The notes: generated by a model from the letters alone, not told the origin. A DNA stretch of 64,000 nucleotides from Bacilli bacterium (GCA_017450205.1 JAFSVF010000001.1:1-64000), one strand, 5' to 3'. Counted from the stretch's first letter, positions 1 through 64,000 are shown. Made by a program: numbers and translations.

Positions 1-629
<629 letters not shown>

Positions 630-674
630 AGATGTACCTCCATTTCTAGAGTATACCTCTTTCATTGGTTATTT

Positions 675-702
675 ATAATATCACTTTTTTAAAATAAGTC
701 AA
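675..702 (-). promoter_or_regulatory. Promoter for leader ORF and recombinase
   Basis: On the minus strand the -35 is TTGACT (697-702) and the -10 is TATTAT (675-680), 16 bases apart. Transcription would start near 668. It lies just past the stop codon of the minus-strand gene at 706-987. Confidence 0.55.
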
Positions 703-705
703 TAG

Positions 706-987
706 TTAGCAACTTTTAGCTAGTTTAAAGAAATGTTCAAGTTCTGATAAATTATGTTGTTCGTTTAGATTATTAACATAAAAAGTATTAACACCATTGA
801 AGAACAAGAATGTATAATTATTAATTATTACTTTGTGTGGATCTACATAAGCTAGATTACTAGGTTCTAACCTAATTAAATGACCTTTCTCAAGCTTAAT
901 AGGAGTAGAAGTATAATTCTTAGCCCAATCGATCTTTTTCTTTAATTCAGGGCTTAAATCAAGTTTTTCTTTAATAATATTTAACAT
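706..987 (-). CDS. Hypothetical 93-residue protein
   Basis: The protein is small, soluble-looking and without recognisable family, signal peptide or membrane segment. It begins MLNIIKEKLDLSPELKKK and ends in a charged helical stretch. The open frame extends upstream to 1182, but that part is antisense to nothing and simply reads through the tRNA-Gly gene, so the ATG at 987 with AGAAAGG about 10 bases upstream is the credible start. It lies directly downstream of the tRNA-Gly terminator, with no obvious promoter of its own, so it probably depends on read-through from the tRNA transcript. The function is unknown. Confidence 0.6.
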   Translation of the reverse strand: MLNIIKEKLDLSPELKKKIDWAKNYTSTPIKLEKGHLIRLEPSNLAYVDPHKVIINNYTFLFFNGVNTFYVNNLNEQHNLSELEHFFKLAKSC

Positions 988-1011
988 ATCATCACAACCT
1001 TTCTTAACAAC

Positions 1012-1038
1012 AAAAAAACTCAATTCTTTCGAATTGAG
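1012..1038 (-). terminator. Terminator after tRNA-Gly
   Basis: On the minus strand CTCAATTC-GAAA-GAATTGAG is followed by seven T. The perfect 8-bp stem with a GAAA tetraloop directly follows the tRNA gene and precedes the small gene at 706-987. Confidence 0.85.
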
Positions 1039-1077
1039 CTTTATCTCAACATCGCTTGGTGCGACGATTTTTACATA

Positions 1078-1151
1078 TGGAGCAAGTGAGGAGAATCGGA
1101 CTCCCGTCTCAACCTTGGCAAGGTCGCATTCTACCATTGAACCACACCTGC
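1078..1151 (-). tRNA. tRNA-Gly (anticodon GCC)
   Basis: This is a 74-nt tRNA with encoded CCA. The acceptor stem GCAGGTG/CACTTGC (one G-U) and discriminator U are intact. The D-loop contains GG. The anticodon stem CGACC/GGTTG encloses loop TTGCCAA with anticodon GCC. The T-arm is GGGAG-TCCGATT-CTCCT, so position 55 is C instead of the near-universal U that becomes pseudouridine. It decodes GGC and GGU glycine codons. A promoter (TTGATT-17-TATATT) lies upstream and a terminator downstream. Confidence 0.92.
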
Positions 1152-1172
1152 AAAAACTTAATTGACAAAAAT

Positions 1173-1201
1173 AATATATCAAATATTTATATATAAATCA
1201 A
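1173..1201 (-). promoter_or_regulatory. Promoter of tRNA-Gly
   Basis: On the minus strand TTGATT (1196-1201) and TATATT (1173-1178) are 17 bases apart and end 22 bases before the tRNA 5' end. Confidence 0.6.
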
Positions 1202-1247
1202 GGATAAATTTAAATATTTATAGACTATACTTTTTTTTCTTATATCA

Positions 1248-1256
1248 TGATATAAT
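1248..1256 (+). promoter_or_regulatory. Extended -10 promoter of ltaS
   Basis: TGATATAAT is an extended -10 box, preceded by a run of nine T. It sits 23 bases before the ltaS start codon. No good -35 box is seen. Confidence 0.55.
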
Positions 1257-1278
1257 CAAGAAGATAAGAGGTTAGTAT

Positions 1279-3381
1279 ATGAGAAAACAAATGAGGGATA
1301 TAAAAAAGAAAATTATTAATTTCAATTTTAAACAATTCTCGAAGAAAACTATTACAGATTTAATAAACTTTGTTAATTACAATAGAATGTTTATGGCATA
1401 TTTAATACTAGCTTTAATAAGTTGTTTTTTAATTAGAAAGTTTACAATTAATGATCACTTTAATCTATATGCAACATTCTTTGACTTTAGTATTATTATG
1501 ATTTTAGGTAGCTTAGGATACTTATTTAAAGTTAAAAATCAATATAGATATTGGAATACTATACTAATAGTAATTACTTTAATTAACTTAATAAATGGTA
1601 TTTATTATAAATTCTTTACTAACTTTGTTACTGTAGGTCTTTTAGAGTCTCTAGGACAAACTGGAGAAGTAACAGATGCAGTATTCTCAAGACTAGACTG
1701 GAAAAACTTTGTTTATTTATTAGCACCAATTATCTTTATAGTATTACATATATATTTAAAGAAAAAAGATTATTTTAACTATGTAGAAAAAGTAGAAAAC
1801 AGTAAAAAGTTACTAGGCAATGTACTTATTATTGGTGTAATATGTCTATTTGTTAATATTTCTACGCTTGAAGCAAAAGATGTATCAAGACTTACTAAAC
1901 AATGGAATAGAGAGTACATAGTACAAAGATTTGGGATAGTAATTTATCAAGTAAATGATATTATTCAAACTACTGTAACTCATTTATCTACAATTTTTGG
2001 TAAAGAAGAAGCATATGATAGATTTAATGAATACTATAAGGAAAATCCTTATCAAGAATCTAGTAATAAATATACTAATCTTTTAAGTGGTTATAATGTA
2101 ATATCTATTCATTTAGAAAGTATAATGAACTTTCTTATAGGTTTAAAAATAAATGGAGAAGAAGTAACTCCAAATTTAAATAAACTTGTTAATGAATCAA
2201 TGTATTTTAATAATTTTTATTCGCAAGTATCCGTAGGAACTTCAAGTGATGCAGAGTTTACTTTAAATACATCACTAATGCCGGTACAAAGCGGTACAGT
2301 ATTTGTTTCTTACTACAATAGAACATACCAATCACTTGAAAGTTTATTAAATGAGAAAAACTACTATACATTCTCAATGCACGGTAATAAGGCATCTATG
2401 TGGAATAGAGATAAGATGTATCCATATTTAGGATATCAAAGATTCTATGCTGAAGAAGATTATAATATTGATGAAATCGTAGGACTAGGTTTATCTGATA
2501 AATCATTCTTTAAACAAAATGAAACTAAATTAGAAGAAATTCAAAAGATGGTTGACGAATCAGATAACTTTAATAACTATATGGGAACTCTAATTATGTT
2601 ATCAAATCATACTCCATGGCAAGATCCAATATATCTTGAAGGAGAAGATGCTTTTGATATAAATTATCATACAGGTAAAATAGATCCACTTACTAAAACT
2701 GAAATAGTTTATGATTATCTTGAAGGAAGTGGAATGGAAACACTTGGAAGATATATTAGAGCTGCACATTATGCAGATGAACAATTAGGTACATTTATTA
2801 ATTATGTTAAAACATCAGGTAAGTATAATAATACATTATTTATGTTATATGGAGATCATGCAGCACAAATAGGTAGAAAACAATTCAGTCACTTTGTAAA
2901 CTTTAATCCTGAGACTGGATTAGATTATACTCAAGATGATCCAAATTATATTGATTTTGATCAAACTGAATTTGAAATATATAAGAAAGTACCATTTATA
3001 CTATGGACTCCAAATGGAAGACTAGAAACTGGTAAAATATCTTATCCAATGGGTATGATAGATGTACTTCCAACTGTATCAAATATGTTAGGACTTAAAC
3101 CTACATATGCATTAGGTAATGATATTTTTAATATAAAGAATAATAATACAATAGTATTCCCTAATGGTAACTTTATTACTGATAAAGTATATTACTATAG
3201 TTCTAAAGGAACATATAAGTTATTAAAAGAAGATAAAAAGACATCAACAACGTTTGATATAGATTATATAACTAACAAAATTCAATATACTGAAGACATT
3301 TTACAAATAAGTAATGATATAATAGTATATGATTTACTAAAAGAACAAAAAGAAAGAAGTGATTCCTCTGAAAGCAAATAA
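1279..3381 (+). CDS. ltaS: Lipoteichoic acid synthase (LtaS family)
   Basis: This polytopic enzyme transfers glycerol-phosphate from phosphatidylglycerol to the growing lipoteichoic acid chain outside the membrane. The N-terminal ~240 residues hold about five membrane segments, and the extracellular sulfatase-like domain follows. The metal ligand Glu280 (HLES) and the nucleophile Thr321 (VGTSSDAEFTLN) are present. HGNKASMWNRDKMYPYLGY, SNHTPW and YGDHAAQIGRK match the LtaS substrate and metal blocks. The length of 700 residues is slightly above the usual ~650. The ATG at 1279 is preceded by AAGAGG. The next gene overlaps its end by 23 bases, suggesting coupled expression. A phosphonate-type or other sulfatase-fold phosphotransferase is possible but less likely given the TSSDAEF block. 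Confidence 0.93.
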   Translation: MRKQMRDIKKKIINFNFKQFSKKTITDLINFVNYNRMFMAYLILALISCFLIRKFTINDHFNLYATFFDFSIIMILGSLGYLFKVKNQYRYWNTILIVITLINLINGIYYKFFTNFVTVGLLESLGQTGEVTDAVFSRLDWKNFVYLLAPIIFIVLHIYLKKKDYFNYVEKVENSKKLLGNVLIIGVICLFVNISTLEAKDVSRLTKQWNREYIVQRFGIVIYQVNDIIQTTVTHLSTIFGKEEAYDRFNEYYKENPYQESSNKYTNLLSGYNVISIHLESIMNFLIGLKINGEEVTPNLNKLVNESMYFNNFYSQVSVGTSSDAEFTLNTSLMPVQSGTVFVSYYNRTYQSLESLLNEKNYYTFSMHGNKASMWNRDKMYPYLGYQRFYAEEDYNIDEIVGLGLSDKSFFKQNETKLEEIQKMVDESDNFNNYMGTLIMLSNHTPWQDPIYLEGEDAFDINYHTGKIDPLTKTEIVYDYLEGSGMETLGRYIRAAHYADEQLGTFINYVKTSGKYNNTLFMLYGDHAAQIGRKQFSHFVNFNPETGLDYTQDDPNYIDFDQTEFEIYKKVPFILWTPNGRLETGKISYPMGMIDVLPTVSNMLGLKPTYALGNDIFNIKNNNTIVFPNGNFITDKVYYYSSKGTYKLLKEDKKTSTTFDIDYITNKIQYTEDILQISNDIIVYDLLKEQKERSDSSESK

Positions 3382-4045
3382 AACACCAAAGAAAAAAAAA
3401 GAATCAAATCCATTAGTTAAAAAGTCTATTATATTTACTATAATTATTATACTTGTAATGGCATTAATTGGGTTCTCTTTATATTTCTTATTTAAAGGTG
3501 ATGATAAAAAACCTGAAGAAATAGTTAAAACTACATTAAGTACACTTGATGAATATGGTTATACATTAGATGACTTAGATACAGAAATATATAAAACTGA
3601 ATTTAATACTTTAAAAGCTAATCTAGAATCTGAAACAATAAACTATGAAGAATATGCGTCTTCAATTGCAAAACTATTTACAATTGATTTATTTACTTTA
3701 TCTAATAAATTAAATAAATATGATGTTGGAGGTTCTGAATTCTTATTCCCAGCTAATAAAGATAATTTTATACTTAAGGCAGAAGATACAATCTATAAAT
3801 ATGTTGAAGATAATTCTAAAGGAACTAGAAAGCAAGAATTACCAACTGTATCTAAAGTAACTGCTACAACTAAAACAACAAAATATACTTATAAACCTGA
3901 CTTTGATAAAAATATAAAGAAGGATTATGAAGGATATTCAGTTAAAATTAATATAGAATATGAAAAGAAACTAGATTATCCAACAAGCTTAGATATTACT
4001 ATTATTAAAGAAGATAATAAGTTATATATAGCTGAAATAAAATAA
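3359..4045 (+). CDS. Membrane-anchored hypothetical protein (228 aa), coupled to ltaS
   Basis: A lysine-rich N-terminus is followed by one membrane segment (about residues 25-47) and an extracellular domain of about 180 residues with no recognised family. It contains a Thr-rich stretch near residue 165 (VTATTKTTKYTYKP). The start is taken as GTG at 3359, overlapping the end of ltaS by 23 bases, because no other start lies before the membrane segment; its ribosome site is weak. A role alongside lipoteichoic acid synthesis is suggested only by position. A terminator follows at once. Confidence 0.7.
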   Translation: MIPLKANKTPKKKKESNPLVKKSIIFTIIIILVMALIGFSLYFLFKGDDKKPEEIVKTTLSTLDEYGYTLDDLDTEIYKTEFNTLKANLESETINYEEYASSIAKLFTIDLFTLSNKLNKYDVGGSEFLFPANKDNFILKAEDTIYKYVEDNSKGTRKQELPTVSKVTATTKTTKYTYKPDFDKNIKKDYEGYSVKINIEYEKKLDYPTSLDITIIKEDNKLYIAEIK

Positions 4046-4046
4046 A

Positions 4047-4075
4047 ATAAACTATTTTGATAGTTTATTTTTTTA
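4047..4075 (+). terminator. Terminator of ltaS transcript
   Basis: ATAAACTA-TTTTGA-TAGTTTAT forms an 8-bp stem followed by seven T. It starts two bases past the stop codon. Confidence 0.8.
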
Positions 4076-4104
4076 TTGCATTACATATAAAGATTAATTA
4101 TAAT
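4076..4104 (+). promoter_or_regulatory. Promoter of the 53-aa coiled-coil gene
   Basis: TTGCAT (4076-4081) and TATAAT (4099-4104) are 17 bases apart, near consensus, and directly follow the T-tract of the preceding terminator. Confidence 0.7.
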
Positions 4105-4126
4105 AAAACGCATAGGTGAACATATT

Positions 4127-4288
4127 ATGGAAGACAAGATAAAAGAGTTAGCAAGTGATCTTTCTAGATTACAAATAAGAAATGAAAGAATAAAAGAAGA
4201 ATATATTAACAATGAAGAAAAAATAAAGAGTTTAACTGAAGAGTTAAATGAACTATTAACGGATACCAAAGATAATAAAAAAAATTAA
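4127..4288 (+). CDS. Small coiled-coil protein (53 aa)
   Basis: The frame encodes MEDKIKELASDLSRLQIRNE and continues to an asparagine/lysine-rich end. It is almost entirely charged heptad sequence, so a single coiled coil is likely. It has its own near-consensus promoter and an AGGTGA ribosome site 7 bases before the ATG, which argues for a real gene. The family is not recognised. Coiled-coil peptides of this size can be scaffolds or regulators of division proteins, but nothing here shows which. Confidence 0.7.
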   Translation: MEDKIKELASDLSRLQIRNERIKEEYINNEEKIKSLTEELNELLTDTKDNKKN

Positions 4289-4302
4289 AAATAACGTTTT
4301 TA

Positions 4303-4311
4303 TGATATAAT
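4303..4311 (+). promoter_or_regulatory. Extended -10 promoter
   Basis: TGATATAAT lies 15 bases before the ATG of the next gene and follows a run of five T. The leader would be very short, with GGTGAT as ribosome site. Confidence 0.55.
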
Positions 4312-4325
4312 GAATATGGTGATTT

Positions 4326-4907
4326 ATGATGAAGAAGAAAGACAAGAAACAAGAAGTAAAATCTGAAAAAAAAGAAGTAGTATTTATAACAAAAGAATTA
4401 AAACAATCAAAAATTTCTAATGAAGAATATGATAAAGTAAAAGGATTTGTATTCTTAGTAATAATAATTGGAATATTTGTTGGAATTCTTTTCTTAGTAA
4501 ATGGTAACTTAGTTACTAAAGATTTAAAAGAAGATGAAACAACTACAACTACTACTGAAGTAGAATATGATTCATCTTTATTAACAGCTGATAGTGTATT
4601 TAATGTTAAAGATAAAAACTATTATGTTTTATTCGTAGATGAAACTATCAAAGATGAAAAAGAATTTGCAGAAGAATTTATTAGTAAATTTAAGGGAGAA
4701 GAAACTCCAATCTATAAAGTTAATTTAGGAGACCTAATTAACAAGAAATACTATGATAAGAATGGTACTGAAAATATTAAACCTACTTCTAAAGATGATT
4801 TATTATTAACTAGAACAACACTTATTAAATTTAAAAAGAATAAAGTTGTTTCATTTATTACAGATAAAAATGAAATTGGAAAAGAACTAACTCCAGAAGA
4901 AAAATAA
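4326..4907 (+). CDS. Single-pass membrane protein of unknown function (193 aa)
   Basis: A charged cytoplasmic N-terminus of about 40 residues is followed by one membrane segment (about 41-61), a threonine-rich linker (TTTTTTE near residue 75) and an extracellular domain of about 110 residues. The domain has alternating hydrophobic strands (YYVLFVDETIKDEKEFAEEF), and its end (DLLLTRTTLIKFKKNKVVSF) suggests a thioredoxin- or lysozyme-inhibitor-like small fold, but no CxxC or other motif supports that. Two ATG codons (4326, 4329) are both usable. A terminator overlaps the stop codon. Confidence 0.75.
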   Translation: MMKKKDKKQEVKSEKKEVVFITKELKQSKISNEEYDKVKGFVFLVIIIGIFVGILFLVNGNLVTKDLKEDETTTTTTEVEYDSSLLTADSVFNVKDKNYYVLFVDETIKDEKEFAEEFISKFKGEETPIYKVNLGDLINKKYYDKNGTENIKPTSKDDLLLTRTTLIKFKKNKVVSFITDKNEIGKELTPEEK

Positions 4908-4931
4908 CATAGAAAACTATGTTATTTTTTT
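4906..4931 (+). terminator. Terminator
   Basis: AACATAG-AAAA-CTATGTT is followed by a T-tract. The stem starts inside the stop codon. Confidence 0.8.
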
Positions 4932-4978
4932 GTTTTATTATATAATTAATTTGTATACAACAAAAATAGGAGAACATG

Positions 4979-6736
4979 ATGAAAAGAAAAGGATTTACAC
5001 TTGTAGAATTATTAGCAGTAATAGTAGTATTAGCTATACTTATAACTATAGCAGTTCCAGCAGTAAATAGAGTAATTAAATATGCTGAAAAGATGGGATT
5101 ATATCATTACGCTAATAAAGTTATTCAACAATCATCCGTACAATTAGCACTTAAGTTAGATGATTATTTATCACATGGAAATATTGAAGAATTAGGGGTT
5201 ATTCTAGACTTAGATAAACTAGAGTTTGATAACCATGGTAAGTATGAAGGGTCAATTATATATAATAGTATAACGGATGAAATAACAGTATATATCCATG
5301 ATGATAAAAACATGATTGTAGGATTAAAAAATAATGATTCTAGAAGAATGGAAGAAGTAGTAGAAAAGTATAAAAAAACAACCGAAGTAGAAGAAAAATT
5401 TACAAAAAAATCAATGTGTGGTGAAAATAAGGATAGTTTATTATTATGTGCATATGATAAACCAGACGGAACAATTGATTTTATATATAATAAACTTAAA
5501 GGGGCTGCAATAATTGGTAAAGGTGATAGAGTAAAATCTGTTCATGAGGTCATTCGTGAATTAGCAAAACCAGGAAGTGAAGATCATAAAGCGGTTGATA
5601 ATGATGATGAAGAAATTACATCTGATCCAATTGATACTGTCACATCAATTAAGTATCAAATAATAAATAGCCCACCTGCCGGTGCTGTAAATTTATCTAA
5701 AGATTTAGATGGGGCTGATTTGGCAGATATTCCAGTATATTTATGGTTTGATTCTTCAACTGGAACACTTTATTTTGGTTCTTCAGAAGATAGAATAGAT
5801 ATATATTTTTCATGTGAAGATTTATTTCAACATTTATCAAATATAAAAACTATTGATCTAACAATGTTTAATTTTTATTATGTTACATCTATTAAAAACA
5901 TGTTCTCATATTGTGAAAAACTAGAACATATTATAGCTGGAGATGAAAATGAACACTGGGATTTATTTTATGTTTCAGATGCTAAAAGAGCATTTTGCCA
6001 ATGTCATTCTTTAAAAGAAATTAATTTTTATGATTGGCATACTGGTTATTTAACTCAATTATTAGATATGTTTAAAGGTTGTCAATCATTAACAACAATT
6101 GATGTATCAAGATGGGATGTATCAAAAGTACAAGACTTTAGTTATCTATTTACTGGAAGTGCCAATATGGTGTCTTTAGATGTCTCAAATTGGGATACTA
6201 GCAAAGCAACAAACTTCGATTCAATGTTTCAAAATATGTATAGACTAACATACTTGAATATTGCTAGATGGAAAACTGGAAGAGTAATCAGAATGCAAAG
6301 AATGTTTTGTGGAGATGGAGTGTTAGATGACTTAGATGTCTCAAATTGGGATACTAGAAACTTAGAAGATGCTAATCTAATGTTTAATTGTTGTTATAAA
6401 ATACAAACTATAGATTTATCAAATTGGGATATATCAAATTTAAGAGTAATAACTCAAATGTTTGGCGATTGTAAAAGAGTAAAAACAATTATTTTTGGAA
6501 GAACAACAAACAATAACACATTAATAAAGTTCTATGAAAGAGATCTTGGATTAGGAGTAGGAAGCTTAATCGGTGGTTGTGAAGCATTAGAATATATAGA
6601 TATGTCCAAATTTGAAAAATTTCCGGACGCTTCTTCTTATGGTTATTCAAATTATAATTTAAAAACATTTCTAGTATCAAGTTCATATACTGGTAATACT
6701 GATAGAGGGACTTATACTATAACAAAAGTTGGTTAA
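4979..6736 (+). CDS. Prepilin-type N-terminus fused to DUF285 (BspA-like) repeats, copy 1
   Basis: The N-terminus MKRKGFTLVELLAVIVVLAI is a class III/type IV prepilin signal. Cleavage by a prepilin peptidase would fall between Gly and Phe, and Glu5 of the mature form is present, followed by the hydrophobic alpha-1 helix. Residues ~40-210 form a pilin-like head with one Cys pair. Residues ~250-585 carry BspA/DUF285 repeats with recurring LDVSNWDTS and DLSNWDIS units, normally found in mycoplasma and gut-bacterial surface proteins. The product is therefore a pseudopilin or pilin displaying a repeat adhesin head. A paralogue follows 103 bases downstream with the same layout. No pilus ATPase, peptidase or platform gene is in the window. 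ATG at 4979 gives better ribosome-site spacing than ATG at 4976. Confidence 0.9.
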   Translation: MKRKGFTLVELLAVIVVLAILITIAVPAVNRVIKYAEKMGLYHYANKVIQQSSVQLALKLDDYLSHGNIEELGVILDLDKLEFDNHGKYEGSIIYNSITDEITVYIHDDKNMIVGLKNNDSRRMEEVVEKYKKTTEVEEKFTKKSMCGENKDSLLLCAYDKPDGTIDFIYNKLKGAAIIGKGDRVKSVHEVIRELAKPGSEDHKAVDNDDEEITSDPIDTVTSIKYQIINSPPAGAVNLSKDLDGADLADIPVYLWFDSSTGTLYFGSSEDRIDIYFSCEDLFQHLSNIKTIDLTMFNFYYVTSIKNMFSYCEKLEHIIAGDENEHWDLFYVSDAKRAFCQCHSLKEINFYDWHTGYLTQLLDMFKGCQSLTTIDVSRWDVSKVQDFSYLFTGSANMVSLDVSNWDTSKATNFDSMFQNMYRLTYLNIARWKTGRVIRMQRMFCGDGVLDDLDVSNWDTRNLEDANLMFNCCYKIQTIDLSNWDISNLRVITQMFGDCKRVKTIIFGRTTNNNTLIKFYERDLGLGVGSLIGGCEALEYIDMSKFEKFPDASSYGYSNYNLKTFLVSSSYTGNTDRGTYTITKVG

Positions 6737-6759
6737 TAAATAACCAACTTTTTATTTTT
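6727..6759 (+). terminator. Terminator
   Basis: AGTTGGTTA-ATAAA-TAACCAACT is followed by a T-rich tail. The stem includes the last codons and stop of the upstream gene. Confidence 0.8.
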
Positions 6760-6838
6760 ATAATAAGTTAACATACTATTTTATTTTATTATTTTATTAT
6801 ATAATTATTATAATAGTTGAAAAATAGGGAGAGTTTAT

Positions 6839-8575
6839 ATGAAAAGAAAAGGATTTACACTTGTAGAATTACTAGCAGTAGTAGTTGTTTTAGGTATTCT
6901 TATAACTATAGCTGTACCTGCAGTAAATAGAGTAATTAAACATGCTGAAAAAGTAAGTATATATCAATATGCTAATAAAATTATACAAAATTCATCAACT
7001 CAATCAAATAAACTCATTAATGAAGTTGAAAAATATAGTATGGTTGAAGAAGTAGGGATAATAACACCAATAGATACAAGTTATCTAGGAAATAAAAGTA
7101 AGTATTCTGGATATCTATTATATAATTATTTAACAGATGAAATAATAGTTTATGTTTATGATGATAAAAATATGGTATATGGACTATCAAGTAGTGATTC
7201 AAGAAATGCTAATGACGTAGTTAAAAAACTTGATAAAGACATAGTGGATAAAGACTTTAACTATTCATCTATTTGTAAGTCACAAGAAAAATTAAACATA
7301 TGTTTATTTGAAAATTCAAATGGTGGTATAGATTATTATTATAAGCGATTACCTGGAGCAGCAATTGTAAATGGAACATTAATTCATAACATAATAAGAC
7401 AAATAACTAATCCTGGTTCAGTAGAATATACTGATTGGCAAAGAGAAGATAGTAGTGATAAATTAAGTAATATTCATAATGTAGTTGTTCAAACTGTAAC
7501 AAGCCAACCAGAAGGGTCTATAAATATATCACCAGTATTGGATGGTGAAATGATTTCTGATACCCCAGTATATTTATGGTTTAAAAATAATACATTATAT
7601 TTTGGATCAGAAACAGGTGAAGTAGACTTATACCTTGATGCTTCTAATCTATTTAGTTATATGTCAGAATTAACAACATTAGATCTAAGTCAATTTAATT
7701 TTTGCTATATGACATCAATAGCAAAAATGTTTAGATTTTGTGAAAAATTAGAAACAATAAATACCGAAGGAATTGATTTTACATTTTTATCTTCGGCTTA
7801 TGGCACCTTTGAACATTGTAAAAAACTTAAAACATTTAACTTTAATGATTGGCAAAGTGGGCATTTAATTGATATAGAACGTATGTTTAATGATTGCAAA
7901 TCAATAGAACAAATTGATGTTTCTAGATGGGATACTTCAAGATTAAAAACGTTAGCGAAAGCTTTTACTGGATGTGAAAAACTAGTATCATTAGATGTAT
8001 CGAATTGGGATACAGGTAATATAGAAAAGTTTGACTCAGCTTTTCAAAATGATTATTCGTTAACCTATTTAAATGTTTCTAGATGGGATACATCAAAGGC
8101 CGTTAGTATGAATTGGCTAGTATGTGGTGATGGTAAACTTCTAGAAATGGACGTATCAAATTGGGATACAAGAAATATTGAATATCTTAATTTTGCATTT
8201 GCAAATTGCCAATTGCTTAAAGAACTAGATTTATCAAATTGGGATATTTCTAAAGTAAAAGAAATGAATCAAATATTTCAAGGACTATCTAGTGTTAAGA
8301 AAATCAAATTTGGAAAAAATAAAAATAACAATAAAATAGTATATACAACTAATGGAGTAGCAAAAAATACAGTTGGAACAATGATTTATAATTGTAAATC
8401 ACTAGAATATCTTGATTTGTCTAATTTTGAAAAACTTCCAGTTCAAGACAGTTATGGTGATTTATATAGTTCTGATGCACCTAATACAAAATATGATATT
8501 ACATTCTTGGTATCTAATTCATATACAGGTGATTTAAATAAAACATATTATACTTTAACGAAAGTTGGTTCATAA
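6839..8575 (+). CDS. Prepilin-type N-terminus fused to DUF285 (BspA-like) repeats, copy 2
   Basis: This 578-residue paralogue of the preceding gene begins MKRKGFTLVELLAVVVVLGI, so the prepilin cleavage site (G|F) and Glu5 are conserved. The head domain again holds a Cys pair, and PGAAIVNG matches KGAAIIGKG of copy 1. The C-terminal half repeats the DVSRWDTS/DVSNWDTG units. The two proteins share the whole plan but differ widely outside the signal and repeat cores, so the duplication is not recent. The ribosome site AGGGAGAG precedes ATG by 5 bases. Each copy has its own terminator, so each is probably transcribed separately. The role is probably a cell-surface filament subunit or a filament-tip adhesin. 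Confidence 0.9.
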   Translation: MKRKGFTLVELLAVVVVLGILITIAVPAVNRVIKHAEKVSIYQYANKIIQNSSTQSNKLINEVEKYSMVEEVGIITPIDTSYLGNKSKYSGYLLYNYLTDEIIVYVYDDKNMVYGLSSSDSRNANDVVKKLDKDIVDKDFNYSSICKSQEKLNICLFENSNGGIDYYYKRLPGAAIVNGTLIHNIIRQITNPGSVEYTDWQREDSSDKLSNIHNVVVQTVTSQPEGSINISPVLDGEMISDTPVYLWFKNNTLYFGSETGEVDLYLDASNLFSYMSELTTLDLSQFNFCYMTSIAKMFRFCEKLETINTEGIDFTFLSSAYGTFEHCKKLKTFNFNDWQSGHLIDIERMFNDCKSIEQIDVSRWDTSRLKTLAKAFTGCEKLVSLDVSNWDTGNIEKFDSAFQNDYSLTYLNVSRWDTSKAVSMNWLVCGDGKLLEMDVSNWDTRNIEYLNFAFANCQLLKELDLSNWDISKVKEMNQIFQGLSSVKKIKFGKNKNNNKIVYTTNGVAKNTVGTMIYNCKSLEYLDLSNFEKLPVQDSYGDLYSSDAPNTKYDITFLVSNSYTGDLNKTYYTLTKVGS

Positions 8576-8593
8576 TTTTGAACCAATTTTTTT
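8565..8593 (+). terminator. Terminator
   Basis: TTGGTTCA-TAATTT-TGAACCAA is followed by seven T; the stem spans the stop codon. Confidence 0.85.
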
Positions 8594-8599
8594 ATCTTA

Positions 8600-8608
8600 T
8601 GATATACT
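8600..8608 (+). promoter_or_regulatory. Extended -10 promoter of S41 protease
   Basis: TGATATACT directly follows the upstream terminator tail and lies 18 bases before the start codon. Confidence 0.45.
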
Positions 8609-8626
8609 TATTATAGGGTGGTAATG

Positions 8627-9832
8627 ATGAAAGAATTTAAGGATAGATATAAACTAAATAATAAGGAACATAAGAATACATTTTCCTTTAAAGAACTTTT
8701 ATTTATTACCGCAATCTTTGGTTTCGTAGTATGTGGATTAACTACTTTAATAGTATTCAACATAACTAAAAGTTACGCATTTGATAAGAATTTAAATGAT
8801 ATAGTTAAATCATATAATGAAATAACTAATACATATTATAAAGATGTAGATACAAAAGATTTAGCTGACTCAGCAATTGATGGAATGCTTGAATATCTTG
8901 ATGAAAATTATTCTAAATATTTAGATACAAAAGAAACAGAAAGTTTAAATGATTCTCTTAGTGATTCTTATAAAGGAATTGGAATAGTAGTCTATAACAA
9001 TGGAGAAAACTATGTTGTTTATAGTGTTGTTAAGAATTCTGAAAGTGATCGTGCTGGAATTAAGAAAAATGATATAATTAAATCAATAAATGGAGTAACT
9101 ATTACTAAAGATATGGAAACTTCTGAATTAACTGGAATGATTAATAAATCATCAAAAGTAAATATCGTAGTTATTAGAGAAGAAAAAGAATTATCATTTG
9201 ATATAGAAGTTAAAAATGTATCTATTCCGGTAGTAAGCTCTAAAACGCTTTCTAAGAACAATAAAAAGATAGGGTATATATATTTATCATCATTTACTAA
9301 AAACATCTATAATCAATTTAAAGATGCCCTAGAAGAACTAGAACATGATAATATTGATTCTTTAATAATTGATTTAAGAGATAACACTGGTGGATATTTA
9401 TCAGGAGTTCAAGAAATATCAGATTTATTTATTAAAAAAGATAAAGTATTATATTCACTTGAATATAAAGATTCAACTAAAGTTATTAAAACCAAAACAG
9501 ATGACTATAAAACTTATCCAATTGTTGTTTTAGTAAATGAATATACTGCATCAGCTAGTGAAGTCTTAACACTCGCATTAAAAGAATCATATGGTGCAAC
9601 TGTAATTGGAACTAAAACGTTTGGTAAAGGTAAAGTACAAGTAACTTCAACATTAAGTGATGATACAATGATTAAATATACAACAGCTAAATGGTACTCG
9701 CCAAACAATAATAATATTGATGAAATTGGAATTAAACCAGGAATAACAGTAAAACAATCACTAGACTTTATTCTTACTAAAGATTCTAATGATTTACAAC
9801 TAGAAAAAGCATTAGATTATATTACAAAATAA
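8627..9832 (+). CDS. S41 family C-terminal processing peptidase (CtpA/CtpB-like)
   Basis: This is a membrane-anchored serine protease acting outside the cell, of the tail-specific protease family. One membrane segment lies near residues 24-48, followed by a helical region, a PDZ domain (about 110-190, KGIGIVVYNNGENYVVYSVV) and the S41 catalytic core. The Ser-Lys dyad is visible as Ser309 (YTASASEVL) and Lys334 (TFGKGKVQ), 25 residues apart as in CtpB. RDNTGGYL is the usual substrate-loop motif. Family members trim envelope proteins or regulate sporulation and cell-wall hydrolases; the substrate here is unknown. ATG at 8627 is chosen because AGGGTGG just upstream is the ribosome site; the in-frame GTG at 8618 lies within it. 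Confidence 0.92.
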   Translation: MKEFKDRYKLNNKEHKNTFSFKELLFITAIFGFVVCGLTTLIVFNITKSYAFDKNLNDIVKSYNEITNTYYKDVDTKDLADSAIDGMLEYLDENYSKYLDTKETESLNDSLSDSYKGIGIVVYNNGENYVVYSVVKNSESDRAGIKKNDIIKSINGVTITKDMETSELTGMINKSSKVNIVVIREEKELSFDIEVKNVSIPVVSSKTLSKNNKKIGYIYLSSFTKNIYNQFKDALEELEHDNIDSLIIDLRDNTGGYLSGVQEISDLFIKKDKVLYSLEYKDSTKVIKTKTDDYKTYPIVVLVNEYTASASEVLTLALKESYGATVIGTKTFGKGKVQVTSTLSDDTMIKYTTAKWYSPNNNNIDEIGIKPGITVKQSLDFILTKDSNDLQLEKALDYITK

Positions 9833-9856
9833 AAGTTGGTATTAAACCAACTTTTT
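9832..9856. terminator. Bidirectional terminator between S41 protease and rnhC
   Basis: AAAGTTGGT-ATTAA-ACCAACTTT has T-rich tails on both sides. It serves both convergent genes, and the rnhC stop codon lies in the loop. Confidence 0.85.
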
Positions 9857-10753
9857 AATTTTATCTGTATTTTTATAATTTAGTTTAGCTACGTGTTTAA
9901 GTTCATCAAAACCAAACTTTTTAACTATTTCAGCACCTTTAGCATCTACTTTATCAGAAGCACCCATAGGTAGTTCTCCATATTTAGCTGATAACTTTTC
10001 CATTTCTTGAAGAAAAACATATCTTGATATTATTGAAGAAACTGCAACCGATAAACATTTATCTTCAGCTTTAGTTGTAAACCATATCTTTCTACAAATA
10101 TCTTTTTCATCTTTAATATAATTGTAGTATAAATTTCTTTCACAGAATTGATCAACTACTATATAAGAATGAACATTCTTTGGATCATTATTAAGTTTAA
10201 ATAAAGCTTTATTATGTAATACTGCTTTAATCTTGTTTAAGTTACTATTGGGTAAACTATTATATTCTTCATTACTCATAATATATGTAACATGTTCAAC
10301 ATTCTTAATTAGAGAAGGAGCAATTCTTCTAATCATAGTATCATTAATCTTTTTAGAGTCTCTAACTCCTAATTTTAAAACATCTTTAATTTTATCTTTA
10401 GGAACATAACTTGCAGTAACTACAACTGGACCAAAATAATCTCCAGTACCAACTTCATCACTACCAATTGTAGAAGTATGATTAAATATTGAATTCTCTG
10501 GTTTATCAGCATCAATATCTCTATCATTTTTCATAAGTTCTCTTTGTTTCCAAAAATCATAATCTATGTCAGCACTTATACCTTGAAAAACAATCTTACC
10601 AGATTCATATAAAGTAACAATAGTACCAGCACCATCATCGCTTTGAAATACAGCATAAGGTGGTGTTTTTAATTTAAATGTTTCTTTATAGTGATCATAT
10701 ATTTCATCTTTTAAATTATCACTTATTTTATAAGAGTAAGTTTTATTATTCAT
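9842..10753 (-). CDS. rnhC: Ribonuclease HIII
   Basis: The enzyme cleaves the RNA strand of RNA-DNA hybrids. Residues 1-85 form the TBP-like N-terminal substrate-binding domain typical of RNase HIII (AVFQSDDGAGTIVTLYESGK, then IVFQG). The catalytic domain begins with IGSDEVGTGDYFGPVVV, carrying the first Asp-Glu pair, and includes GVRDSKKI and the later Asp of YIVVDQF. The length of 303 residues matches the family. The ribosome site AGAGGG precedes ATG by 7 bases. It is convergent with the S41 protease gene and shares its terminator. Confidence 0.95.
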   Translation of the reverse strand: MNNKTYSYKISDNLKDEIYDHYKETFKLKTPPYAVFQSDDGAGTIVTLYESGKIVFQGISADIDYDFWKQRELMKNDRDIDADKPENSIFNHTSTIGSDEVGTGDYFGPVVVTASYVPKDKIKDVLKLGVRDSKKINDTMIRRIAPSLIKNVEHVTYIMSNEEYNSLPNSNLNKIKAVLHNKALFKLNNDPKNVHSYIVVDQFCERNLYYNYIKDEKDICRKIWFTTKAEDKCLSVAVSSIISRYVFLQEMEKLSAKYGELPMGASDKVDAKGAEIVKKFGFDELKHVAKLNYKNTDKIKKLV

Positions 10754-10800
10754 ATTATCCCTCTTTCATTAGTAATTATACTATAACTTAGTATATTTAT

Positions 10801-10833
10801 AAACAAAATAAAAAGTCGATTTATGTCGACTTT
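10801..10833 (-). terminator. Terminator of the foldase gene
   Basis: On the minus strand AAAGTCGA-CATAAA-TCGACTTT is followed by TTATTTTGTTT, directly after the stop codon. Confidence 0.75.
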
Positions 10834-11832
10834 CTATTTATTATTTACCATATAGTTGATATATCTACCATATTGCTTTTCAAGTGATGGATCATATAAT
10901 TTGAAATCATTATCTTTTCTTAATTGATCTAATGCTTTAGTTTGTAGAACTGTTTTATCATCATCAACTTTTTGTTTAGCAATTTGTTCGATAATAGTTT
11001 CTTTAACTTCTTCTAATTTACCTTTTTCTTTTTGATCATAAACATAAATTAAATGATATCCATATTGAGTATAAACAGGTGTTTTAGAATATTCTCCTTT
11101 TTTAAGTTTGAATGCTTCAGTTTCAAAACTTTCAACCATTGCACCTTTATTGAAATATTCTAAGTCTTGATAAAGAATTATATTATCATCTTTATTTTCA
11201 TTACCAACTTGTTCAAAAGCGTCATTTACTGAAGTACCACCAGCAACTAATGTATCAATCTTATCAAGCATTTCTTGAGCTTTAGTTCTAGATTCACTAG
11301 TATTATTATCTATAGGTTTAACTAAAATGTGTTTAGCTGCGATATCACCAACATAATCTTCTTTATAATACTTTTTAATTTCTTTATCAGTAACTAATGT
11401 TTTAGCATATTCTGTAGTAAGTAATTCTTTTTCTTTTTCAAGTCTTAAATAATCTCTATATTCGTCTAAAGAATTACAATTGAAATAACTTAAATATTGA
11501 TTTAATTTTTCTTCAGCTGGATAGTTAGCTTGAGCAGTAGCAACTTTAGTTTCTACATAACTATTAACTTCTTCATTATTAGGATATTTATTAGCTAATA
11601 ATTCACTATCAACTTTATCTAATATTTTTTGTAAAGCATAAGAATCTTTAACCATATCATAAATTTGTTCAACTGAGTATTCAGTACCAGTTCCAAGTGA
11701 AACAACTTTATCTTGTCCATTAGATAATTTTGGCATTCTTGTAAAATGTCCAACTGCACATAGAATAACTAAAACTATTACAGCAATACTTTCAACAGCA
11801 ATAATACTTCCTATAATTATTTTCTTTTTCAT
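10834..11832 (-). CDS. PrsA-like peptidyl-prolyl isomerase (parvulin-type foldase)
   Basis: An N-terminal membrane segment (MKKKIIIGSIIAVESIAVIV onward) is followed by SurA/PrsA-like helices and a parvulin rotamase domain at about residues 165-270: AAKHILVKP at its start, and GYHLIYVYD at its end, where the QYGYHLI block is typical. The length of 332 residues is normal for PrsA. Such proteins fold secreted proteins at the membrane-wall interface. PrsA is usually a lipoprotein, but the Cys at the end of the hydrophobic segment lies in VILCAVG, a poor lipobox, so this copy may be held by an uncleaved anchor. The open frame reaches 11898, but ATG at 11832 has a perfect AGGAGGG site and is preferred. 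Confidence 0.88.
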   Translation of the reverse strand: MKKKIIIGSIIAVESIAVIVLVILCAVGHFTRMPKLSNGQDKVVSLGTGTEYSVEQIYDMVKDSYALQKILDKVDSELLANKYPNNEEVNSYVETKVATAQANYPAEEKLNQYLSYFNCNSLDEYRDYLRLEKEKELLTTEYAKTLVTDKEIKKYYKEDYVGDIAAKHILVKPIDNNTSESRTKAQEMLDKIDTLVAGGTSVNDAFEQVGNENKDDNIILYQDLEYFNKGAMVESFETEAFKLKKGEYSKTPVYTQYGYHLIYVYDQKEKGKLEEVKETIIEQIAKQKVDDDKTVLQTKALDQLRKDNDFKLYDPSLEKQYGRYINYMVNNK

Positions 11833-12059
11833 AATTTCCCTCCTAAATACATAATTAATTATAACATCTATTAAAATCTTTGTGTAAAAAATATTCATTC
11901 TACAAATACTTTTTATTTATATATAAGATTTAATATAAACTTTAATAATTGTTTATTAAATTAAATAATAATAAAAAACTTAAACTTTAATTCTTAATTT
12001 TTGAACTTTGATTTAAAACTATCAATTTGATAACTTGTATTTAGAAAGGGGGATTATAA

Positions 12060-12404
12060 ATGCATAACATGGTTTATTTAATTGGTAGACTAACTGAAGA
12101 TCCAACTATTAAAGATGAAGAATCAAATTACTTACCAATTAATTTAGCAGTTCAAAGAGCATATAAAAATGAAGATGGTGTATATGAAACAGATTATCTT
12201 CGTTGTGTCATGTGGGATGGAATTGCAACTAATACATGTGAATATTGCAAAAAAGGAGACTTAGTAGGTATTAAAGGTAGACTTCAAAATAGAAGTTACG
12301 AAGATGAAGCTACTAAAGAAAAGAAATATATAACAGAAGTTATTGTTGATAAAATCTCTTTTTTAGCAAGTAAGAAAGAAAAAAATGATGAAGTAGAAGT
12401 TTAA
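12060..12404 (+). CDS. ssb: Single-stranded DNA-binding protein, short form
   Basis: One OB fold spans nearly the whole 114 residues: MVYLIGRLTEDP, then DYLRCVMWDGIATNTCEYCK, KGDLVGIKGRLQNRSY and TEVIVDKISFL. The protein stops soon after the fold and ends NDEVEV. The usual glycine/glutamine-rich linker and the acidic DDD[IL]PF tip that recruits repair and replication partners are missing. It may be a secondary SSB used in competence or on a mobile element, or a genome whose main SSB lies elsewhere. The ribosome site is AAAGGGGG. A YhcG-type nuclease gene follows after a weak terminator. Confidence 0.85.
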   Translation: MHNMVYLIGRLTEDPTIKDEESNYLPINLAVQRAYKNEDGVYETDYLRCVMWDGIATNTCEYCKKGDLVGIKGRLQNRSYEDEATKEKKYITEVIVDKISFLASKKEKNDEVEV

Positions 12405-12420
12405 TCTTCTACTTCTTTTA
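12390..12420 (+). terminator. Terminator overlapping ssb end
   Basis: GAAGTAGAAG-TTTAAT-CTTCTACTTC forms a 10-bp stem with a short tail of T. It begins inside the ssb coding sequence. The weak tail may allow read-through into the nuclease gene. Confidence 0.6.
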
Positions 12421-12433
12421 GAAAGGAATAATA

Positions 12434-13322
12434 ATGGATTATTATAAAGAAATAAAATTAAAACTATTAGATAATGAAGTTAATAAAAAAGTAAAGAACT
12501 ATCTAATTAATAAAAGTGATTTAGATACTTATTATGAAGTAGGGAAGATGCTTGTTGAAGCTGGTAAACATTATGGTGATAGAATTATAAAAAAATATTC
12601 TTCTAAGTTAACTCATGATTTAGGTAAAGGATATAGTACAAGAAATCTCTGGATGATGATTAAGTTTTATTATTTAAAAGAAAAAGTGCAGACACTGTCT
12701 GCACAAATGACATGGTCACATTATTGTGAATTAGTATCTTTTGATGATATCAATAAAATAAATTATTATATAAATATTGTAAATAATAAAAATCTTTCAG
12801 TTCGGCAATTAAGAGAAAGAATAAAATCAAATGAGTATGAAAGACTACCAAAGTCTACTATAGAAAAAATATTAACTGGTAAAAAATTTAAAATAAAAGA
12901 TAGTATAAAAAATCCAATTATTATATACAATCATAATGACATAGAAATAATTAATGAAATTACATTACATAAATTAATTTTAAGTGATATTGAAGGTTTT
13001 ATGGCTAACTTAGGTGAATATTATTCTTTTATAGGTAGTGAATATAAAATAAAAATAGGTAATAGATATAATTATATAGATTTACTTCTTTATAATTATA
13101 AATATAACTGTTTTGTAGTTATTGAACTAAAAGTAACTGAATTAAAAAAAAGAACATATTGGTCAAATAATAACATATATGAATTATATAGATGAAAATT
13201 TAAAAAATAAAAATCAAAATAAAACTATTGGAATAATAGTATGTAAAATTAATAATGAATTTATTGTTAAATACACATCAAATGAATATATAATTGCTCG
13301 AGAATATATTATAAAAAAGTAA
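12434..13322 (+). pseudogene. YhcG-type (DUF1016) PDDEXK nuclease, frameshifted in an A8 run
   Basis: The first frame (12434-13195) encodes the DUF1016 N-terminal helical domain and most of the C-terminal PDDEXK nuclease domain, including the active-site IELKV, then runs into LKKRTYW and stops. Removing one A from the run of eight at 13144-13151 joins it to the second frame, which reads LKKEHIGQIITYMNYIDENL and continues to a normal family C-terminus ending at 13322. The full product would be about 295 residues. The core nuclease residues are upstream of the break, but the last strands are lost. It may be a true pseudogene, a phase-variable gene switched by the A-run, or an assembly error. 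The ribosome site AAAGGA precedes the ATG. Confidence 0.85.
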
Positions 13323-13362
13323 ACTAAAGTGTCATATATAAAATAAAAATAATAAATATATT

Positions 13363-13368
13363 TATAAT
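13363..13368 (+). promoter_or_regulatory. Possible -10 box of uppP
   Basis: TATAAT lies 28 bases before the uppP start codon, next to the small palindromes ATCATGAT and TGATATCA. No convincing -35 box is seen. Confidence 0.35.
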
Positions 13369-13395
13369 CATGATATCATTTTAATAGGTGATAAT

Positions 13396-14220
13396 ATGGA
13401 AATTTTAAAAGCGATACTATTTGGTATAGTAGAAGGTATTACAGAATGGTTACCAATAAGTTCGACTGGTCATTTAATTTTATTAGATGAATTTGTAAAA
13501 CTTAATGTAACACCTGAATTTAAAGAATTATTTGAAGTAGTAATTCAACTAGGAGCAATTTTAGCAGTAGTTTGTATTTATTTTAAAACACTTTTCCCTT
13601 GGGGATTTGGTAAAGATAAAGAAGACACTAAAAACACTTTATCTTTATGGTTAAAAATTATAGTTGCATGTTTACCAGCTGCGGTAATTGGATTCTTATT
13701 TGATGATTGGTTTGAAAGTCATTTCTTTAATCCGGAAACAGTAGCAATAGCGTTAATTGTATATGGTGTTATTTTTATAGTAATTGAAAATGTAAAAAAA
13801 TTCTCTTCAAGAGAAACAAGAAGTATAAATACAGTAACATATAAAGAAGCATTTGGAGTAGGTTTATTTCAAATACTAGCTCTTATTCCAGGTACATCAA
13901 GAAGTGGCTCTACAATTATTGGTGGTCTTCTATTTGGAATGGATAGAAAAACAGCAGCTGATTTTACATTTATTCTAGCAATTCCTGTGATGGCAGGAGC
14001 ATCACTATTAAAACTAATTAAATACTTAAAATCAGGATTAGTATTTAATACAATGGAAATAGAAATCTTAGTAGTAGCATCAGTAATTGCATTCTTAGTA
14101 AGTATGGTAGTAATTAAATTCTTCTTAGATTATATTAGAAAACATAACTTTAAACCATTTGGTTGGTATAGAATTGCTTTAGGTATCTTAGTATTAGTAT
14201 ATTTCTTTATAATTAAATAG
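13396..14220 (+). CDS. uppP: Undecaprenyl-diphosphatase (UppP/BacA)
   Basis: This integral membrane enzyme dephosphorylates undecaprenyl pyrophosphate to recycle the lipid carrier of peptidoglycan and teichoic acid synthesis; extra copies confer bacitracin resistance. The two signature blocks are present: GIVEGITEWLPISSTGHLIL near the N-terminus and LIPGTSRSGSTIIGGLLFG near residue 165. Multiple membrane segments and a length of 274 match the family. The ribosome site AGGTGAT precedes the ATG by 5 bases. It is monocistronic, with a terminator directly at its stop codon. Confidence 0.96.
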   Translation: MEILKAILFGIVEGITEWLPISSTGHLILLDEFVKLNVTPEFKELFEVVIQLGAILAVVCIYFKTLFPWGFGKDKEDTKNTLSLWLKIIVACLPAAVIGFLFDDWFESHFFNPETVAIALIVYGVIFIVIENVKKFSSRETRSINTVTYKEAFGVGLFQILALIPGTSRSGSTIIGGLLFGMDRKTAADFTFILAIPVMAGASLLKLIKYLKSGLVFNTMEIEILVVASVIAFLVSMVVIKFFLDYIRKHNFKPFGWYRIALGILVLVYFFIIK

Positions 14221-14241
14221 ACTCTAAGTCTATTTTTTTTT
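14216..14241 (+). terminator. Terminator of uppP
   Basis: AATAGACT-CTA-AGTCTATT is followed by a run of T; the stem includes the stop codon. Confidence 0.85.
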
Positions 14242-14282
14242 CGCTCTTTCTTGTATAATACACGTTGAAAAGAGGGATTATT

Positions 14283-15506
14283 ATGGATATTAATAATTTA
14301 TTTATTGAAGCTGAAGCTTCATTACAAGAAGAATTTAAAAAAATAGATAAAATAGAAAACTTTTATAGCGAAAAAGTTATGAATGCTTTTTACAACAATA
14401 ATGTTCAAGAGGCATGCTTTAATTCTACTACTGGATATGGTTATAGTGATTTAGGTAGAGATACTTTAGAAAGTATTTATGCAGAAATATTTAATGCTGA
14501 AGCTTCTATTGTAAGAAGTCAATTTATAAGTGGATCTCATGCGCTAAATGTTACATTCTTTGCACTTTTAAGACCTGGAGATGAATTATTATCAATAAGT
14601 GGACTTCCATATGATACATTACATGAAGTAATTGGAATCAAAGAAAACAAATCTTCTTTAAAATCATTTGGAATTAAATATTCACAAATAGATTTAGTTA
14701 ATGATGACTTTAATTATGAAGAAATAAAGAATTATTTAACAAACAATAAAGTTAAAGTAATTGAAATTCAAAGAAGTAAAGGATATTCAACAAGAAAATC
14801 TATTACAATTGATAAAGTAGAAAAGGTTGCAAAAATAATTAAAGAAGTCTCACCAGAAACAATTATTATGGTAGATAACTGTTATTGCGAATTTGTTGAA
14901 ACAAAAAATCCAATCGAAGTAGGTTGTGATATTATTGTTGGTTCTTTAATTAAGAATCTTGGTGGTGGAATAGCTCCAAATGGTGCTTATGTTGCAGGTA
15001 GAAAAGATTTAATTGAACTAGTAGGTGAAAGATTAAGTTTACCTGGAGAAGGAAAAGAAGTAGGACCTACCTTAGGAATTAATAAGAGTCTTTATCAAGG
15101 ATTATACTTTGCTCCATCAGTTGTAGCATCATCTCTTAAAACTGCAATTCTTACAGCTTATGTACTTGAAAGATTAAATTATAAAGTTAGTCCAAAATAC
15201 AATGAACAAAGAGCAGATATAGTTCAAAATATTGAATTTGGTAATAAAGAAGATTTAATAAAATATGTTGAAGGTATTCAAGCATCATCACCAGTAGATG
15301 CACATGTAACACCAATTCCATGGGATATGCCTGGATATGATGATCAAGTAATTATGGCAGCAGGATGTTTCACTCAAGGTTCATCAATTGAACTTTCATG
15401 TGATGGCCCAATCAGACCACCATTCATTGCTTATCAACAAGGAAGTTTAACATATAATTATGGAAAGATTTCTATAAGAAAGGCAGTAGAAAAATTAGTT
15501 AAATAA
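14283..15506 (+). CDS. Methionine gamma-lyase family PLP enzyme (YnbB-like)
   Basis: This fold-type I pyridoxal-phosphate enzyme belongs to the family long annotated as 'aluminium resistance protein'. The PLP lysine is probably Lys224 (GSLIKNLGGG), with the upstream Asp198 (VDNCYCEF) binding the pyridine nitrogen. Further blocks are TGYGYSDLGRD, SGSHALNVTFFALLRPGD, and PIRPPFIAYQQGSLTY at the end. The length of 407 is normal. Its reaction is not well established; C-S lyase activity is presumed from family relationship. ATG at 14283 with AGAGGG 8 bases upstream is preferred over the in-frame TTG at 14265. The next gene follows 33 bases later without a terminator, so they may be co-transcribed. 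Confidence 0.9.
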   Translation: MDINNLFIEAEASLQEEFKKIDKIENFYSEKVMNAFYNNNVQEACFNSTTGYGYSDLGRDTLESIYAEIFNAEASIVRSQFISGSHALNVTFFALLRPGDELLSISGLPYDTLHEVIGIKENKSSLKSFGIKYSQIDLVNDDFNYEEIKNYLTNNKVKVIEIQRSKGYSTRKSITIDKVEKVAKIIKEVSPETIIMVDNCYCEFVETKNPIEVGCDIIVGSLIKNLGGGIAPNGAYVAGRKDLIELVGERLSLPGEGKEVGPTLGINKSLYQGLYFAPSVVASSLKTAILTAYVLERLNYKVSPKYNEQRADIVQNIEFGNKEDLIKYVEGIQASSPVDAHVTPIPWDMPGYDDQVIMAAGCFTQGSSIELSCDGPIRPPFIAYQQGSLTYNYGKISIRKAVEKLVK

Positions 15507-15539
15507 TGCTATTATTAAAATAATAAAGGGTTGATAAAG

Positions 15540-17234
15540 GTGAAGAGAGTATTAAAAATATCTTTAATTTTAGTAATTGCATTAGCACTTCTATTTGGAA
15601 TTACATTCCTAATTCTTTATAGTGGTATTTTTCCAATATTAACTGGTTTTAATATTACTGAAGTTAATAATACTCAAGATACCACTTTTAATATTACATT
15701 TGATAAAGTAAGATCATCTGCATATTATGTAGTTGAAATACATGATTCAAAAGATGAACTTTTATATAAAAAACGTACTGAAAAAAATGAATTAACTGAA
15801 GACTTTGCTTTTATTCAAGAAAACGAAAAATATAAGTTAGATGTATATGCATATAATAAAAAAGAAGAAGTAAGAAAATCTAATAATACATATGAATTTA
15901 CATATAATAAAGAAGTTAGATTTACAAGTGATAATTCTAGTCTTTTAGGTAATGAAACAGCATATATCTATCTAACAAGAAATACAACAACTAAAAACTA
16001 TTCAATTAAAGTAACAAAGAATAAATATAATGAATCTAATCTAGAAGACTCTAAATTATTAAAAGAAGATATTGTTACTAATGATATATATGAAATAAGT
16101 GATTCTTTATTTAAAGATGAATCAGTTGAATTGGCTGTTGAGCTTCTAAAAAACAATAATGTAATAGATACTATTAAACTTTATAATAATATGAATCCAA
16201 TTGAAACACCTGATATTGAATATCCAGAGAATGGTTCAACAATATCACTTGATAATGTATATTTAAAGTTTAAAAACTTAACATGGGCAGATAAATATGA
16301 TATTCAAATAACTAAAAGTGATGGAAATGTTATTGCATCTACTTCTACAAATTATAATGAAGTAATACTTGAAAAGAACTTATTTAGTGAAGGCGTATAT
16401 ACAATCACAGTAAATGCTTATTTAGGCGATTATTCTACTAAAAGTACATCAATGTTTAAATTAGAAAAAAAGTTAGAACCAGTATACTTAAATAAAGATC
16501 ATGCTTCACTAAAAAAAGGTGATACTTTAGAACTTGTTTCTAATAATCAAAATGGTGTAATATATTTCACTGTTGATGGAAGTGACCCATTACAAGGCGG
16601 AAGAGCATATAGTAATCCAATTGTAATTGATTCTGATTTAACATTAAAAACAGCGATCGCATACAATGGATCAACTTCAAATGTAAGTACTTATAATATT
16701 AAATTAAATAAGAGTAATAAAAGAGTATATTTAGCATCTTCTAATCAAGTAAATAATATTGGTGAAGAACCATTTACTAATGAAAGAAAAGAAATGAATT
16801 TAATAAGTGATTTAATTGAAAAGAAGTTAAATGAAAATGATTTTGAAGTATTTAGAAATGACTATTTAACATCTTATTCATCATATTTAAATGAATGTAA
16901 AAATAAAGATATTGATTTAATATTATCTCTAGAATCAACATCAAGTATTAATCATAATAAAACTGGACTACAAACATTAGTTACTAATGAATCAGCTAAT
17001 AGTTTTAGTTTAGCTAATAAAATTAATAATGATTTAAATAATATAAAAGAATCAAAATTATTATATACAAACAATATAACAGGTTCATATACAAGAGAAT
17101 TAGATAATATTAAATCTATTATGATATCTCTTGGATATCATGATAATAAAAACGATGCAGAATGGATTGTAAATAATAGAGAATTAATAGCAAATACTAT
17201 TGCAAACTCAATCATTGAATACTATGCTAAATAG
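15540..17234 (+). CDS. Membrane-anchored protein with CHB_HEX-like and degenerate amidase-like domains
   Basis: An N-terminal membrane anchor (about residues 5-30) is followed by Ig/fibronectin-like beta domains, then a chitobiase/hexosaminidase C-terminal-like module (IYFTVDGSDPLQGGRAYSNP, about residues 340-390). The C-terminal ~170 residues resemble zinc N-acetylmuramoyl-L-alanine amidases: VYLASSNQ corresponds to the first strand, TNERKEMN to the Glu ligand block, and SLGYHDN to the late motif. The usual His of the S-I-H block is replaced (LILSLESTSS), so zinc binding may be lost or altered. It is probably a wall-binding or pseudo-amidase regulator; a divergent active hydrolase is possible. 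GTG at 15540 with AAAGGG about 10 bases upstream is preferred over TTG at 15531. Confidence 0.7.
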   Translation: MKRVLKISLILVIALALLFGITFLILYSGIFPILTGFNITEVNNTQDTTFNITFDKVRSSAYYVVEIHDSKDELLYKKRTEKNELTEDFAFIQENEKYKLDVYAYNKKEEVRKSNNTYEFTYNKEVRFTSDNSSLLGNETAYIYLTRNTTTKNYSIKVTKNKYNESNLEDSKLLKEDIVTNDIYEISDSLFKDESVELAVELLKNNNVIDTIKLYNNMNPIETPDIEYPENGSTISLDNVYLKFKNLTWADKYDIQITKSDGNVIASTSTNYNEVILEKNLFSEGVYTITVNAYLGDYSTKSTSMFKLEKKLEPVYLNKDHASLKKGDTLELVSNNQNGVIYFTVDGSDPLQGGRAYSNPIVIDSDLTLKTAIAYNGSTSNVSTYNIKLNKSNKRVYLASSNQVNNIGEEPFTNERKEMNLISDLIEKKLNENDFEVFRNDYLTSYSSYLNECKNKDIDLILSLESTSSINHNKTGLQTLVTNESANSFSLANKINNDLNNIKESKLLYTNNITGSYTRELDNIKSIMISLGYHDNKNDAEWIVNNRELIANTIANSIIEYYAK

Positions 17235-17243
17235 GCACTTTGA

Positions 17244-17272
17244 TTGACAAAGAATAATAAAAAGATTAAAAT
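17244..17272 (+). promoter_or_regulatory. Promoter of gpsB (and possibly rnpB)
   Basis: TTGACA (17244-17249) and TAAAAT (17267-17272) are exactly 17 bases apart, giving a near-consensus vegetative promoter 28 bases before the gpsB ATG. Confidence 0.8.
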
Positions 17273-17300
17273 AATCCATGTAAGAAGGGAAGATTAATTT

Positions 17301-17642
17301 ATGTATAATGAAAAAATCTATTTAACACCTCAAGATATTTTAAATAAAGAATTTAAAAAAGATACTATGGGGTATAGACCTCAAGAAGTAGATAAATATC
17401 TTGATATGGTAATAAGAGATTATACTGAATTCATTAATATTATAAAAAGAATTCAACTTGAAAATTCTCAATTAAAATCTGATAAAGAAAAATTAATAGT
17501 TGAAAACATGAAGATGAAAAATATTATTGAATCAGCAAACAGTGGAACTTCTCAATCAGGAGTATCTGCTAATTACAATAATGTAGACCTTCTTAAGAGA
17601 ATTTCAAATTTAGAAAAAGCAGTATACGGAAAAGATGAATAA
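17301..17642 (+). CDS. gpsB: Cell division regulator GpsB (DivIVA-domain protein)
   Basis: This 113-residue coiled-coil protein shuttles between division septum and side wall and links penicillin-binding proteins to the division machinery. The DivIVA-type N-terminal domain is clear: LTPQDILNKEFKKDTMGYRP followed by QEVDKYLDMVIRDY, then a coiled coil and a short C-terminal helix (DLLKRISNLEKAVYG) as in GpsB. The ribosome site AGAAGGGA precedes the ATG. The order gpsB-rnpB matches the conserved arrangement in Bacilli, which supports the call over DivIVA. The stop codon overlaps the 5' end of RNase P RNA. Confidence 0.92.
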   Translation: MYNEKIYLTPQDILNKEFKKDTMGYRPQEVDKYLDMVIRDYTEFINIIKRIQLENSQLKSDKEKLIVENMKMKNIIESANSGTSQSGVSANYNNVDLLKRISNLEKAVYGKDE

Positions 17643-17977
17643 TCTGGGTAAACGCTGCACTGAAAAATGTGTTGAGGAAAGTCCATGCTCACACTATCTG
17701 TGATGATAGTAGTGTTTGTGCTAGGATAAAACCTAGGCAGGTAATACCTGACGGCGGCGAGATAACCTAACCATGGTTATAGTAGCCATAAAGCGCCAAA
17801 GAGACGAGCCTAACTGGAAACGGTTAGGGTGGAACGTGGTAAGCCCCGCAAGTGAGAAATCCAAATTTTGGTAGGAGAGTCTTATCAAACGAATGACAAG
17901 GGAGATAAGAAGCAGAAATGCTAGATAAATGTTTACCGCCTCACTAAGAGGTACAGAACATGGCTTATAAGATTATT
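17638..17977 (+). ncRNA. rnpB: RNase P RNA, type B
   Basis: This is the catalytic RNA of tRNA 5' maturation. Conserved segments occur in order: GGGTAAACGCTGC, GAGGAAAGTCCATGCTC, TGACGGCGGCGAG, GTGGAACGTGGTAAGCCCC, GAGAAATCCAAATTTTGGTA, AGATAAATGTTTACCGCCT and ACAGAACATGGCTTAT. The order and the AAATCCAAATTTTGGTAG block match the Bacillus type B RNA. Helix P1 pairs AATAATC (17638-17644) with GATTATT (17971-17977), so the mature 5' end overlaps the last bases of gpsB. A run of T follows P1, which may double as a terminator. Exact ends are inferred from P1. Confidence 0.95.
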
Positions 17978-18010
17978 TTTTTTAATATAAATATTAAGGA
18001 GTGGTTTCTT

Positions 18011-18490
18011 TTGCATAAGACAGGAGAAATATTAATGGGGTTAAGACAATCTGCAGGTATTTCACTAGAAGAAGTATCTAATGATATAGATATTCCAGTA
18101 ATTGCCCTTGAGCAAATTGAAGCTGGTACTTTAGGATCATTTGAGGACATTTATGAACTTAAAAGATATTTAGTAGATTATGCTAAGTACTTAGGATATG
18201 ATACAGATAAAGTTATAAAAGAATTCAATGAATATATGTTTGATCATACTAGTAGAATCCCATCTCAAGAAATAGTTGCAGCAATTAAGGAAAATTCAAA
18301 ATCTACAGTAGATGATCCAGATAGGATAGCATCCCCATATACAAGAGCTTATCCTAAAGAAAAAACACTTCCATATATTATAGTTACTTTAGTAGTACTA
18401 GTATTAGTAATACTAGCTATATTTTGGAGTGTATCACAAATAACAGTGGGTAATAACAGTACAGATGTATTGAGTTATTATACAGATTAG
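18011..18490 (+). CDS. RodZ-like helix-turn-helix membrane protein
   Basis: The N-terminal HTH_25-type domain (LRQSAGISLEEVSNDIDIPV, IALEQIEAGTLGSF, RYLVDYAKYLGYD) is that of RodZ, which anchors MreB to the membrane and supports rod shape. A short basic linker leads to one membrane segment (about residues 118-140) and a tail of only ~20 residues, so the extracellular domain of full RodZ is missing; this short form is usual in Firmicutes. The open frame reaches back to 17960, but that ATG lies inside RNase P RNA. The TTG at 18011 with AAGGAG nine bases upstream is therefore taken. pgsA follows 11 bases later, as in many Bacilli. Confidence 0.8.
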   Translation: MHKTGEILMGLRQSAGISLEEVSNDIDIPVIALEQIEAGTLGSFEDIYELKRYLVDYAKYLGYDTDKVIKEFNEYMFDHTSRIPSQEIVAAIKENSKSTVDDPDRIASPYTRAYPKEKTLPYIIVTLVVLVLVILAIFWSVSQITVGNNSTDVLSYYTD

Positions 18491-18501
18491 GAGGGTTAGA
18501 T

Positions 18502-19092
18502 ATGAATTTACCAAACAAGATTACTATGGCTCGTATAGTATTATCTATAATGCTAATTATATTTTTAATTTTCCCATTTGATTCATGTGGTGTAATTCTA
18601 CCAAAATATCAAATTGGCGTAGTTAGTATCGAATTAAAATATATAATTGGTGGTGTTGTATTCTTAATTGCATCACTAACAGATTCATTAGATGGATACT
18701 TAGCTAGAAGTAGAAATTTAGTTACTGACTTTGGTAAAGTAATGGATGCAATTGCAGACAAAATGCTAGTTAATGGTATTTTAATCGTACTTGCTTGTAA
18801 CGATATGATTAATGTAGCAGTTCCAGTAATAATTATTACTAGAGATATTGCAGTTGATTCAATCAAAATGGTTGCAGGACAAAGTGGACATGCAGTTGGA
18901 GCATCAATACTAGGTAAATTAAAAACTATTTGTATGATGAGTGGTTTAACACTAGTATTTTTTGCAAATATGCCATTTGAATTTATTGGTATAAATGTTG
19001 CTGATGGATTAGTATATGCAGCTACAGTATTATCAATTATAAGTGGTATTCAATATTATTCAGTTAATAAAGATGCATTTAAAGAGAAGTAG
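18502..19092 (+). CDS. pgsA: CDP-diacylglycerol--glycerol-3-phosphate 3-phosphatidyltransferase
   Basis: The enzyme makes phosphatidylglycerol phosphate, the committed step to phosphatidylglycerol, which is also the donor used by LtaS in this window. The CDP-alcohol phosphotransferase signature D-G-x2-A-R-x8-G-x3-D-x3-D is intact as DGYLARSRNLVTDFGKVMDA followed by IADK. Membrane segments span the 196-residue protein, the normal length. The ribosome site GGAGGG is strong. It is in an operon with the rodZ-like gene, ends in a strong terminator, and is followed by recA as in Bacillus. Confidence 0.95.
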   Translation: MNLPNKITMARIVLSIMLIIFLIFPFDSCGVILPKYQIGVVSIELKYIIGGVVFLIASLTDSLDGYLARSRNLVTDFGKVMDAIADKMLVNGILIVLACNDMINVAVPVIIITRDIAVDSIKMVAGQSGHAVGASILGKLKTICMMSGLTLVFFANMPFEFIGINVADGLVYAATVLSIISGIQYYSVNKDAFKEK

Positions 19093-19117
19093 AATTTAAA
19101 TAATTCTACTTTTTTTA
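19087..19117 (+). terminator. Terminator of rodZ-pgsA
   Basis: AAGTAGAATT-TAAAT-AATTCTACTT forms a 10-bp stem with a T-tract; it spans the pgsA stop codon. Confidence 0.88.
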
Positions 19118-19134
19118 TGTAAAAATTAATAATT

Positions 19135-19148
19135 TGAACACTTGTTCG
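19135..19148 (+). promoter_or_regulatory. LexA (SOS) box of recA
   Basis: TGAACACTTGTTCG fits the Gram-positive SOS box CGAAC-N4-GTTCG with one mismatch. It lies just upstream of the recA -35 box. Confidence 0.85.
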
Positions 19149-19156
19149 ATTTTTTC

Positions 19157-19186
19157 TTGACTTTGAGTATTTTGATTTGCTACAAT
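19157..19186 (+). promoter_or_regulatory. Promoter of recA
   Basis: TTGACT (19157-19162) and TACAAT (19181-19186) are 18 bases apart, 9 bases downstream of the SOS box. Confidence 0.7.
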
Positions 19187-19223
19187 TATTTTGTAAGGAA
19201 GATCAAATCAAAGGAGATAATAC

Positions 19224-20237
19224 ATGAAAAAAACAGAAATAAAAGAAGATAAAGCACTTGAAGAAGTAATGGCCGAGATTGAAAAACAATTTGGTAAAGG
19301 TGCTATTATGAAACTTGGAAGCGAGTCTCATATGGAAATAGAAACAGTACCAACTGGTTCTTTAAGTTTAGATATTGCACTTGGTGTTGGAGGATTCCCT
19401 AAAGGAAGAATTGTTGAGGTATATGGTCCAGAATCAAGTGGTAAGACAACTATTGCACTACAAGCAGTTGCAGAAGTACAAAAACAAGGTGGAAGAGCAG
19501 CATTTATTGATGCAGAACATGCACTAGATCCAGTTTATGCTAAAGCATTAGGTGTAGATATAAATGAATTATTACTATCACAACCAGATACAGGAGAACA
19601 AGCATTAGAAATTTGTGAAGCCCTAGTTAGATCAAATGCTGTTCAAATTGTTGTAATAGATTCAGTTGCTGCTCTAGTACCACAAGCTGAAATTGAAGGG
19701 GAAATGGGAGATAATCACGTAGGTCTTCAAGCACGTCTAATGAGTCAAGCTCTTCGTAAACTTGCTGGTATTATTAATAAAACAAATACAATTGCAATTT
19801 TTATTAATCAATTAAGAGAAAAAGTCGGAATTATGTTTGGTAATCCAGAAACAACTACTGGAGGAAGAGCATTAAAATTCTATGCATCAATTCGTCTTGA
19901 TGTAAGAAGAGGAGAACAAATTAAAGTAGGAGATTCTGTAATTGGAAACCGTACAACTGTAAAAGTAGTTAAAAACAAAATGGCTCCTCCATTTAAAACA
20001 GCTACAGTTGATATGATGTATGGTGAAGGTATTTCTTATGAAGGAGAACTTATTGATTTAGCATCAGAAATAGATGTAATTAATAAATCAGGAGCATGGT
20101 ATTCGTACAATGGGGAGAAAATTGGACAAGGAAAAGAAAATACAAAGATATTCTTAAGAAATAATCCTGATATCGCAGCAGAAATTGATTATAGAGTAAG
20201 AGAACATTATAATATTTTAAATGAAGGTGAAAAGTAA
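19224..20237 (+). CDS. recA: Recombinase RecA
   Basis: This DNA-dependent ATPase forms the strand-exchange filament and triggers LexA self-cleavage. Walker A GPESSGKT, the DAEHALDP block, Walker [11 protein letters not shown]1/L2 loops ([40 protein letters not shown]) and the C-terminal domain are all intact. The length of 337 residues reflects a shortened acidic tail. The ribosome site AAAGGAGA precedes the ATG. The SOS box upstream shows LexA control, consistent with the lexA locus 16 kb away. Confidence 0.98.
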
Positions 20238-20250
20238 TTTTTCACCTTTT
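20226..20250 (+). terminator. Terminator of recA
   Basis: GGTGAAAA-GTAAT-TTTTCACC is followed by TTTT; the stem starts in the last recA codons. Confidence 0.8.
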
Positions 20251-20251
20251 A

Positions 20252-20260
20252 TGTTATAAT
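20252..20260 (+). promoter_or_regulatory. Extended -10 promoter
   Basis: TGTTATAAT directly abuts the recA terminator T-tract, 17 bases before the next start codon. Confidence 0.55.
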
Positions 20261-20277
20261 AATTTATGGTGATAATT

Positions 20278-20631
20278 ATGAAGAAAAAAATACTAATGTG
20301 TATAGCTCTTATACTTATGACAATTGTTGAAATATTTGCACTAATACACGTGCATGAAATGTCTACTAGAGAAACTCTAATTGCTGTAAATATTAATTTT
20401 ACATTAGTTAGAATACTTGAAATAATTATCTTTTTATTATTATGTTTACTAACTGTTTTAACTACATTTACTACAAATAAAAAAGTATATTCATTAAATA
20501 ATAAACTATATATAATTTTCATCTTAGTTATGTTTTTCTTAGTATCATTTTTGTATCTTACACCAGGAAATTTTATAAATTCAGTAATATTCTTAATTTT
20601 TAATAATATAATTCGAATTAAAGCAAAGTGA
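20278..20631 (+). CDS. Small polytopic membrane protein, unknown function (117 aa)
   Basis: Three to four hydrophobic segments are visible: residues ~4-24, ~40-63, ~76-95 and a weak one near the end. Charged loops are short. No family is recognised. ATG at 20278 is chosen because GGTGAT (20268-20273) just upstream is the ribosome site; the in-frame ATG at 20266 overlaps that site. It has its own extended -10 promoter and its own terminator. It lies between recA and rny, where Bacilli often have unrelated small genes. Membrane location is the only property that can be stated. Confidence 0.7.
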   Translation: MKKKILMCIALILMTIVEIFALIHVHEMSTRETLIAVNINFTLVRILEIIIFLLLCLLTVLTTFTTNKKVYSLNNKLYIIFILVMFFLVSFLYLTPGNFINSVIFLIFNNIIRIKAK

Positions 20632-20652
20632 AATCTTAGATTTCATTTTTTT
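20629..20652 (+). terminator. Terminator
   Basis: TGAAATC-TTA-GATTTCA is followed by a T-run; the stem begins with the TGA stop codon. Confidence 0.82.
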
Positions 20653-20653
20653 G

Positions 20654-20682
20654 TTGTAAAACTATTCTTAATAAACTATAAT
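20654..20682 (+). promoter_or_regulatory. Promoter of rny
   Basis: TTGTAA (20654-20659) and TATAAT (20677-20682) are 17 bases apart, giving a leader of about 50 bases before rny. Confidence 0.65.
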
Positions 20683-20741
20683 TTAAATATAGAAGGTTAA
20701 TAAAGATTAAAATTCTATTAGATGTATAAAGGAGAGAAACT

Positions 20742-22301
20742 ATGATAATGAACGTAAGTAGTTCATCATTAGTTTTCGGAATTGTTGGATTACTAGCTGG
20801 TGTTGTTTTAACACTAGTACTAGTTGTTGTAACTGGCTTTGGAGCTGGTAAAAAAGCTGAAAAATTATTAAATAGTGCTAAAAAAGAAGCTGAAAAATAT
20901 AAAAGGGATTCACTTGCTGAATTAAAGCAAGAAAGTTATAAGTTAAAACAAGAAACTGATAAAGAAGTAAAAGAAAGAAAAGAAGAAATTAAAGAATCTG
21001 AAGATAGATTATTACAAAGGGAAAAATCTCTTGATAAAAGAGAAGAAATGCTTCAAAATCGTGATTCTCAACTTGAACAAAAAAATGATAATTTAAATGC
21101 TTTACAAAAAAAGGTCCAAGAAAAAGAAAACAAAATGGACGAACTAATGAAAGAAGAAATGGAAAAATTAGAACGTATTGCTAAATTTTCCAAAGAAAAA
21201 GCGCATGACTTAATCATGCAAAGAGTAGAAGCTGAAATGGAAGTTGAAATAGCTGAATATATCAAAGACATGGAAGCTGAAGCTAAACTTGAAATTGATG
21301 CTAAAGCAAAAGATATGCTTGTTAGCTCAATGGAAAAATATGCAAATGATGTAACAAATCTTTCTACTACATCTACAATTGCACTTCCTAGTGATGATAT
21401 GAAAGGAAGATTAATTGGTAGAGAAGGAAGAAACATTCATACAATCGAAGCAGTAACTGGTGTAGATTTAATTATTGATGATACTCCAGAAGCTATTACA
21501 ATTTCATCTTTTGATCCATTCAGAAGAGAAATTGCTAAACAAACAATTGAAACTTTAATTAAAGATGGAAGAATTCATCCAACAAGAATTGAAGAAATCT
21601 ATGATAAAGTTTGCAAAGAAATGAATACTAAAGTTACTGAAATTGGTAAAGAAGCAATTTATGAACTTGGTATTTCAAAAATTGATCCTGAATTAGTACA
21701 CATAATTGGTAAATTAAATTTCCGTACTAGTTATGGTCAAAATGCTTTACAACATTCTATCGAAGTTGCTAACCTATGCGGAATCATGGCAGGTGAACTT
21801 GGAGAAAATGTTAACCTAGCAAAACGTGCTGGTTTATTACATGATATCGGTAAAGCAATTGACTTTGAAACTGAAGGTTCACACGTAGATATTGGTGTAG
21901 ACTTAGCTAAGAAATATCATGAAGATAAAGTAGTTATAAACTCAATCGCATCTCACCATGGTGATTGTGAACAAGATAGTGTTATCGCAGTTTTAGTTCA
22001 AATTGCTGATACTATGAGTGCATCACGTCCAGGTGCTAGAAATGATTCAATGGAAAAATACATTGAAAGACTTGAACAACTTGAAAAGATTGGAAACTCT
22101 TATGAAGGAGTAGAAAAATCTTATGCAATGCAAGCTGGTAGAGAAATCAGAGTTATTGTTAAACCAGATCAAATTGATGATCTTAAGAGTATGAAAATTG
22201 CTAGAGATATTAAAAATCAAATTGAAAATGAAATGCAATATCCTGGAACAATTAAGATTACTGTAATCAGAGAAACAAGAGCTACAGAAGAAGCAAAATA
22301 A
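20742..22301 (+). CDS. rny: Ribonuclease Y
   Basis: This membrane-bound endoribonuclease starts bulk mRNA decay and riboswitch turnover in Firmicutes. The N-terminal membrane segment (about residues 7-30) is followed by a long coiled coil (~35-160), a KH RNA-binding domain ([20 protein letters not shown], about 225-245) and the HD domain with catalytic His-Asp ([20 protein letters not shown]). The SHHGD and [12 protein letters not shown] blocks are intact. The length of 519 is the family norm. The ribosome site AAAGGAGAG precedes the ATG. It is monocistronic with its own promoter and a shared bidirectional terminator. Confidence 0.97.
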
Positions 22302-22331
22302 AACGAAGTTTTAAACTTCGTTTTTATTTTG
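22301..22331. terminator. Bidirectional terminator between rny and HD-domain gene
   Basis: AACGAAGTTT/AAACTTCGTT is a near-perfect palindrome with T-rich flanks on both strands, placed between convergent genes. Confidence 0.85.
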
Positions 22332-23463
22332 TAAGTTTTTTAATATTTTCATATTCTCTAGTGAAGTAGTAATCAGTCATTCCTGCGATATAATCAATTA
22401 CTTTTCTTTCGTTAGTCGTATTATTTAAATAATCATCATTCATATTATCTAGGAATGTTCTATAAATATTAGCATTAGTATCATTATTATTTAATTGTTC
22501 TAATACTGTATCTGCAACTAAATTAAACATCTCTTTAATATGTTTTTTTTCTTCAGGTGAGTTAGCTTTATCATAAATATTAAAATAGTTGAAATCTTTT
22601 AAATCTTTAACAGCATTATATACAAATGGAGACATAGCAATATAATTTTTACCATAAGAATTTTTAATTATATCTTCAACTATCGTATTTACTATGTTTT
22701 TATTAGAATCTCCTAGGATAGCTTTAATACTATCAGGAATAGATTCTTTATCTAAAACACCTAATCTAATTGCGTCTTCGATATCTCTTCCTAGGTATCC
22801 AATAATATCGCTAATTCTTACTACACAACCTTCCATTGTCATTGGAATAAGTTCTTTATAATAATCTTTGGTCTTATAACATTCTTCATAGTCTTTTAAG
22901 AAATCTTCCTTAGTTTTTTTCTTAGGCATATAGTTAGATTGTAAAAATTCACCATTATGACATAACATACCATCTAAAGTTTGAATACATAAATTTTTAC
23001 CGTTACCATCGTTTTCAAGAGTCATTAATTCTCTTACTGATTCAACGTTATGCATAAAATATCCTTCATTAAATCTTAATGATATTTCATTTAAATATCT
23101 TTCTCCTAAATGTCCAAATGGAACATGACCGATATCATGACCTAATGCAATAGCTTCTGTTAAATCTTCGTTTAAACCTAATGCCCTTGAAATAGTTCTT
23201 GCAATCTTACTTACAAATTGAACATGAATCATTCTTTTAGTAATATGATCATTATCAATATTACTGAATACTTGTGTTTTATCCATATATCTTGTATAAG
23301 CAAGTGAATAAATAATTCTATCAATATCATGATAGTAATTAGGTCTTATATCATTAGACATATCTTCTTCTTTTAATCTAATTGCATCTTTATCTCTAGT
23401 TGCAAACTCACTCATATATTTTTCATTTATTAACATTGAATTATATATATTCTTATTTTCCAT
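22324..23463 (-). CDS. dGTP triphosphohydrolase-like HD-domain protein
   Basis: The Dgt-family HD domain is clear: HVQFVSKIARTISRALGLNE, then ALGHDIGHVPFGHLGE with the metal His-Asp pair, a HNVESVREL block and RISDIIGYLGRDIEDAI near residue 220. Family members hydrolyse dGTP or other dNTPs to the nucleoside and triphosphate, trimming dNTP pools and sometimes limiting phage. The length of 379 fits the 'dGTPase-like' subgroup. The substrate is not certain. The ribosome site AAAGGTGGG precedes the ATG. The gene is divergent from the coiled-coil gene, with extended -10 boxes facing both ways. Confidence 0.88.
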   Translation of the reverse strand: MENKNIYNSMLINEKYMSEFATRDKDAIRLKEEDMSNDIRPNYYHDIDRIIYSLAYTRYMDKTQVFSNIDNDHITKRMIHVQFVSKIARTISRALGLNEDLTEAIALGHDIGHVPFGHLGERYLNEISLRFNEGYFMHNVESVRELMTLENDGNGKNLCIQTLDGMLCHNGEFLQSNYMPKKKTKEDFLKDYEECYKTKDYYKELIPMTMEGCVVRISDIIGYLGRDIEDAIRLGVLDKESIPDSIKAILGDSNKNIVNTIVEDIIKNSYGKNYIAMSPFVYNAVKDLKDFNYFNIYDKANSPEEKKHIKEMFNLVADTVLEQLNNNDTNANIYRTFLDNMNDDYLNNTTNERKVIDYIAGMTDYYFTREYENIKKLTK

Positions 23464-23486
23464 AAAATCCCACCTTTACTAAAATT

Positions 23487-23495
23487 ATTATATCA
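23487..23495 (-). promoter_or_regulatory. Extended -10 promoter of HD-domain gene
   Basis: On the minus strand TGATATAAT lies 23 bases before the start codon. Confidence 0.55.
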
Positions 23496-23522
23496 TGATT
23501 TATTTACTTGAATATTCTTTTT

Positions 23523-23531
23523 TGTTATAAT
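23523..23531 (+). promoter_or_regulatory. Extended -10 promoter of coiled-coil gene
   Basis: TGTTATAAT follows a run of six T and lies 27 bases before the start codon at 23559. Confidence 0.55.
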
Positions 23532-23558
23532 CGAAGAGAAGAATAAGGAGGTATCACT

Positions 23559-25532
23559 ATGGATAAAACTATAAGTATAGTTAATGAGAACCTAAGACAA
23601 GTTATTAATGGCATTCGTGAACACTTAAATAGTTCAAAATCTCATTATAATAACATCGAGCATGAAATGAATGAAAAGGTGATGCTTGCTCAAAAATATA
23701 AAGAAATTGTAGTTGAATCCAAGGAAAAGATTAATTCTATCGAAGATGAAATATCTTCTTTAGAGCGTGACTTAGATGATTTAAATACTAAATTTGGTGG
23801 TACTGACTTTAAAGAAATTCTTTCTGCAGGTAATAAAGAGATCAATTCTAAGATTATTGAAAAAAGAGCAATCGTACAAAAAGAAAGTCAAAAAATCTTA
23901 GATTTAACTAGTAAAGCACAAAGTCTAAAAGAAGAACTAATTAATTTAAAAGAAAGTAAAAGATTAATTGAAAAAGATATAAAGAATACAACAATCATAG
24001 AAAAATTCTATGCTGCTAAAGTAAATGAAATAATTGATTATACAGAAGCAGGTAATGATCTTGAATTATATGTAGATAATACTCCACAAGCTGAACTTAT
24101 GACTAATAACGATTATCAAAAAGAACTTGTTGAAGTTTCTAAAGTATTAAATGATCATGTATTTGAGGAAATAGATGAAATTACAACTAATGAACCGGAT
24201 GAAACACTAGTTGAACAAGCACTAAAAAATGTTGTATCCAAAACTTATGATAGTGATTCAGTTCAAATAAATGATATTAAAAATGCTTTAGAAAAAGATT
24301 TTAAAGAAGAAGTTCAAGAATCAAATAGTGAAGTAGAAACTCAACCTGAAGAAGTAGTTGAACCTCAAGTTGAAGTTACTCCTGTTGAAGAACCAACAAT
24401 AATTCCAGTTGAGGAAGAAACTCCAATTGAAGAAGAACCATTAGTTGTTGCTGAACCAGTTAAAGATGGAATCGAAGATAAAACATTCCAAGCAATTGTT
24501 ACTGAAAATTTAACTAAAAAGGAAATAGTAGATATAGCACCTCCAGTTGAAGAAGTTTCACCAACAATCGAAGAAACTCCAACTGAAGAAGAAAATATTC
24601 AAATAGATATGGATAATCCGTTTAATGAAGAACCACTTCCAGAGAGTGAAACTGAAGAAAATGAAGAAGAATCATTAAATGCATTAATTGAAAAAACAAT
24701 AAATAATATGAGTTATCCTTCATTTGATACTGATTCAATTGATTTAAATCTACTTGAAGATGATTTAAGCGAAGAACCTTCATCAACTGATATTAAATTA
24801 CCAGGTGAAGAAGACTTTAATGAAAATAAAGAAGAACCAATTGAAATTGAAATCGAAGATGATTCAAATAATGAATTAGAAAACAATTCAACTCTAGATA
24901 ATGAAGATTTATCGTTACTTGGAATAGATACATTTAAATTATCAGATAGTGATTTAGAAAAATTAAAATCATCTAGTCAAATAGAGTTAAAGAAAAATAT
25001 TGGTGTATTAAACAAACATAATATTAGTTTAGACAAAGTATATTCCAATATTAATATTTTAACTGATATGAAATCAGATAAAATAGATCAAATATTAACT
25101 TTAGTAGATGATAATAAATTAGATATTAAAGATGTTATTTCAGTATTAGATAAAATTGATTTTGATAAATTAGTAGATTCATTAGAAGTTAATAAAAATG
25201 AAGAAACTATGAATATTTTAATTCCTGCAATTAATTCTATTGATGATGTAATTAAAAATGAATTAAATATGTCAGATGAAGAATATAATACATTAAAATC
25301 TAATGTATCTGAAGAAACATTAAAGAAATTAAATATATTGTCTAAAAATGTTGTTGAAAACTATTCAGTTTTAGACAAATTAGGAATTGGTAATATTAGA
25401 GAATGCTTAACTAAATATCCATCTAAATTAATGTTAGATCCTAATGAATTTAAAGATTTATTAGACAAATATGACCAAGATGATTTAGTAAGATGCATTA
25501 ATAAAAATGCAAAAGTATTTGATAAAATTTAA
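23559..25532 (+). CDS. Large cytoplasmic coiled-coil/acidic protein, unknown function (657 aa)
   Basis: No signal peptide or membrane segment is seen. Residues 1-165 form a long coiled coil rich in Lys/Glu. Residues ~190-450 are a low-complexity acidic region with repeated EEPTPVEE-like sequence, probably disordered. Residues ~460-657 are a helical domain made of repeated ~35-residue units (SLDKVYSNINILTDMKSDKI; LGIGNIRECLTKYPSKLML) that resemble mTERF-type helical repeats, though this is a visual resemblance only. The ribosome site AAGGAGG is strong. The layout, a coiled coil, long acidic linker and helical C-terminal domain, suggests a scaffold. A strong bidirectional terminator follows. 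Confidence 0.75.
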   Translation: MDKTISIVNENLRQVINGIREHLNSSKSHYNNIEHEMNEKVMLAQKYKEIVVESKEKINSIEDEISSLERDLDDLNTKFGGTDFKEILSAGNKEINSKIIEKRAIVQKESQKILDLTSKAQSLKEELINLKESKRLIEKDIKNTTIIEKFYAAKVNEIIDYTEAGNDLELYVDNTPQAELMTNNDYQKELVEVSKVLNDHVFEEIDEITTNEPDETLVEQALKNVVSKTYDSDSVQINDIKNALEKDFKEEVQESNSEVETQPEEVVEPQVEVTPVEEPTIIPVEEETPIEEEPLVVAEPVKDGIEDKTFQAIVTENLTKKEIVDIAPPVEEVSPTIEETPTEEENIQIDMDNPFNEEPLPESETEENEEESLNALIEKTINNMSYPSFDTDSIDLNLLEDDLSEEPSSTDIKLPGEEDFNENKEEPIEIEIEDDSNNELENNSTLDNEDLSLLGIDTFKLSDSDLEKLKSSSQIELKKNIGVLNKHNISLDKVYSNINILTDMKSDKIDQILTLVDDNKLDIKDVISVLDKIDFDKLVDSLEVNKNEETMNILIPAINSIDDVIKNELNMSDEEYNTLKSNVSEETLKKLNILSKNVVENYSVLDKLGIGNIRECLTKYPSKLMLDPNEFKDLLDKYDQDDLVRCINKNAKVFDKI

Positions 25533-25560
25533 AAAGCGAAGTTAATCTTCGCTTTTATTA
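25532..25560. terminator. Bidirectional terminator
   Basis: AAAAGCGAAG-TTAAT-CTTCGCTTTT is a perfect 10-bp stem between convergent genes. The stop codon of the minus-strand gene lies in the loop. Confidence 0.88.
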
Positions 25561-27101
25561 TTTTCTTCATGATAATCTTGTTCAATATTTACATTCCATA
25601 TTTCTTTTTTATCGCTATTATTAAGTATGGAATCTACAGCTTTAATTGCAGTAAGCATTGAATGATCCATATTATTATATCTATGTTGACCATTTCTACC
25701 AATACAATAAAGATTATCAAATTTATTAATATAATTAATAATTTTATCTATTTCACTATAAGAATCAAAGTAAGCAGGATATGCTTTTTTAACTTTAATT
25801 CTAGTAGCGTCTATAACATCTTTTTTATCTATAAATCCAATTTGTTCAAGTTCATTAATCGCAAACTCAATACTTTTTTTCTTACTCATATTCCAAAACT
25901 CAGAATCTTCATTACAAAAATATTCAAGTCCAACCCAAACACTTTTTTTATAGTCTTTAACCATATAAGGAGACCAGTTATTAAACACTTGAATTCTTCC
26001 CATTTTAACTGATCTATCTTGAACATAAATCCATGTATCTGGGATTATATTATTTATAGTTTTAATATTTGTTTTATTTTTTATTTTTAATTTTTTTACA
26101 AGTATTCCAAAAGTAATAAAATCTCTATATGGTAAATTACTTGCAATAGAAGTTATTTTCTTAGGAGCATCCATGGCTTCAATTAAATCTTTTAATGGCA
26201 TAGATGAAATAAAGTAATTACAATTATATTTAATTTCATTATTGTCTTTATCTAATGTAATAACACTACTTACTGAGTTATTTTTATTAATTACTTTTAT
26301 AACTTTTTGATTTTTTATTACTTTACCGCCCATACTAGTAATTTTATTAGCCATTTCTTCATATAAATAACCGGGTCCTAATTTAGGATAAGTAAATTCT
26401 TCGATTAAAGATGTTTCTACATCTCTTTTCCTTAAGTTAAATATTTTACTTAAAGCATTTCCTAAAACTTTTCTAATAGAAATCCCTTTAACTCTTTGAG
26501 CACCCCAAGATGCATCTATTTCTTTAGGACTTCTTCCCCAAACTTTAGTAGTATAATCTTCAAAAAATAGGGAATATAACTTTTTGCCAAATCTGTTAAT
26601 ATAAAAGTTTTCTAAATTAGTTTCTTTTCTTTTAAATATACTAGATTTTATATAACTAAAACCACAAGCAATAGTTCTAATGAATCCCATATTTTTAATA
26701 GTATCTAATTTTAAACTAATAGGGTAATCATAAAACTTATGATCAAAAAGAATTCTTGAAATTCTATTTCTTTTTAATAAAACATTATTAGTTTTTTCTG
26801 GATCAGGTCCATTTTTATCTATATTAATTTTTCTTTTTAATTTTAAATCATCTTTTGATGGCTTTCCTTGAATAGGTAATATTTCTCTCCATATTTTATT
26901 TACTTCATCACTTTTAGTAAAAAATCTATGACCACCAATATCAATTCTATTACCTTTATATTTTACTGTCTTTGAAATACCACCAATATCATTTGATTCT
27001 TCCAATATAATTACTTCATATTTTTTAGATTTTTTTAATAATTCATAGGCAAAGGTAAGTCCAGCGGGACCAGCACCTGCTATTACGATTTTTTTCTTCA
27101 T
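25542..27101 (-). CDS. NAD(P)/FAD-dependent oxidoreductase (amine-oxidase/UDP-galactopyranose-mutase-like)
   Basis: The dinucleotide-binding N-terminus [20 protein letters not shown] is followed by the FAD contact [22 protein letters not shown] and the C-terminal FAD block [25 protein letters not shown] is seen in a family near UDP-galactopyranose mutase and protoporphyrinogen oxidase, often encoded in polysaccharide or glycan gene clusters. The length of 519 fits. It overlaps the upstream membrane-protein gene by one base (TAATG), so the two are translationally coupled, suggesting a joint role in cell-surface glycan or lipid chemistry. The substrate is unknown. Confidence 0.85.
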
Positions 27102-28600
27102 TATTTTACCTTTTTATACAAGACAGCATGTGTTGGACCAAAAAGTCTATATACTACTTTGTAATCACTTTTTCTATTATTATGAATGTAATTATATATT
27201 TCATCTTTATCACTTTCGATTAGTATTAAATAATCAAAGTTATATTTATTAATAAATTCTTCCGTTTTAATTCCTTTTTCGGCATTAACATATTCTTCCA
27301 TTAAATCAAATTTCTTATTAGTAGATTTTAAGAATACATCTCCACGAGGATCTATATATGGTTTATATCCTCTCCATTCAAGATATCCACCATCACCATA
27401 ATTTGTATATATTTTTACATCTTTATTTGGTTCATTATTATCTAACCATCTTATCATTGGATCATATGGGTGATCTAATTGAGCTTCGCTTATGACAGTT
27501 GCATAAGAATCGATAATAAGCATTAATGTTGTAACTGCAAATGCTAGTTTTAAATATTTAAAACTTAAATCAGAAACTTTAATAAAAATATTTTTAATTT
27601 TATTAAATTTAATTTTATTTATATAATTTAAATATACTTCTTTTAAATTAACATCAGTTAATAAAGAAGACATTGTAATTGTAAATGCAATTCCAAAATA
27701 GGGAATACTCTTAAGATGACTTAATCCTAAATAAGCAGTTCCTCCAAGTAATAAAAGATATCTTAAATTAATTCTTTTATATAAAGAAGAAGTCAAAATA
27801 ACAAGGAATAAACTTATTAAAACAATTTTTCCTTTTAAAGATTGAACAGTAATTGGAGACATTTCAATAATGTTATCATTAATAATAGATATTCCATAAG
27901 ACTTAAATACATAGGTAATTGCATCTATTCCAAAAGGATTTATAAGACCAGCAAGTAACATAATAATAAGTGTAATAAATAATGGTCTTCTTAAGTTTTT
28001 ATCTTTAATGCAATCAATTAAATATACACCTAAAAAACAAAATTGTAAGAACCACATTGAAGAATGTAAGTTTATTTCTAACATAGAAAGAATTGGTAAG
28101 AAATATAAATATTTTTTATTTTTAGATTTAATAAATTTATCTGTTAAAAATAATTCTAAAGTAAGTATTAAATATGTAATTATTTGTGGTCTTGTAGTAG
28201 TAAAACCTTGTACAAAAAAATAAATATAAAAAGTAACAAGTAAACAAGTTATACTTGTATTATTAGTTAAGAATTTACTATATCTATATAATACAGCTAT
28301 ACCTAAAATTGATATTATAGATATCATTGTAGAAAACACAGCAGGTCCAAAAGAATTTAAAGTGAAATAGTAAATTATTGAAGTTAACCATTGTTGTGTA
28401 ACTACAAAATAATCACTATGCATACTTAATGTATCGAAATGACTTATACCATTATTAAGAATACTTCTTCCTGTTGCAAGTATAAACCATAAATCATTAT
28501 CATAATTTGTAAAAAAACCAAATAGGGAATAAATTAAAAAACCTATCATAATTAAAAATAAAATATTTATTTTTTTTGATCTCTCTAATATATTTTTCAT
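27101..28600 (-). CDS. Polytopic membrane protein, GT-C glycosyltransferase-like
   Basis: About ten to eleven hydrophobic segments fill the first ~370 residues, then a soluble C-terminal domain of about 120 residues ([40 protein letters not shown]). The first outer loop contains an acidic pair ([16 protein letters not shown]), like the loop of GT-C lipid-linked sugar transferases (PMT/ArnT-type), and the terminal domain resembles that of such membrane proteins. The exact family is not certain. Its stop codon overlaps the start of the FAD oxidoreductase gene. It is divergent from the TasA/SipW module. Confidence 0.7.
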
Positions 28601-28635
28601 ACCATCACCCTAAACAAATTATAACATATAATTTC

Positions 28636-28664
28636 TTGATATTTGATATTATTTATTATATTAT
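28636..28664 (+). promoter_or_regulatory. Promoter of the TasA/SipW-type operon
   Basis: TTGATA (28636-28641) and TATTAT (28659-28664) are 17 bases apart, 31 bases before the first gene of the module. Confidence 0.6.
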
Positions 28665-28695
28665 TTATATAGAATAGGAGTGTATAGGAAAGTAT

Positions 28696-29454
28696 ATGGA
28701 AACAAAAGAAAACAAATATCAAATTATATTACTAGGAACAGTAATTATATGTGCAATTTTTACATTTGTTACAATTGCATGGGCTGCTTTTAGTACAACT
28801 TTAAAAATATCAGGAACTGCTACAATTAAAGCACAAACATGGAACGTATATTGGTCAGCAGCATCAGTAGATTCTTCAAGTGGAGCAACTACTTCATTGA
28901 ATACTACAATTGATTCAATTGGAACTGCAACTAATATTATTTCATTAACTCAATTAAAAGCAGATTATAATACACCTGGACAAAAAGCTGTTTATAATGT
29001 AACAGCATCTAATGGTGGTACATTTAATGCAAAATTAACTAATTTTACTGCACCAACTATCTCATGTAAGAGTGCAAGTGATGCAGCATATGTAACTCAA
29101 GCAGATGCGACTACAGCATTTAATGCTGCTGCAGCTTTAACACCTGCTAATTATTCAGGATTAACAAGTGCACAAAAAGTATGTAAATTTATTACTTATG
29201 AATTAAAAGTAAAAAATGCATTTACAAGTACAACTAACTCATCAGGAATTGCTGCCGGAACTACATTCTCAACATTAACTAATAATTTAGTTTTAGATAA
29301 AGCAACAAGTACAGGATTAGCAACTGGTGGATCTATAGATTTAGAATTAATTGTATACTTTGATAAAAATCAAGAATTACCAGCTGAAGCATTACCAACT
29401 GAAGATGTATCAGTTAAATTTGAAACTTTTGAAGCTAAATTTGATCAAGCGTAA
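28696..29454 (+). CDS. TasA/camelysin-like secreted protein with SipW-type signal peptide
   Basis: After a short charged N-terminus comes a hydrophobic segment ending in TIAWAAFSTTLKISGTATI, the pattern of SipW-dependent signal peptides of TasA, CalY and relatives. The mature part is Thr/Ala/Ser-rich beta structure with one Cys pair and ends in an acidic VSVKFETFEAKF. The length of 252 is close to TasA (261). It is the first gene of a cluster that includes a SipW-like signal peptidase 22 bases downstream, strongly supporting the assignment as a fibre or matrix subunit. The ribosome site is weak (AGGAAAGT). Confidence 0.8.
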   Translation: METKENKYQIILLGTVIICAIFTFVTIAWAAFSTTLKISGTATIKAQTWNVYWSAASVDSSSGATTSLNTTIDSIGTATNIISLTQLKADYNTPGQKAVYNVTASNGGTFNAKLTNFTAPTISCKSASDAAYVTQADATTAFNAAAALTPANYSGLTSAQKVCKFITYELKVKNAFTSTTNSSGIAAGTTFSTLTNNLVLDKATSTGLATGGSIDLELIVYFDKNQELPAEALPTEDVSVKFETFEAKFDQA

Positions 29455-29475
29455 TTGAATTAAGAGGTGATTAAA

Positions 29476-30615
29476 GTGAAAAAAGGTAGTACTAAACTAT
29501 TAGTTTTACAATTAATCACTTTAATCATACTTATATATAATGCTTTTATAAATAATATATTTACTAATCTATATTTAGCAATATTTCTTTCAATAGTATT
29601 TGTAATTAGTTACTTTTTAGTAGGATTTGAAAAAGAAAGATTTAATCAAAAGAAAAGAAATATAAGAATAATTATTATACTTACTATAAGTTTATTAGTT
29701 ATTAAATATGGATTAGGACTTATAACAGGTTACCAATATTCTCCATATAATAGAACATTACTTGGAATATTAGATAATACTTTATCAATAGCATACTTAT
29801 TGGTAATATGTGAAATATTAAGATACACATTTGTTACCAAAGGAAATAAATTAAATTTTATATTAACAATAATAATATTTACATTAGCATATTTAAATAT
29901 AACAACAAGTCTTACTAGTTTAACTAGTTTAAAAACAATAGTTATATTACTTACAACAGATATAGTAGTAACTTTATTTGAAAATATAGTACTTACTATC
30001 ATATCTAAAAAGTATGGTTATAGTGGTTCATTATCTTATACACTTATAATGAATTTATATCTCTATATTGTGCCGATATTTCCAAACTTAGGAGAATATT
30101 TAGATGCAGCTGTAATGATTGCATTTCCTATAATATTATATTTATTCTCAAATTATATCCTAACTGATTTTTTTAAAGAAAAAGTAGATATAAGAGTTAA
30201 AAATACAGGTGCTAAACTAATAAGATTCATTATTGTTATGATTATAATTATAATGGTTTCACTAAATAGTGGAATATTTAGATATTGGATATGTGTAGTT
30301 GCATCTGGTTCAATGGAACCAACAATTAAAATTGGAGACGTAATATACATAGATAAAAGTTATAAAAAAAATATAGATAAAATAGAAGAACAAGATATAA
30401 TTGTATTTAAAATCAATGGTAAAATTTACTGCCATAGAGTAATTCAAAAGAAGGTTAATAATGACCAAGTTCTTTTAGTTACTAAAGGTGATAGAGAAGG
30501 TCAATCAGTTGATAAGTGGACCATTTCTAAGAGTGAATTAGTAGGTAAAGTTGATTTTAGAATTAAATATATTGGTCTTCCGTCTGTATGGTTAAAGAAT
30601 GCAATAGAAAGGTGA
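29476..30615 (+). CDS. sipW: SipW-like (ER-type) signal peptidase I with long membrane N-terminus
   Basis: The C-terminal ~110 residues are a signal peptidase of the S26B type: the nucleophile Ser lies in VASGSMEPTIKIGD (about residue 278), and the base is His in YCHRVIQKK (about residue 318) rather than the Lys of ordinary bacterial enzymes. KGDREGQSVDKW and LVGKVDFRIKYIG complete the fold. The N-terminal ~265 residues hold eight or so membrane segments, far more than the single segment of Bacillus SipW (190 residues). It probably processes the TasA-like protein upstream and the large surface protein downstream. GTG at 29476 with AAGAGGTG upstream is preferred to GTG at 29467. Confidence 0.88.
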   Translation: MKKGSTKLLVLQLITLIILIYNAFINNIFTNLYLAIFLSIVFVISYFLVGFEKERFNQKKRNIRIIIILTISLLVIKYGLGLITGYQYSPYNRTLLGILDNTLSIAYLLVICEILRYTFVTKGNKLNFILTIIIFTLAYLNITTSLTSLTSLKTIVILLTTDIVVTLFENIVLTIISKKYGYSGSLSYTLIMNLYLYIVPIFPNLGEYLDAAVMIAFPIILYLFSNYILTDFFKEKVDIRVKNTGAKLIRFIIVMIIIIMVSLNSGIFRYWICVVASGSMEPTIKIGDVIYIDKSYKKNIDKIEEQDIIVFKINGKIYCHRVIQKKVNNDQVLLVTKGDREGQSVDKWTISKSELVGKVDFRIKYIGLPSVWLKNAIER

Positions 30616-30621
30616 TTATAA

Positions 30622-31716
30622 ATGACTAAAAGTAAAAAGAAGAAAATTGTCATTAAGAATACTGATCCAGTATTTACAATTACTGGTTGGTTTTTATGTC
30701 TTCTTTTACCACTTTTAGTATATGCTTTATTCACTGCATTTATACTTCAAAAGAGTATTAAAATAAATGAAAAAATAGGATGTATTTCATATAATGAAAT
30801 TGGTTCAACTAACTATATGGTTACATATAACAAAGAAGAATATAAGCCAATCGAAGGTTGGAAATACATTACTAATATGATAGATAATATAAAAACTAGT
30901 TATAAATATGAAATACATGCTACATCAGAACTTGATTACATATATTCATATTCAGTAACTGGTAAAATAACATATTACGATTATATTGATGAAAACGAAA
31001 TATTAAATGAAACTGAAGAAACTTTATTATTTAATGATAAAAAATATTATTCAGGATCATACTTAGTATTAACTGAAGATTATGATTTAGATTATAAAGA
31101 TTACTTCCAAAAAGCTAAAAGATATAATCAAACTACTGGTGTATCTTCATCAGCAATATTAGAACTTAAATTTAATATTAATTTAGATGTATCAAATAAA
31201 GATTACACTGATAAAGATAATTTAAAGAGAGTCTTTACGCTTAAAATTCCGTTAAGTGGATCAACTATTAAAATTACTAAATCTGATGATTTAAATGATA
31301 ATGGTTCTATGTGTAATATAAGAAAAATAAGAATAAGTAATACATCATTATTTATTACTGCAATGTGTTCATTAGGAGTAATATTTATATGTGTAATTCT
31401 AATAGTAGTAGAATTATATAAAATTATTAATAAAGATCCATATAGAAATGAACTTAATAGAATATTAAAGAACTATGATAGATTAATAGTAAGTGGTAAA
31501 TATGATATAGATGAAGCTAATTATGCAAATGTAATCTATCCGAATAAATTTGAAGAATTGGTAGATGCGTCAATTAATCTATCTGAACCAATTCTATTCT
31601 ATGATGTAAAACCAAATCATGAATGTCATTTTGTAATAATTGATGATGGTAGTTTATATAAATATAGAATATCTAGAAAAGAATTAGAATTACAAAAAGT
31701 GGGAGTAAGAAAATGA
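30622..31716 (+). CDS. DUF5305-like membrane protein of the SipW module
   Basis: One membrane segment near residues 20-45 is followed by an extracellular beta-rich domain of about 190 residues, a second membrane segment (about 247-270) and a cytoplasmic tail of ~90 residues. The start of the outer domain (GSTNYMVTYNKEEYKPIEGW) and its regular YEIHAT.../YSVTGKI strands resemble DUF5305 proteins, which often sit next to SipW-type peptidases. This is a visual match only. It lies 6 bases after the peptidase gene and overlaps the next gene by 4 bases (ATGA), so all are in one operon. It may be an anchor or assembly factor for the secreted fibre. Confidence 0.65.
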   Translation: MTKSKKKKIVIKNTDPVFTITGWFLCLLLPLLVYALFTAFILQKSIKINEKIGCISYNEIGSTNYMVTYNKEEYKPIEGWKYITNMIDNIKTSYKYEIHATSELDYIYSYSVTGKITYYDYIDENEILNETEETLLFNDKKYYSGSYLVLTEDYDLDYKDYFQKAKRYNQTTGVSSSAILELKFNINLDVSNKDYTDKDNLKRVFTLKIPLSGSTIKITKSDDLNDNGSMCNIRKIRISNTSLFITAMCSLGVIFICVILIVVELYKIINKDPYRNELNRILKNYDRLIVSGKYDIDEANYANVIYPNKFEELVDASINLSEPILFYDVKPNHECHFVIIDDGSLYKYRISRKELELQKVGVRK

Positions 31717-34700
31717 GTAAACTTAGAATAATACTTCCTTCTTTTTTGTTGCTACTTTTTACATTAACTTTTTCATATGTATATGCAGCATTCAGTAATG
31801 ACTTTACAGTTAATGGAGTTGCAAGCGTAGAAAAAGCAACTGTAATGATTACTGGAATAGATGTTAATTCAATAAATGGAAATGCATCTTTTTCTAGTCT
31901 CAGAAGAACAGTTAATAGTGTAACTATGCCTGTAACTTTAGGTGCTGGTGCATCAATTGTATTTGATATGACTGTTCATAATTATGATACGATTAATTAT
32001 GAAATTAGTGATTTACAATTTAATAATGATAACTTGGATGTATTATTTACAAAGCAAGGTTGTTTCTTAGCTGATCAAATAGATTCTCATAATACATATA
32101 CATGTAATATAACTATAACTAATACTGGTTCTTCTACAATTAGTGATGCAATAACTGCAACATACACTTATACACCGATAAGTGATTATACTTTAATACA
32201 TCATATTGAAGCCTTAACAAATGGAATAGATGAAGGATATATTGATGACTTAAAAGATGATACTGCTACTACAAATGCTTATCATTATGTTGGATCTAAT
32301 CCAAGAAATTATGTATTTTTTAATGGAGACTATTGGAGAATATTATCTCTAGATTATAATGTTCAATCTATAGATGGTGGAGCGACAGAAACAAAAATAA
32401 AACTAGTAAAAGAATCAAGTATTCAATCTAATAAACATCTTTGGGATATAACAGATACTTTTTCAAATAGTGGAAGAGGAATTGCCGAGTGGACTACATC
32501 TAAGTTAAGAGCAACTCTAAATGATTTGTATTATACATCTGGAAGTGGTACATGTTATATAACTGATAAATCTAGCACAACCAGCACATGTGATTTTAGT
32601 GCAGTTGGATTAAATAGAAATCCATTAGTATCTTCAACTCTTTGGTATCATGGAGCATCTCAAGAATCAGCACTTTCACCACTTGGAATGTATCAAGATT
32701 TAAGAAGTAATAAAAAACCATCAGATTCATCTTGTTTGGGTTTATCTTGTACAACGGGAAGTAGTTCATTTACTACTAAAAGTGTAAACTATGTAGGATT
32801 AATGTCTCCATCAGATTATGGATTTACTACAAATGGATCAACTTCAAAAAGTAGGGATGATTGCCTAAATACACCACTTAGTAATACAGAATGGAAAATC
32901 GGTGGTGCATGTGGAACGTCATGGTTAACTCATAGTAATGGTATTGAATGGACTATCCAACCATCTATTAATAATAGTAGTCACTCATATGTCTTTTCTA
33001 TTACAAAAGATGGACTAATAAATGATGAATATGCATATAAAAGATATTATATTAGGCCTTCAATTTATCTAGATCCGGGAACTTTATACTATAGTGGCTC
33101 AGGATTAAGAGATGATCCATATATAATTGATCAAACTAATTCAACAGATATTTTTACAATTACATTTAATGCAAATGGTGGTAGTGGAACTATGCCTGTT
33201 CAATTGATTAAAAATGGAGCAACAAAAGCCCTAACTCCAAACCAATTTAAAAGAGAAGGTTATTCCTTCATAGGTTGGTCAGAATATTCTGATGCAACAA
33301 CTCCAATGTTTGATGATATGGCATATATCACAGCAACAGGTAATATTACATTATATGCCATTTGGCAAAAAGAAACTTCAATTTATGAATATATGCAAAA
33401 TAATTCTTTAGGAACTGCACAAGCTAATAATATTAATTTTGGAGAAGTATCATCTTCCACAAATGGGCAAGGAATTTATGAGTATACAGGACAAGATTCA
33501 GATGGTGGTAATAAAACTATTTATTATTATCGTGGAGCTGTAAATAATAATGTTATTTTTGCAAATCAATGCTGGAAAATTATAAGATCAACATCAACTG
33601 GAGGAGCAAAACTAATTTATAATGGTTCAGTTGTGGATGGAACATGTCCAGGTAATACAACAAATCTAACTAAAACTGGTTTTAGTACAATAAATACTGC
33701 TGAAGCAGCAGGTTATATGTATGAAAATGGAGTTCAACATGGTTTAACTAATGATAGTGCTGTAAAAGTAGCAAATGATACATTCCTTTATTACAACTTA
33801 AGAGGATACACTTCATACTTAGAAGATATTTCTTTCTGTAATGATCGTAATGTACAATCAGGTAATACATATTCATCAACTGGTTCTTCATTTAACTTTA
33901 ATAGATATTCTTTAGGTACACCAACTTTAACATGTCCAAATGAAAATGATAACTTTACAGTTGATCCATCACATGGTAATGGTAAACTTTCGATGCCTGT
34001 TGGTGTGATAACTGCAGATGAAATGATTTTAGCAGGTTCTAAAAATGGAGAAGATTCAGCTAATTCGACATATTATTTAAAAACGGATTATCAATATTGG
34101 ACAGCTACACCAAGACAATGGAATGGAACCAAAGTAAAAGTTTGGCGTGTAAATGAAGATGGTTCAATTGGAAGTGCTGATAATGATACAAACAATAAAT
34201 ACGTAAGACCAGTAATTGCGTTAAACGGAACATCTTATTTAGGAGAAGGGGATGGTACTGTCCAAAATCCATTTACAATTAAAAATAATGGTATTGAACA
34301 ATATGCAGTTTCTTATGATGGTAATGGAGCAACTAGTGGTTCAATGACTTATCAATTAGTTAATGGTGGAGAAGATGTTAAGTTAAATCCAAATGAATTT
34401 ACAAAGTCTGGATATCATTTTATTGGATGGTCTACTAGATACGATGGAAATGTTTTGTATGAAAACGAAGAAACTATAAATGTCACTGCAGATATTATTC
34501 TTTATGCAGTTTGGGAATTAAATGTAATAGATTTTGATTATACTGGAACAGTTCAAAGTTATGTTTTAGAAGATTCAGGTGCTTATAGACTAGAAGTTTG
34601 GGGAGCACAAGGTGGTTCATATAATTCAACATATGTTGGAGGATATGGTGCATATGCAACAGGAATTATTAGGGTAAATGCTGGGGTAACAGTGTATGTT

Positions 34701-35357
34701 GTTGTTGGCGGTGCAGGTACTGGAAATACAATTGGACAACTAGGTACAACGCTTGGAGGATACAATGGTGGTGGAAACGGAAATGTTATTAATACAGATG
34801 TATTCTCAGGAAGTGGAGGAGGAGCTTCACATATTGCACTTGTTACCGGTGAATTAAAAACACTAGAAAATCAAAAAGATAATAATTATATTCTTATAAC
34901 TGCAGCAGGAGGATCAGGTGCCTATGGTTATGATGTAAACTCTAATAACTGGTGGAGTGGTGCATCAGGTGGTGGAATAACTGGTGGTTATAACCTTAAC
35001 ATATCGCAAGCAGGAACACAAACAAGTGGTTATGCTTTTGGAGCAGGTGGAGATCAAACTGGTGAAACTATTGCTAATACAAACCATGCCGGTGGTGGCG
35101 GTGGTTGGTATGGAGGTTTTGCAGACTATGCTGATAATAACTCCGGTGGATTAGGTGGAGGTTCATCTAACATTTCAAATTATTATCTTGCAAGTTATGG
35201 AGAAATAACAAAACATATGGCAGGATATGATGTTACTACAAGCGAAAGTGAAAATACATATACTATAAATGCGAATAGTCATTCTTCAACTCCATTAGAA
35301 AATGTAGCTAAAGAAGGTAATGGACATGCTAGAATTTCATATTTAGGAGCACTATAA
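31713..35357 (+). CDS. Large surface protein: SipW-type signal, InlB_B repeats, ALK-like glycine-rich domain
   Basis: The N-terminus ends in SYVYAAFSNDFTVNGVASV, a SipW-type signal like that of the TasA-like protein. Then come a beta domain (~30-160) and a DUF6273-like block with FNGDYWRILSLDY (~200). An InlB_B/Listeria-Bacteroides repeat follows (~483-551, FNANGGSGTMP, GYSFIGWSE, LYAIW), then a second W-K-I-I block (~618) and a second InlB_B repeat (~863-934). The last 275 residues are a glycine-rich domain (AYRLEVWGAQGGS, YVVVGGAG, GGYNGGGNGN, GGGASHIA) with the pattern of the extracellular domain of ALK/LTK receptors. No sortase motif or anchor is seen, so the protein is secreted or held in a fibre. 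Confidence 0.85.
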   Translation: MSKLRIILPSFLLLLFTLTFSYVYAAFSNDFTVNGVASVEKATVMITGIDVNSINGNASFSSLRRTVNSVTMPVTLGAGASIVFDMTVHNYDTINYEISDLQFNNDNLDVLFTKQGCFLADQIDSHNTYTCNITITNTGSSTISDAITATYTYTPISDYTLIHHIEALTNGIDEGYIDDLKDDTATTNAYHYVGSNPRNYVFFNGDYWRILSLDYNVQSIDGGATETKIKLVKESSIQSNKHLWDITDTFSNSGRGIAEWTTSKLRATLNDLYYTSGSGTCYITDKSSTTSTCDFSAVGLNRNPLVSSTLWYHGASQESALSPLGMYQDLRSNKKPSDSSCLGLSCTTGSSSFTTKSVNYVGLMSPSDYGFTTNGSTSKSRDDCLNTPLSNTEWKIGGACGTSWLTHSNGIEWTIQPSINNSSHSYVFSITKDGLINDEYAYKRYYIRPSIYLDPGTLYYSGSGLRDDPYIIDQTNSTDIFTITFNANGGSGTMPVQLIKNGATKALTPNQFKREGYSFIGWSEYSDATTPMFDDMAYITATGNITLYAIWQKETSIYEYMQNNSLGTAQANNINFGEVSSSTNGQGIYEYTGQDSDGGNKTIYYYRGAVNNNVIFANQCWKIIRSTSTGGAKLIYNGSVVDGTCPGNTTNLTKTGFSTINTAEAAGYMYENGVQHGLTNDSAVKVANDTFLYYNLRGYTSYLEDISFCNDRNVQSGNTYSSTGSSFNFNRYSLGTPTLTCPNENDNFTVDPSHGNGKLSMPVGVITADEMILAGSKNGEDSANSTYYLKTDYQYWTATPRQWNGTKVKVWRVNEDGSIGSADNDTNNKYVRPVIALNGTSYLGEGDGTVQNPFTIKNNGIEQYAVSYDGNGATSGSMTYQLVNGGEDVKLNPNEFTKSGYHFIGWSTRYDGNVLYENEETINVTADIILYAVWELNVIDFDYTGTVQSYVLEDSGAYRLEVWGAQGGSYNSTYVGGYGAYATGIIRVNAGVTVYVVVGGAGTGNTIGQLGTTLGGYNGGGNGNVINTDVFSGSGGGASHIALVTGELKTLENQKDNNYILITAAGGSGAYGYDVNSNNWWSGASGGGITGGYNLNISQAGTQTSGYAFGAGGDQTGETIANTNHAGGGGGWYGGFADYADNNSGGLGGGSSNISNYYLASYGEITKHMAGYDVTTSESENTYTINANSHSSTPLENVAKEGNGHARISYLGAL

Positions 35358-35384
35358 AAGAGCTAATTAATTAGCTCTTTTTGA
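35357..35384. terminator. Bidirectional terminator between SipW module and lexA
   Basis: AAAGAGCTAA-TTAA-TTAGCTCTTT is a 24-base perfect palindrome with T on both sides, placed between convergent genes. Confidence 0.88.
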
Positions 35385-35387
35385 TTT

Positions 35388-36035
35388 CTACTTTATTTTT
35401 CTATATAATCCAATTGCTTTACCAAGAATAGTACAATTATTTACAATAATTGGTGCCATTTCATCATTTTCAGGTTGTAATCTAATATGATCTGATTCTT
35501 TATAAAATCTTTTTAATGTAACTTCATTTTCATCAGTCATTGCAACAACTATTTCTCCATCTTTACAAACTCTTTGTTTTTTAACTATAACAATATCTTT
35601 ATCAAATATACCAGCATTAATCATTGAGTCCCCTTTACACTCAAGAGTGAAGATTTCTTCATTTAATGGTACTAAGGATGCTGGTAAAGAAAAGAATTCT
35701 GTAGGATTTTCAATAGCTTCTATTGGATTGCCACAAGATACTCTTCCAAGTAGTGGAACATCTATAACTGCATCACTATTATTATTTTCATTCTTTTTTT
35801 CAAATTCATTATCTACTAGTAATTCAATTGTTCTAAATTTAGAATTTTCTTTTCTAATATATCCTTTATTTTCAAGTTCTTTTAAATGAGTATGAGCAGT
35901 AGCTGGACTTGATAAACCCATACCTGCACATATTTCTCTTACTGAAGGTGGATAACCATGAGATACCATATATTTCTTAATAAAAGTTAAAGTTTCATTT
36001 TGTTTTTTAGTTAAACTATTTTCTTTAATTTCCAT
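35388..36035 (-). CDS. lexA: LexA, SOS-response repressor
   Basis: The N-terminal winged helix (LTKKQNETLTFIKKYMVSHG, then REICAGMGLSSPATAHTHLK) binds SOS boxes. The C-terminal S24 autoprotease has Ser137 (GDSMINAGIFDKD) and Lys175 (VTLKRFY). The scissile bond lies in GRVSCGNPIEA and is Cys101-Gly102 rather than the usual Ala-Gly; UmuD uses Cys-Gly, so cleavage is still plausible. The length of 215 is normal. Its promoter contains two operators, so it is autoregulated. It is divergent from a 34-residue SOS-controlled membrane peptide, in the place where Bacillus has yneA. The ribosome site AAGGAG precedes the ATG. Confidence 0.96.
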   Translation of the reverse strand: MEIKENSLTKKQNETLTFIKKYMVSHGYPPSVREICAGMGLSSPATAHTHLKELENKGYIRKENSKFRTIELLVDNEFEKKNENNNSDAVIDVPLLGRVSCGNPIEAIENPTEFFSLPASLVPLNEEIFTLECKGDSMINAGIFDKDIVIVKKQRVCKDGEIVVAMTDENEVTLKRFYKESDHIRLQPENDEMAPIIVNNCTILGKAIGLYRKIK

Positions 36036-36061
36036 AATACTTACTCCTTATGTATATATAA

Positions 36062-36090
36062 AATATAACAAACATATGTTTAAATGTCAA
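36062..36090 (-). promoter_or_regulatory. Promoter of lexA with operator inside the spacer
   Basis: On the minus strand TTGACA (36085-36090) and TATATT (36062-36067) are 17 bases apart. The spacer contains a complete LexA box and the -35 overlaps a second. Confidence 0.8.
36069..36082. promoter_or_regulatory. LexA box 1 of lexA
   Basis: CAAACATATGTTTA, a palindromic core AAACATATGTTT, lies between the -35 and -10 of the lexA promoter. Confidence 0.8.
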
Positions 36091-36101
36091 ACATATGTTT
36101 A
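36088..36101. promoter_or_regulatory. LexA box 2 of lexA
   Basis: A second identical CAAACATATGTTTA starts 19 bases from box 1 and overlaps the lexA -35. Confidence 0.8.
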
Positions 36102-36132
36102 GTTTTTGTAAATAACAATATTTATATTTTAT

Positions 36133-36146
36133 CGAACAAGTGTTTG
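36133..36146 (+). promoter_or_regulatory. SOS box of the 34-aa membrane peptide gene
   Basis: CGAACAAGTGTTTG matches CGAAC-N4-GTTYG exactly. It lies 34 bases before the ATG, just upstream of a likely -10 TATATT (36150-36155). Confidence 0.85.
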
Positions 36147-36180
36147 TGCTATATTTAAGATGTGAAAGGGAGTGTTTAAA

Positions 36181-36285
36181 ATGACAGTTACAAAATTTTG
36201 GACTGATATGAGAGGAGTGATTTTTTTAATCTTATCTTTAGTACTTATATTAACCATGATGAGTTTAAATGTTCAAGGAATATAA
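36181..36285 (+). CDS. SOS-controlled single-pass membrane peptide (34 aa)
   Basis: The frame encodes MTVTKFWTDMRGVIFLILSL followed by VLILTMMSLNVQGI: a short polar N-terminus, one membrane helix (about residues 12-28) and a short tail. It has a GGGAG ribosome site 8 bases before the ATG, a consensus SOS box upstream, and a terminator downstream. It is divergent from lexA, the position of yneA in Bacillus and sosA in Staphylococcus, whose products block division after DNA damage. Sequence resemblance to either is not evident and there is no LysM domain. A damage-induced division inhibitor is the best inference, by position, regulation and topology. Confidence 0.75.
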   Translation: MTVTKFWTDMRGVIFLILSLVLILTMMSLNVQGI

Positions 36286-36340
36286 TCATTATGAAGTACT
36301 AAAAAGATGTACTTATGAAAAAAACTTTAATTAAAATTTG

Positions 36341-36380
36341 AAAAAATCTTTATTCTATGGCAGTTTAAAGATTTTTTTTT
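36341..36380 (+). terminator. Terminator of the SOS peptide gene
   Basis: AAAAAATCTTTA pairs with TAAAGATTTTTT around a 13-base loop and is followed by further T. The remaining bases between 36286 and 36340 hold nothing recognised except a weak AAGTAC/GTACTT pair. Confidence 0.7.
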
Positions 36381-36387
36381 GATTTTA

Positions 36388-36396
36388 TGTTATAAT
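36388..36396 (+). promoter_or_regulatory. Extended -10 promoter of miaB
   Basis: TGTTATAAT lies 24 bases before the miaB ATG and follows the T-tract of the preceding terminator. Confidence 0.6.
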
Positions 36397-36419
36397 CTAA
36401 CGCGACGAGGTGAAAATCT

Positions 36420-37823
36420 ATGAAATTACCAGATTATAATGAAGAAAGAAAAAGAAATAGAGAAACTGAATTTATTACAGTTAATCCTACTATCAATCAA
36501 GAATATTTAGGTAAAAAATATTTTATTAGAACATATGGCTGCCAAATGAATGTTCACGATTCAGAGGAAATCGCAGGAATCTTAGAAAATCTAGGATTTA
36601 TTGAAACTGATAGTGAAGAAAATGCTGATATTATTATTTTAAATACTTGTGCAGTAAGAGAAAATGCTCATGATAAAGTATTTGGTTTTTTAGGTAGATG
36701 TAAGCATATTAAAGAAACTAAAAATAAAGATCTTTTAATTTGTTTATGCGGATGTATGGCTCAAGAAAAATCAGTAGTCGATGAAATAATGTCTAAGCAT
36801 AAATATATAGATTTAGTATTCGGAACTCATAATATACATGAACTTCCAAATATCTTAATGAATCTTGAACCAGGTCTAAATATTGAAGTTAAATCTAACG
36901 AAGATAATGTATATGAAGTTGGTGAGAATTTTAAAAGAGATTCAAAGATTTCAGCTTGGGTAAATATTATGTATGGATGTGATAAATTCTGCACTTATTG
37001 TATAGTTCCTTATACAAGAGGAAAAGAAAGAAGTAGAAAATCTAGTGATATTTTAAAAGAAGTAAGAAAATTAAAAGAATTAGGATATAAAGAAGTTACA
37101 CTTTTAGGACAAAATGTTAATGCTTATGGAAGAGATAGAGAAGATGAAATCTCATTTGCTGAATTACTAGAAGAAGTGGCTAAAATAGGAATTGAAAGAG
37201 TACGTTTTGTAACTAGTCACCCTTGGAATTTTACCGATGAAATGATAGATACTATAGCTAAATATGATAATATTATGCCTTATATTCATTTGCCACTTCA
37301 ATCAGGGTCTGATAGAATTTTAAAATTAATGGGAAGACGTTATACTCAAGAAGAATACTTAGAATTATTCAAAAAAATAAAATCTAAAGTAAAAAATGCA
37401 GCGATAACGACAGATATAATTGTAGGTTTTCCTAATGAAACGGAAGAAGACTTTGAAGAAACATTAAAAGTAGTAAATGAATGTAAATATGATGGAGCAT
37501 TTACATTCATATATTCTCCAAGAGAAGGAACTCCAGCAGCTAAAATGCAAGATAATATTATAAAAGAAGTAAAAGAAGAAAGACTTCAAAGATTAAATAA
37601 GTTAGTTAATGAATATTCTAATATGAATAATAAGAAATTGTTAGATAAAACCGTTGATGTATTAATTACAGGTGTATCTGAAAAAGATCCAAATAAGTTA
37701 TGCGGATATACTGATACTTTTAAATTAGTTAATGTATCTAGCGGTAAAAGAACAATTGGTGAAATAATAAAAGTAAAAATTACTGATGCCAAAAGTTTTA
37801 GTTTAGATGGTATTGCAGAATAG
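36420..37823 (+). CDS. miaB: tRNA-2-methylthio-N6-isopentenyladenosine-37 synthase (MiaB)
   Basis: This radical SAM methylthiotransferase modifies A37 of tRNAs reading UNN codons. The N-terminal UPF0004 domain begins FIRTYGCQMNVHDSEEIAGI, with the Cys residues of the auxiliary iron-sulfur cluster (TYGCQ, LNTCAVRENA, CLCGCMAQ). The radical SAM site is YGCDKFCTYCIVPYTRGKER. A TRAM domain ends the protein (VDVLITGVSEKD... SFSLDGIAE). The length of 467 is typical for Firmicutes. The ribosome site GAGGTGA precedes the ATG. It is monocistronic with a strong terminator. Confidence 0.97.
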   Translation: MKLPDYNEERKRNRETEFITVNPTINQEYLGKKYFIRTYGCQMNVHDSEEIAGILENLGFIETDSEENADIIILNTCAVRENAHDKVFGFLGRCKHIKETKNKDLLICLCGCMAQEKSVVDEIMSKHKYIDLVFGTHNIHELPNILMNLEPGLNIEVKSNEDNVYEVGENFKRDSKISAWVNIMYGCDKFCTYCIVPYTRGKERSRKSSDILKEVRKLKELGYKEVTLLGQNVNAYGRDREDEISFAELLEEVAKIGIERVRFVTSHPWNFTDEMIDTIAKYDNIMPYIHLPLQSGSDRILKLMGRRYTQEEYLELFKKIKSKVKNAAITTDIIVGFPNETEEDFEETLKVVNECKYDGAFTFIYSPREGTPAAKMQDNIIKEVKEERLQRLNKLVNEYSNMNNKKLLDKTVDVLITGVSEKDPNKLCGYTDTFKLVNVSSGKRTIGEIIKVKITDAKSFSLDGIAE

Positions 37824-37850
37824 AACTATGAGATAGTTCTATTTTTTTTA
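37822..37850 (+). terminator. Terminator of miaB
   Basis: AGAACTAT-GAG-ATAGTTCT is followed by a T-run; the stem overlaps the stop codon. Confidence 0.87.
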
Positions 37851-37891
37851 AAAAATTTTAAATAAATTATAATGATATAAAGAAAATGCTA

Positions 37892-37900
37892 TGTTATAAT
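37892..37900 (+). promoter_or_regulatory. Extended -10 promoter of the giant gene
   Basis: TGTTATAAT lies 24 bases before the ATG at 37925. Confidence 0.55.
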
Positions 37901-37924
37901 TAAGAAAATAGGATAGTGTGTAAT

Positions 37925-40900
37925 ATGAAGAATAAGTTTAAGTATATATCAACATTTATATTAATTTTAATGTTTATCTTATTTGGAAGCATTATATATA
38001 GTAATTTCAAGATAGATAAAACAAGCAAAATCATCAGTTATAATGATTCTTTATTTGATGCAACGGATGCATCGTTAGCTGCACTTTATATTTATAAAGG
38101 TAGTAATCCAAGTCCAACGACTTTATTACATGAACTTTCAGATACAGACTTTGGAAGTGATACTACTTTTTCTTTTGACGTGGATTGGGATGTCTTTGAA
38201 ATTACATTATCTGTAGCAGCAAACGATCCGTATGCTAAGGCAATTGGCGGAGGTAAACATCAATTAAAAAAAGGTATTAATAATATACCTATTACTGTTA
38301 TACCTAAAACTGGGTCATCAGTAGTTTATACTGTTCAAATTAATAGAAAAGATATACCATCAGGTACACATACAGCCTTATTGTATTCATTTACTATAGC
38401 TAAAACTCCTGAATATCTACTTGATCCAACAAAAACGTCATTTACATATACTATTCCAAGTGGATGGTATTTTATAGATATTACTACAGTTCCTTATGAT
38501 GCAGATAACACAACAATTACATATGAAGGATTTGAATATGTTCCTGAAACAAAAGATTGCTATATTCATGTAACTAATAATGTTACAAGTGAAAAGAAAG
38601 ATTATAAAATTACATTAGTTAAAAAGAATGCTACTGAAGCGAACAATTATAATTATAATGGTGGAACTTATACTTTCAGTGCACCTTATGCAGGTTATTA
38701 CAAATTAGAAGCATGGGGAGCTCAAGGTGGTAGTGATGGAAACCGTGGAGGATACGGTGGATACTCTATGGGAATTATTAACCTTGATGTTGGTAATAAA
38801 TTATATGTAACTGTTGGTGGAGCTGGAGCCGACTGCTGGAGTGGATCAGGTGGTGGATATAACGGTGGTGGTGGAGCTGGTAACTACGGCTGCTCAGGTG
38901 GCGGTGGTGGAGCTACACATATTGCTTACACAACAGGAGACTTAAAGAGTTTTAAAGATAAAATGAATCCTTATGATGTTGATATAGAAACATCAAGATC
39001 ATCAGAACTTATTATGGTTGCCGGTGGTGGTGGAGGATCAGGATGGTACTCAGCTGGTGGATCTGGTGGAGGATTTAAAGGAACAAAAGGAGAAACTGAT
39101 CAAGGTGGTACTCCTGGTTCTCAAGCTAATTACGGAAATGGTCTTTCACCTGGAGCTTTTGGTCAAGGTGGTAATAGAACAAACGGTGATGGTGCCGGAG
39201 GTGGAGCTGGTCTTTACGGAGGTGGAGCTGGTTTCGGTGACTACGGTGGTGGTGGCGGTTCTGGTTATATTGGAAACGCTAACTTAATATCAATTTATAA
39301 ATATACAAAACATATGACTTGCTATATGTGTGATGAAGCTATTGGAAATAGTGAAAACACATTTAGTGAAATAAAAACTTATTCAACTACTGCAGTAAGC
39401 AGAGATGCACTTCCTGATTATGCTAAACGTGGTAATGGATATGCTCAAATAACTTTCTTAGATTTAAGTGAAAATAAATATTTAACTGACTTAAGAGTAA
39501 TACAACCTCTTCAACAAACTGTAATTCCGTTTGATGGAGACGAAGAGTTTGCTTATGATAATTTAGATTATGAAGTTACTTTACCTGCAAATCAAACTAA
39601 AATTGAAATAGTTCCTAGATCTATTGATTCAAAAATGACAATCTCAGGTGATATTGGCGAAGTAAGAGTTCCAGGTGGAACACATGAATTCAAGATTATT
39701 TGTACAAGTGAGCTTGGTACTACAACTACTTATACAATAACTACACATAGACCACCATCAACAGAAAAAAGTGTTGATGCTATTAACATTCATGGTTTAA
39801 TTGAAAATTATTGTAAATTAGATTTTGATTCAAATTTCGATTTCTCATATAATGACGATGATTTAATTGATTTTTGTCAATTATATGCACCTAATTCAAT
39901 TATGGATCAAAATGATGAAGATCCATCCACAAATCCTGAAAAAGTAACTTGGGATAGAAATCAAAATGATTATGATTTATATGTTCCAGCACGTATCAAA
40001 GAGTTAAGATTTGAAGTTGTTTCAGATAATGAAAATCAAAGTGTAATCGGTGGTGGAGCAAATAGAACTTTAGTTCCTGGAGATAACTATTTAACAATAG
40101 ATGTAGTTAGTGAGGCTTGCTATCTAGAGTTCCCAGAATTAGATATCCCTGAAGATAGAAAAGAAGAATGTACTCTAGGATATACCTATAGAGTATATAG
40201 AGATTACTATCATGATGCTGACCTTTCTGAGTTATATATTGATACATCTCAAGTAGAACAAGGAATCGCAGAATCAGGTAGATATTTCGACCTTAACTTT
40301 ACTGATCCTGGAGTATTAAATTATTATTTCTCAGTTCCATATACATGGGATAGTGTTAAATATTTAAATTATAAAGCTGATATCTTACATGAAAACTATG
40401 CAGGATTAGAAATCCTTGAAAACTTTAATGATGCAGTTGTTGAAATTCATGGTAATGAAAACTTCGAAATTGGTAAAACTAACATTGTTGAAATTGTGGT
40501 TCATGCACCAGATTCTAACCAAGAATATAATACAACTACTGAGGAAACTGAGTGGTCAGGTACAACGCAGACTTATTATCTACACGTATATAGGGAGTAT
40601 AGTAATAACTCATTATTACAAGAATTACATTATTTAAATAAAGATGTTGTTGAAATTCCAATATCACCAGCATTTAGTCAAACTAAATTTGACTATGCTG
40701 TTACAGTTCCAACTAATAATGATATTGGATATCTTAAATTTAAACCACAAGAAAATTCTACATCAGTAAGAATTTATAATAGAACAACTAATACAGAATT
40801 AAGTAAATCTGTATCTACATTATTTATATATTTCTCTGAATTAAATCTAAGACGTGGTGAGAATTATATTGAAATAGAACTTACTGCTGAAGATGGAGAA

Positions 40901-43900
40901 GCAATGAGTACATATACATTAGTAGTTAATAGACTTTTATCTAATGACTCTAGTGTAAATGATATTAAAGCTCATACTGATTCAATATATTGGTCATTAA
41001 TGCCTGACTTTGATCCAGATACAACTACTTACGATATCTTTGTTGATAAAGGTACTGAATATATTGATTTTGATGTAACAACAAATGATGAAGGTGCAGT
41101 AGTTGAAGTTGCCGAAGGTAGATATCTTACAGCAGGAGTTAATGAAAAAACAATTAAAATTACATCTGAAGATGGTACAACTTATAAAACTTATAAATTT
41201 AGAATACATAGAGAACCATATGATATTGCAACTTTAGATAATATCATAGTTACTAGTGCTTCAGGTTCTAACTTTGGAGAGGTATTAACATTAACTCCAA
41301 CACCATTTGACCCTGGAGTATTCTCTTATAGTTTAACTGTTCCAAATGAAACATTTATGGTTGATATTACTCCAGTTAAAACAAATAAGTTTGCAAAAGT
41401 TAATACTAATTATAATCAAAATGCATCAGTTAGATTAAATGAAGGTATGAATAAATTCACTTTTGAAGTAGTTAGTGAAAGTGGAACAGTTATATCTAAT
41501 TACGAATTAAAAATATTTAGAACAATTAATGAGGATTTATCATTAAAAAATTTGAAATTGGATGCTTATTCTTCATTCTATTCTATGAATAGTGTAAAAT
41601 CCATGAATGAACCAGTAAGCGATACTTTAAATGAATACACTGTTACTGTTGAATATTATTATAATCAAGGTACATTGCAAGTTGAACCAACTAATGAATT
41701 TTCAAATGTTATAGGAACCCTTACTAAAGAATTAAATTATGGTCCAAATGAATTTAACTTTACAGTTAAAAATGAAGGAGAAACTTCAAGCCTAGATTAT
41801 AAAGTAACGGTTACAAGAATATTTAATCCAGATGTAGGACTTGCTGATTTATGGATAGAAGATGAATGGGGTACACAACACCCATTAACTCCAGATTTTA
41901 ATCCAATGGTATTAAATTATACAGGTAATATTTCAAATGGAAGTAATTTAGTAAAAATACATGCAGTTCCTAGTTCAAAAACTGCATCTGTAAAAGGAAC
42001 TGGATCTAAAACTCTGAATTATGGTTTAAATACATATGAAGTTAAAGTAACTAACTTTGATAGTGAAACTAATTTGAGTTATACTGAAACATATGAGTTA
42101 AAAATAACAAGAAATCTAGGTAGTCTTGCGTGTCTAAGTTACTTAGAATTATATTATCCAATATCAGGTGGAAGAGATACAAAATGGTCTAGATATTATC
42201 CAGAAACTTGTGAATCTGGTGAATATAATATTTATGTCAGAAATGCTAAACAATTGCATGTATATTATGTAAATCATTATAGAAGAGTTACATCTGTAAC
42301 TACTGATGGAACATGGACAGGATTCACAAAAGGAAATACTTATGTATCACATGTATATGTAACTTCACAAGATGGTTCAACAACTAATACTTATACATTT
42401 AATATTATGTTTCCAGAGTGGGTAGGAAGTAAGTATTTAACAAACATTGAAGTTTTTGATGATACTGATACAAATATATATCAATTAAATCCAGCATTCG
42501 ACAAAGAATCATCAGGCCCATACACAGTAGTAGGTACTAATGTACCAACTCTAAATGTTCCATATGAAATAGAAAGAGTTAATATAAAAGCTACTAAAGA
42601 AGATGATGCCGCATCCGTAATTGGTGATGGATGGGTAAGTTTAAAAACTGGTGACAATGAGAAAACGATAACAGTAACATCAGCAGAATCCGGTGAAGTT
42701 ATGACTTATACTCTAAATATAAATAGAGAACACGGTCATGATGCAACTTTATCAGATCTTTACTTTAAATATAATAGTCCATGGGATTTTATTTCTACAG
42801 AAGAATTTGATTTATTTGAAAGTGATGGAGTAACTCCAAGACCATTTAATCCTAGTGATACTGGTCCATACTATGTAACAGTTTCGTCTTTTGCAAATCC
42901 AATGAGTAATAAATATGCATTTGCAACAGCAACTGATCCTAATGCAACAGTTAATGTTCCATTTCAAGTATTAACAACTGGAGTATATGTTCCTTATGAT
43001 ATTGAAGTTACTGCTGAAGATGGAGTAACAAAAATTACTTATCACACATTTATTAAAAAACTAATGGGTACTGATGCTCATGGTGCATCTCTTTGTGTAT
43101 ATAATGCAACTGAGAATAAATGTGAAGAAATGTATGCTACACCTCCTGAAGGAGACTTGTTAGAGGGAGTATCATTTAATCCAATGAGACATGACTATTA
43201 TGTAGTTGTAAATAGTACATTCGGAGATTACTTAAATACTTCAAACGTATTATTTGAAACTATAGATTATAGTGCTACAACTACACACTTATCATCACCA
43301 CTAGCTTTAGTTAGAGATACTTATGTTACATATCCAATTAGAGTAGTTAGTGAAGATGGAATGAGTGAGCATATCTATAATGTTCATGTTAAATTAGTAT
43401 TATCTAGTGATCCTAGAATTAAAACCGTGACTCTATCTAGAGGATTCTTGCTAAATGCTGGAACATTTAAGAAAGGTTATGATCCTGAAGAAACAGCAAA
43501 TACAGAATATTTCTGGATTATTGATGATGCATATTATGATGCAATGACAGATGCAAACCTTGAATATACAATGTTCCATCCAAGAGCAACATCAGTTCAA
43601 ACATATGATGCAGATAATAAAATTATTACAGTAAATACAACTTCTGAAGATGGAAACTATTCATTAACTTATAAATTTATGATGAAGAAGAAAACTAAAG
43701 TTGATGTAACTGCTAATAGTTTAGAAATTAAGGATCCAAATTATTCAGATACTTTAGTACCTGGTACATATCCTTCAAATTACTTTGATGGAACATATAA
43801 ATATGATCCTGAATTAGAAGATTTTGTATTCCAATATACTACTCATATTTATAAGAGTACTAATGAATTAAAAATTGATTTCGTTCCAAATAATCCATTG

Positions 43901-46900
43901 GTAAATGTTAATCCAAGCTTAGCAAGTCCAATTCCTATTACATCCGATGTTCAAGATATTATCTTTAATGTAACAAGTGAAGATGGTGCATTTACAGCTC
44001 CATATACAATTCATGTTATTAGAGATATAGAAATAGATTATCAAATAGAGGATTTAGAATTGCTTGATGAGTGGAATGTATGTGAATTCTCATGTAATAT
44101 AAGACCAATTTTTGATCCGACTAAGAGAGTATATACTTCTGATATTCCTGCTGAATATGAAAACATGTTCTTCCAAGTAGGATTTAAAAATGATCAACAA
44201 ACAGCAGAATTCTTCTTAATTGATCCTGACTCCGGAACACAAACTCCAATTAAGAATAGAATGTATAATACTTCTGAAGGAGCAAATGATTTAATCCAAG
44301 AAGGTTATGTATTCCCAACTGGTTTAAGCCAAGTTCAAATTATAATTCATGATGGATTAGGATATCCTACAACTTCATATACTGTTATGGTATATAAAGG
44401 AAGATCTCATGATGCATCTCTTACAGATTTAAGTGTTTGGGAAGTTGATGAATCTCCAAAAGAATATCCATTAGATAATCTATTTGATCCTAATAAGTTT
44501 ATATATGGTATTGAAGTTCCAGAAGGAACAACTGAAGTAGATATTCGTTATGAAAAAGCAAGTCCTAATGCGTCAGTAATTATTCAAGGTAATACAGGAT
44601 TAACTACTGGTATTAATCAAGCTACTGTAACAGTACTTGCAGAAGATGAATATACACAACTTACTTATGATGTTTATATTGATGTAGGTGGTTCTTATAG
44701 AAGCTGGCTTGCGTCATTAACAGTTTCAACTGGTTTAAAATTCCATGATTTATTACCTGACTTCTATAAGATGAAAACAGAATATACAGTAGTAGTTCCT
44801 TCAGAAACTTCTAAAGTAATAGTTGAAGGAACTCCTGAATCATCTGAAGTAGCAGTAGTTGGTAATAATACATACGAATTAGCGACTGGTAATAATAGAA
44901 TAGTAATTACGGGTAAATATTATAGTTCAAGTGATCCTGATACTGTTCTAAATGAAACTCCATATATAATAAATATTTATAGAAGATATCCAAACAATGT
45001 ACGTTTAGCTTATCTTTCGGTAGAAGAAGGATCTTTATCACCAGAATTTGATATGGGTACTACAAACTATAGTGTCACAGTACCAGCTGGCACTAATAAA
45101 TTAACACTTCATTATTATCCTGAAGTTGAAAATGCAAGTGTTATAGTTTCTGGTAATAGTAATTTAAAAACTGGATATAATATAGTTTCACTTGCCGTAA
45201 TAAGTGAGGGTGGAACATTAACAAAAACATATCAATTATCAGTATTTGTAAAACCAAGTAACGATGCAACACTTTCAATGTTGGATGTATATAATAATGT
45301 AAATAAAGAAATAAGATATGGTGTTGATAAATTTGATTCTAAAGTCCATGATTATATGATTGAAGTTCCAGCAGATGTAGATAGTGTCTATGTTGTTGGT
45401 ACACCATCAGTAGCAAATTCTTATGTTGAAGGTGGTGGAGTAAATGGTTTACAATATGGTGATAACTATATTGATCTAAAAATAACAGCAGAAGATGGAA
45501 CAGCTACTTCAATTTATACAGTTAATGTTTTTAGAAAATATAATTTATTATTAAAGGAATTAAATCATGACTTATCTTATCCATTAGTCCCTGACTTTGA
45601 TCCATTAGTAAATGATTATGAAATAGAAGTTCCATATGATGTAAAAGTTATTCAATTTAATGCAGTTGCCCAAGCAGGTTCTGCAGTAACATTATCGTAT
45701 TCGTCAGTTAACTTCCTTGAAATAGGAGAAAATGTTGTAACATTTATTATCTCTGATCCAAAAGGAAATACTAATGTATATACGGTTAACATAAAAAGAA
45801 TAGGTAGCGCTAATAACTTCCTTGCAAACTTAGTTCCTGGTCAAGGTATGTTATTAGAGGATTTCTATAAGACAGATCAAACATATACATTAGCTCTTCC
45901 AAATAACTTAAAATCTTTAGATTTAGAAGATTGGATTATAGTTCCTGAAGATGAAACTTCAACTTATGAAGTTAAAGGTTATGATAAGATTAATCCTGAA
46001 TCAGATAATAACAAGATTACTATTACAGTAACATCACAAAATGGTTCTAAGAGAACATATACATTAAATATTGAATTTAGAGATCCAGCATTCTTTAAAC
46101 ATTACTTATCAGCTTTATGGGTAGATGATGGAAACCTTTCACCAAAATATGATGTAGATATTATTTCATATACGGTAACATTACCTTATGGTACTGATAA
46201 GACAACAATTCATGCAATACCAATGCTTGAAAGTGATAAAGTATTTATAGATGGTGATGAAACACAAGAAAAAGAAGTAAATCTATCATTTGGTAGAAAC
46301 GTATTTAAGATTAAAGTTGATAGTGGAGCAACAGGTTATAAGATTTATACATTAATTATTTATAGAACCTCAGCGCCTGATCCTACACTTGCAAGTCTAA
46401 TTGTTACATCAACAGATGGAAGTGTACATACATATACTCCAATATTTAATAAACTTATAACTGCATATTACTTAACAATTCCATCATCAATTAAGGAATT
46501 AAAAGTTAACTACTTACCTTCAGATCCAAAATCTACAGTAGTAGTTACAGGTTATAAAGACTTTGAAATGGATAAAGATAACATTATTAATGTTGAAGTA
46601 ACAGCACCAGATGGAAAAACAAAGAGAACGTATAAAATACATGTTACTCTTGAAGCCGATAAAGATAATTACTTAACTGATTTACAAGTCTCAGGATATG
46701 AGTTAAAACCAGCATTTAAAATGACAGATACAGGTTCTTACGAAGTTAAAGTAGAGAACAATGTATCTAAAGTATTATTATATGCAGACGCATCAAGCCC
46801 AACGGCAGCTGTAACCATCAATTCAATATCTAACACATATAGTGGAATAGATATTGTTAGTGGAACAATTTCATTATCGGCAGGTAATAATTATGTTCAA

Positions 46901-49138
46901 GTTGCAGTAACAGCAGATTCGGGTGACATAAGAACTTATACTGTTAATATTTTCAAAGAATATAAGACTATTTCAACATTAAAAGCTTTATATACAAGTT
47001 TTAATGAAAGTGCAGAAGACGGTGGAGCACAAATTACAGGTGATGGATATTCTCCAGAATTTAATGAAAAAACTCTTCAATATTATGAAGAAGTTCCATA
47101 TCGTGAAAATGGTACATATACGGTAGTTCCATTTAGAACCGATAGTTCTTCTAAGATGACTTATAGTTCTACTACTAAATTAAAAGAAGGAATAAACGAA
47201 ATTCCTATCACAGTAACAGCTGAAGATGGAGTTACTAAAACAACATATATGGTTTATGTAACTATGACTAAGAAACCTTCTTCTAAATTAAAAGATTTAT
47301 TAATTACTGAAGGTGAGATTGATCCTGTATTTGATCCTGATACATATACATACTATGTCGAAGTACCAAATGAAATTACATCATTAAGTTTTTATAATGA
47401 AATGTCAAATCCAATAGGAAAAGGATATGCAATTCCTGAGGATGAGGATTCAACAGTTTCAATTACAGGAAATTCAGGATTTACTGAAAATGGTATTTCA
47501 ACTGTAACTATAACAGTTACTAATCAAAATGCTGTTCCTTCAACTACAACTTATAAAGTTGAAGTTTATAGAAGTATCGCTGGAGATGAAAAACTTTCTA
47601 ATCTTTATATTAAAGATTATCCAATGTCTCCTTCATATTCACCATTAACACTTTTCTATCAAAGAGAAGTTGAATCAACTGTAGATTTTGTTACAGTTGG
47701 AGCATTTAGAAGTACTGAAGATGCTACAATTTCAATTGATGGAGTAACAATGGGTGGAACTGGTGGAGAAAAACTAGTTAACTTAGACTTTGGTAAGAAC
47801 TATGTACATGTTAAAGTAGTAGCTTCTAATGGAGCAAAGAGAACATATACAATTGAGATTACTCGAAAAGATACAGCTAACTTCTTAACAGAGTTAACTT
47901 CTAATGCTGGAGAATGGACATTTACTCCAACTGAAACTTCATTAAAAACTAAGTTTGATTATGAATTAACACTTCCAAATGGTGTTACTGAAATTAAATT
48001 AAAAGGTAACTGGAGTGAAGGAGCAACAGTAGATAACTTAGATAAAGTGTTTAATACTGTAACTGTTCCTCCAGCATCAAATCTACTATATAAAATCAAT
48101 GTAACAAGTGCATCTGGAGAAATTAATACTTATACTATTACAATTCACGGTGCTGTTTCAGGAGAAACAGATATTGACTTAGATACTGATAAAGGGAAAC
48201 CTTCATATCTAGGAGATAATAAATATGAATTAACAGTTAAAGATGATGATTCTACAATTGTACTTGATGTTAAGACTAAGGATGAAGGAGCAACAGTTAA
48301 GTTACAACCATTCTATGCACTTAAGTATGGTGAAACAGTAATTACGTTTACTGTAACAAGTAGTGATGGTAGTGAAACTCAAACTTATACTCTAACTGTT
48401 ACTAGAGGAAAAGATATTGAAAAGATAGTTCCTTCAGATGAAGAAATCGTAATTGTAGTATCTGAAGAATATACACTTACTTATACAATTGAACCTCCTG
48501 ATGCAACATCAACTGATGTTACATTTGTAAGTCTTGATAATACTATCGCTTCAGTAGATCAAGATGGTAAAGTTACAGGATTAAAAGAGGGAGTAACTAA
48601 GGTAGAAATAAGAAGTGTCAAAGATCCTGAAATCAAAGGTATAGTTTCAGTATTTGTACTAAATAAAAAAATAATGAGTGATACATATCATGTAGTACAT
48701 AAAGATGAAACAGATAATCAATATAACCTATACAATTTAGATTATGTATTTGGTGCTCAACCAAAAACAAAAATTGATGATTTTCTAGATAACTTTACTA
48801 ATCCAGCTACATACTTACATGTTTATAGTAATGGAGTAGAGCTAACAGATTATACTCAATTTGTTGGAAGTTGCTTAGTACTTAAACTTGAAATAGCAGG
48901 TAAATTATATGATGAAATAACAATCATTGTTAAGAGTGATATTGGTACATTAGATTCTCCTGGTGATGGTATTAATTCGGCATCAGACGTATCTACTGCT
49001 AATAGTGTTTCATCTGGTATCTTATCAGCAACTAATATTTATAAAGCAATTATTGATGTTAATAATGATGGAGTAATTTCTGCATCAGATATTTCGGTAA
49101 TTGATTCTTATAATAAGAGTATAATTAAAACAATTTAA
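37925..49138 (+). CDS. Giant surface protein: ~30 cadherin-like repeats, ALK-like glycine-rich domain, Ig-like domain, C-terminal dockerin
   Basis: The 3,737-residue product begins with a membrane or signal segment (FKYISTFILILMFILFGSII). Two cadherin-like beta-sandwich repeats precede a glycine-rich domain at about residues 239-513 (YYKLEAWGAQGGSDG, LYVTVGGAGADCW, ATHIAYTTGDL, MVAGGGGGSG). It matches the C-terminal domain of the protein at 31713-35357. About 28 further cadherin-like (PF12733-type) repeats of 90-110 residues follow, each ending in a pattern like TAEDGTATSIYTVNVFRKY. An Ig-like Big_2-type domain (TSTDVTFVSLDNTIASVDQD, ~3500-3580) and a dockerin-type module (IDVNNDGVISASDISVIDSY at the very end; its first EF-like loop is degenerate) complete it. 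No catalytic domain is seen. ATG at 37925 is favoured over GTG at 37916 by ribosome-site spacing (AGGAT). Confidence 0.9.
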   Translation: MKNKFKYISTFILILMFILFGSIIYSNFKIDKTSKIISYNDSLFDATDASLAALYIYKGSNPSPTTLLHELSDTDFGSDTTFSFDVDWDVFEITLSVAANDPYAKAIGGGKHQLKKGINNIPITVIPKTGSSVVYTVQINRKDIPSGTHTALLYSFTIAKTPEYLLDPTKTSFTYTIPSGWYFIDITTVPYDADNTTITYEGFEYVPETKDCYIHVTNNVTSEKKDYKITLVKKNATEANNYNYNGGTYTFSAPYAGYYKLEAWGAQGGSDGNRGGYGGYSMGIINLDVGNKLYVTVGGAGADCWSGSGGGYNGGGGAGNYGCSGGGGGATHIAYTTGDLKSFKDKMNPYDVDIETSRSSELIMVAGGGGGSGWYSAGGSGGGFKGTKGETDQGGTPGSQANYGNGLSPGAFGQGGNRTNGDGAGGGAGLYGGGAGFGDYGGGGGSGYIGNANLISIYKYTKHMTCYMCDEAIGNSENTFSEIKTYSTTAVSRDALPDYAKRGNGYAQITFLDLSENKYLTDLRVIQPLQQTVIPFDGDEEFAYDNLDYEVTLPANQTKIEIVPRSIDSKMTISGDIGEVRVPGGTHEFKIICTSELGTTTTYTITTHRPPSTEKSVDAINIHGLIENYCKLDFDSNFDFSYNDDDLIDFCQLYAPNSIMDQNDEDPSTNPEKVTWDRNQNDYDLYVPARIKELRFEVVSDNENQSVIGGGANRTLVPGDNYLTIDVVSEACYLEFPELDIPEDRKEECTLGYTYRVYRDYYHDADLSELYIDTSQVEQGIAESGRYFDLNFTDPGVLNYYFSVPYTWDSVKYLNYKADILHENYAGLEILENFNDAVVEIHGNENFEIGKTNIVEIVVHAPDSNQEYNTTTEETEWSGTTQTYYLHVYREYSNNSLLQELHYLNKDVVEIPISPAFSQTKFDYAVTVPTNNDIGYLKFKPQENSTSVRIYNRTTNTELSKSVSTLFIYFSELNLRRGENYIEIELTAEDGEAMSTYTLVVNRLLSNDSSVNDIKAHTDSIYWSLMPDFDPDTTTYDIFVDKGTEYIDFDVTTNDEGAVVEVAEGRYLTAGVNEKTIKITSEDGTTYKTYKFRIHREPYDIATLDNIIVTSASGSNFGEVLTLTPTPFDPGVFSYSLTVPNETFMVDITPVKTNKFAKVNTNYNQNASVRLNEGMNKFTFEVVSESGTVISNYELKIFRTINEDLSLKNLKLDAYSSFYSMNSVKSMNEPVSDTLNEYTVTVEYYYNQGTLQVEPTNEFSNVIGTLTKELNYGPNEFNFTVKNEGETSSLDYKVTVTRIFNPDVGLADLWIEDEWGTQHPLTPDFNPMVLNYTGNISNGSNLVKIHAVPSSKTASVKGTGSKTLNYGLNTYEVKVTNFDSETNLSYTETYELKITRNLGSLACLSYLELYYPISGGRDTKWSRYYPETCESGEYNIYVRNAKQLHVYYVNHYRRVTSVTTDGTWTGFTKGNTYVSHVYVTSQDGSTTNTYTFNIMFPEWVGSKYLTNIEVFDDTDTNIYQLNPAFDKESSGPYTVVGTNVPTLNVPYEIERVNIKATKEDDAASVIGDGWVSLKTGDNEKTITVTSAESGEVMTYTLNINREHGHDATLSDLYFKYNSPWDFISTEEFDLFESDGVTPRPFNPSDTGPYYVTVSSFANPMSNKYAFATATDPNATVNVPFQVLTTGVYVPYDIEVTAEDGVTKITYHTFIKKLMGTDAHGASLCVYNATENKCEEMYATPPEGDLLEGVSFNPMRHDYYVVVNSTFGDYLNTSNVLFETIDYSATTTHLSSPLALVRDTYVTYPIRVVSEDGMSEHIYNVHVKLVLSSDPRIKTVTLSRGFLLNAGTFKKGYDPEETANTEYFWIIDDAYYDAMTDANLEYTMFHPRATSVQTYDADNKIITVNTTSEDGNYSLTYKFMMKKKTKVDVTANSLEIKDPNYSDTLVPGTYPSNYFDGTYKYDPELEDFVFQYTTHIYKSTNELKIDFVPNNPLVNVNPSLASPIPITSDVQDIIFNVTSEDGAFTAPYTIHVIRDIEIDYQIEDLELLDEWNVCEFSCNIRPIFDPTKRVYTSDIPAEYENMFFQVGFKNDQQTAEFFLIDPDSGTQTPIKNRMYNTSEGANDLIQEGYVFPTGLSQVQIIIHDGLGYPTTSYTVMVYKGRSHDASLTDLSVWEVDESPKEYPLDNLFDPNKFIYGIEVPEGTTEVDIRYEKASPNASVIIQGNTGLTTGINQATVTVLAEDEYTQLTYDVYIDVGGSYRSWLASLTVSTGLKFHDLLPDFYKMKTEYTVVVPSETSKVIVEGTPESSEVAVVGNNTYELATGNNRIVITGKYYSSSDPDTVLNETPYIINIYRRYPNNVRLAYLSVEEGSLSPEFDMGTTNYSVTVPAGTNKLTLHYYPEVENASVIVSGNSNLKTGYNIVSLAVISEGGTLTKTYQLSVFVKPSNDATLSMLDVYNNVNKEIRYGVDKFDSKVHDYMIEVPADVDSVYVVGTPSVANSYVEGGGVNGLQYGDNYIDLKITAEDGTATSIYTVNVFRKYNLLLKELNHDLSYPLVPDFDPLVNDYEIEVPYDVKVIQFNAVAQAGSAVTLSYSSVNFLEIGENVVTFIISDPKGNTNVYTVNIKRIGSANNFLANLVPGQGMLLEDFYKTDQTYTLALPNNLKSLDLEDWIIVPEDETSTYEVKGYDKINPESDNNKITITVTSQNGSKRTYTLNIEFRDPAFFKHYLSALWVDDGNLSPKYDVDIISYTVTLPYGTDKTTIHAIPMLESDKVFIDGDETQEKEVNLSFGRNVFKIKVDSGATGYKIYTLIIYRTSAPDPTLASLIVTSTDGSVHTYTPIFNKLITAYYLTIPSSIKELKVNYLPSDPKSTVVVTGYKDFEMDKDNIINVEVTAPDGKTKRTYKIHVTLEADKDNYLTDLQVSGYELKPAFKMTDTGSYEVKVENNVSKVLLYADASSPTAAVTINSISNTYSGIDIVSGTISLSAGNNYVQVAVTADSGDIRTYTVNIFKEYKTISTLKALYTSFNESAEDGGAQITGDGYSPEFNEKTLQYYEEVPYRENGTYTVVPFRTDSSSKMTYSSTTKLKEGINEIPITVTAEDGVTKTTYMVYVTMTKKPSSKLKDLLITEGEIDPVFDPDTYTYYVEVPNEITSLSFYNEMSNPIGKGYAIPEDEDSTVSITGNSGFTENGISTVTITVTNQNAVPSTTTYKVEVYRSIAGDEKLSNLYIKDYPMSPSYSPLTLFYQREVESTVDFVTVGAFRSTEDATISIDGVTMGGTGGEKLVNLDFGKNYVHVKVVASNGAKRTYTIEITRKDTANFLTELTSNAGEWTFTPTETSLKTKFDYELTLPNGVTEIKLKGNWSEGATVDNLDKVFNTVTVPPASNLLYKINVTSASGEINTYTITIHGAVSGETDIDLDTDKGKPSYLGDNKYELTVKDDDSTIVLDVKTKDEGATVKLQPFYALKYGETVITFTVTSSDGSETQTYTLTVTRGKDIEKIVPSDEEIVIVVSEEYTLTYTIEPPDATSTDVTFVSLDNTIASVDQDGKVTGLKEGVTKVEIRSVKDPEIKGIVSVFVLNKKIMSDTYHVVHKDETDNQYNLYNLDYVFGAQPKTKIDDFLDNFTNPATYLHVYSNGVELTDYTQFVGSCLVLKLEIAGKLYDEITIIVKSDIGTLDSPGDGINSASDVSTANSVSSGILSATNIYKAIIDVNNDGVISASDISVIDSYNKSIIKTI
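38643..39465 (+). other. ALK/LTK-type glycine-rich domain within the giant gene
   Basis: The region encodes the module described for the giant protein. It has more Gly (GGT/GGA) codons than any other part of the gene and locally raises the G content. A second copy of the module is at 34525-35354. Confidence 0.7.
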
Positions 49139-49167
49139 AAGAAGATTTTTATAAAATCTTCTTTTTT
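49137..49167 (+). terminator. Terminator of the giant gene
   Basis: AAAAGAAGATTTT-TAT-AAAATCTTCTTTT is a 13-bp stem with a T-tail beginning in the stop codon. Confidence 0.88.
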
Positions 49168-49169
49168 CA

Positions 49170-49178
49170 TGTTATAAT
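49170..49178 (+). promoter_or_regulatory. Extended -10 promoter
   Basis: TGTTATAAT starts three bases after the preceding terminator T-tract, 16 bases before the next ATG. Confidence 0.55.
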
Positions 49179-49193
49179 TTTTATGGTGATAGT

Positions 49194-50282
49194 ATGAAAA
49201 ATAGAAAAGAATTAATCTTATCTATAGTGTTAATAGTTGTTTGTGTTTTGGTGTCCTCTTTATTTAATAAAAAGAGCGAGTATATTCATTATACCTTCTT
49301 TATGAAAAATGATAATAATTACAATTTATATGATAGTAATGGTAAAAAGTTATTAGATGATAATTTAATATATGCGGAAAGATTTAATGATGATTATACA
49401 TTAATTGTTAATGAAAAAAATGAATGTGCCATCATAGATAAAAATGGAAACTTTATAATAAATTATGGTGAATACGATAAAATTGAAGAATATGGAAGAT
49501 TATATCTAGCCTATAAGGGTGAAGATATTATATTGATTACTGGTAATAATAAACTTATTAGAAAAGTCGAAGATAAAAAAGAATTAGTTTCTAACATAGT
49601 TCATAATTATGCAGTACTTTTATATGATGGTAATTACAATGTTTATAATTCAAATGGAGATGTGATTTTTTCTAGAAAATATAAAAAGAAAAAACAATTA
49701 ATTTTAAAAGAATCTACAAATTATGGATTGATCTATTATGATGGAAAAGAATACTTATTTAATATAAATAGTACTGAATATGAAGAAAGAGATACAAAGA
49801 TAGTATCTGATATTGAAGAATTTTATGATATTTTACTAGTTACTGGAGAAACTAATAGAGTATATTATGAAAAGCAAAGAGTAATAGACGATATTAAATG
49901 TGCAATCGACGGAGATAAACCTAAAATTGATGGTGAATCTAGAATTCTTTGTAGTGAAGAAGTTATTTATGAACCAGATTATTTAAAAACAATCAAAGAC
50001 TATAAAAATATTGATAATTATGGTGAATATTTTATTGCATGTAATGAAAAATGTGATTTATTTAGAAAAAATGAGAAGATTCTAAAGAATTATGATGAAA
50101 TTAAAATAATAAAGACTAATATAAATGATTATTTTTATGTTAAAAAGGGGAAAAATAATATAATTTTAAATAACGAATATAAAACTGTTTATTCATCAAT
50201 AAAAGATATAAAATTAGAAAAAAATTATATAAATGTTAATAATAAATTATATACTTTTGACGGAAATGAAATAAATATATAA
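49194..50282 (+). CDS. Signal-anchored protein with WG-like beta repeats (362 aa)
   Basis: An N-terminal membrane anchor (about residues 6-24) is followed by a repeated strand pattern in which each unit of ~40 residues contains a motif like NLYDSNGKKLLDDN, AIIDKNGNFIINYGEYDKIE, NVYNSNGDVIFSRKY. This is the layout of WG-repeat proteins, which form beta-propeller-like domains. Two Cys pairs occur in the C-terminal half (DDIKCAIDG...RILCSEE; FIACNEKCDLF). The match is visual. It sits between two giant dockerin genes with its own promoter and terminator, and may be a surface accessory protein. The ribosome site GGTGAT precedes the ATG. Confidence 0.65.
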   Translation: MKNRKELILSIVLIVVCVLVSSLFNKKSEYIHYTFFMKNDNNYNLYDSNGKKLLDDNLIYAERFNDDYTLIVNEKNECAIIDKNGNFIINYGEYDKIEEYGRLYLAYKGEDIILITGNNKLIRKVEDKKELVSNIVHNYAVLLYDGNYNVYNSNGDVIFSRKYKKKKQLILKESTNYGLIYYDGKEYLFNINSTEYEERDTKIVSDIEEFYDILLVTGETNRVYYEKQRVIDDIKCAIDGDKPKIDGESRILCSEEVIYEPDYLKTIKDYKNIDNYGEYFIACNEKCDLFRKNEKILKNYDEIKIIKTNINDYFYVKKGKNNIILNNEYKTVYSSIKDIKLEKNYINVNNKLYTFDGNEINI

Positions 50283-50287
50283 AAATG

Positions 50288-50317
50288 ACTTGAATATATA
50301 GAATTCAAGTTTTTTTT
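50288..50317 (+). terminator. Terminator
   Basis: ACTTGAAT-ATATAGA-ATTCAAGT is followed by a run of T. Confidence 0.85.
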
Positions 50318-50371
50318 GTGATAAGATTATAATATAAAATAGGGTAAAAATATAGTGAGGATAGAGTTTAT

Positions 50372-53300
50372 ATGAAGAAAAGGGTTAACATTTATACTTT
50401 ATTATTGATATTAGCAACATGTTTTAGTTTAGGATTGAAAGAGGTAAGTGCGGAAAATGTTGCGCATTACTTTGATGTGTACAAATGCCCTGTAAGTTCT
50501 GATGATTATGAAGCTGAAGCTGAAGATTGTCTTCTTGCTTATGAAAACGGTGAATTAGACTCTTATCATATAGCTAATAATGGTAATTTATCTTTACATG
50601 GCGATGCCGAAGGACAATATAAAAACTTAATTTTAGTAATTGGTAAATTAAATGTTAAGAATAATGAAATTCGTAGTTTTAATACAACATGGAATTGGGA
50701 TCCTAATGTCTTATCATTAGTTTATAGTGATGGTTATTCGGATGGTCACGTATATGATGCAAGTCCATTTAATCTTCCTTGTTATATAGATAGAAGAGGA
50801 AACAAAGAACCTAAATGGACAACAACAGTTAACTTTATGAGATATTCAGCAGAAGGTGTTGGAGTTCTTTTAGCAGCTAATGCATCGAATGATAATGCTT
50901 ATGATATTAAAACATCTAATACTGAAGGTGGAGTTGTAGAATATTTTAAAGAATTATTCTTAGTTAATCCGGAAGCTGAAGTTGGTACTTATACAAATAT
51001 TATAATGAATAGCTCAGATAAGCAATTTGCTGAAGCAACAGATGCTAATCTTGAAGCTGTAGATTATGATGTTAATAATTATAGATTAAAAATATATGGA
51101 ACTGAGGAAAACGATGCTACTTTAGGAACATTAACAGTTTCAGAAAATAGTACAAGTGAAACACCTTATACCTTAACTCCTGAGTTTGAAGCGGGACAAT
51201 CTACAAATGTTGATTATAGAGTAGTTATTCCATATGATATAACTAGCGTTTATGTTGCAGGTACAGCAAACTCTATTCATGCTAAATCTATTAATGGAGA
51301 ACTTGGAACAACATTTAATGTTACATATTCAGACTTACAAGTAGGTGTTAATGAAAAAACTATTGTAGTTTCTGCTGCTAATGGAGATACGTTGACGTAT
51401 ACACTAGTTATTTATAGATTATCTAATGATGCTACATTAAAGACATTTACTTTAACTGATACTGATATTTCATTTAATGAAACAGTTGATTTAATTAATA
51501 CAAAAGCGTATACAGCTACAGTTCCTTATAGAATCGGTCATACTACAATTAATGCAGAAACAAATTATGATGGTGCATATATTGGAGTTGATGAAGAATC
51601 TACAATAATTTCTCAAGATTGGGAAATTGATCCTGATGTACTTGGTTCAACTACTACAAGAGTAGTAAGAGTATATTCTGAAAACTGTAAGTATGACTAT
51701 ATTAATTTAAATGGTAATACAAGTGATAAGTGTCAAACTAATACTTATTCAATAGCTTTAACTAGAGAACCAGCATCAACTGATTCTTCATTAAAAACTA
51801 TTTCAGTTGTAGCTAATGAACAATTAAAAACTTTAAATAAATCAACATATACAGTTGGTGGTCAAACATATGATTTATATGAAGTAACTGATAATATTGC
51901 TAATGCAATAGATAAAGTTACTATTAATGTATTAGCAAATGATGAATTTGCTAATGTTATCTCAGGAACTGGTGAAGTATCAATCAATGTTGGTGATAAC
52001 TACTTACCAGTAGTAATTAAAGCCGAAGATAATTCAACTACAACATATTATGTATATGTACATAGACTTAATAATAATGCTAGATTAAGTGCTTTAAATG
52101 TAACAAGTAACCCTGTTGGTACATTTGCACCAGGATTCGATTCAAACTATACAAATTACTATACATATACTTATGATGCAACTGTATCAAATGTAACAAT
52201 TACAGCTGTTACAAGTGATCAAACATATGGTAAAGTTGCTATTAATGATGTTACTTCAGGATCGACAATTACTCCTAATGAAGCAACACCTAAAACACAA
52301 ACTCAAACATTTAATGTTTCAAGTAGTGATGTTAATATCGTTGTTACTGCTGAAGATGGAACAGTTAATACATATATTCTTTACTTGACTAGAACTAAAT
52401 CTTCAAACAGTTACTTAGCACAATTGAAATTACAAGAAACAGCATTAAATGAATTATTTACTACAAAGAAAACAGATTATACTTCATCAATTGATGGTGA
52501 ATATGATACTGTTACACTTCAAGCAAGACCTAGTGTTGTATATTCAAATATTATTAGTGTTAGATTGAATAATGTTGAAGTTCCATTTACTGCTAATCCT
52601 CAAACTAAAGCAATTGAGGTAGAGTTAACTGGTCTTCAATTTCCAAGTCAAGCAAGACCAACAAACTTAATTCAAGTAACAGTTCAATCTGAATCGCAAG
52701 ATGAAAGAACTTATACAATTGAATTAACAAGAGATCTTTACAAGATTGCAACATTAGAAAGTTTAAGTGTCCCAGGATATGCATTTAATGAACAATTTAA
52801 TCCTGATGATTTAAATTACACAACAAGTCAAAACGTTCCTTATGCTACAACTTCAGTTGAAGTAAACGGAATGATTACAAATGAATATTCAACTGTTAAA
52901 TTCTATGATGATAATGATCAAGAAATTACTCCAACAATAGATTCGGTTGAATCAAAGAAATTCAGTGGTAATATTCCATTACATACTGGTGAAAATACAA
53001 TTAAAGTTAAAGTATATGCTCATAATACATCTGAAGAATATACTAAGACATATACTATTAAATTAAATAGAACAAAAAATACTAATACATCAATCACTTC
53101 GATTTTAGTTAATGGTTCATCTAATACACCAACATTAAATCCTGGTGATGGTAAATGGTATGTAATAGTTCCTAATAGTAAAAAAGAATTATTACCAACA
53201 GATGTAACAGTTGTTAAGAGTGATCAAAACGCAACAGTTACTAAATCACCTAAGATTGAATTATCAACTAAACAAGATAATGAGTATAAATTTACAGTTA

Positions 53301-56300
53301 CTGCAGAAGATGGAGAATCTTCTAGAGAATATACTTTAGTAATTACAAGAACTAAGAGTAGAGAAAATGCTTTAACAGGAGTTGAAATTTATTCATCACC
53401 TGATGGAGAAAATTATCTATATCAAGATTCATGTGTACCAGTTAATGGAACATGTAAAGTAACAGTTTCTTCAAATACAACTCATTTTAAATTTAAAACA
53501 GTTATAAGTGAAGAAGCTACAATTTCACCTAGTGACGATACAGTATATGAAATGCCACCAAGTGATTCAACAATGACTAAACCATTAGCAGTTACTGCTG
53601 AAGATACAACAGTTGCTAATTATTCAATTGTTGTTGAAAGAGGTTTATCTTCTAACCCAAGATTAAGTGATATTAAAGTTAATGGTGTTACAGTTGAAAA
53701 CTTTGATCCAGAAGAAAAACATTACTATATAACTTATCCACATGCTATAGCTCAAGCTCTAGTATCTGCTACAGTTGAAGATACAGGAAAAGCTACAATC
53801 TATAGAGCTAAATATAATGGTCATACGGTTGATGGTATATTATCTAATCCATTTGATTTACAATGTGGACAAGAAAATGAAATTATAATTGATGTTCAAG
53901 CTGAAAATCCAGATGTAACAAGATCATACTACTTACATATTATAAGAGAATTTAATAAAGATGCTGACTTAACAAATATTTTGCTTGATGATGTTGGAGT
54001 TGCTTCATTTACTCCAAGTAATTCATCATATGCAGCAAGTGATGTTGATTATGAAAAGACAAGTATTAAAGTAACACCTTTATTAAGCGATACTGAACAT
54101 GGTTCATTCACAATTACTAGTGTAGATCCCACAACTAAAGAAGTTTTATATTCAGCAGATAGTTGGGGTAACATCACACTTAATACTGGTGATAACGAAA
54201 TAGTAATTGCTGTTCAAGCACATGACCCAACAATTAAGAAAAACTATAGAGTTTATATTAAACGTAAACTAAATAGCAATATTAATATTACAAAAGTAAA
54301 AGTTGCTGGAGTAGAAGCAACTAAAGAAGAAAATAATATTTATTCTGTAACAGTTCCAAATGATGTAGATGTTGCAAATCAAGATAATGTATTATTTGAA
54401 TTTGCACCTGGAGTTATGGAATCTGACCCTGATCCAACATATGAAGTAACTAGTAAAAATCTTTTAACTACAGTTGTATCTAATGCAGTTACAGTTGTTG
54501 TAACAGCACCAGATGGAGTTACAGATGAAATAATTACTGTTAACGTAACAAGAGAAAAATCAAATAAAGCAAGTCTTCATGAATTAACTTTAAGTTCAGG
54601 TGGAGAACTTGGAACATTCAGTCCATTATTTGTATCGGATGACGAATCTAAAGATACAATTGAATATGAAGTAACAGTTCCAAAGAATAATGATTATTTC
54701 ACAATAGGATATTCATTAACAGATAAAGAACATATTACTGATGAAAAAGCAGTAGTTACATGTGAATTGAATGATGAAGTCGTAGAGTGTAGTGAACAAA
54801 TGGGAATTGATGCAATCTCTGGACTTGCAGTAGTAAAAATAAATGTTACTTCTGAAGATGAAACATTTACAAGAACTTATGTAATAACACTAGCTAGACA
54901 AAAATCTAGTGATACAACATTAAAAACATTAATAATTAGAAATTATGCTGGAGAACAAGAGGAAATACCACAAGAAATAATTGATGGTGTTGTTAATGTT
55001 CATGCACCTGCTAATGTTAATGATGTAACACTAGAAATTGTTCCTAATTCACCATATGCAACAATTGAAAAAATCTTAATGAATAGTCAAGGTGTTACAT
55101 TTAATGAATCACTTGACCATTTAACTTATGGAGCTATTCTTAATGATTTATCATATGACGCATATCCTGAAGGATTAAATATTGTTATTATTACGGTACT
55201 AGCTGAAGATGGAAGTAAAGAAGATCATCCAATTCTTCTTTATAGAAATTACAATAATGATACAACATTAAAATCATATAAAGTAGATAATGAAGAACAA
55301 ATAAGTAATTTTGAAAATACAGCAACTCGTTTATATGAATATAGATATAATAATGTTGAATATAATAAAACATATATTGAAATAATAAATGAAACAACTG
55401 ATTCATATGCAGAGTATAGCATTTCAGGTGGAGAATCAATTGAGAATATTGAAAATGGTTATAAAGTTAATTTAAAGACTGGAAGTAATGCTATAGTTAC
55501 AACTGTAACTGCTCAAGATGGAACAGTAGGTTATTATTACTTCTACGTAACTCGTAGAAAAAATAATGATACTTCATTTAATAGTATTTATATTTCGGAC
55601 AAGAAAGCTTCATGTAACTTAACTACAAGAATTTGTACAGTTGTAGTTCCTAACGAAACTTATGAAGTAAATAATGATAATGTTAGAGTAGACTTTAATC
55701 CAACTGCAGCAGACTACGATGTTGAACCTAAATATTCAGTTCAAACTACTGTATTGAATGAAGGTATTATAACTAATGTAATGATGTCAGTAACTGCTGA
55801 AGATGGAACAGTTAAAGATTATATTATTAAAGTAACTCGTGCACCAAGTGATATCTCAACAGCTGATAATATTATAGTTTCAACTGATGTAGATAAGAAT
55901 GGTTCATTTACACCTGCTTTCAAGAAAGATGTTCTTGAATATACTGTAGGTATTGATTCAACAGCAGATGAATTTACAATTGTTGTTGAAAAGACAAATG
56001 ATAATGCTGTAGTTACAGGAGATGGAACATATTCATTTACTAATGATGATCCTGATGATCATGAAAAGATAGTAATTCCAATTCATATCACTTCTCAAAG
56101 TGGTTTAACAGAAACTGAATATACATTAACAATAGTTAGAGGATTAAATACTATTGCTACATTAGGAAACTTAAAAGTATATGATGATGATGAAAAAATT
56201 AATGAATATACTTTAAACCCTGTATTTGTAGCTGATAATGTTACTAAAGTTGATTATGAAATGGATGTAGCAGGAGATGTTGAAACTGTATACATTAGTA

Positions 56301-59113
56301 CTTCAGTTACAAATCAATCAAGAGCTACTATTTCATCAATCAAAGTTAATGGATCAACTATTACTGATGATACAAAGATAAATAGTTATGAAGGTTATGT
56401 TGGATTAGTAAGTAATACAGCTAACTTAGTACTAATTACAGTATTATCTGAAGATACATATTCATCTACAGTTTATAGATTAACTATTAATAGAGCTGCT
56501 AATAATGATAACAAGTTATCATCGTTAAAAGTTAAAGGAATTGAATATATCAATGAGAATGATGTCGGTTATGAAAATTCAATGTACTTAGATGAAAACG
56601 GTGATTATAGAGTAGATGGAATAGTAATTCCTAACTTTAAATCAAGCATTGATGTATCAGCAATTAAGAATGATGTTAATGCTACATTTAATACTAAATT
56701 AAAAATAGAAAATGGTAGTGAATCTACAGTTCAACTTGGAGATATTAATATCCCAGTTGGAAGAAATGAAATTACAATTACTGTTACAGCAGAAGATGGA
56801 ACTTCTATTCAAAAATATATTGTAGAAGTAACAAGAGAACCGTCAAACGATGCATCAGCAACATATGTAATGTTCTATGATCAATTATATACAATTCAAG
56901 AAGATGTATATGATTATTACTATGTAGTAACTAATCCAACTTTAAAAGAAATAAATGATGAAGACGTTACAGTAACTACTGCATCTATTGGTGCAACAGT
57001 AGAAAAACCTGGAAAAGTAGAAATTGTAACTTCTGCTAATAATCCAGCACATTATACATATTATGCAACAACTTATACATTTAAAGTTATTGCAGAAGAT
57101 AAATCAACAGAAAAAGAATATACATTTAATATCCATAAAGATTATTCTTCTAATGCAAATCTTAAGGCAGTTAATTTAAGCAAAGGTACTGTAAGTCCTA
57201 AGTTTAATCCTTCAGTTGCATCATATACAATTACACTTCCATATGGAACATCAACATTTGAAGTTGAAGGTATTCCAGAAGAAGAAACTACTAAAGTAGT
57301 TGGTAATACAATATATAACTATGAAGATAACTTAGTAATTCAACTTAAGACTACTGCAGAAGATAATGAAACAACACAAACTTATAAATTCGCAGTTATA
57401 ATGGCTGAATCTACAGATGCATATCTTAACTCGCTTTCAGTAGTTAGTTATTCATTTGAACAAACATTTAAAAAGACATTATTTAACTACAATATGGAAG
57501 ATATAAGTTTTGGTACTACTCATTTATCAGTTGCCTACACCAAATCTAATAGTGCAGCAACAGTTGTTTGTGATATGGATGGTACTGTTGATAACTGTGA
57601 AGCAATGGAAGTTCCACAAACTGTAGGAACACATAGAATTACAGTTAAAGTAACAGCAGAGGATGCAGTTACAACTAAAACTTATACAATTGACTTTAAT
57701 GTAATTCCATCTGCAAATGCATATCTATTAGATTTAACAGCAACTGATTCTGAAGGTAAATCATTACCATTTGGATTCTCAAGAGCTATTTATTCAGGAT
57801 ATGTAATTACAGTTCCTTATACAACTAAGGAAGTTACATTTGAAGCAATTGCTACTTCTGAATATGCAACTTTAGAAATTGGTACATCTAATTCTAATGG
57901 AGCATCTCAAGAACCAATAAATTATTATCAATATGAATTTACATTTGAAAATCTTGTTGTAGGACAAAATATAGTATATGTAAAAGTAATACCTCAAGAT
58001 CCAAATGCACAAAGTAAAACATATACAGTAATCATTAATAGAGCTAAGAGAGAAGCTTCTAAAGTAACTACATTATCAAGCTTAGAAGTATTAGATCCAA
58101 AAGGTAATGCATATACAATAGATCCTGCATTTACTCTAGATAATGATACTTATGATATTGGAACAATCCCATACTTAGATTCAACAGCAACAGTAAATGT
58201 TACCCCGACAGATAGTAATGCTAATATTCATTATTTAGTTAATGGTATTGTTCAACCAACAAATAATGTTACAGTTCCTATTACTACTGGTAATGGATAC
58301 ATTCAAATAATTGTTATTGCAGAAGATGGTGAAACAACTCAAACATATACAATTAATTATAAGAAAGAAGCTTCTAACAATTGGAAGTTATCTGATCTTT
58401 ATGTATCAAATCAATCATTTGCGTTTAATCCTAATATTCAAGATTATAAATTTACATATGATTTTGATGTAACATCAGCAGTTATTTCATTTAAACCTCA
58501 AGTTGATGGTTCATCAGTTAAAATAGGAGAAATGAAATATAATGCGCCATTAAATTTATTACAAACTTATACAGTTCCATATTTAAATATTGGAGAAAAT
58601 GAAATAATGATTGAGTGTACTGCAGAAGATGGTACACCAGGATATTATAGAATCATCCTTGAAAGAGAAGCTTCTGATCAAGTAATTACATCTGAAGCAT
58701 ATGGACATCAAATTACAACACCTGAAGATGGCGCTGTAGGATTAGTCCTAGATGTAGCTCGTGGAACTACTGGTGGAGTATTAAAAACTCAATTAGATAA
58801 TGATGACTCTTTAATAAAGATATTTGATAAATTAGATAATGACGAAATTCCAGATGGTGATCCACTTGGAACAGGAATGATTGCAAAATTAATAATTAAT
58901 AAAAATGAAGCTGATAGAAAATTATTAGTAGTCCCTGGAGATTCAAATGGGGATACTGAAGTAGATATTTATGACTTACTTGCTATAGTAGACCACATTC
59001 TTGAAAGTACACTTCTTGAAGGTCCATACTACGAAGCTGGTGATTATGATAGAACAGAAGAAGTAGATATTTACGATTTATTATCAGTAGTTGACGTTAT
59101 TATTAATAGTTAA
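50372..59113 (+). CDS. Giant secreted protein: cohesin-like N-terminal domain, ~24 cadherin-like repeats, C-terminal dockerin
   Basis: The signal peptide (MKKRVNIYTLLLILATCFSL, cut near VSA|ENV) is followed by a domain at about residues 28-245. It has a Cys pair (YKCPVSS; EDCLLAYENGELDSY) and a cohesin-like strand order: KNLILVIGKLNVKNNEIRSF, TTWNWDPNVLSLVYSD, a KELFLVNPEAEVGTYTNII-type strand near the end. About 24 cadherin-like repeats follow. The last 60 residues are a two-loop dockerin: VPGDSNGDTEVDIYDLLAIV and AGDYDRTEEVDIYDLLSVVD. Both EF-like calcium loops look complete, better than in the other giant protein. The 2,913-residue protein has no catalytic domain. The gene starting at 63155 is a paralogue of its N-terminus. 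Confidence 0.9.
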   Translation: MKKRVNIYTLLLILATCFSLGLKEVSAENVAHYFDVYKCPVSSDDYEAEAEDCLLAYENGELDSYHIANNGNLSLHGDAEGQYKNLILVIGKLNVKNNEIRSFNTTWNWDPNVLSLVYSDGYSDGHVYDASPFNLPCYIDRRGNKEPKWTTTVNFMRYSAEGVGVLLAANASNDNAYDIKTSNTEGGVVEYFKELFLVNPEAEVGTYTNIIMNSSDKQFAEATDANLEAVDYDVNNYRLKIYGTEENDATLGTLTVSENSTSETPYTLTPEFEAGQSTNVDYRVVIPYDITSVYVAGTANSIHAKSINGELGTTFNVTYSDLQVGVNEKTIVVSAANGDTLTYTLVIYRLSNDATLKTFTLTDTDISFNETVDLINTKAYTATVPYRIGHTTINAETNYDGAYIGVDEESTIISQDWEIDPDVLGSTTTRVVRVYSENCKYDYINLNGNTSDKCQTNTYSIALTREPASTDSSLKTISVVANEQLKTLNKSTYTVGGQTYDLYEVTDNIANAIDKVTINVLANDEFANVISGTGEVSINVGDNYLPVVIKAEDNSTTTYYVYVHRLNNNARLSALNVTSNPVGTFAPGFDSNYTNYYTYTYDATVSNVTITAVTSDQTYGKVAINDVTSGSTITPNEATPKTQTQTFNVSSSDVNIVVTAEDGTVNTYILYLTRTKSSNSYLAQLKLQETALNELFTTKKTDYTSSIDGEYDTVTLQARPSVVYSNIISVRLNNVEVPFTANPQTKAIEVELTGLQFPSQARPTNLIQVTVQSESQDERTYTIELTRDLYKIATLESLSVPGYAFNEQFNPDDLNYTTSQNVPYATTSVEVNGMITNEYSTVKFYDDNDQEITPTIDSVESKKFSGNIPLHTGENTIKVKVYAHNTSEEYTKTYTIKLNRTKNTNTSITSILVNGSSNTPTLNPGDGKWYVIVPNSKKELLPTDVTVVKSDQNATVTKSPKIELSTKQDNEYKFTVTAEDGESSREYTLVITRTKSRENALTGVEIYSSPDGENYLYQDSCVPVNGTCKVTVSSNTTHFKFKTVISEEATISPSDDTVYEMPPSDSTMTKPLAVTAEDTTVANYSIVVERGLSSNPRLSDIKVNGVTVENFDPEEKHYYITYPHAIAQALVSATVEDTGKATIYRAKYNGHTVDGILSNPFDLQCGQENEIIIDVQAENPDVTRSYYLHIIREFNKDADLTNILLDDVGVASFTPSNSSYAASDVDYEKTSIKVTPLLSDTEHGSFTITSVDPTTKEVLYSADSWGNITLNTGDNEIVIAVQAHDPTIKKNYRVYIKRKLNSNINITKVKVAGVEATKEENNIYSVTVPNDVDVANQDNVLFEFAPGVMESDPDPTYEVTSKNLLTTVVSNAVTVVVTAPDGVTDEIITVNVTREKSNKASLHELTLSSGGELGTFSPLFVSDDESKDTIEYEVTVPKNNDYFTIGYSLTDKEHITDEKAVVTCELNDEVVECSEQMGIDAISGLAVVKINVTSEDETFTRTYVITLARQKSSDTTLKTLIIRNYAGEQEEIPQEIIDGVVNVHAPANVNDVTLEIVPNSPYATIEKILMNSQGVTFNESLDHLTYGAILNDLSYDAYPEGLNIVIITVLAEDGSKEDHPILLYRNYNNDTTLKSYKVDNEEQISNFENTATRLYEYRYNNVEYNKTYIEIINETTDSYAEYSISGGESIENIENGYKVNLKTGSNAIVTTVTAQDGTVGYYYFYVTRRKNNDTSFNSIYISDKKASCNLTTRICTVVVPNETYEVNNDNVRVDFNPTAADYDVEPKYSVQTTVLNEGIITNVMMSVTAEDGTVKDYIIKVTRAPSDISTADNIIVSTDVDKNGSFTPAFKKDVLEYTVGIDSTADEFTIVVEKTNDNAVVTGDGTYSFTNDDPDDHEKIVIPIHITSQSGLTETEYTLTIVRGLNTIATLGNLKVYDDDEKINEYTLNPVFVADNVTKVDYEMDVAGDVETVYISTSVTNQSRATISSIKVNGSTITDDTKINSYEGYVGLVSNTANLVLITVLSEDTYSSTVYRLTINRAANNDNKLSSLKVKGIEYINENDVGYENSMYLDENGDYRVDGIVIPNFKSSIDVSAIKNDVNATFNTKLKIENGSESTVQLGDINIPVGRNEITITVTAEDGTSIQKYIVEVTREPSNDASATYVMFYDQLYTIQEDVYDYYYVVTNPTLKEINDEDVTVTTASIGATVEKPGKVEIVTSANNPAHYTYYATTYTFKVIAEDKSTEKEYTFNIHKDYSSNANLKAVNLSKGTVSPKFNPSVASYTITLPYGTSTFEVEGIPEEETTKVVGNTIYNYEDNLVIQLKTTAEDNETTQTYKFAVIMAESTDAYLNSLSVVSYSFEQTFKKTLFNYNMEDISFGTTHLSVAYTKSNSAATVVCDMDGTVDNCEAMEVPQTVGTHRITVKVTAEDAVTTKTYTIDFNVIPSANAYLLDLTATDSEGKSLPFGFSRAIYSGYVITVPYTTKEVTFEAIATSEYATLEIGTSNSNGASQEPINYYQYEFTFENLVVGQNIVYVKVIPQDPNAQSKTYTVIINRAKREASKVTTLSSLEVLDPKGNAYTIDPAFTLDNDTYDIGTIPYLDSTATVNVTPTDSNANIHYLVNGIVQPTNNVTVPITTGNGYIQIIVIAEDGETTQTYTINYKKEASNNWKLSDLYVSNQSFAFNPNIQDYKFTYDFDVTSAVISFKPQVDGSSVKIGEMKYNAPLNLLQTYTVPYLNIGENEIMIECTAEDGTPGYYRIILEREASDQVITSEAYGHQITTPEDGAVGLVLDVARGTTGGVLKTQLDNDDSLIKIFDKLDNDEIPDGDPLGTGMIAKLIINKNEADRKLLVVPGDSNGDTEVDIYDLLAIVDHILESTLLEGPYYEAGDYDRTEEVDIYDLLSVVDVIINS

Positions 59114-59123
59114 AATATTAAAT

Positions 59124-59156
59124 AAAGAGTTGACTATTTACTATAGTTGACTCTTT
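59124..59156 (+). terminator. Hairpin between the giant dockerin gene and the cohesin operon
   Basis: A 14-bp stem with two G-U pairs (59124-59137 with 59143-59156) is followed by a poor T-tract (TATG). It may be a weak terminator or a processing site. Confidence 0.5.
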
Positions 59157-59194
59157 ATGTTAATATAAAAATAGAAAATAGGAGAGTGTTGAAA

Positions 59195-61426
59195 GTGAGA
59201 AAGAAATTTTTATTATTAATCTTTGCATTCGTTGCGACCATATTTGGAATGAGTGCAATTAATGCTGCAACTCTTGCGGGTTCAACAGCAAAGTATTCCT
59301 TTGAAGGAAAAACAAATATAGCTGTAGGAGATGAAGAAGAATATAAATTATATATTACTACTTCTGCTACTTCATTCTCATATTCAGGTAAAGTGAATTA
59401 TGATTCATCTTACTTAGAATATAAGAGTTTTGAAAAAGGTGATGGTGTTTCATTTGCACCAGCAACAATGAAGTTTGTATACCTTGATATGACTAAATCT
59501 ACTGGTGTAACACCAAATAGTAAGACTTTAGTTGCATCTTTTAAATTTAAAGCTTTAAAAGAAGGTACTACAACATTAACAACATCAGATACTAAACAAA
59601 ACTGTACTAATACAACAACAAATGATGCGTGTGATGTTATTACTCAAGCTAGTTTAACTATTACAATTGGTGGATCTACTCCAACTAGTTCATCTAGTAA
59701 AGCAACTAGTTCATCAACATCATCTAGTTCATCAACATCATCTAGTTCTAGTACTCCAGCTCCTAGTACAAATGCTAAACCAGCAAGTATTAGTGTAAGT
59801 GGATATACAATGAGTCCTACATTTAATGCAGATACTTTAGGATATACTGTTACAGTTCCTGAAAGTGCTACATTTGTAACTATTGTTGTTAACAAAGGTG
59901 AAGCTTCACAAACTGTTACAGGTGATGGAAATTTCACATTAACAGGTAATAGTTCAACTGCTAAAGTAACAATTACAGCAGCTGATGGTGTTACTAAGAA
60001 AGAATATACAATTACAATTAATAAACAAGGTGCTGCTCCAGTATTAGATGGAGATAACACATTAAAAGACTTAACAGTAGGTGGAACTACTATTGAAGGT
60101 TTTGATAAAGATAAAACAAATTATACATTAGAAGTTGGTAAAGACGTAACATCAATTAATGTTACAGGTATTGCTAACTCAGGAAAAGCATCTGTATCAG
60201 TAAGTGGTGGAACAAATCTACAACCTGGAAATAATACAGTAACAGTTACCGTAACTGCTGAAGATGGATCAAAAAGAGTTTATACAATCAATGTTAAAAA
60301 AGAACAAGATCCAGCAACTACTGGTACAACTGGTACTACTAAGAAAGGTGATAAATCAACTACTACAAGAAAACCAAGTAGTGATACTGGAGTTAAAACA
60401 ATCAATATTGGATCTCCACATACAATTACACCAGCATTCTCAAATGATATAGATGTATATAATGTTACTGTACCATATGATGTAGAACAATTAGATTTAT
60501 CATTATATTTAAATGATTCTAATGCTAAATATACAGTGACTGGAAATGAAAATTTCCGTGTTGGAAAAATAAATGTTGTAACAGTTAAAGTTACAGCAGA
60601 AGATGGAACTACAAGAACAATCATCTTCAACGTAACAAGAACAACTGATGAGGATGGAACAAAACTTGTAGATATCGGTATTGGAGGAGGTTATACTCCA
60701 CAACCTGGATTTGATCCAGATATCTTAGGATATACAATCAATGTTCCTGGTAATGTTGATAAATTACCATTAAATCCAACTGCACCTGAAGGCTCAACAG
60801 TTAAAACTTATGGTAATGAAAATCTAAAAGAAGGATGGAATACAGTTTTAGTATCAGTAACTGATAAAAATGGTTATACAAGAACTTATACACTTTCAGT
60901 ATATAAAGAACCAAAAAAGATTTTAGGATTAACTTATAGACAATTTGCTATTGTAGCAGGTATTATTGGAGGATTATTATTAACATTCTTCTTAATCTTA
61001 TTATTACTAGGAAGAAGAAAGAAAGAAGAAGCAGTCGTAGAACAAGCTCCAGTAATTGACTTTAAACCAGAATTTAACTTTGGTTCAAGAAATGGAACTG
61101 ATGATGATACTGTTTATCCAAATGGTATCTTAAATCAAGATTCTAAAGTACAAAAAGATGTTGAATTTGAAAATGCTAATGAAAAAGTACTTAAAGCATT
61201 AAATCCAACAGTAGATTCTGAACCAATTGCAATACCAACTCATGAGGCACCAAAAGAAATACCTTATGATCCATATGATGAAGTTGTAACAAAAGATGAA
61301 TTAATTGATGCAATTGAAGAAGGATTAGAAACTAAAAATCCTGAAAAATTAAAAATGCTTCTTGAACAAGAAGAATTAAATAGAAAAAAAGAAGAAATAA
61401 GAAGAAAAGAAAACGGAGGACGATAG
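59195..61426 (+). CDS. Membrane-anchored cohesin-like receptor with four cadherin-like repeats and cytoplasmic tail
   Basis: The signal peptide (MRKKFLLLIFAFVATIFGMS, cut near INA|A) is followed by a cohesin-like domain at about residues 28-158: EEYKLYITTSATSFSYSGKV, VNYDSSYLEYKSFEKGDG, TLVASFKFKALKEGTTTLTT. A Ser/Thr linker and four cadherin-like repeats come next. One membrane helix (about 584-606) and an unusual ~137-residue charged cytoplasmic tail end the 743-residue protein. Cohesins bind dockerins, so this may be the receptor for the dockerin-ended giant proteins. GTG at 59195 is taken, with AGGAGA ten bases upstream; TTG at 59189 is an alternative. The next gene starts one base after its stop, so the two are coupled. 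Confidence 0.85.
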   Translation: MRKKFLLLIFAFVATIFGMSAINAATLAGSTAKYSFEGKTNIAVGDEEEYKLYITTSATSFSYSGKVNYDSSYLEYKSFEKGDGVSFAPATMKFVYLDMTKSTGVTPNSKTLVASFKFKALKEGTTTLTTSDTKQNCTNTTTNDACDVITQASLTITIGGSTPTSSSSKATSSSTSSSSSTSSSSSTPAPSTNAKPASISVSGYTMSPTFNADTLGYTVTVPESATFVTIVVNKGEASQTVTGDGNFTLTGNSSTAKVTITAADGVTKKEYTITINKQGAAPVLDGDNTLKDLTVGGTTIEGFDKDKTNYTLEVGKDVTSINVTGIANSGKASVSVSGGTNLQPGNNTVTVTVTAEDGSKRVYTINVKKEQDPATTGTTGTTKKGDKSTTTRKPSSDTGVKTINIGSPHTITPAFSNDIDVYNVTVPYDVEQLDLSLYLNDSNAKYTVTGNENFRVGKINVVTVKVTAEDGTTRTIIFNVTRTTDEDGTKLVDIGIGGGYTPQPGFDPDILGYTINVPGNVDKLPLNPTAPEGSTVKTYGNENLKEGWNTVLVSVTDKNGYTRTYTLSVYKEPKKILGLTYRQFAIVAGIIGGLLLTFFLILLLLGRRKKEEAVVEQAPVIDFKPEFNFGSRNGTDDDTVYPNGILNQDSKVQKDVEFENANEKVLKALNPTVDSEPIAIPTHEAPKEIPYDPYDEVVTKDELIDAIEEGLETKNPEKLKMLLEQEELNRKKEEIRRKENGGR
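59711..59746 (+). repeat. Tandem 18-bp repeat in Ser-rich linker
   Basis: TCATCAACATCATCTAGT occurs twice in direct tandem and encodes the Ser/Thr linker of the cohesin protein. The copy number may vary between strains. Confidence 0.75.
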
Positions 61427-61427
61427 A

Positions 61428-63113
61428 ATGTTAAAGACAATTAAAAGAATAAGTATATTTACATTACTTTCTTTAGGACTTTTAATTGTCGCTCCTAAAG
61501 GAGCGCTTGCAGCAAGTGCTTCTCTTTCTTATTCAGGGGAAACGACAATAATACAAGGTAGACAATATACCTATAATATTAGATTAAATGCAGATTCACT
61601 ATCAAAGGGATATCAATTTGATATCTCCTTTGATGGTTCTTATCTACAATTCATGGGATTCTCAAACAAATCTAGTTTAACTTGTACAGCAACAACTAGA
61701 GTAGTTTGTTATTCAATGAGTGGTCCAATTCAAGGAAGTGGAACTATTGGAACAGTTACTTTTAAAGCATTAAGAACTGGTTCTACTACTATTTCATTTA
61801 CTGGTGCCAAAGGTGAAACACAAACAGGTCAATGTAACTTTGGTGCAAACGGACTTGCAATTAGAATTAATGAACCACCATCAGAAAATGCTAATTTATC
61901 TAGTCTTTCTGTAAGTGGGTGTAATATTGGTTTCAATGGTGGAACAAGTTATTCATGTAGTGTTGATGCAAATGTAGGAAGTGTTTCAGTTTCAGCTAGT
62001 GCACAAGATGGTGGAGCTAGAGTAAGTGGAACAGGTAATAAATCACTTAGTTATGGTGTTAACAAAATTAATGTTACGGTAACTGCACCTGCAGGAAACA
62101 CTAAAACATATTCAATTAATGTTACTAGAAAAGATGATAGAAGTAGTAATAATAATCTAGAAAGTTTATCTGTAAGTGATGGATCATTAAGTCCAGGATT
62201 TAGCAGTAATACTACTGAGTATTCTATTTCAGTACCATTTTCTGTAACAAGTTTAAATTTAAAATATAAAGCCTCAGATGGTAAGTCAAAGGTTAGCGTT
62301 CATAACAATAATCTAGAAGCAGAAACTACAACTAATGTTACTATTACAGTAACAGCAGAAAATGGTTCTACTAAGACTTATACAATCAAAGCATCTAGGG
62401 GGAAAGACCCTAACAAAGTATTAAATACAGATAATTATTTAAATAGTTTAACAATCGATACTGGTCTTTTAAGTCCAGCATTTGATAAAGAAACTACTAA
62501 TTATGTAGTTTATTTACCATATGAAGTACAAAAGATTAATTTCAATTATGAAGTTAGTGATACTAAATATGGTGTAGTTAATTTCAATGGCCCAGAAAGC
62601 CTTGGAGTTGGTAATAACGTATATACAATCTCAGTAAAAGCAGAAAACGAGTCTGAAAGAGTATATACAATCACAGTAGTAAGAGCAAAAATATTAAATG
62701 GAGAGTCTAGTACAAATGCACTACTTGCATCATTAACAATGCATAATGGTGAAATGACTCAAAAGTTTGATAGTGGAGTTCATTTATACTACTACAACAA
62801 AAATGCGAAAAAAGACATAACACTTGAAGGAGTTGCTCAAGATCCTGAATCTATAGTTACATATCTATCAGCAGGAGCCGGAGTATATGCAGTTTTAGTT
62901 ACTGCACCTTCAGGTAATATGAGTATATATATAGCAATACCTAAAGAGTTAGGATCGTGGGTATGGATAATTATAGCTTTAATATCTATAGTTCTAATCG
63001 GAGTAATTATACTTATTATTAAAAAAATTAAAGATAAAAAAGATTCTTCAAAATCTTCTAAAAAAGATAAGAAAAACAAGGAAAAGAGTAAGAATGATAT
63101 TGAAGAAGAATAA
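61428..63113 (+). CDS. Second membrane-anchored cohesin-like protein
   Basis: The signal peptide (TLLSLGLLIVAPKGALA|AS) precedes a cohesin-like domain at about residues 30-150: QYTYNIRLNADSLSKGYQFD, ISFDGSYLQFMGFSNKSS, IGTVTFKALRTGSTTISFTG. Four cadherin-like repeats follow (NANLSSLSVSGC..., NNLESLSVSDGSLSPGF, NYLNSLTIDTGLLSPAF, ALLASLTMHNGEMTQKF). The last repeat is divergent. One membrane helix (WVWIIIALISIVLIGVIILI) and a Lys-rich cytoplasmic tail end the 561-residue protein. The ribosome site GGAGG lies inside the end of the upstream gene. It is a paralogue of the preceding protein with the same plan but a much shorter tail. The gene at 63155 follows 41 bases later without a terminator. 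Confidence 0.85.
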   Translation: MLKTIKRISIFTLLSLGLLIVAPKGALAASASLSYSGETTIIQGRQYTYNIRLNADSLSKGYQFDISFDGSYLQFMGFSNKSSLTCTATTRVVCYSMSGPIQGSGTIGTVTFKALRTGSTTISFTGAKGETQTGQCNFGANGLAIRINEPPSENANLSSLSVSGCNIGFNGGTSYSCSVDANVGSVSVSASAQDGGARVSGTGNKSLSYGVNKINVTVTAPAGNTKTYSINVTRKDDRSSNNNLESLSVSDGSLSPGFSSNTTEYSISVPFSVTSLNLKYKASDGKSKVSVHNNNLEAETTTNVTITVTAENGSTKTYTIKASRGKDPNKVLNTDNYLNSLTIDTGLLSPAFDKETTNYVVYLPYEVQKINFNYEVSDTKYGVVNFNGPESLGVGNNVYTISVKAENESERVYTITVVRAKILNGESSTNALLASLTMHNGEMTQKFDSGVHLYYYNKNAKKDITLEGVAQDPESIVTYLSAGAGVYAVLVTAPSGNMSIYIAIPKELGSWVWIIIALISIVLIGVIILIIKKIKDKKDSSKSSKKDKKNKEKSKNDIEEE

Positions 63114-63154
63114 AAATAATAATACAATTATAGTAGAGTGTGAGGATTGATATT

Positions 63155-64000
63155 ATGATGAAAAAATATATAAAAGGATGTATAGGGACATTCATTTTTG
63201 TCCTATTATTTATGGTATTTGTAGTACCAGTATATGCAGATGGTATTACGTCAATAAGATCATATATTTGTCCGAATACAGAAGATCTAAATACTGATTC
63301 AGCAGATAATTGTGCAATCAGTTTACAAGATGGTGATTATGATTCATTAACTGAAATCACATCTTCAGATACAGTACCTGAATTCTATGATCAAGAGAAT
63401 GGTAAGAAAACAATAATAATAGTAGAAGCACAATTAGATACTAATGATGTTTCTAATGTTTCAAATTATAATGTTTCATATCAATATGATATATCGAAAT
63501 TACAATTAATTTATGCCGACAGAGATTTAACACAATTTCCAGTTACTAAAAATAAAAGAGGTGTTATTACAGCTTATAACTGGAATGTAGCAGTAGTATA
63601 TGGTAACTTAGGCGGAGCTGAAGTATATGGTTCTGGTCAAGAAGCTCCAGAAGAATCAGAAGTTCAACCTGGAATTATTAAAGTTACAGCTGGTACTACA
63701 ACAGCAGGCCAATTCTTACTTCCTACTGATGATGCACCTGGTCCTTATAGTATTTATTTAGCATTTGAAGTTAAAGATGGTGCTAAAGGTGATTCTTCAA
63801 TTACGTTTTATGATGAATATCCTAAAAAACAATGGGATCAATTAGCAACTTATAATTCAGGAACAATTGGTGAAAGTGATATTAATGCTGATGTTGAAAG
63901 TACGTTCACAATCGGTAGTTCAGTAGAAGTACCTGCAGCAATTACTAAACTTGAAGTATATGATAATAGTAGTAAATCAAAATTATATCCATTTGGAACT
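63155..64000 (+). CDS. Paralogue of the 2,913-aa protein, N-terminal part (runs off right edge)
   Basis: The first 282 codons are visible. A signal peptide (FVLLFMVFVVPVYA|DG) is followed by the same N-terminal domain as the gene at 50372: a Cys-Pro motif YICPNTED, a second Cys (SADNCAISLQDGDYDSL) and cohesin-like strands (KTIIIVEAQLDTNDVSNVSN, YQYDISKLQLIYADRDLT, IYLAFEVKDGAKGDSSITFY). A linker leads into what should be the first cadherin-like repeat (ITKLEVYDNSSKSKLYPFGT). By analogy the missing part would hold more repeats and a dockerin. It is the third gene of the cohesin operon. The ribosome site GAGGA precedes the first ATG by 8 bases. Confidence 0.85.
   Translation, partial: MMKKYIKGCIGTFIFVLLFMVFVVPVYADGITSIRSYICPNTEDLNTDSADNCAISLQDGDYDSLTEITSSDTVPEFYDQENGKKTIIIVEAQLDTNDVSNVSNYNVSYQYDISKLQLIYADRDLTQFPVTKNKRGVITAYNWNVAVVYGNLGGAEVYGSGQEAPEESEVQPGIIKVTAGTTTAGQFLLPTDDAPGPYSIYLAFEVKDGAKGDSSITFYDEYPKKQWDQLATYNSGTIGESDINADVESTFTIGSSVEVPAAITKLEVYDNSSKSKLYPFGT

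Follow-up and report, generated by a model that had tools for sequence, protein, structure and literature searches.

A giant-dockerin and membrane-cohesin locus in a small-genome Bacilli lineage: a candidate non-cellulosomal surface assembly

Genes and features of the locus

We analyzed a stretch of 64,000 nucleotides (hereafter the window) from an uncultured, gut-type Bacilli bacterium (GCA_017450205.1 JAFSVF010000001.1:1-64000), which is part of a 1.41 Mb genome in 28 contigs (G000). Genes were examined from position 36420 onward, and all of them, with the features given below, lie on the + strand. The first, at 36420-37823, we take from its sequence to be miaB. It is followed by P0001 (37916-49138), a class B giant of 3740 aa when read from a GTG start; the first-pass annotation, made from the sequence alone, had begun it at a downstream ATG (37925), giving 3737 aa. 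P0001 comprises an N-terminal hydrophobic segment that looks uncleaved, a glycine-rich, ALK_LTK_GRD-like domain (residues 259-515, 38690..39460; Pfam PF12810, 106.5 bits), PF12733 repeats, a Big_2 domain and a putative, divergent C-terminal dockerin (48962..49108). P0006 (49194..50282), a protein of 362 aa with an N-terminal membrane segment, lies between P0001 and P0002 and has an ortholog at the equivalent position in a related genome (G117). P0002 (50372..59113; 2913 aa) is a class A giant, in which a signal sequence is followed by a probable, divergent cohesin-like domain (50453..51127), PF12733 repeats and a C-terminal dockerin (58934..59089).

Two membrane-anchored proteins come next; both start with a signal-like segment and have a single transmembrane segment in their C-terminal part. 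P0003 (59147-61426) is 759 aa long from a TTG; an alternative GTG start at 59195, behind AGGAGAG, gives the 743 aa annotated previously. Its cohesin (59306..59662) is followed by PF12733 repeats, a transmembrane segment assigned from hydropathy (60938..61021) and a conserved cytoplasmic tail. In the P0003 family, this end of the protein (60938-61423 in the window) is strongly conserved among relatives (YDPYDEVVTKDEL...KLKMLL.QE.LNRKKEE), which suggests an internal partner for the tail. P0004 (61428..63113; 561 aa) carries the second cohesin of this kind (61512..61886). A third giant, of class A and 2363 aa, starts at 63140, runs through the end of the window (64000) and continues to G000:C1:70232; it has a cohesin-like domain at 63236-63940 and a C-terminal dockerin of the same DIYDLL type as P0002, and it had been missed in the first-pass annotation. 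Shortly downstream of this giant (G000:C1:72453-77414; L031:12454-17415), we noted by eye a Tad/Flp-pilus-like gene set with two SAF/CpaB-like proteins, a CpaF-type ATPase and TadB/TadC-like proteins. A promoter and terminator scan of the operon found fewer promoter-like sites than shuffled sequences and six terminator-like sites, against 3.1 expected.

The only Pfam domains found in the giants were PF12733 (24, 18 and 14 stretches), the ALK_LTK glycine-rich domain, Big_2 and Dockerin_1, all of them non-catalytic. The Pfam search detected no enzyme family in the giants, in agreement with the earlier description of dockerin-bearing proteins lacking a catalytic domain. In the five locus proteins it found neither a glycoside hydrolase nor a carbohydrate-binding module. 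A C-terminal membrane anchor and an LPxTG motif are likewise absent from the giants, which leaves the dockerin as the one recognizable anchor at their C-terminus. Their repeats had been described as cadherin-like. We rejected a true cadherin identity, as the repeats are PF12733 and each giant contains one D.ND and no LDRE motif. Calcium dependence, which had been proposed for the fibre as a whole, would accordingly be expected for the dockerin loops only.

Dockerin and cohesin modules and their pairing

The C-terminus of P0002 scored 23.1 bits against PF00404 (cut-off 22.9), a marginal match by itself, and 58.4 bits with a family profile; its two F-hand repeats carry the identical recognition motif DIYDLL. 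That of P0001 scored 21.8 bits, just under the same cut-off, has one canonical and one imperfect calcium loop, and was not matched by the family dockerin profile. This divergent type also occurs in relatives (G117, C17 and C24), and the further dockerins of the genome include those of two more glycine-rich giants (C17, C24). Searched with phmmer against the PDB, the P0002 dockerin alone had no match and the P0001 dockerin had weak matches only. Judged from their sequences, P0002 carries a dockerin at its C-terminus and P0001 what is probably a divergent one, as had been claimed for both.

Across 58 dockerins we found the features of type I dockerins, namely two repeats, 12-residue calcium loops and duplicated recognition residues. 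Positions 10, 11, 13 and 14 are the same in both repeats in 79-88% of the proteins, compared with an identity of 15-34% at these positions between proteins. Repeat-to-repeat matches at the recognition positions amounted to 193 of 232; shuffling gave 59 on average and reached the observed number in 0 of 10,000 trials. Symmetric recognition residues are a known mark of the dual-face recognition surface in type I dockerins.

The N-terminal segment of P0003 reached 26.8 bits against PF00963 (cut-off 24.1), the trimmed domain 28.1 bits and the cohesin as annotated 27.4 bits. P0004 stayed under this cut-off at 19.2 bits; against a profile built from 29 related domains, P0004 itself among them, it scored 111.7 bits. 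Compared with the PDB, this 29-domain profile placed the NagJ cohesin first (E 3e-15), followed by cellulosomal cohesins from E 3e-13. The AlphaFold model of the P0003 cohesin is a beta-sandwich with pLDDT mostly above 85; Foldseek put cohesins on top (best 2jh2, E 4.7e-10, TM 0.72 to the target), and VIA gave Z scores of up to 14.6. P0003 and P0004 therefore begin with cohesins, the former on the basis of Pfam, profile and predicted fold and the latter of the sequence profile, which bears out the earlier reading of the adjoining operon as encoding two membrane-anchored proteins with N-terminal cohesins.

The strongest dockerin in the genome (60 bits) lies outside the locus, on a protein with SH3 and glucosaminidase-like regions, the latter similar to autolysin glucosaminidases (AtlA, E 5e-8). 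Immediately behind it lies another membrane cohesin protein, and after that come what we presume from sequence to be polA and mutM (G000:C22:56033-59697; L034). Such a pair would constitute a membrane-tethered cell-wall hydrolase, and among the genomes sampled this form occurs most often. Consequently, the description of the system as being without enzymes holds for this locus, whereas the cohesin-dockerin chemistry of the organism as a whole is not enzyme-free. A further dockerin in the genome, a weak N-terminal one, belongs to a protein of 809 aa that continues into a pectate-lyase-like (RHGA/epimerase) region (G000:C1:91801-94230; L032:13801-16230).

The cohesin-dockerin contact ranks with the strongest protein-protein interactions known. 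To assess pairing between neighboring genes, we took 86 Pfam cohesins from 117 genomes of the family and counted dockerins lying no more than 400 bases upstream on the same strand. A dockerin was found directly upstream of the cohesin in at least 46 of the 86 cases (42 genomes), where 0.06 would be expected at random, an order-of-magnitude figure that assumes uniform placement and takes as dockerins the matches listed. At least nine more cases have the dockerin downstream of the cohesin in a shared stretch, mostly one open frame, and dockerins are present in at least 57 of the 59 cohesin-containing genomes. A giant with a dockerin followed by a membrane cohesin, often by two, recurs at ten loci, one of them in a 90%-identical relative (L143, L145-L148, L150, L153 and L156-L158, with L147, L148 and L157 representing G038, G099 and G079 again), and the giants' own neighboring cohesins are kept as orthologs across relatives.

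Neighboring modules also covary. In 31 pairs of the glucosaminidase type, with the upstream enzyme controlled for, similarity at the dockerin recognition positions tracked similarity of the neighboring cohesin (partial r 0.74; 0 of 5000 permutations). In the same pairs, the recognition residues compared with the rest of the cohesin protein gave a partial r of 0.03, and non-recognition dockerin positions compared with the cohesin gave 0.06. The correlation weakened to r 0.52 when the giants were added. A tree built from the enzyme part implies at least five changes of dockerin class. Of four independent contrasts, an average of 3.7 had the cohesin class shifting in the same direction as the dockerin class and none had the reverse, a number of contrasts that cannot reach significance. 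The covariation thus reflects 4-5 independent switches, which is not enough for a significant tree-based test. Co-transfer of adjacent modules could add to this covariation, but it would not favor the recognition positions alone. When the P0002 dockerin and the P0003 cohesin were modeled as one joined chain, both domains folded well, and the prediction gave no usable interface (pTM 0.54). The pairing proposed by the first-pass annotation is thus supported for neighboring genes by linkage and covariation in sequence, while the joined-chain model does not resolve the docking. On this reading, the neighboring pairs would represent a set with readable specificity codes.

The N-terminal domain of the class A giants and a possible surface fibre

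A profile of the N-terminal domain of P0002, the 2363-aa giant and their relatives aligned with cohesins in hhalign at 92.5%, and its comparison with the PDB ranked cohesins first, weakly (E 0.017-0.04). The domain of P0002 has no Pfam match, and a custom cohesin HMM did not match the giants' N-termini, which were reached by profile-profile and fold comparison alone. Two of 12 relatives of this domain, however, do match PF00963, with E down to 3.7e-5. The AlphaFold model for P0002 is of moderate quality (pLDDT 67.7, pTM 0.73); its 13 best Foldseek matches are all cohesins, led by 5lxv (E 2.5e-7), and VIA likewise listed cohesins first (Z 11.7), with pilin and antigen I/II Ig-like folds at 10-11. 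Since these Z scores are nearly equal, we regard the domain only as likely to be a divergent cohesin-like one, as its profile and predicted fold suggest. If this assignment is right, the class A giants would have a plug, the dockerin, at one end and a possible socket at the other, and the fibre would more likely be a chainable structure than a terminal one.

The order of glycine-rich class B giant, class A giant and membrane cohesin recurs in six genomes (G000, G117, G079, G128, G127 and G125). In each dockerin pair that was read, the recognition motifs of class B and class A differ, for example IY in P0002 versus AS in P0001, and AL versus VK in G079. Taken together, recurring order and differing codes suggest a ladder running from membrane cohesin to class A to class B. 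In G127:C17 (L163, L156), a class A giant and a membrane cohesin are preceded by a class B giant with an open frame of 7154 aa. An open frame of 25,386 aa in G122:C19 (L150) was rejected as an artifact, as that locus carries a masked run of 5559 N.

We propose that P0003 and P0004 would sit in the membrane with their cohesins facing outward. P0002 and the 2363-aa giant, which would be secreted and whose only anchor would be the C-terminal dockerin, may be retained at the surface through binding to these cohesins, with long rows of PF12733 beta-sandwiches forming the shaft. The N-terminal cohesin-like domain of the class A giants might in turn take up a second dockerin-bearing protein; the likeliest candidate is the glycine-rich giant P0001, with a dockerin whose recognition motif is unlike the P0002/2363-aa type. 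The fibre would then run from the membrane cohesin through a class A giant to a class B giant. Attachment, suggested by length, repeats and surface location, or a surface coat would be its likely use. As a whole, this model of a non-cellulosomal cohesin-dockerin surface assembly in a small-genome Bacilli lineage appears to us probable. A further-reaching version, in which class A giants act as very long monovalent scaffoldins that, between membrane cohesin and glycine-rich class B giant, build fibres by stacking, possibly head-to-tail, with one code per step and with the hydrolase tethered in a similar way, is put forward tentatively, at not quite even confidence. If it is true, modular surface fibres would arise from stacked giants, each step being set by its own dockerin code.

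The first-pass annotation had pictured a fibre that terminates at its receptors. Its observations, the modules and their order, are confirmed, and its interpretation is partly supported; it had overlooked both the cohesin-like N-terminus of P0002 and the 2363-aa giant. A terminal fibre nevertheless remains the main competitor of a ladder, and we consider it a serious, if somewhat improbable, alternative. The giants would then dock on P0003 and P0004 and end there, their N-terminal domain being adhesive or merely Ig-like rather than a socket, and P0001 would be anchored by its own uncleaved-looking hydrophobic segment or by another of the cohesins that are present elsewhere in the genome. Such a view would fit the strong divergence of a domain that lacks a Pfam match in the window proteins, as well as the nearly level scores of Ig-like adhesin and pilin folds. 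It accounts less well for the exclusive presence of cohesins among the top 13 Foldseek matches, their first rank in the profile search, the relatives that reach PF00963 and the recurrence of the class B, class A and membrane cohesin order.

A second alternative starts from the glucosaminidase-dockerin pair, the form found most widely among the genomes sampled. In that case the dockerins and cohesins of the locus would cross-react with this pair, and the main product would be a cell-wall hydrolase complex that also takes in the giants. We judge this unlikely, as the glucosaminidase carries the motif IQ where P0002 and the 2363-aa protein have IY, and the giants have neighboring cohesins of their own, conserved as orthologs. 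In a third reading, the modules are folded remnants that do not dock with each other: the dockerin would serve as a calcium-stabilized end cap, and the cohesin would be a generic Ig-like domain. This would agree with some scores lying under the Pfam cut-offs, but it is very improbable, given that neither symmetric recognition residues, nor adjacency so far above expectation, nor specific covariation is expected of end caps.

Relation to known systems and distribution in the lineage

To our knowledge, cohesin-dockerin pairing is nearly always discussed in connection with cellulose degradation. Like the clostridial cellulosome, the ladder that we favor combines cohesins with type I dockerins, places cohesin proteins at the cell surface and duplicates the recognition residues in both dockerin repeats; with a single cohesin and a single dockerin each, its class A giants would be comparable to adaptor scaffoldins. 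Unlike in the cellulosome, the giants of the locus carry no enzyme, no cellulose-binding module was found, each protein has a single cohesin, anchoring is through a membrane span instead of SLH or sortase, and the shaft is made of PF12733 repeats. A cellulosome is defined by a scaffoldin with several cohesins, a cellulose-binding module and dockerin-bearing enzymes for plant polysaccharides, whereas we found single cohesins only; the modules thus belong with cohesins and dockerins outside a cellulosome. The closest solved cohesins to those of P0003 and P0004 are from the Clostridium perfringens NagJ/NagH-type pairs (2ozn, 2jh2, 2w1n). According to the PDB titles, the cohesin there lies within a secreted glycoside hydrolase, whereas here the cohesins are on membrane proteins and their proposed partners are non-enzymatic giants.

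Non-cellulosomal cohesins and dockerins have long been recognized (Peer et al. 2009, cited in PMC9012536). In ANME archaea and their sulfate-reducing partners, non-enzymatic cohesin-dockerin adhesion has been proposed for cell-cell contact, and the scaffoldin-like proteins with dockerin and cohesins described there would resemble ours; these organisms belong to other phyla, and the excerpts of the two papers report no conserved operon of giants and membrane cohesins (PMC9012536, PMC10553843). A giant ORF with nine dockerins is known from Omnitrophota (PMC10066038). It shares with our case a giant surface protein, non-cellulosomal dockerins and a small-genome bacterium, but the excerpted text describes no neighboring cohesin receptor system. 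Ruminococcus champellensis has dockerin-bearing cell-wall hydrolases (cited in PMC6403190), so that a dockerin on peptidoglycan hydrolases is found there as in our glucosaminidase pair, although in that species it is reported as part of a cellulosome and here belongs to a two-gene, membrane-tethered pair. Non-cellulosomal cohesin-dockerin systems are therefore known, and what is new here is the variant with giant-dockerin and membrane-cohesin proteins in this lineage.

At this locus, parts best known as the plug and socket of cellulose degradation seem to serve the construction and anchoring of surface fibres that lack enzymes. Cohesin-dockerin pairing looks like a general means of surface assembly in a streamlined, uncultivated gut lineage, and it offers a testable hypothesis for how giant non-enzymatic proteins may be anchored without sortase or S-layer motifs.

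Among 193 genomes sampled from the order, 119 gave a match with the family cohesin profile. Across the class, it matched 27 of 296 genomes at E <= 1e-6, of which 21 fall in the window's own family; cohesins are rare in the rest of the class. In size, class and range, the host lineage appears to fit the uncultivated order RF39, a Bacilli order with highly reduced genomes (PMC6784871). Our search of the open-access literature, subscription papers and preprints lying outside its range, found no paper combining RF39 and dockerin. The relatives are MAGs labeled Bacilli, Bacillales, Tenericutes, Erysipelotrichaceae, Clostridia or Ruminococcus, together with three titled Candidatus Saccharibacteria (L151, L152 and L153). 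The latter contain P0003 relatives and dockerin giants, with clear cohesins in L153, and reflect either horizontal transfer or mislabeled bins.

Two further arrangements were seen among the relatives. In the core pairs (L034, L103-L131), the dockerin class switches with that of the neighboring cohesin, at least five times on the enzyme tree, and the switches look as if dockerin, stop, signal peptide and cohesin had traveled as a single cassette. In L167 (G118:C44:30000-49900), at least four neighboring proteins end in a near-identical dockerin (NIKDAMEIMYIVTGRK); one protein there is transglutaminase-like in appearance and one has both a cohesin and a dockerin, forming a small scaffold cluster.
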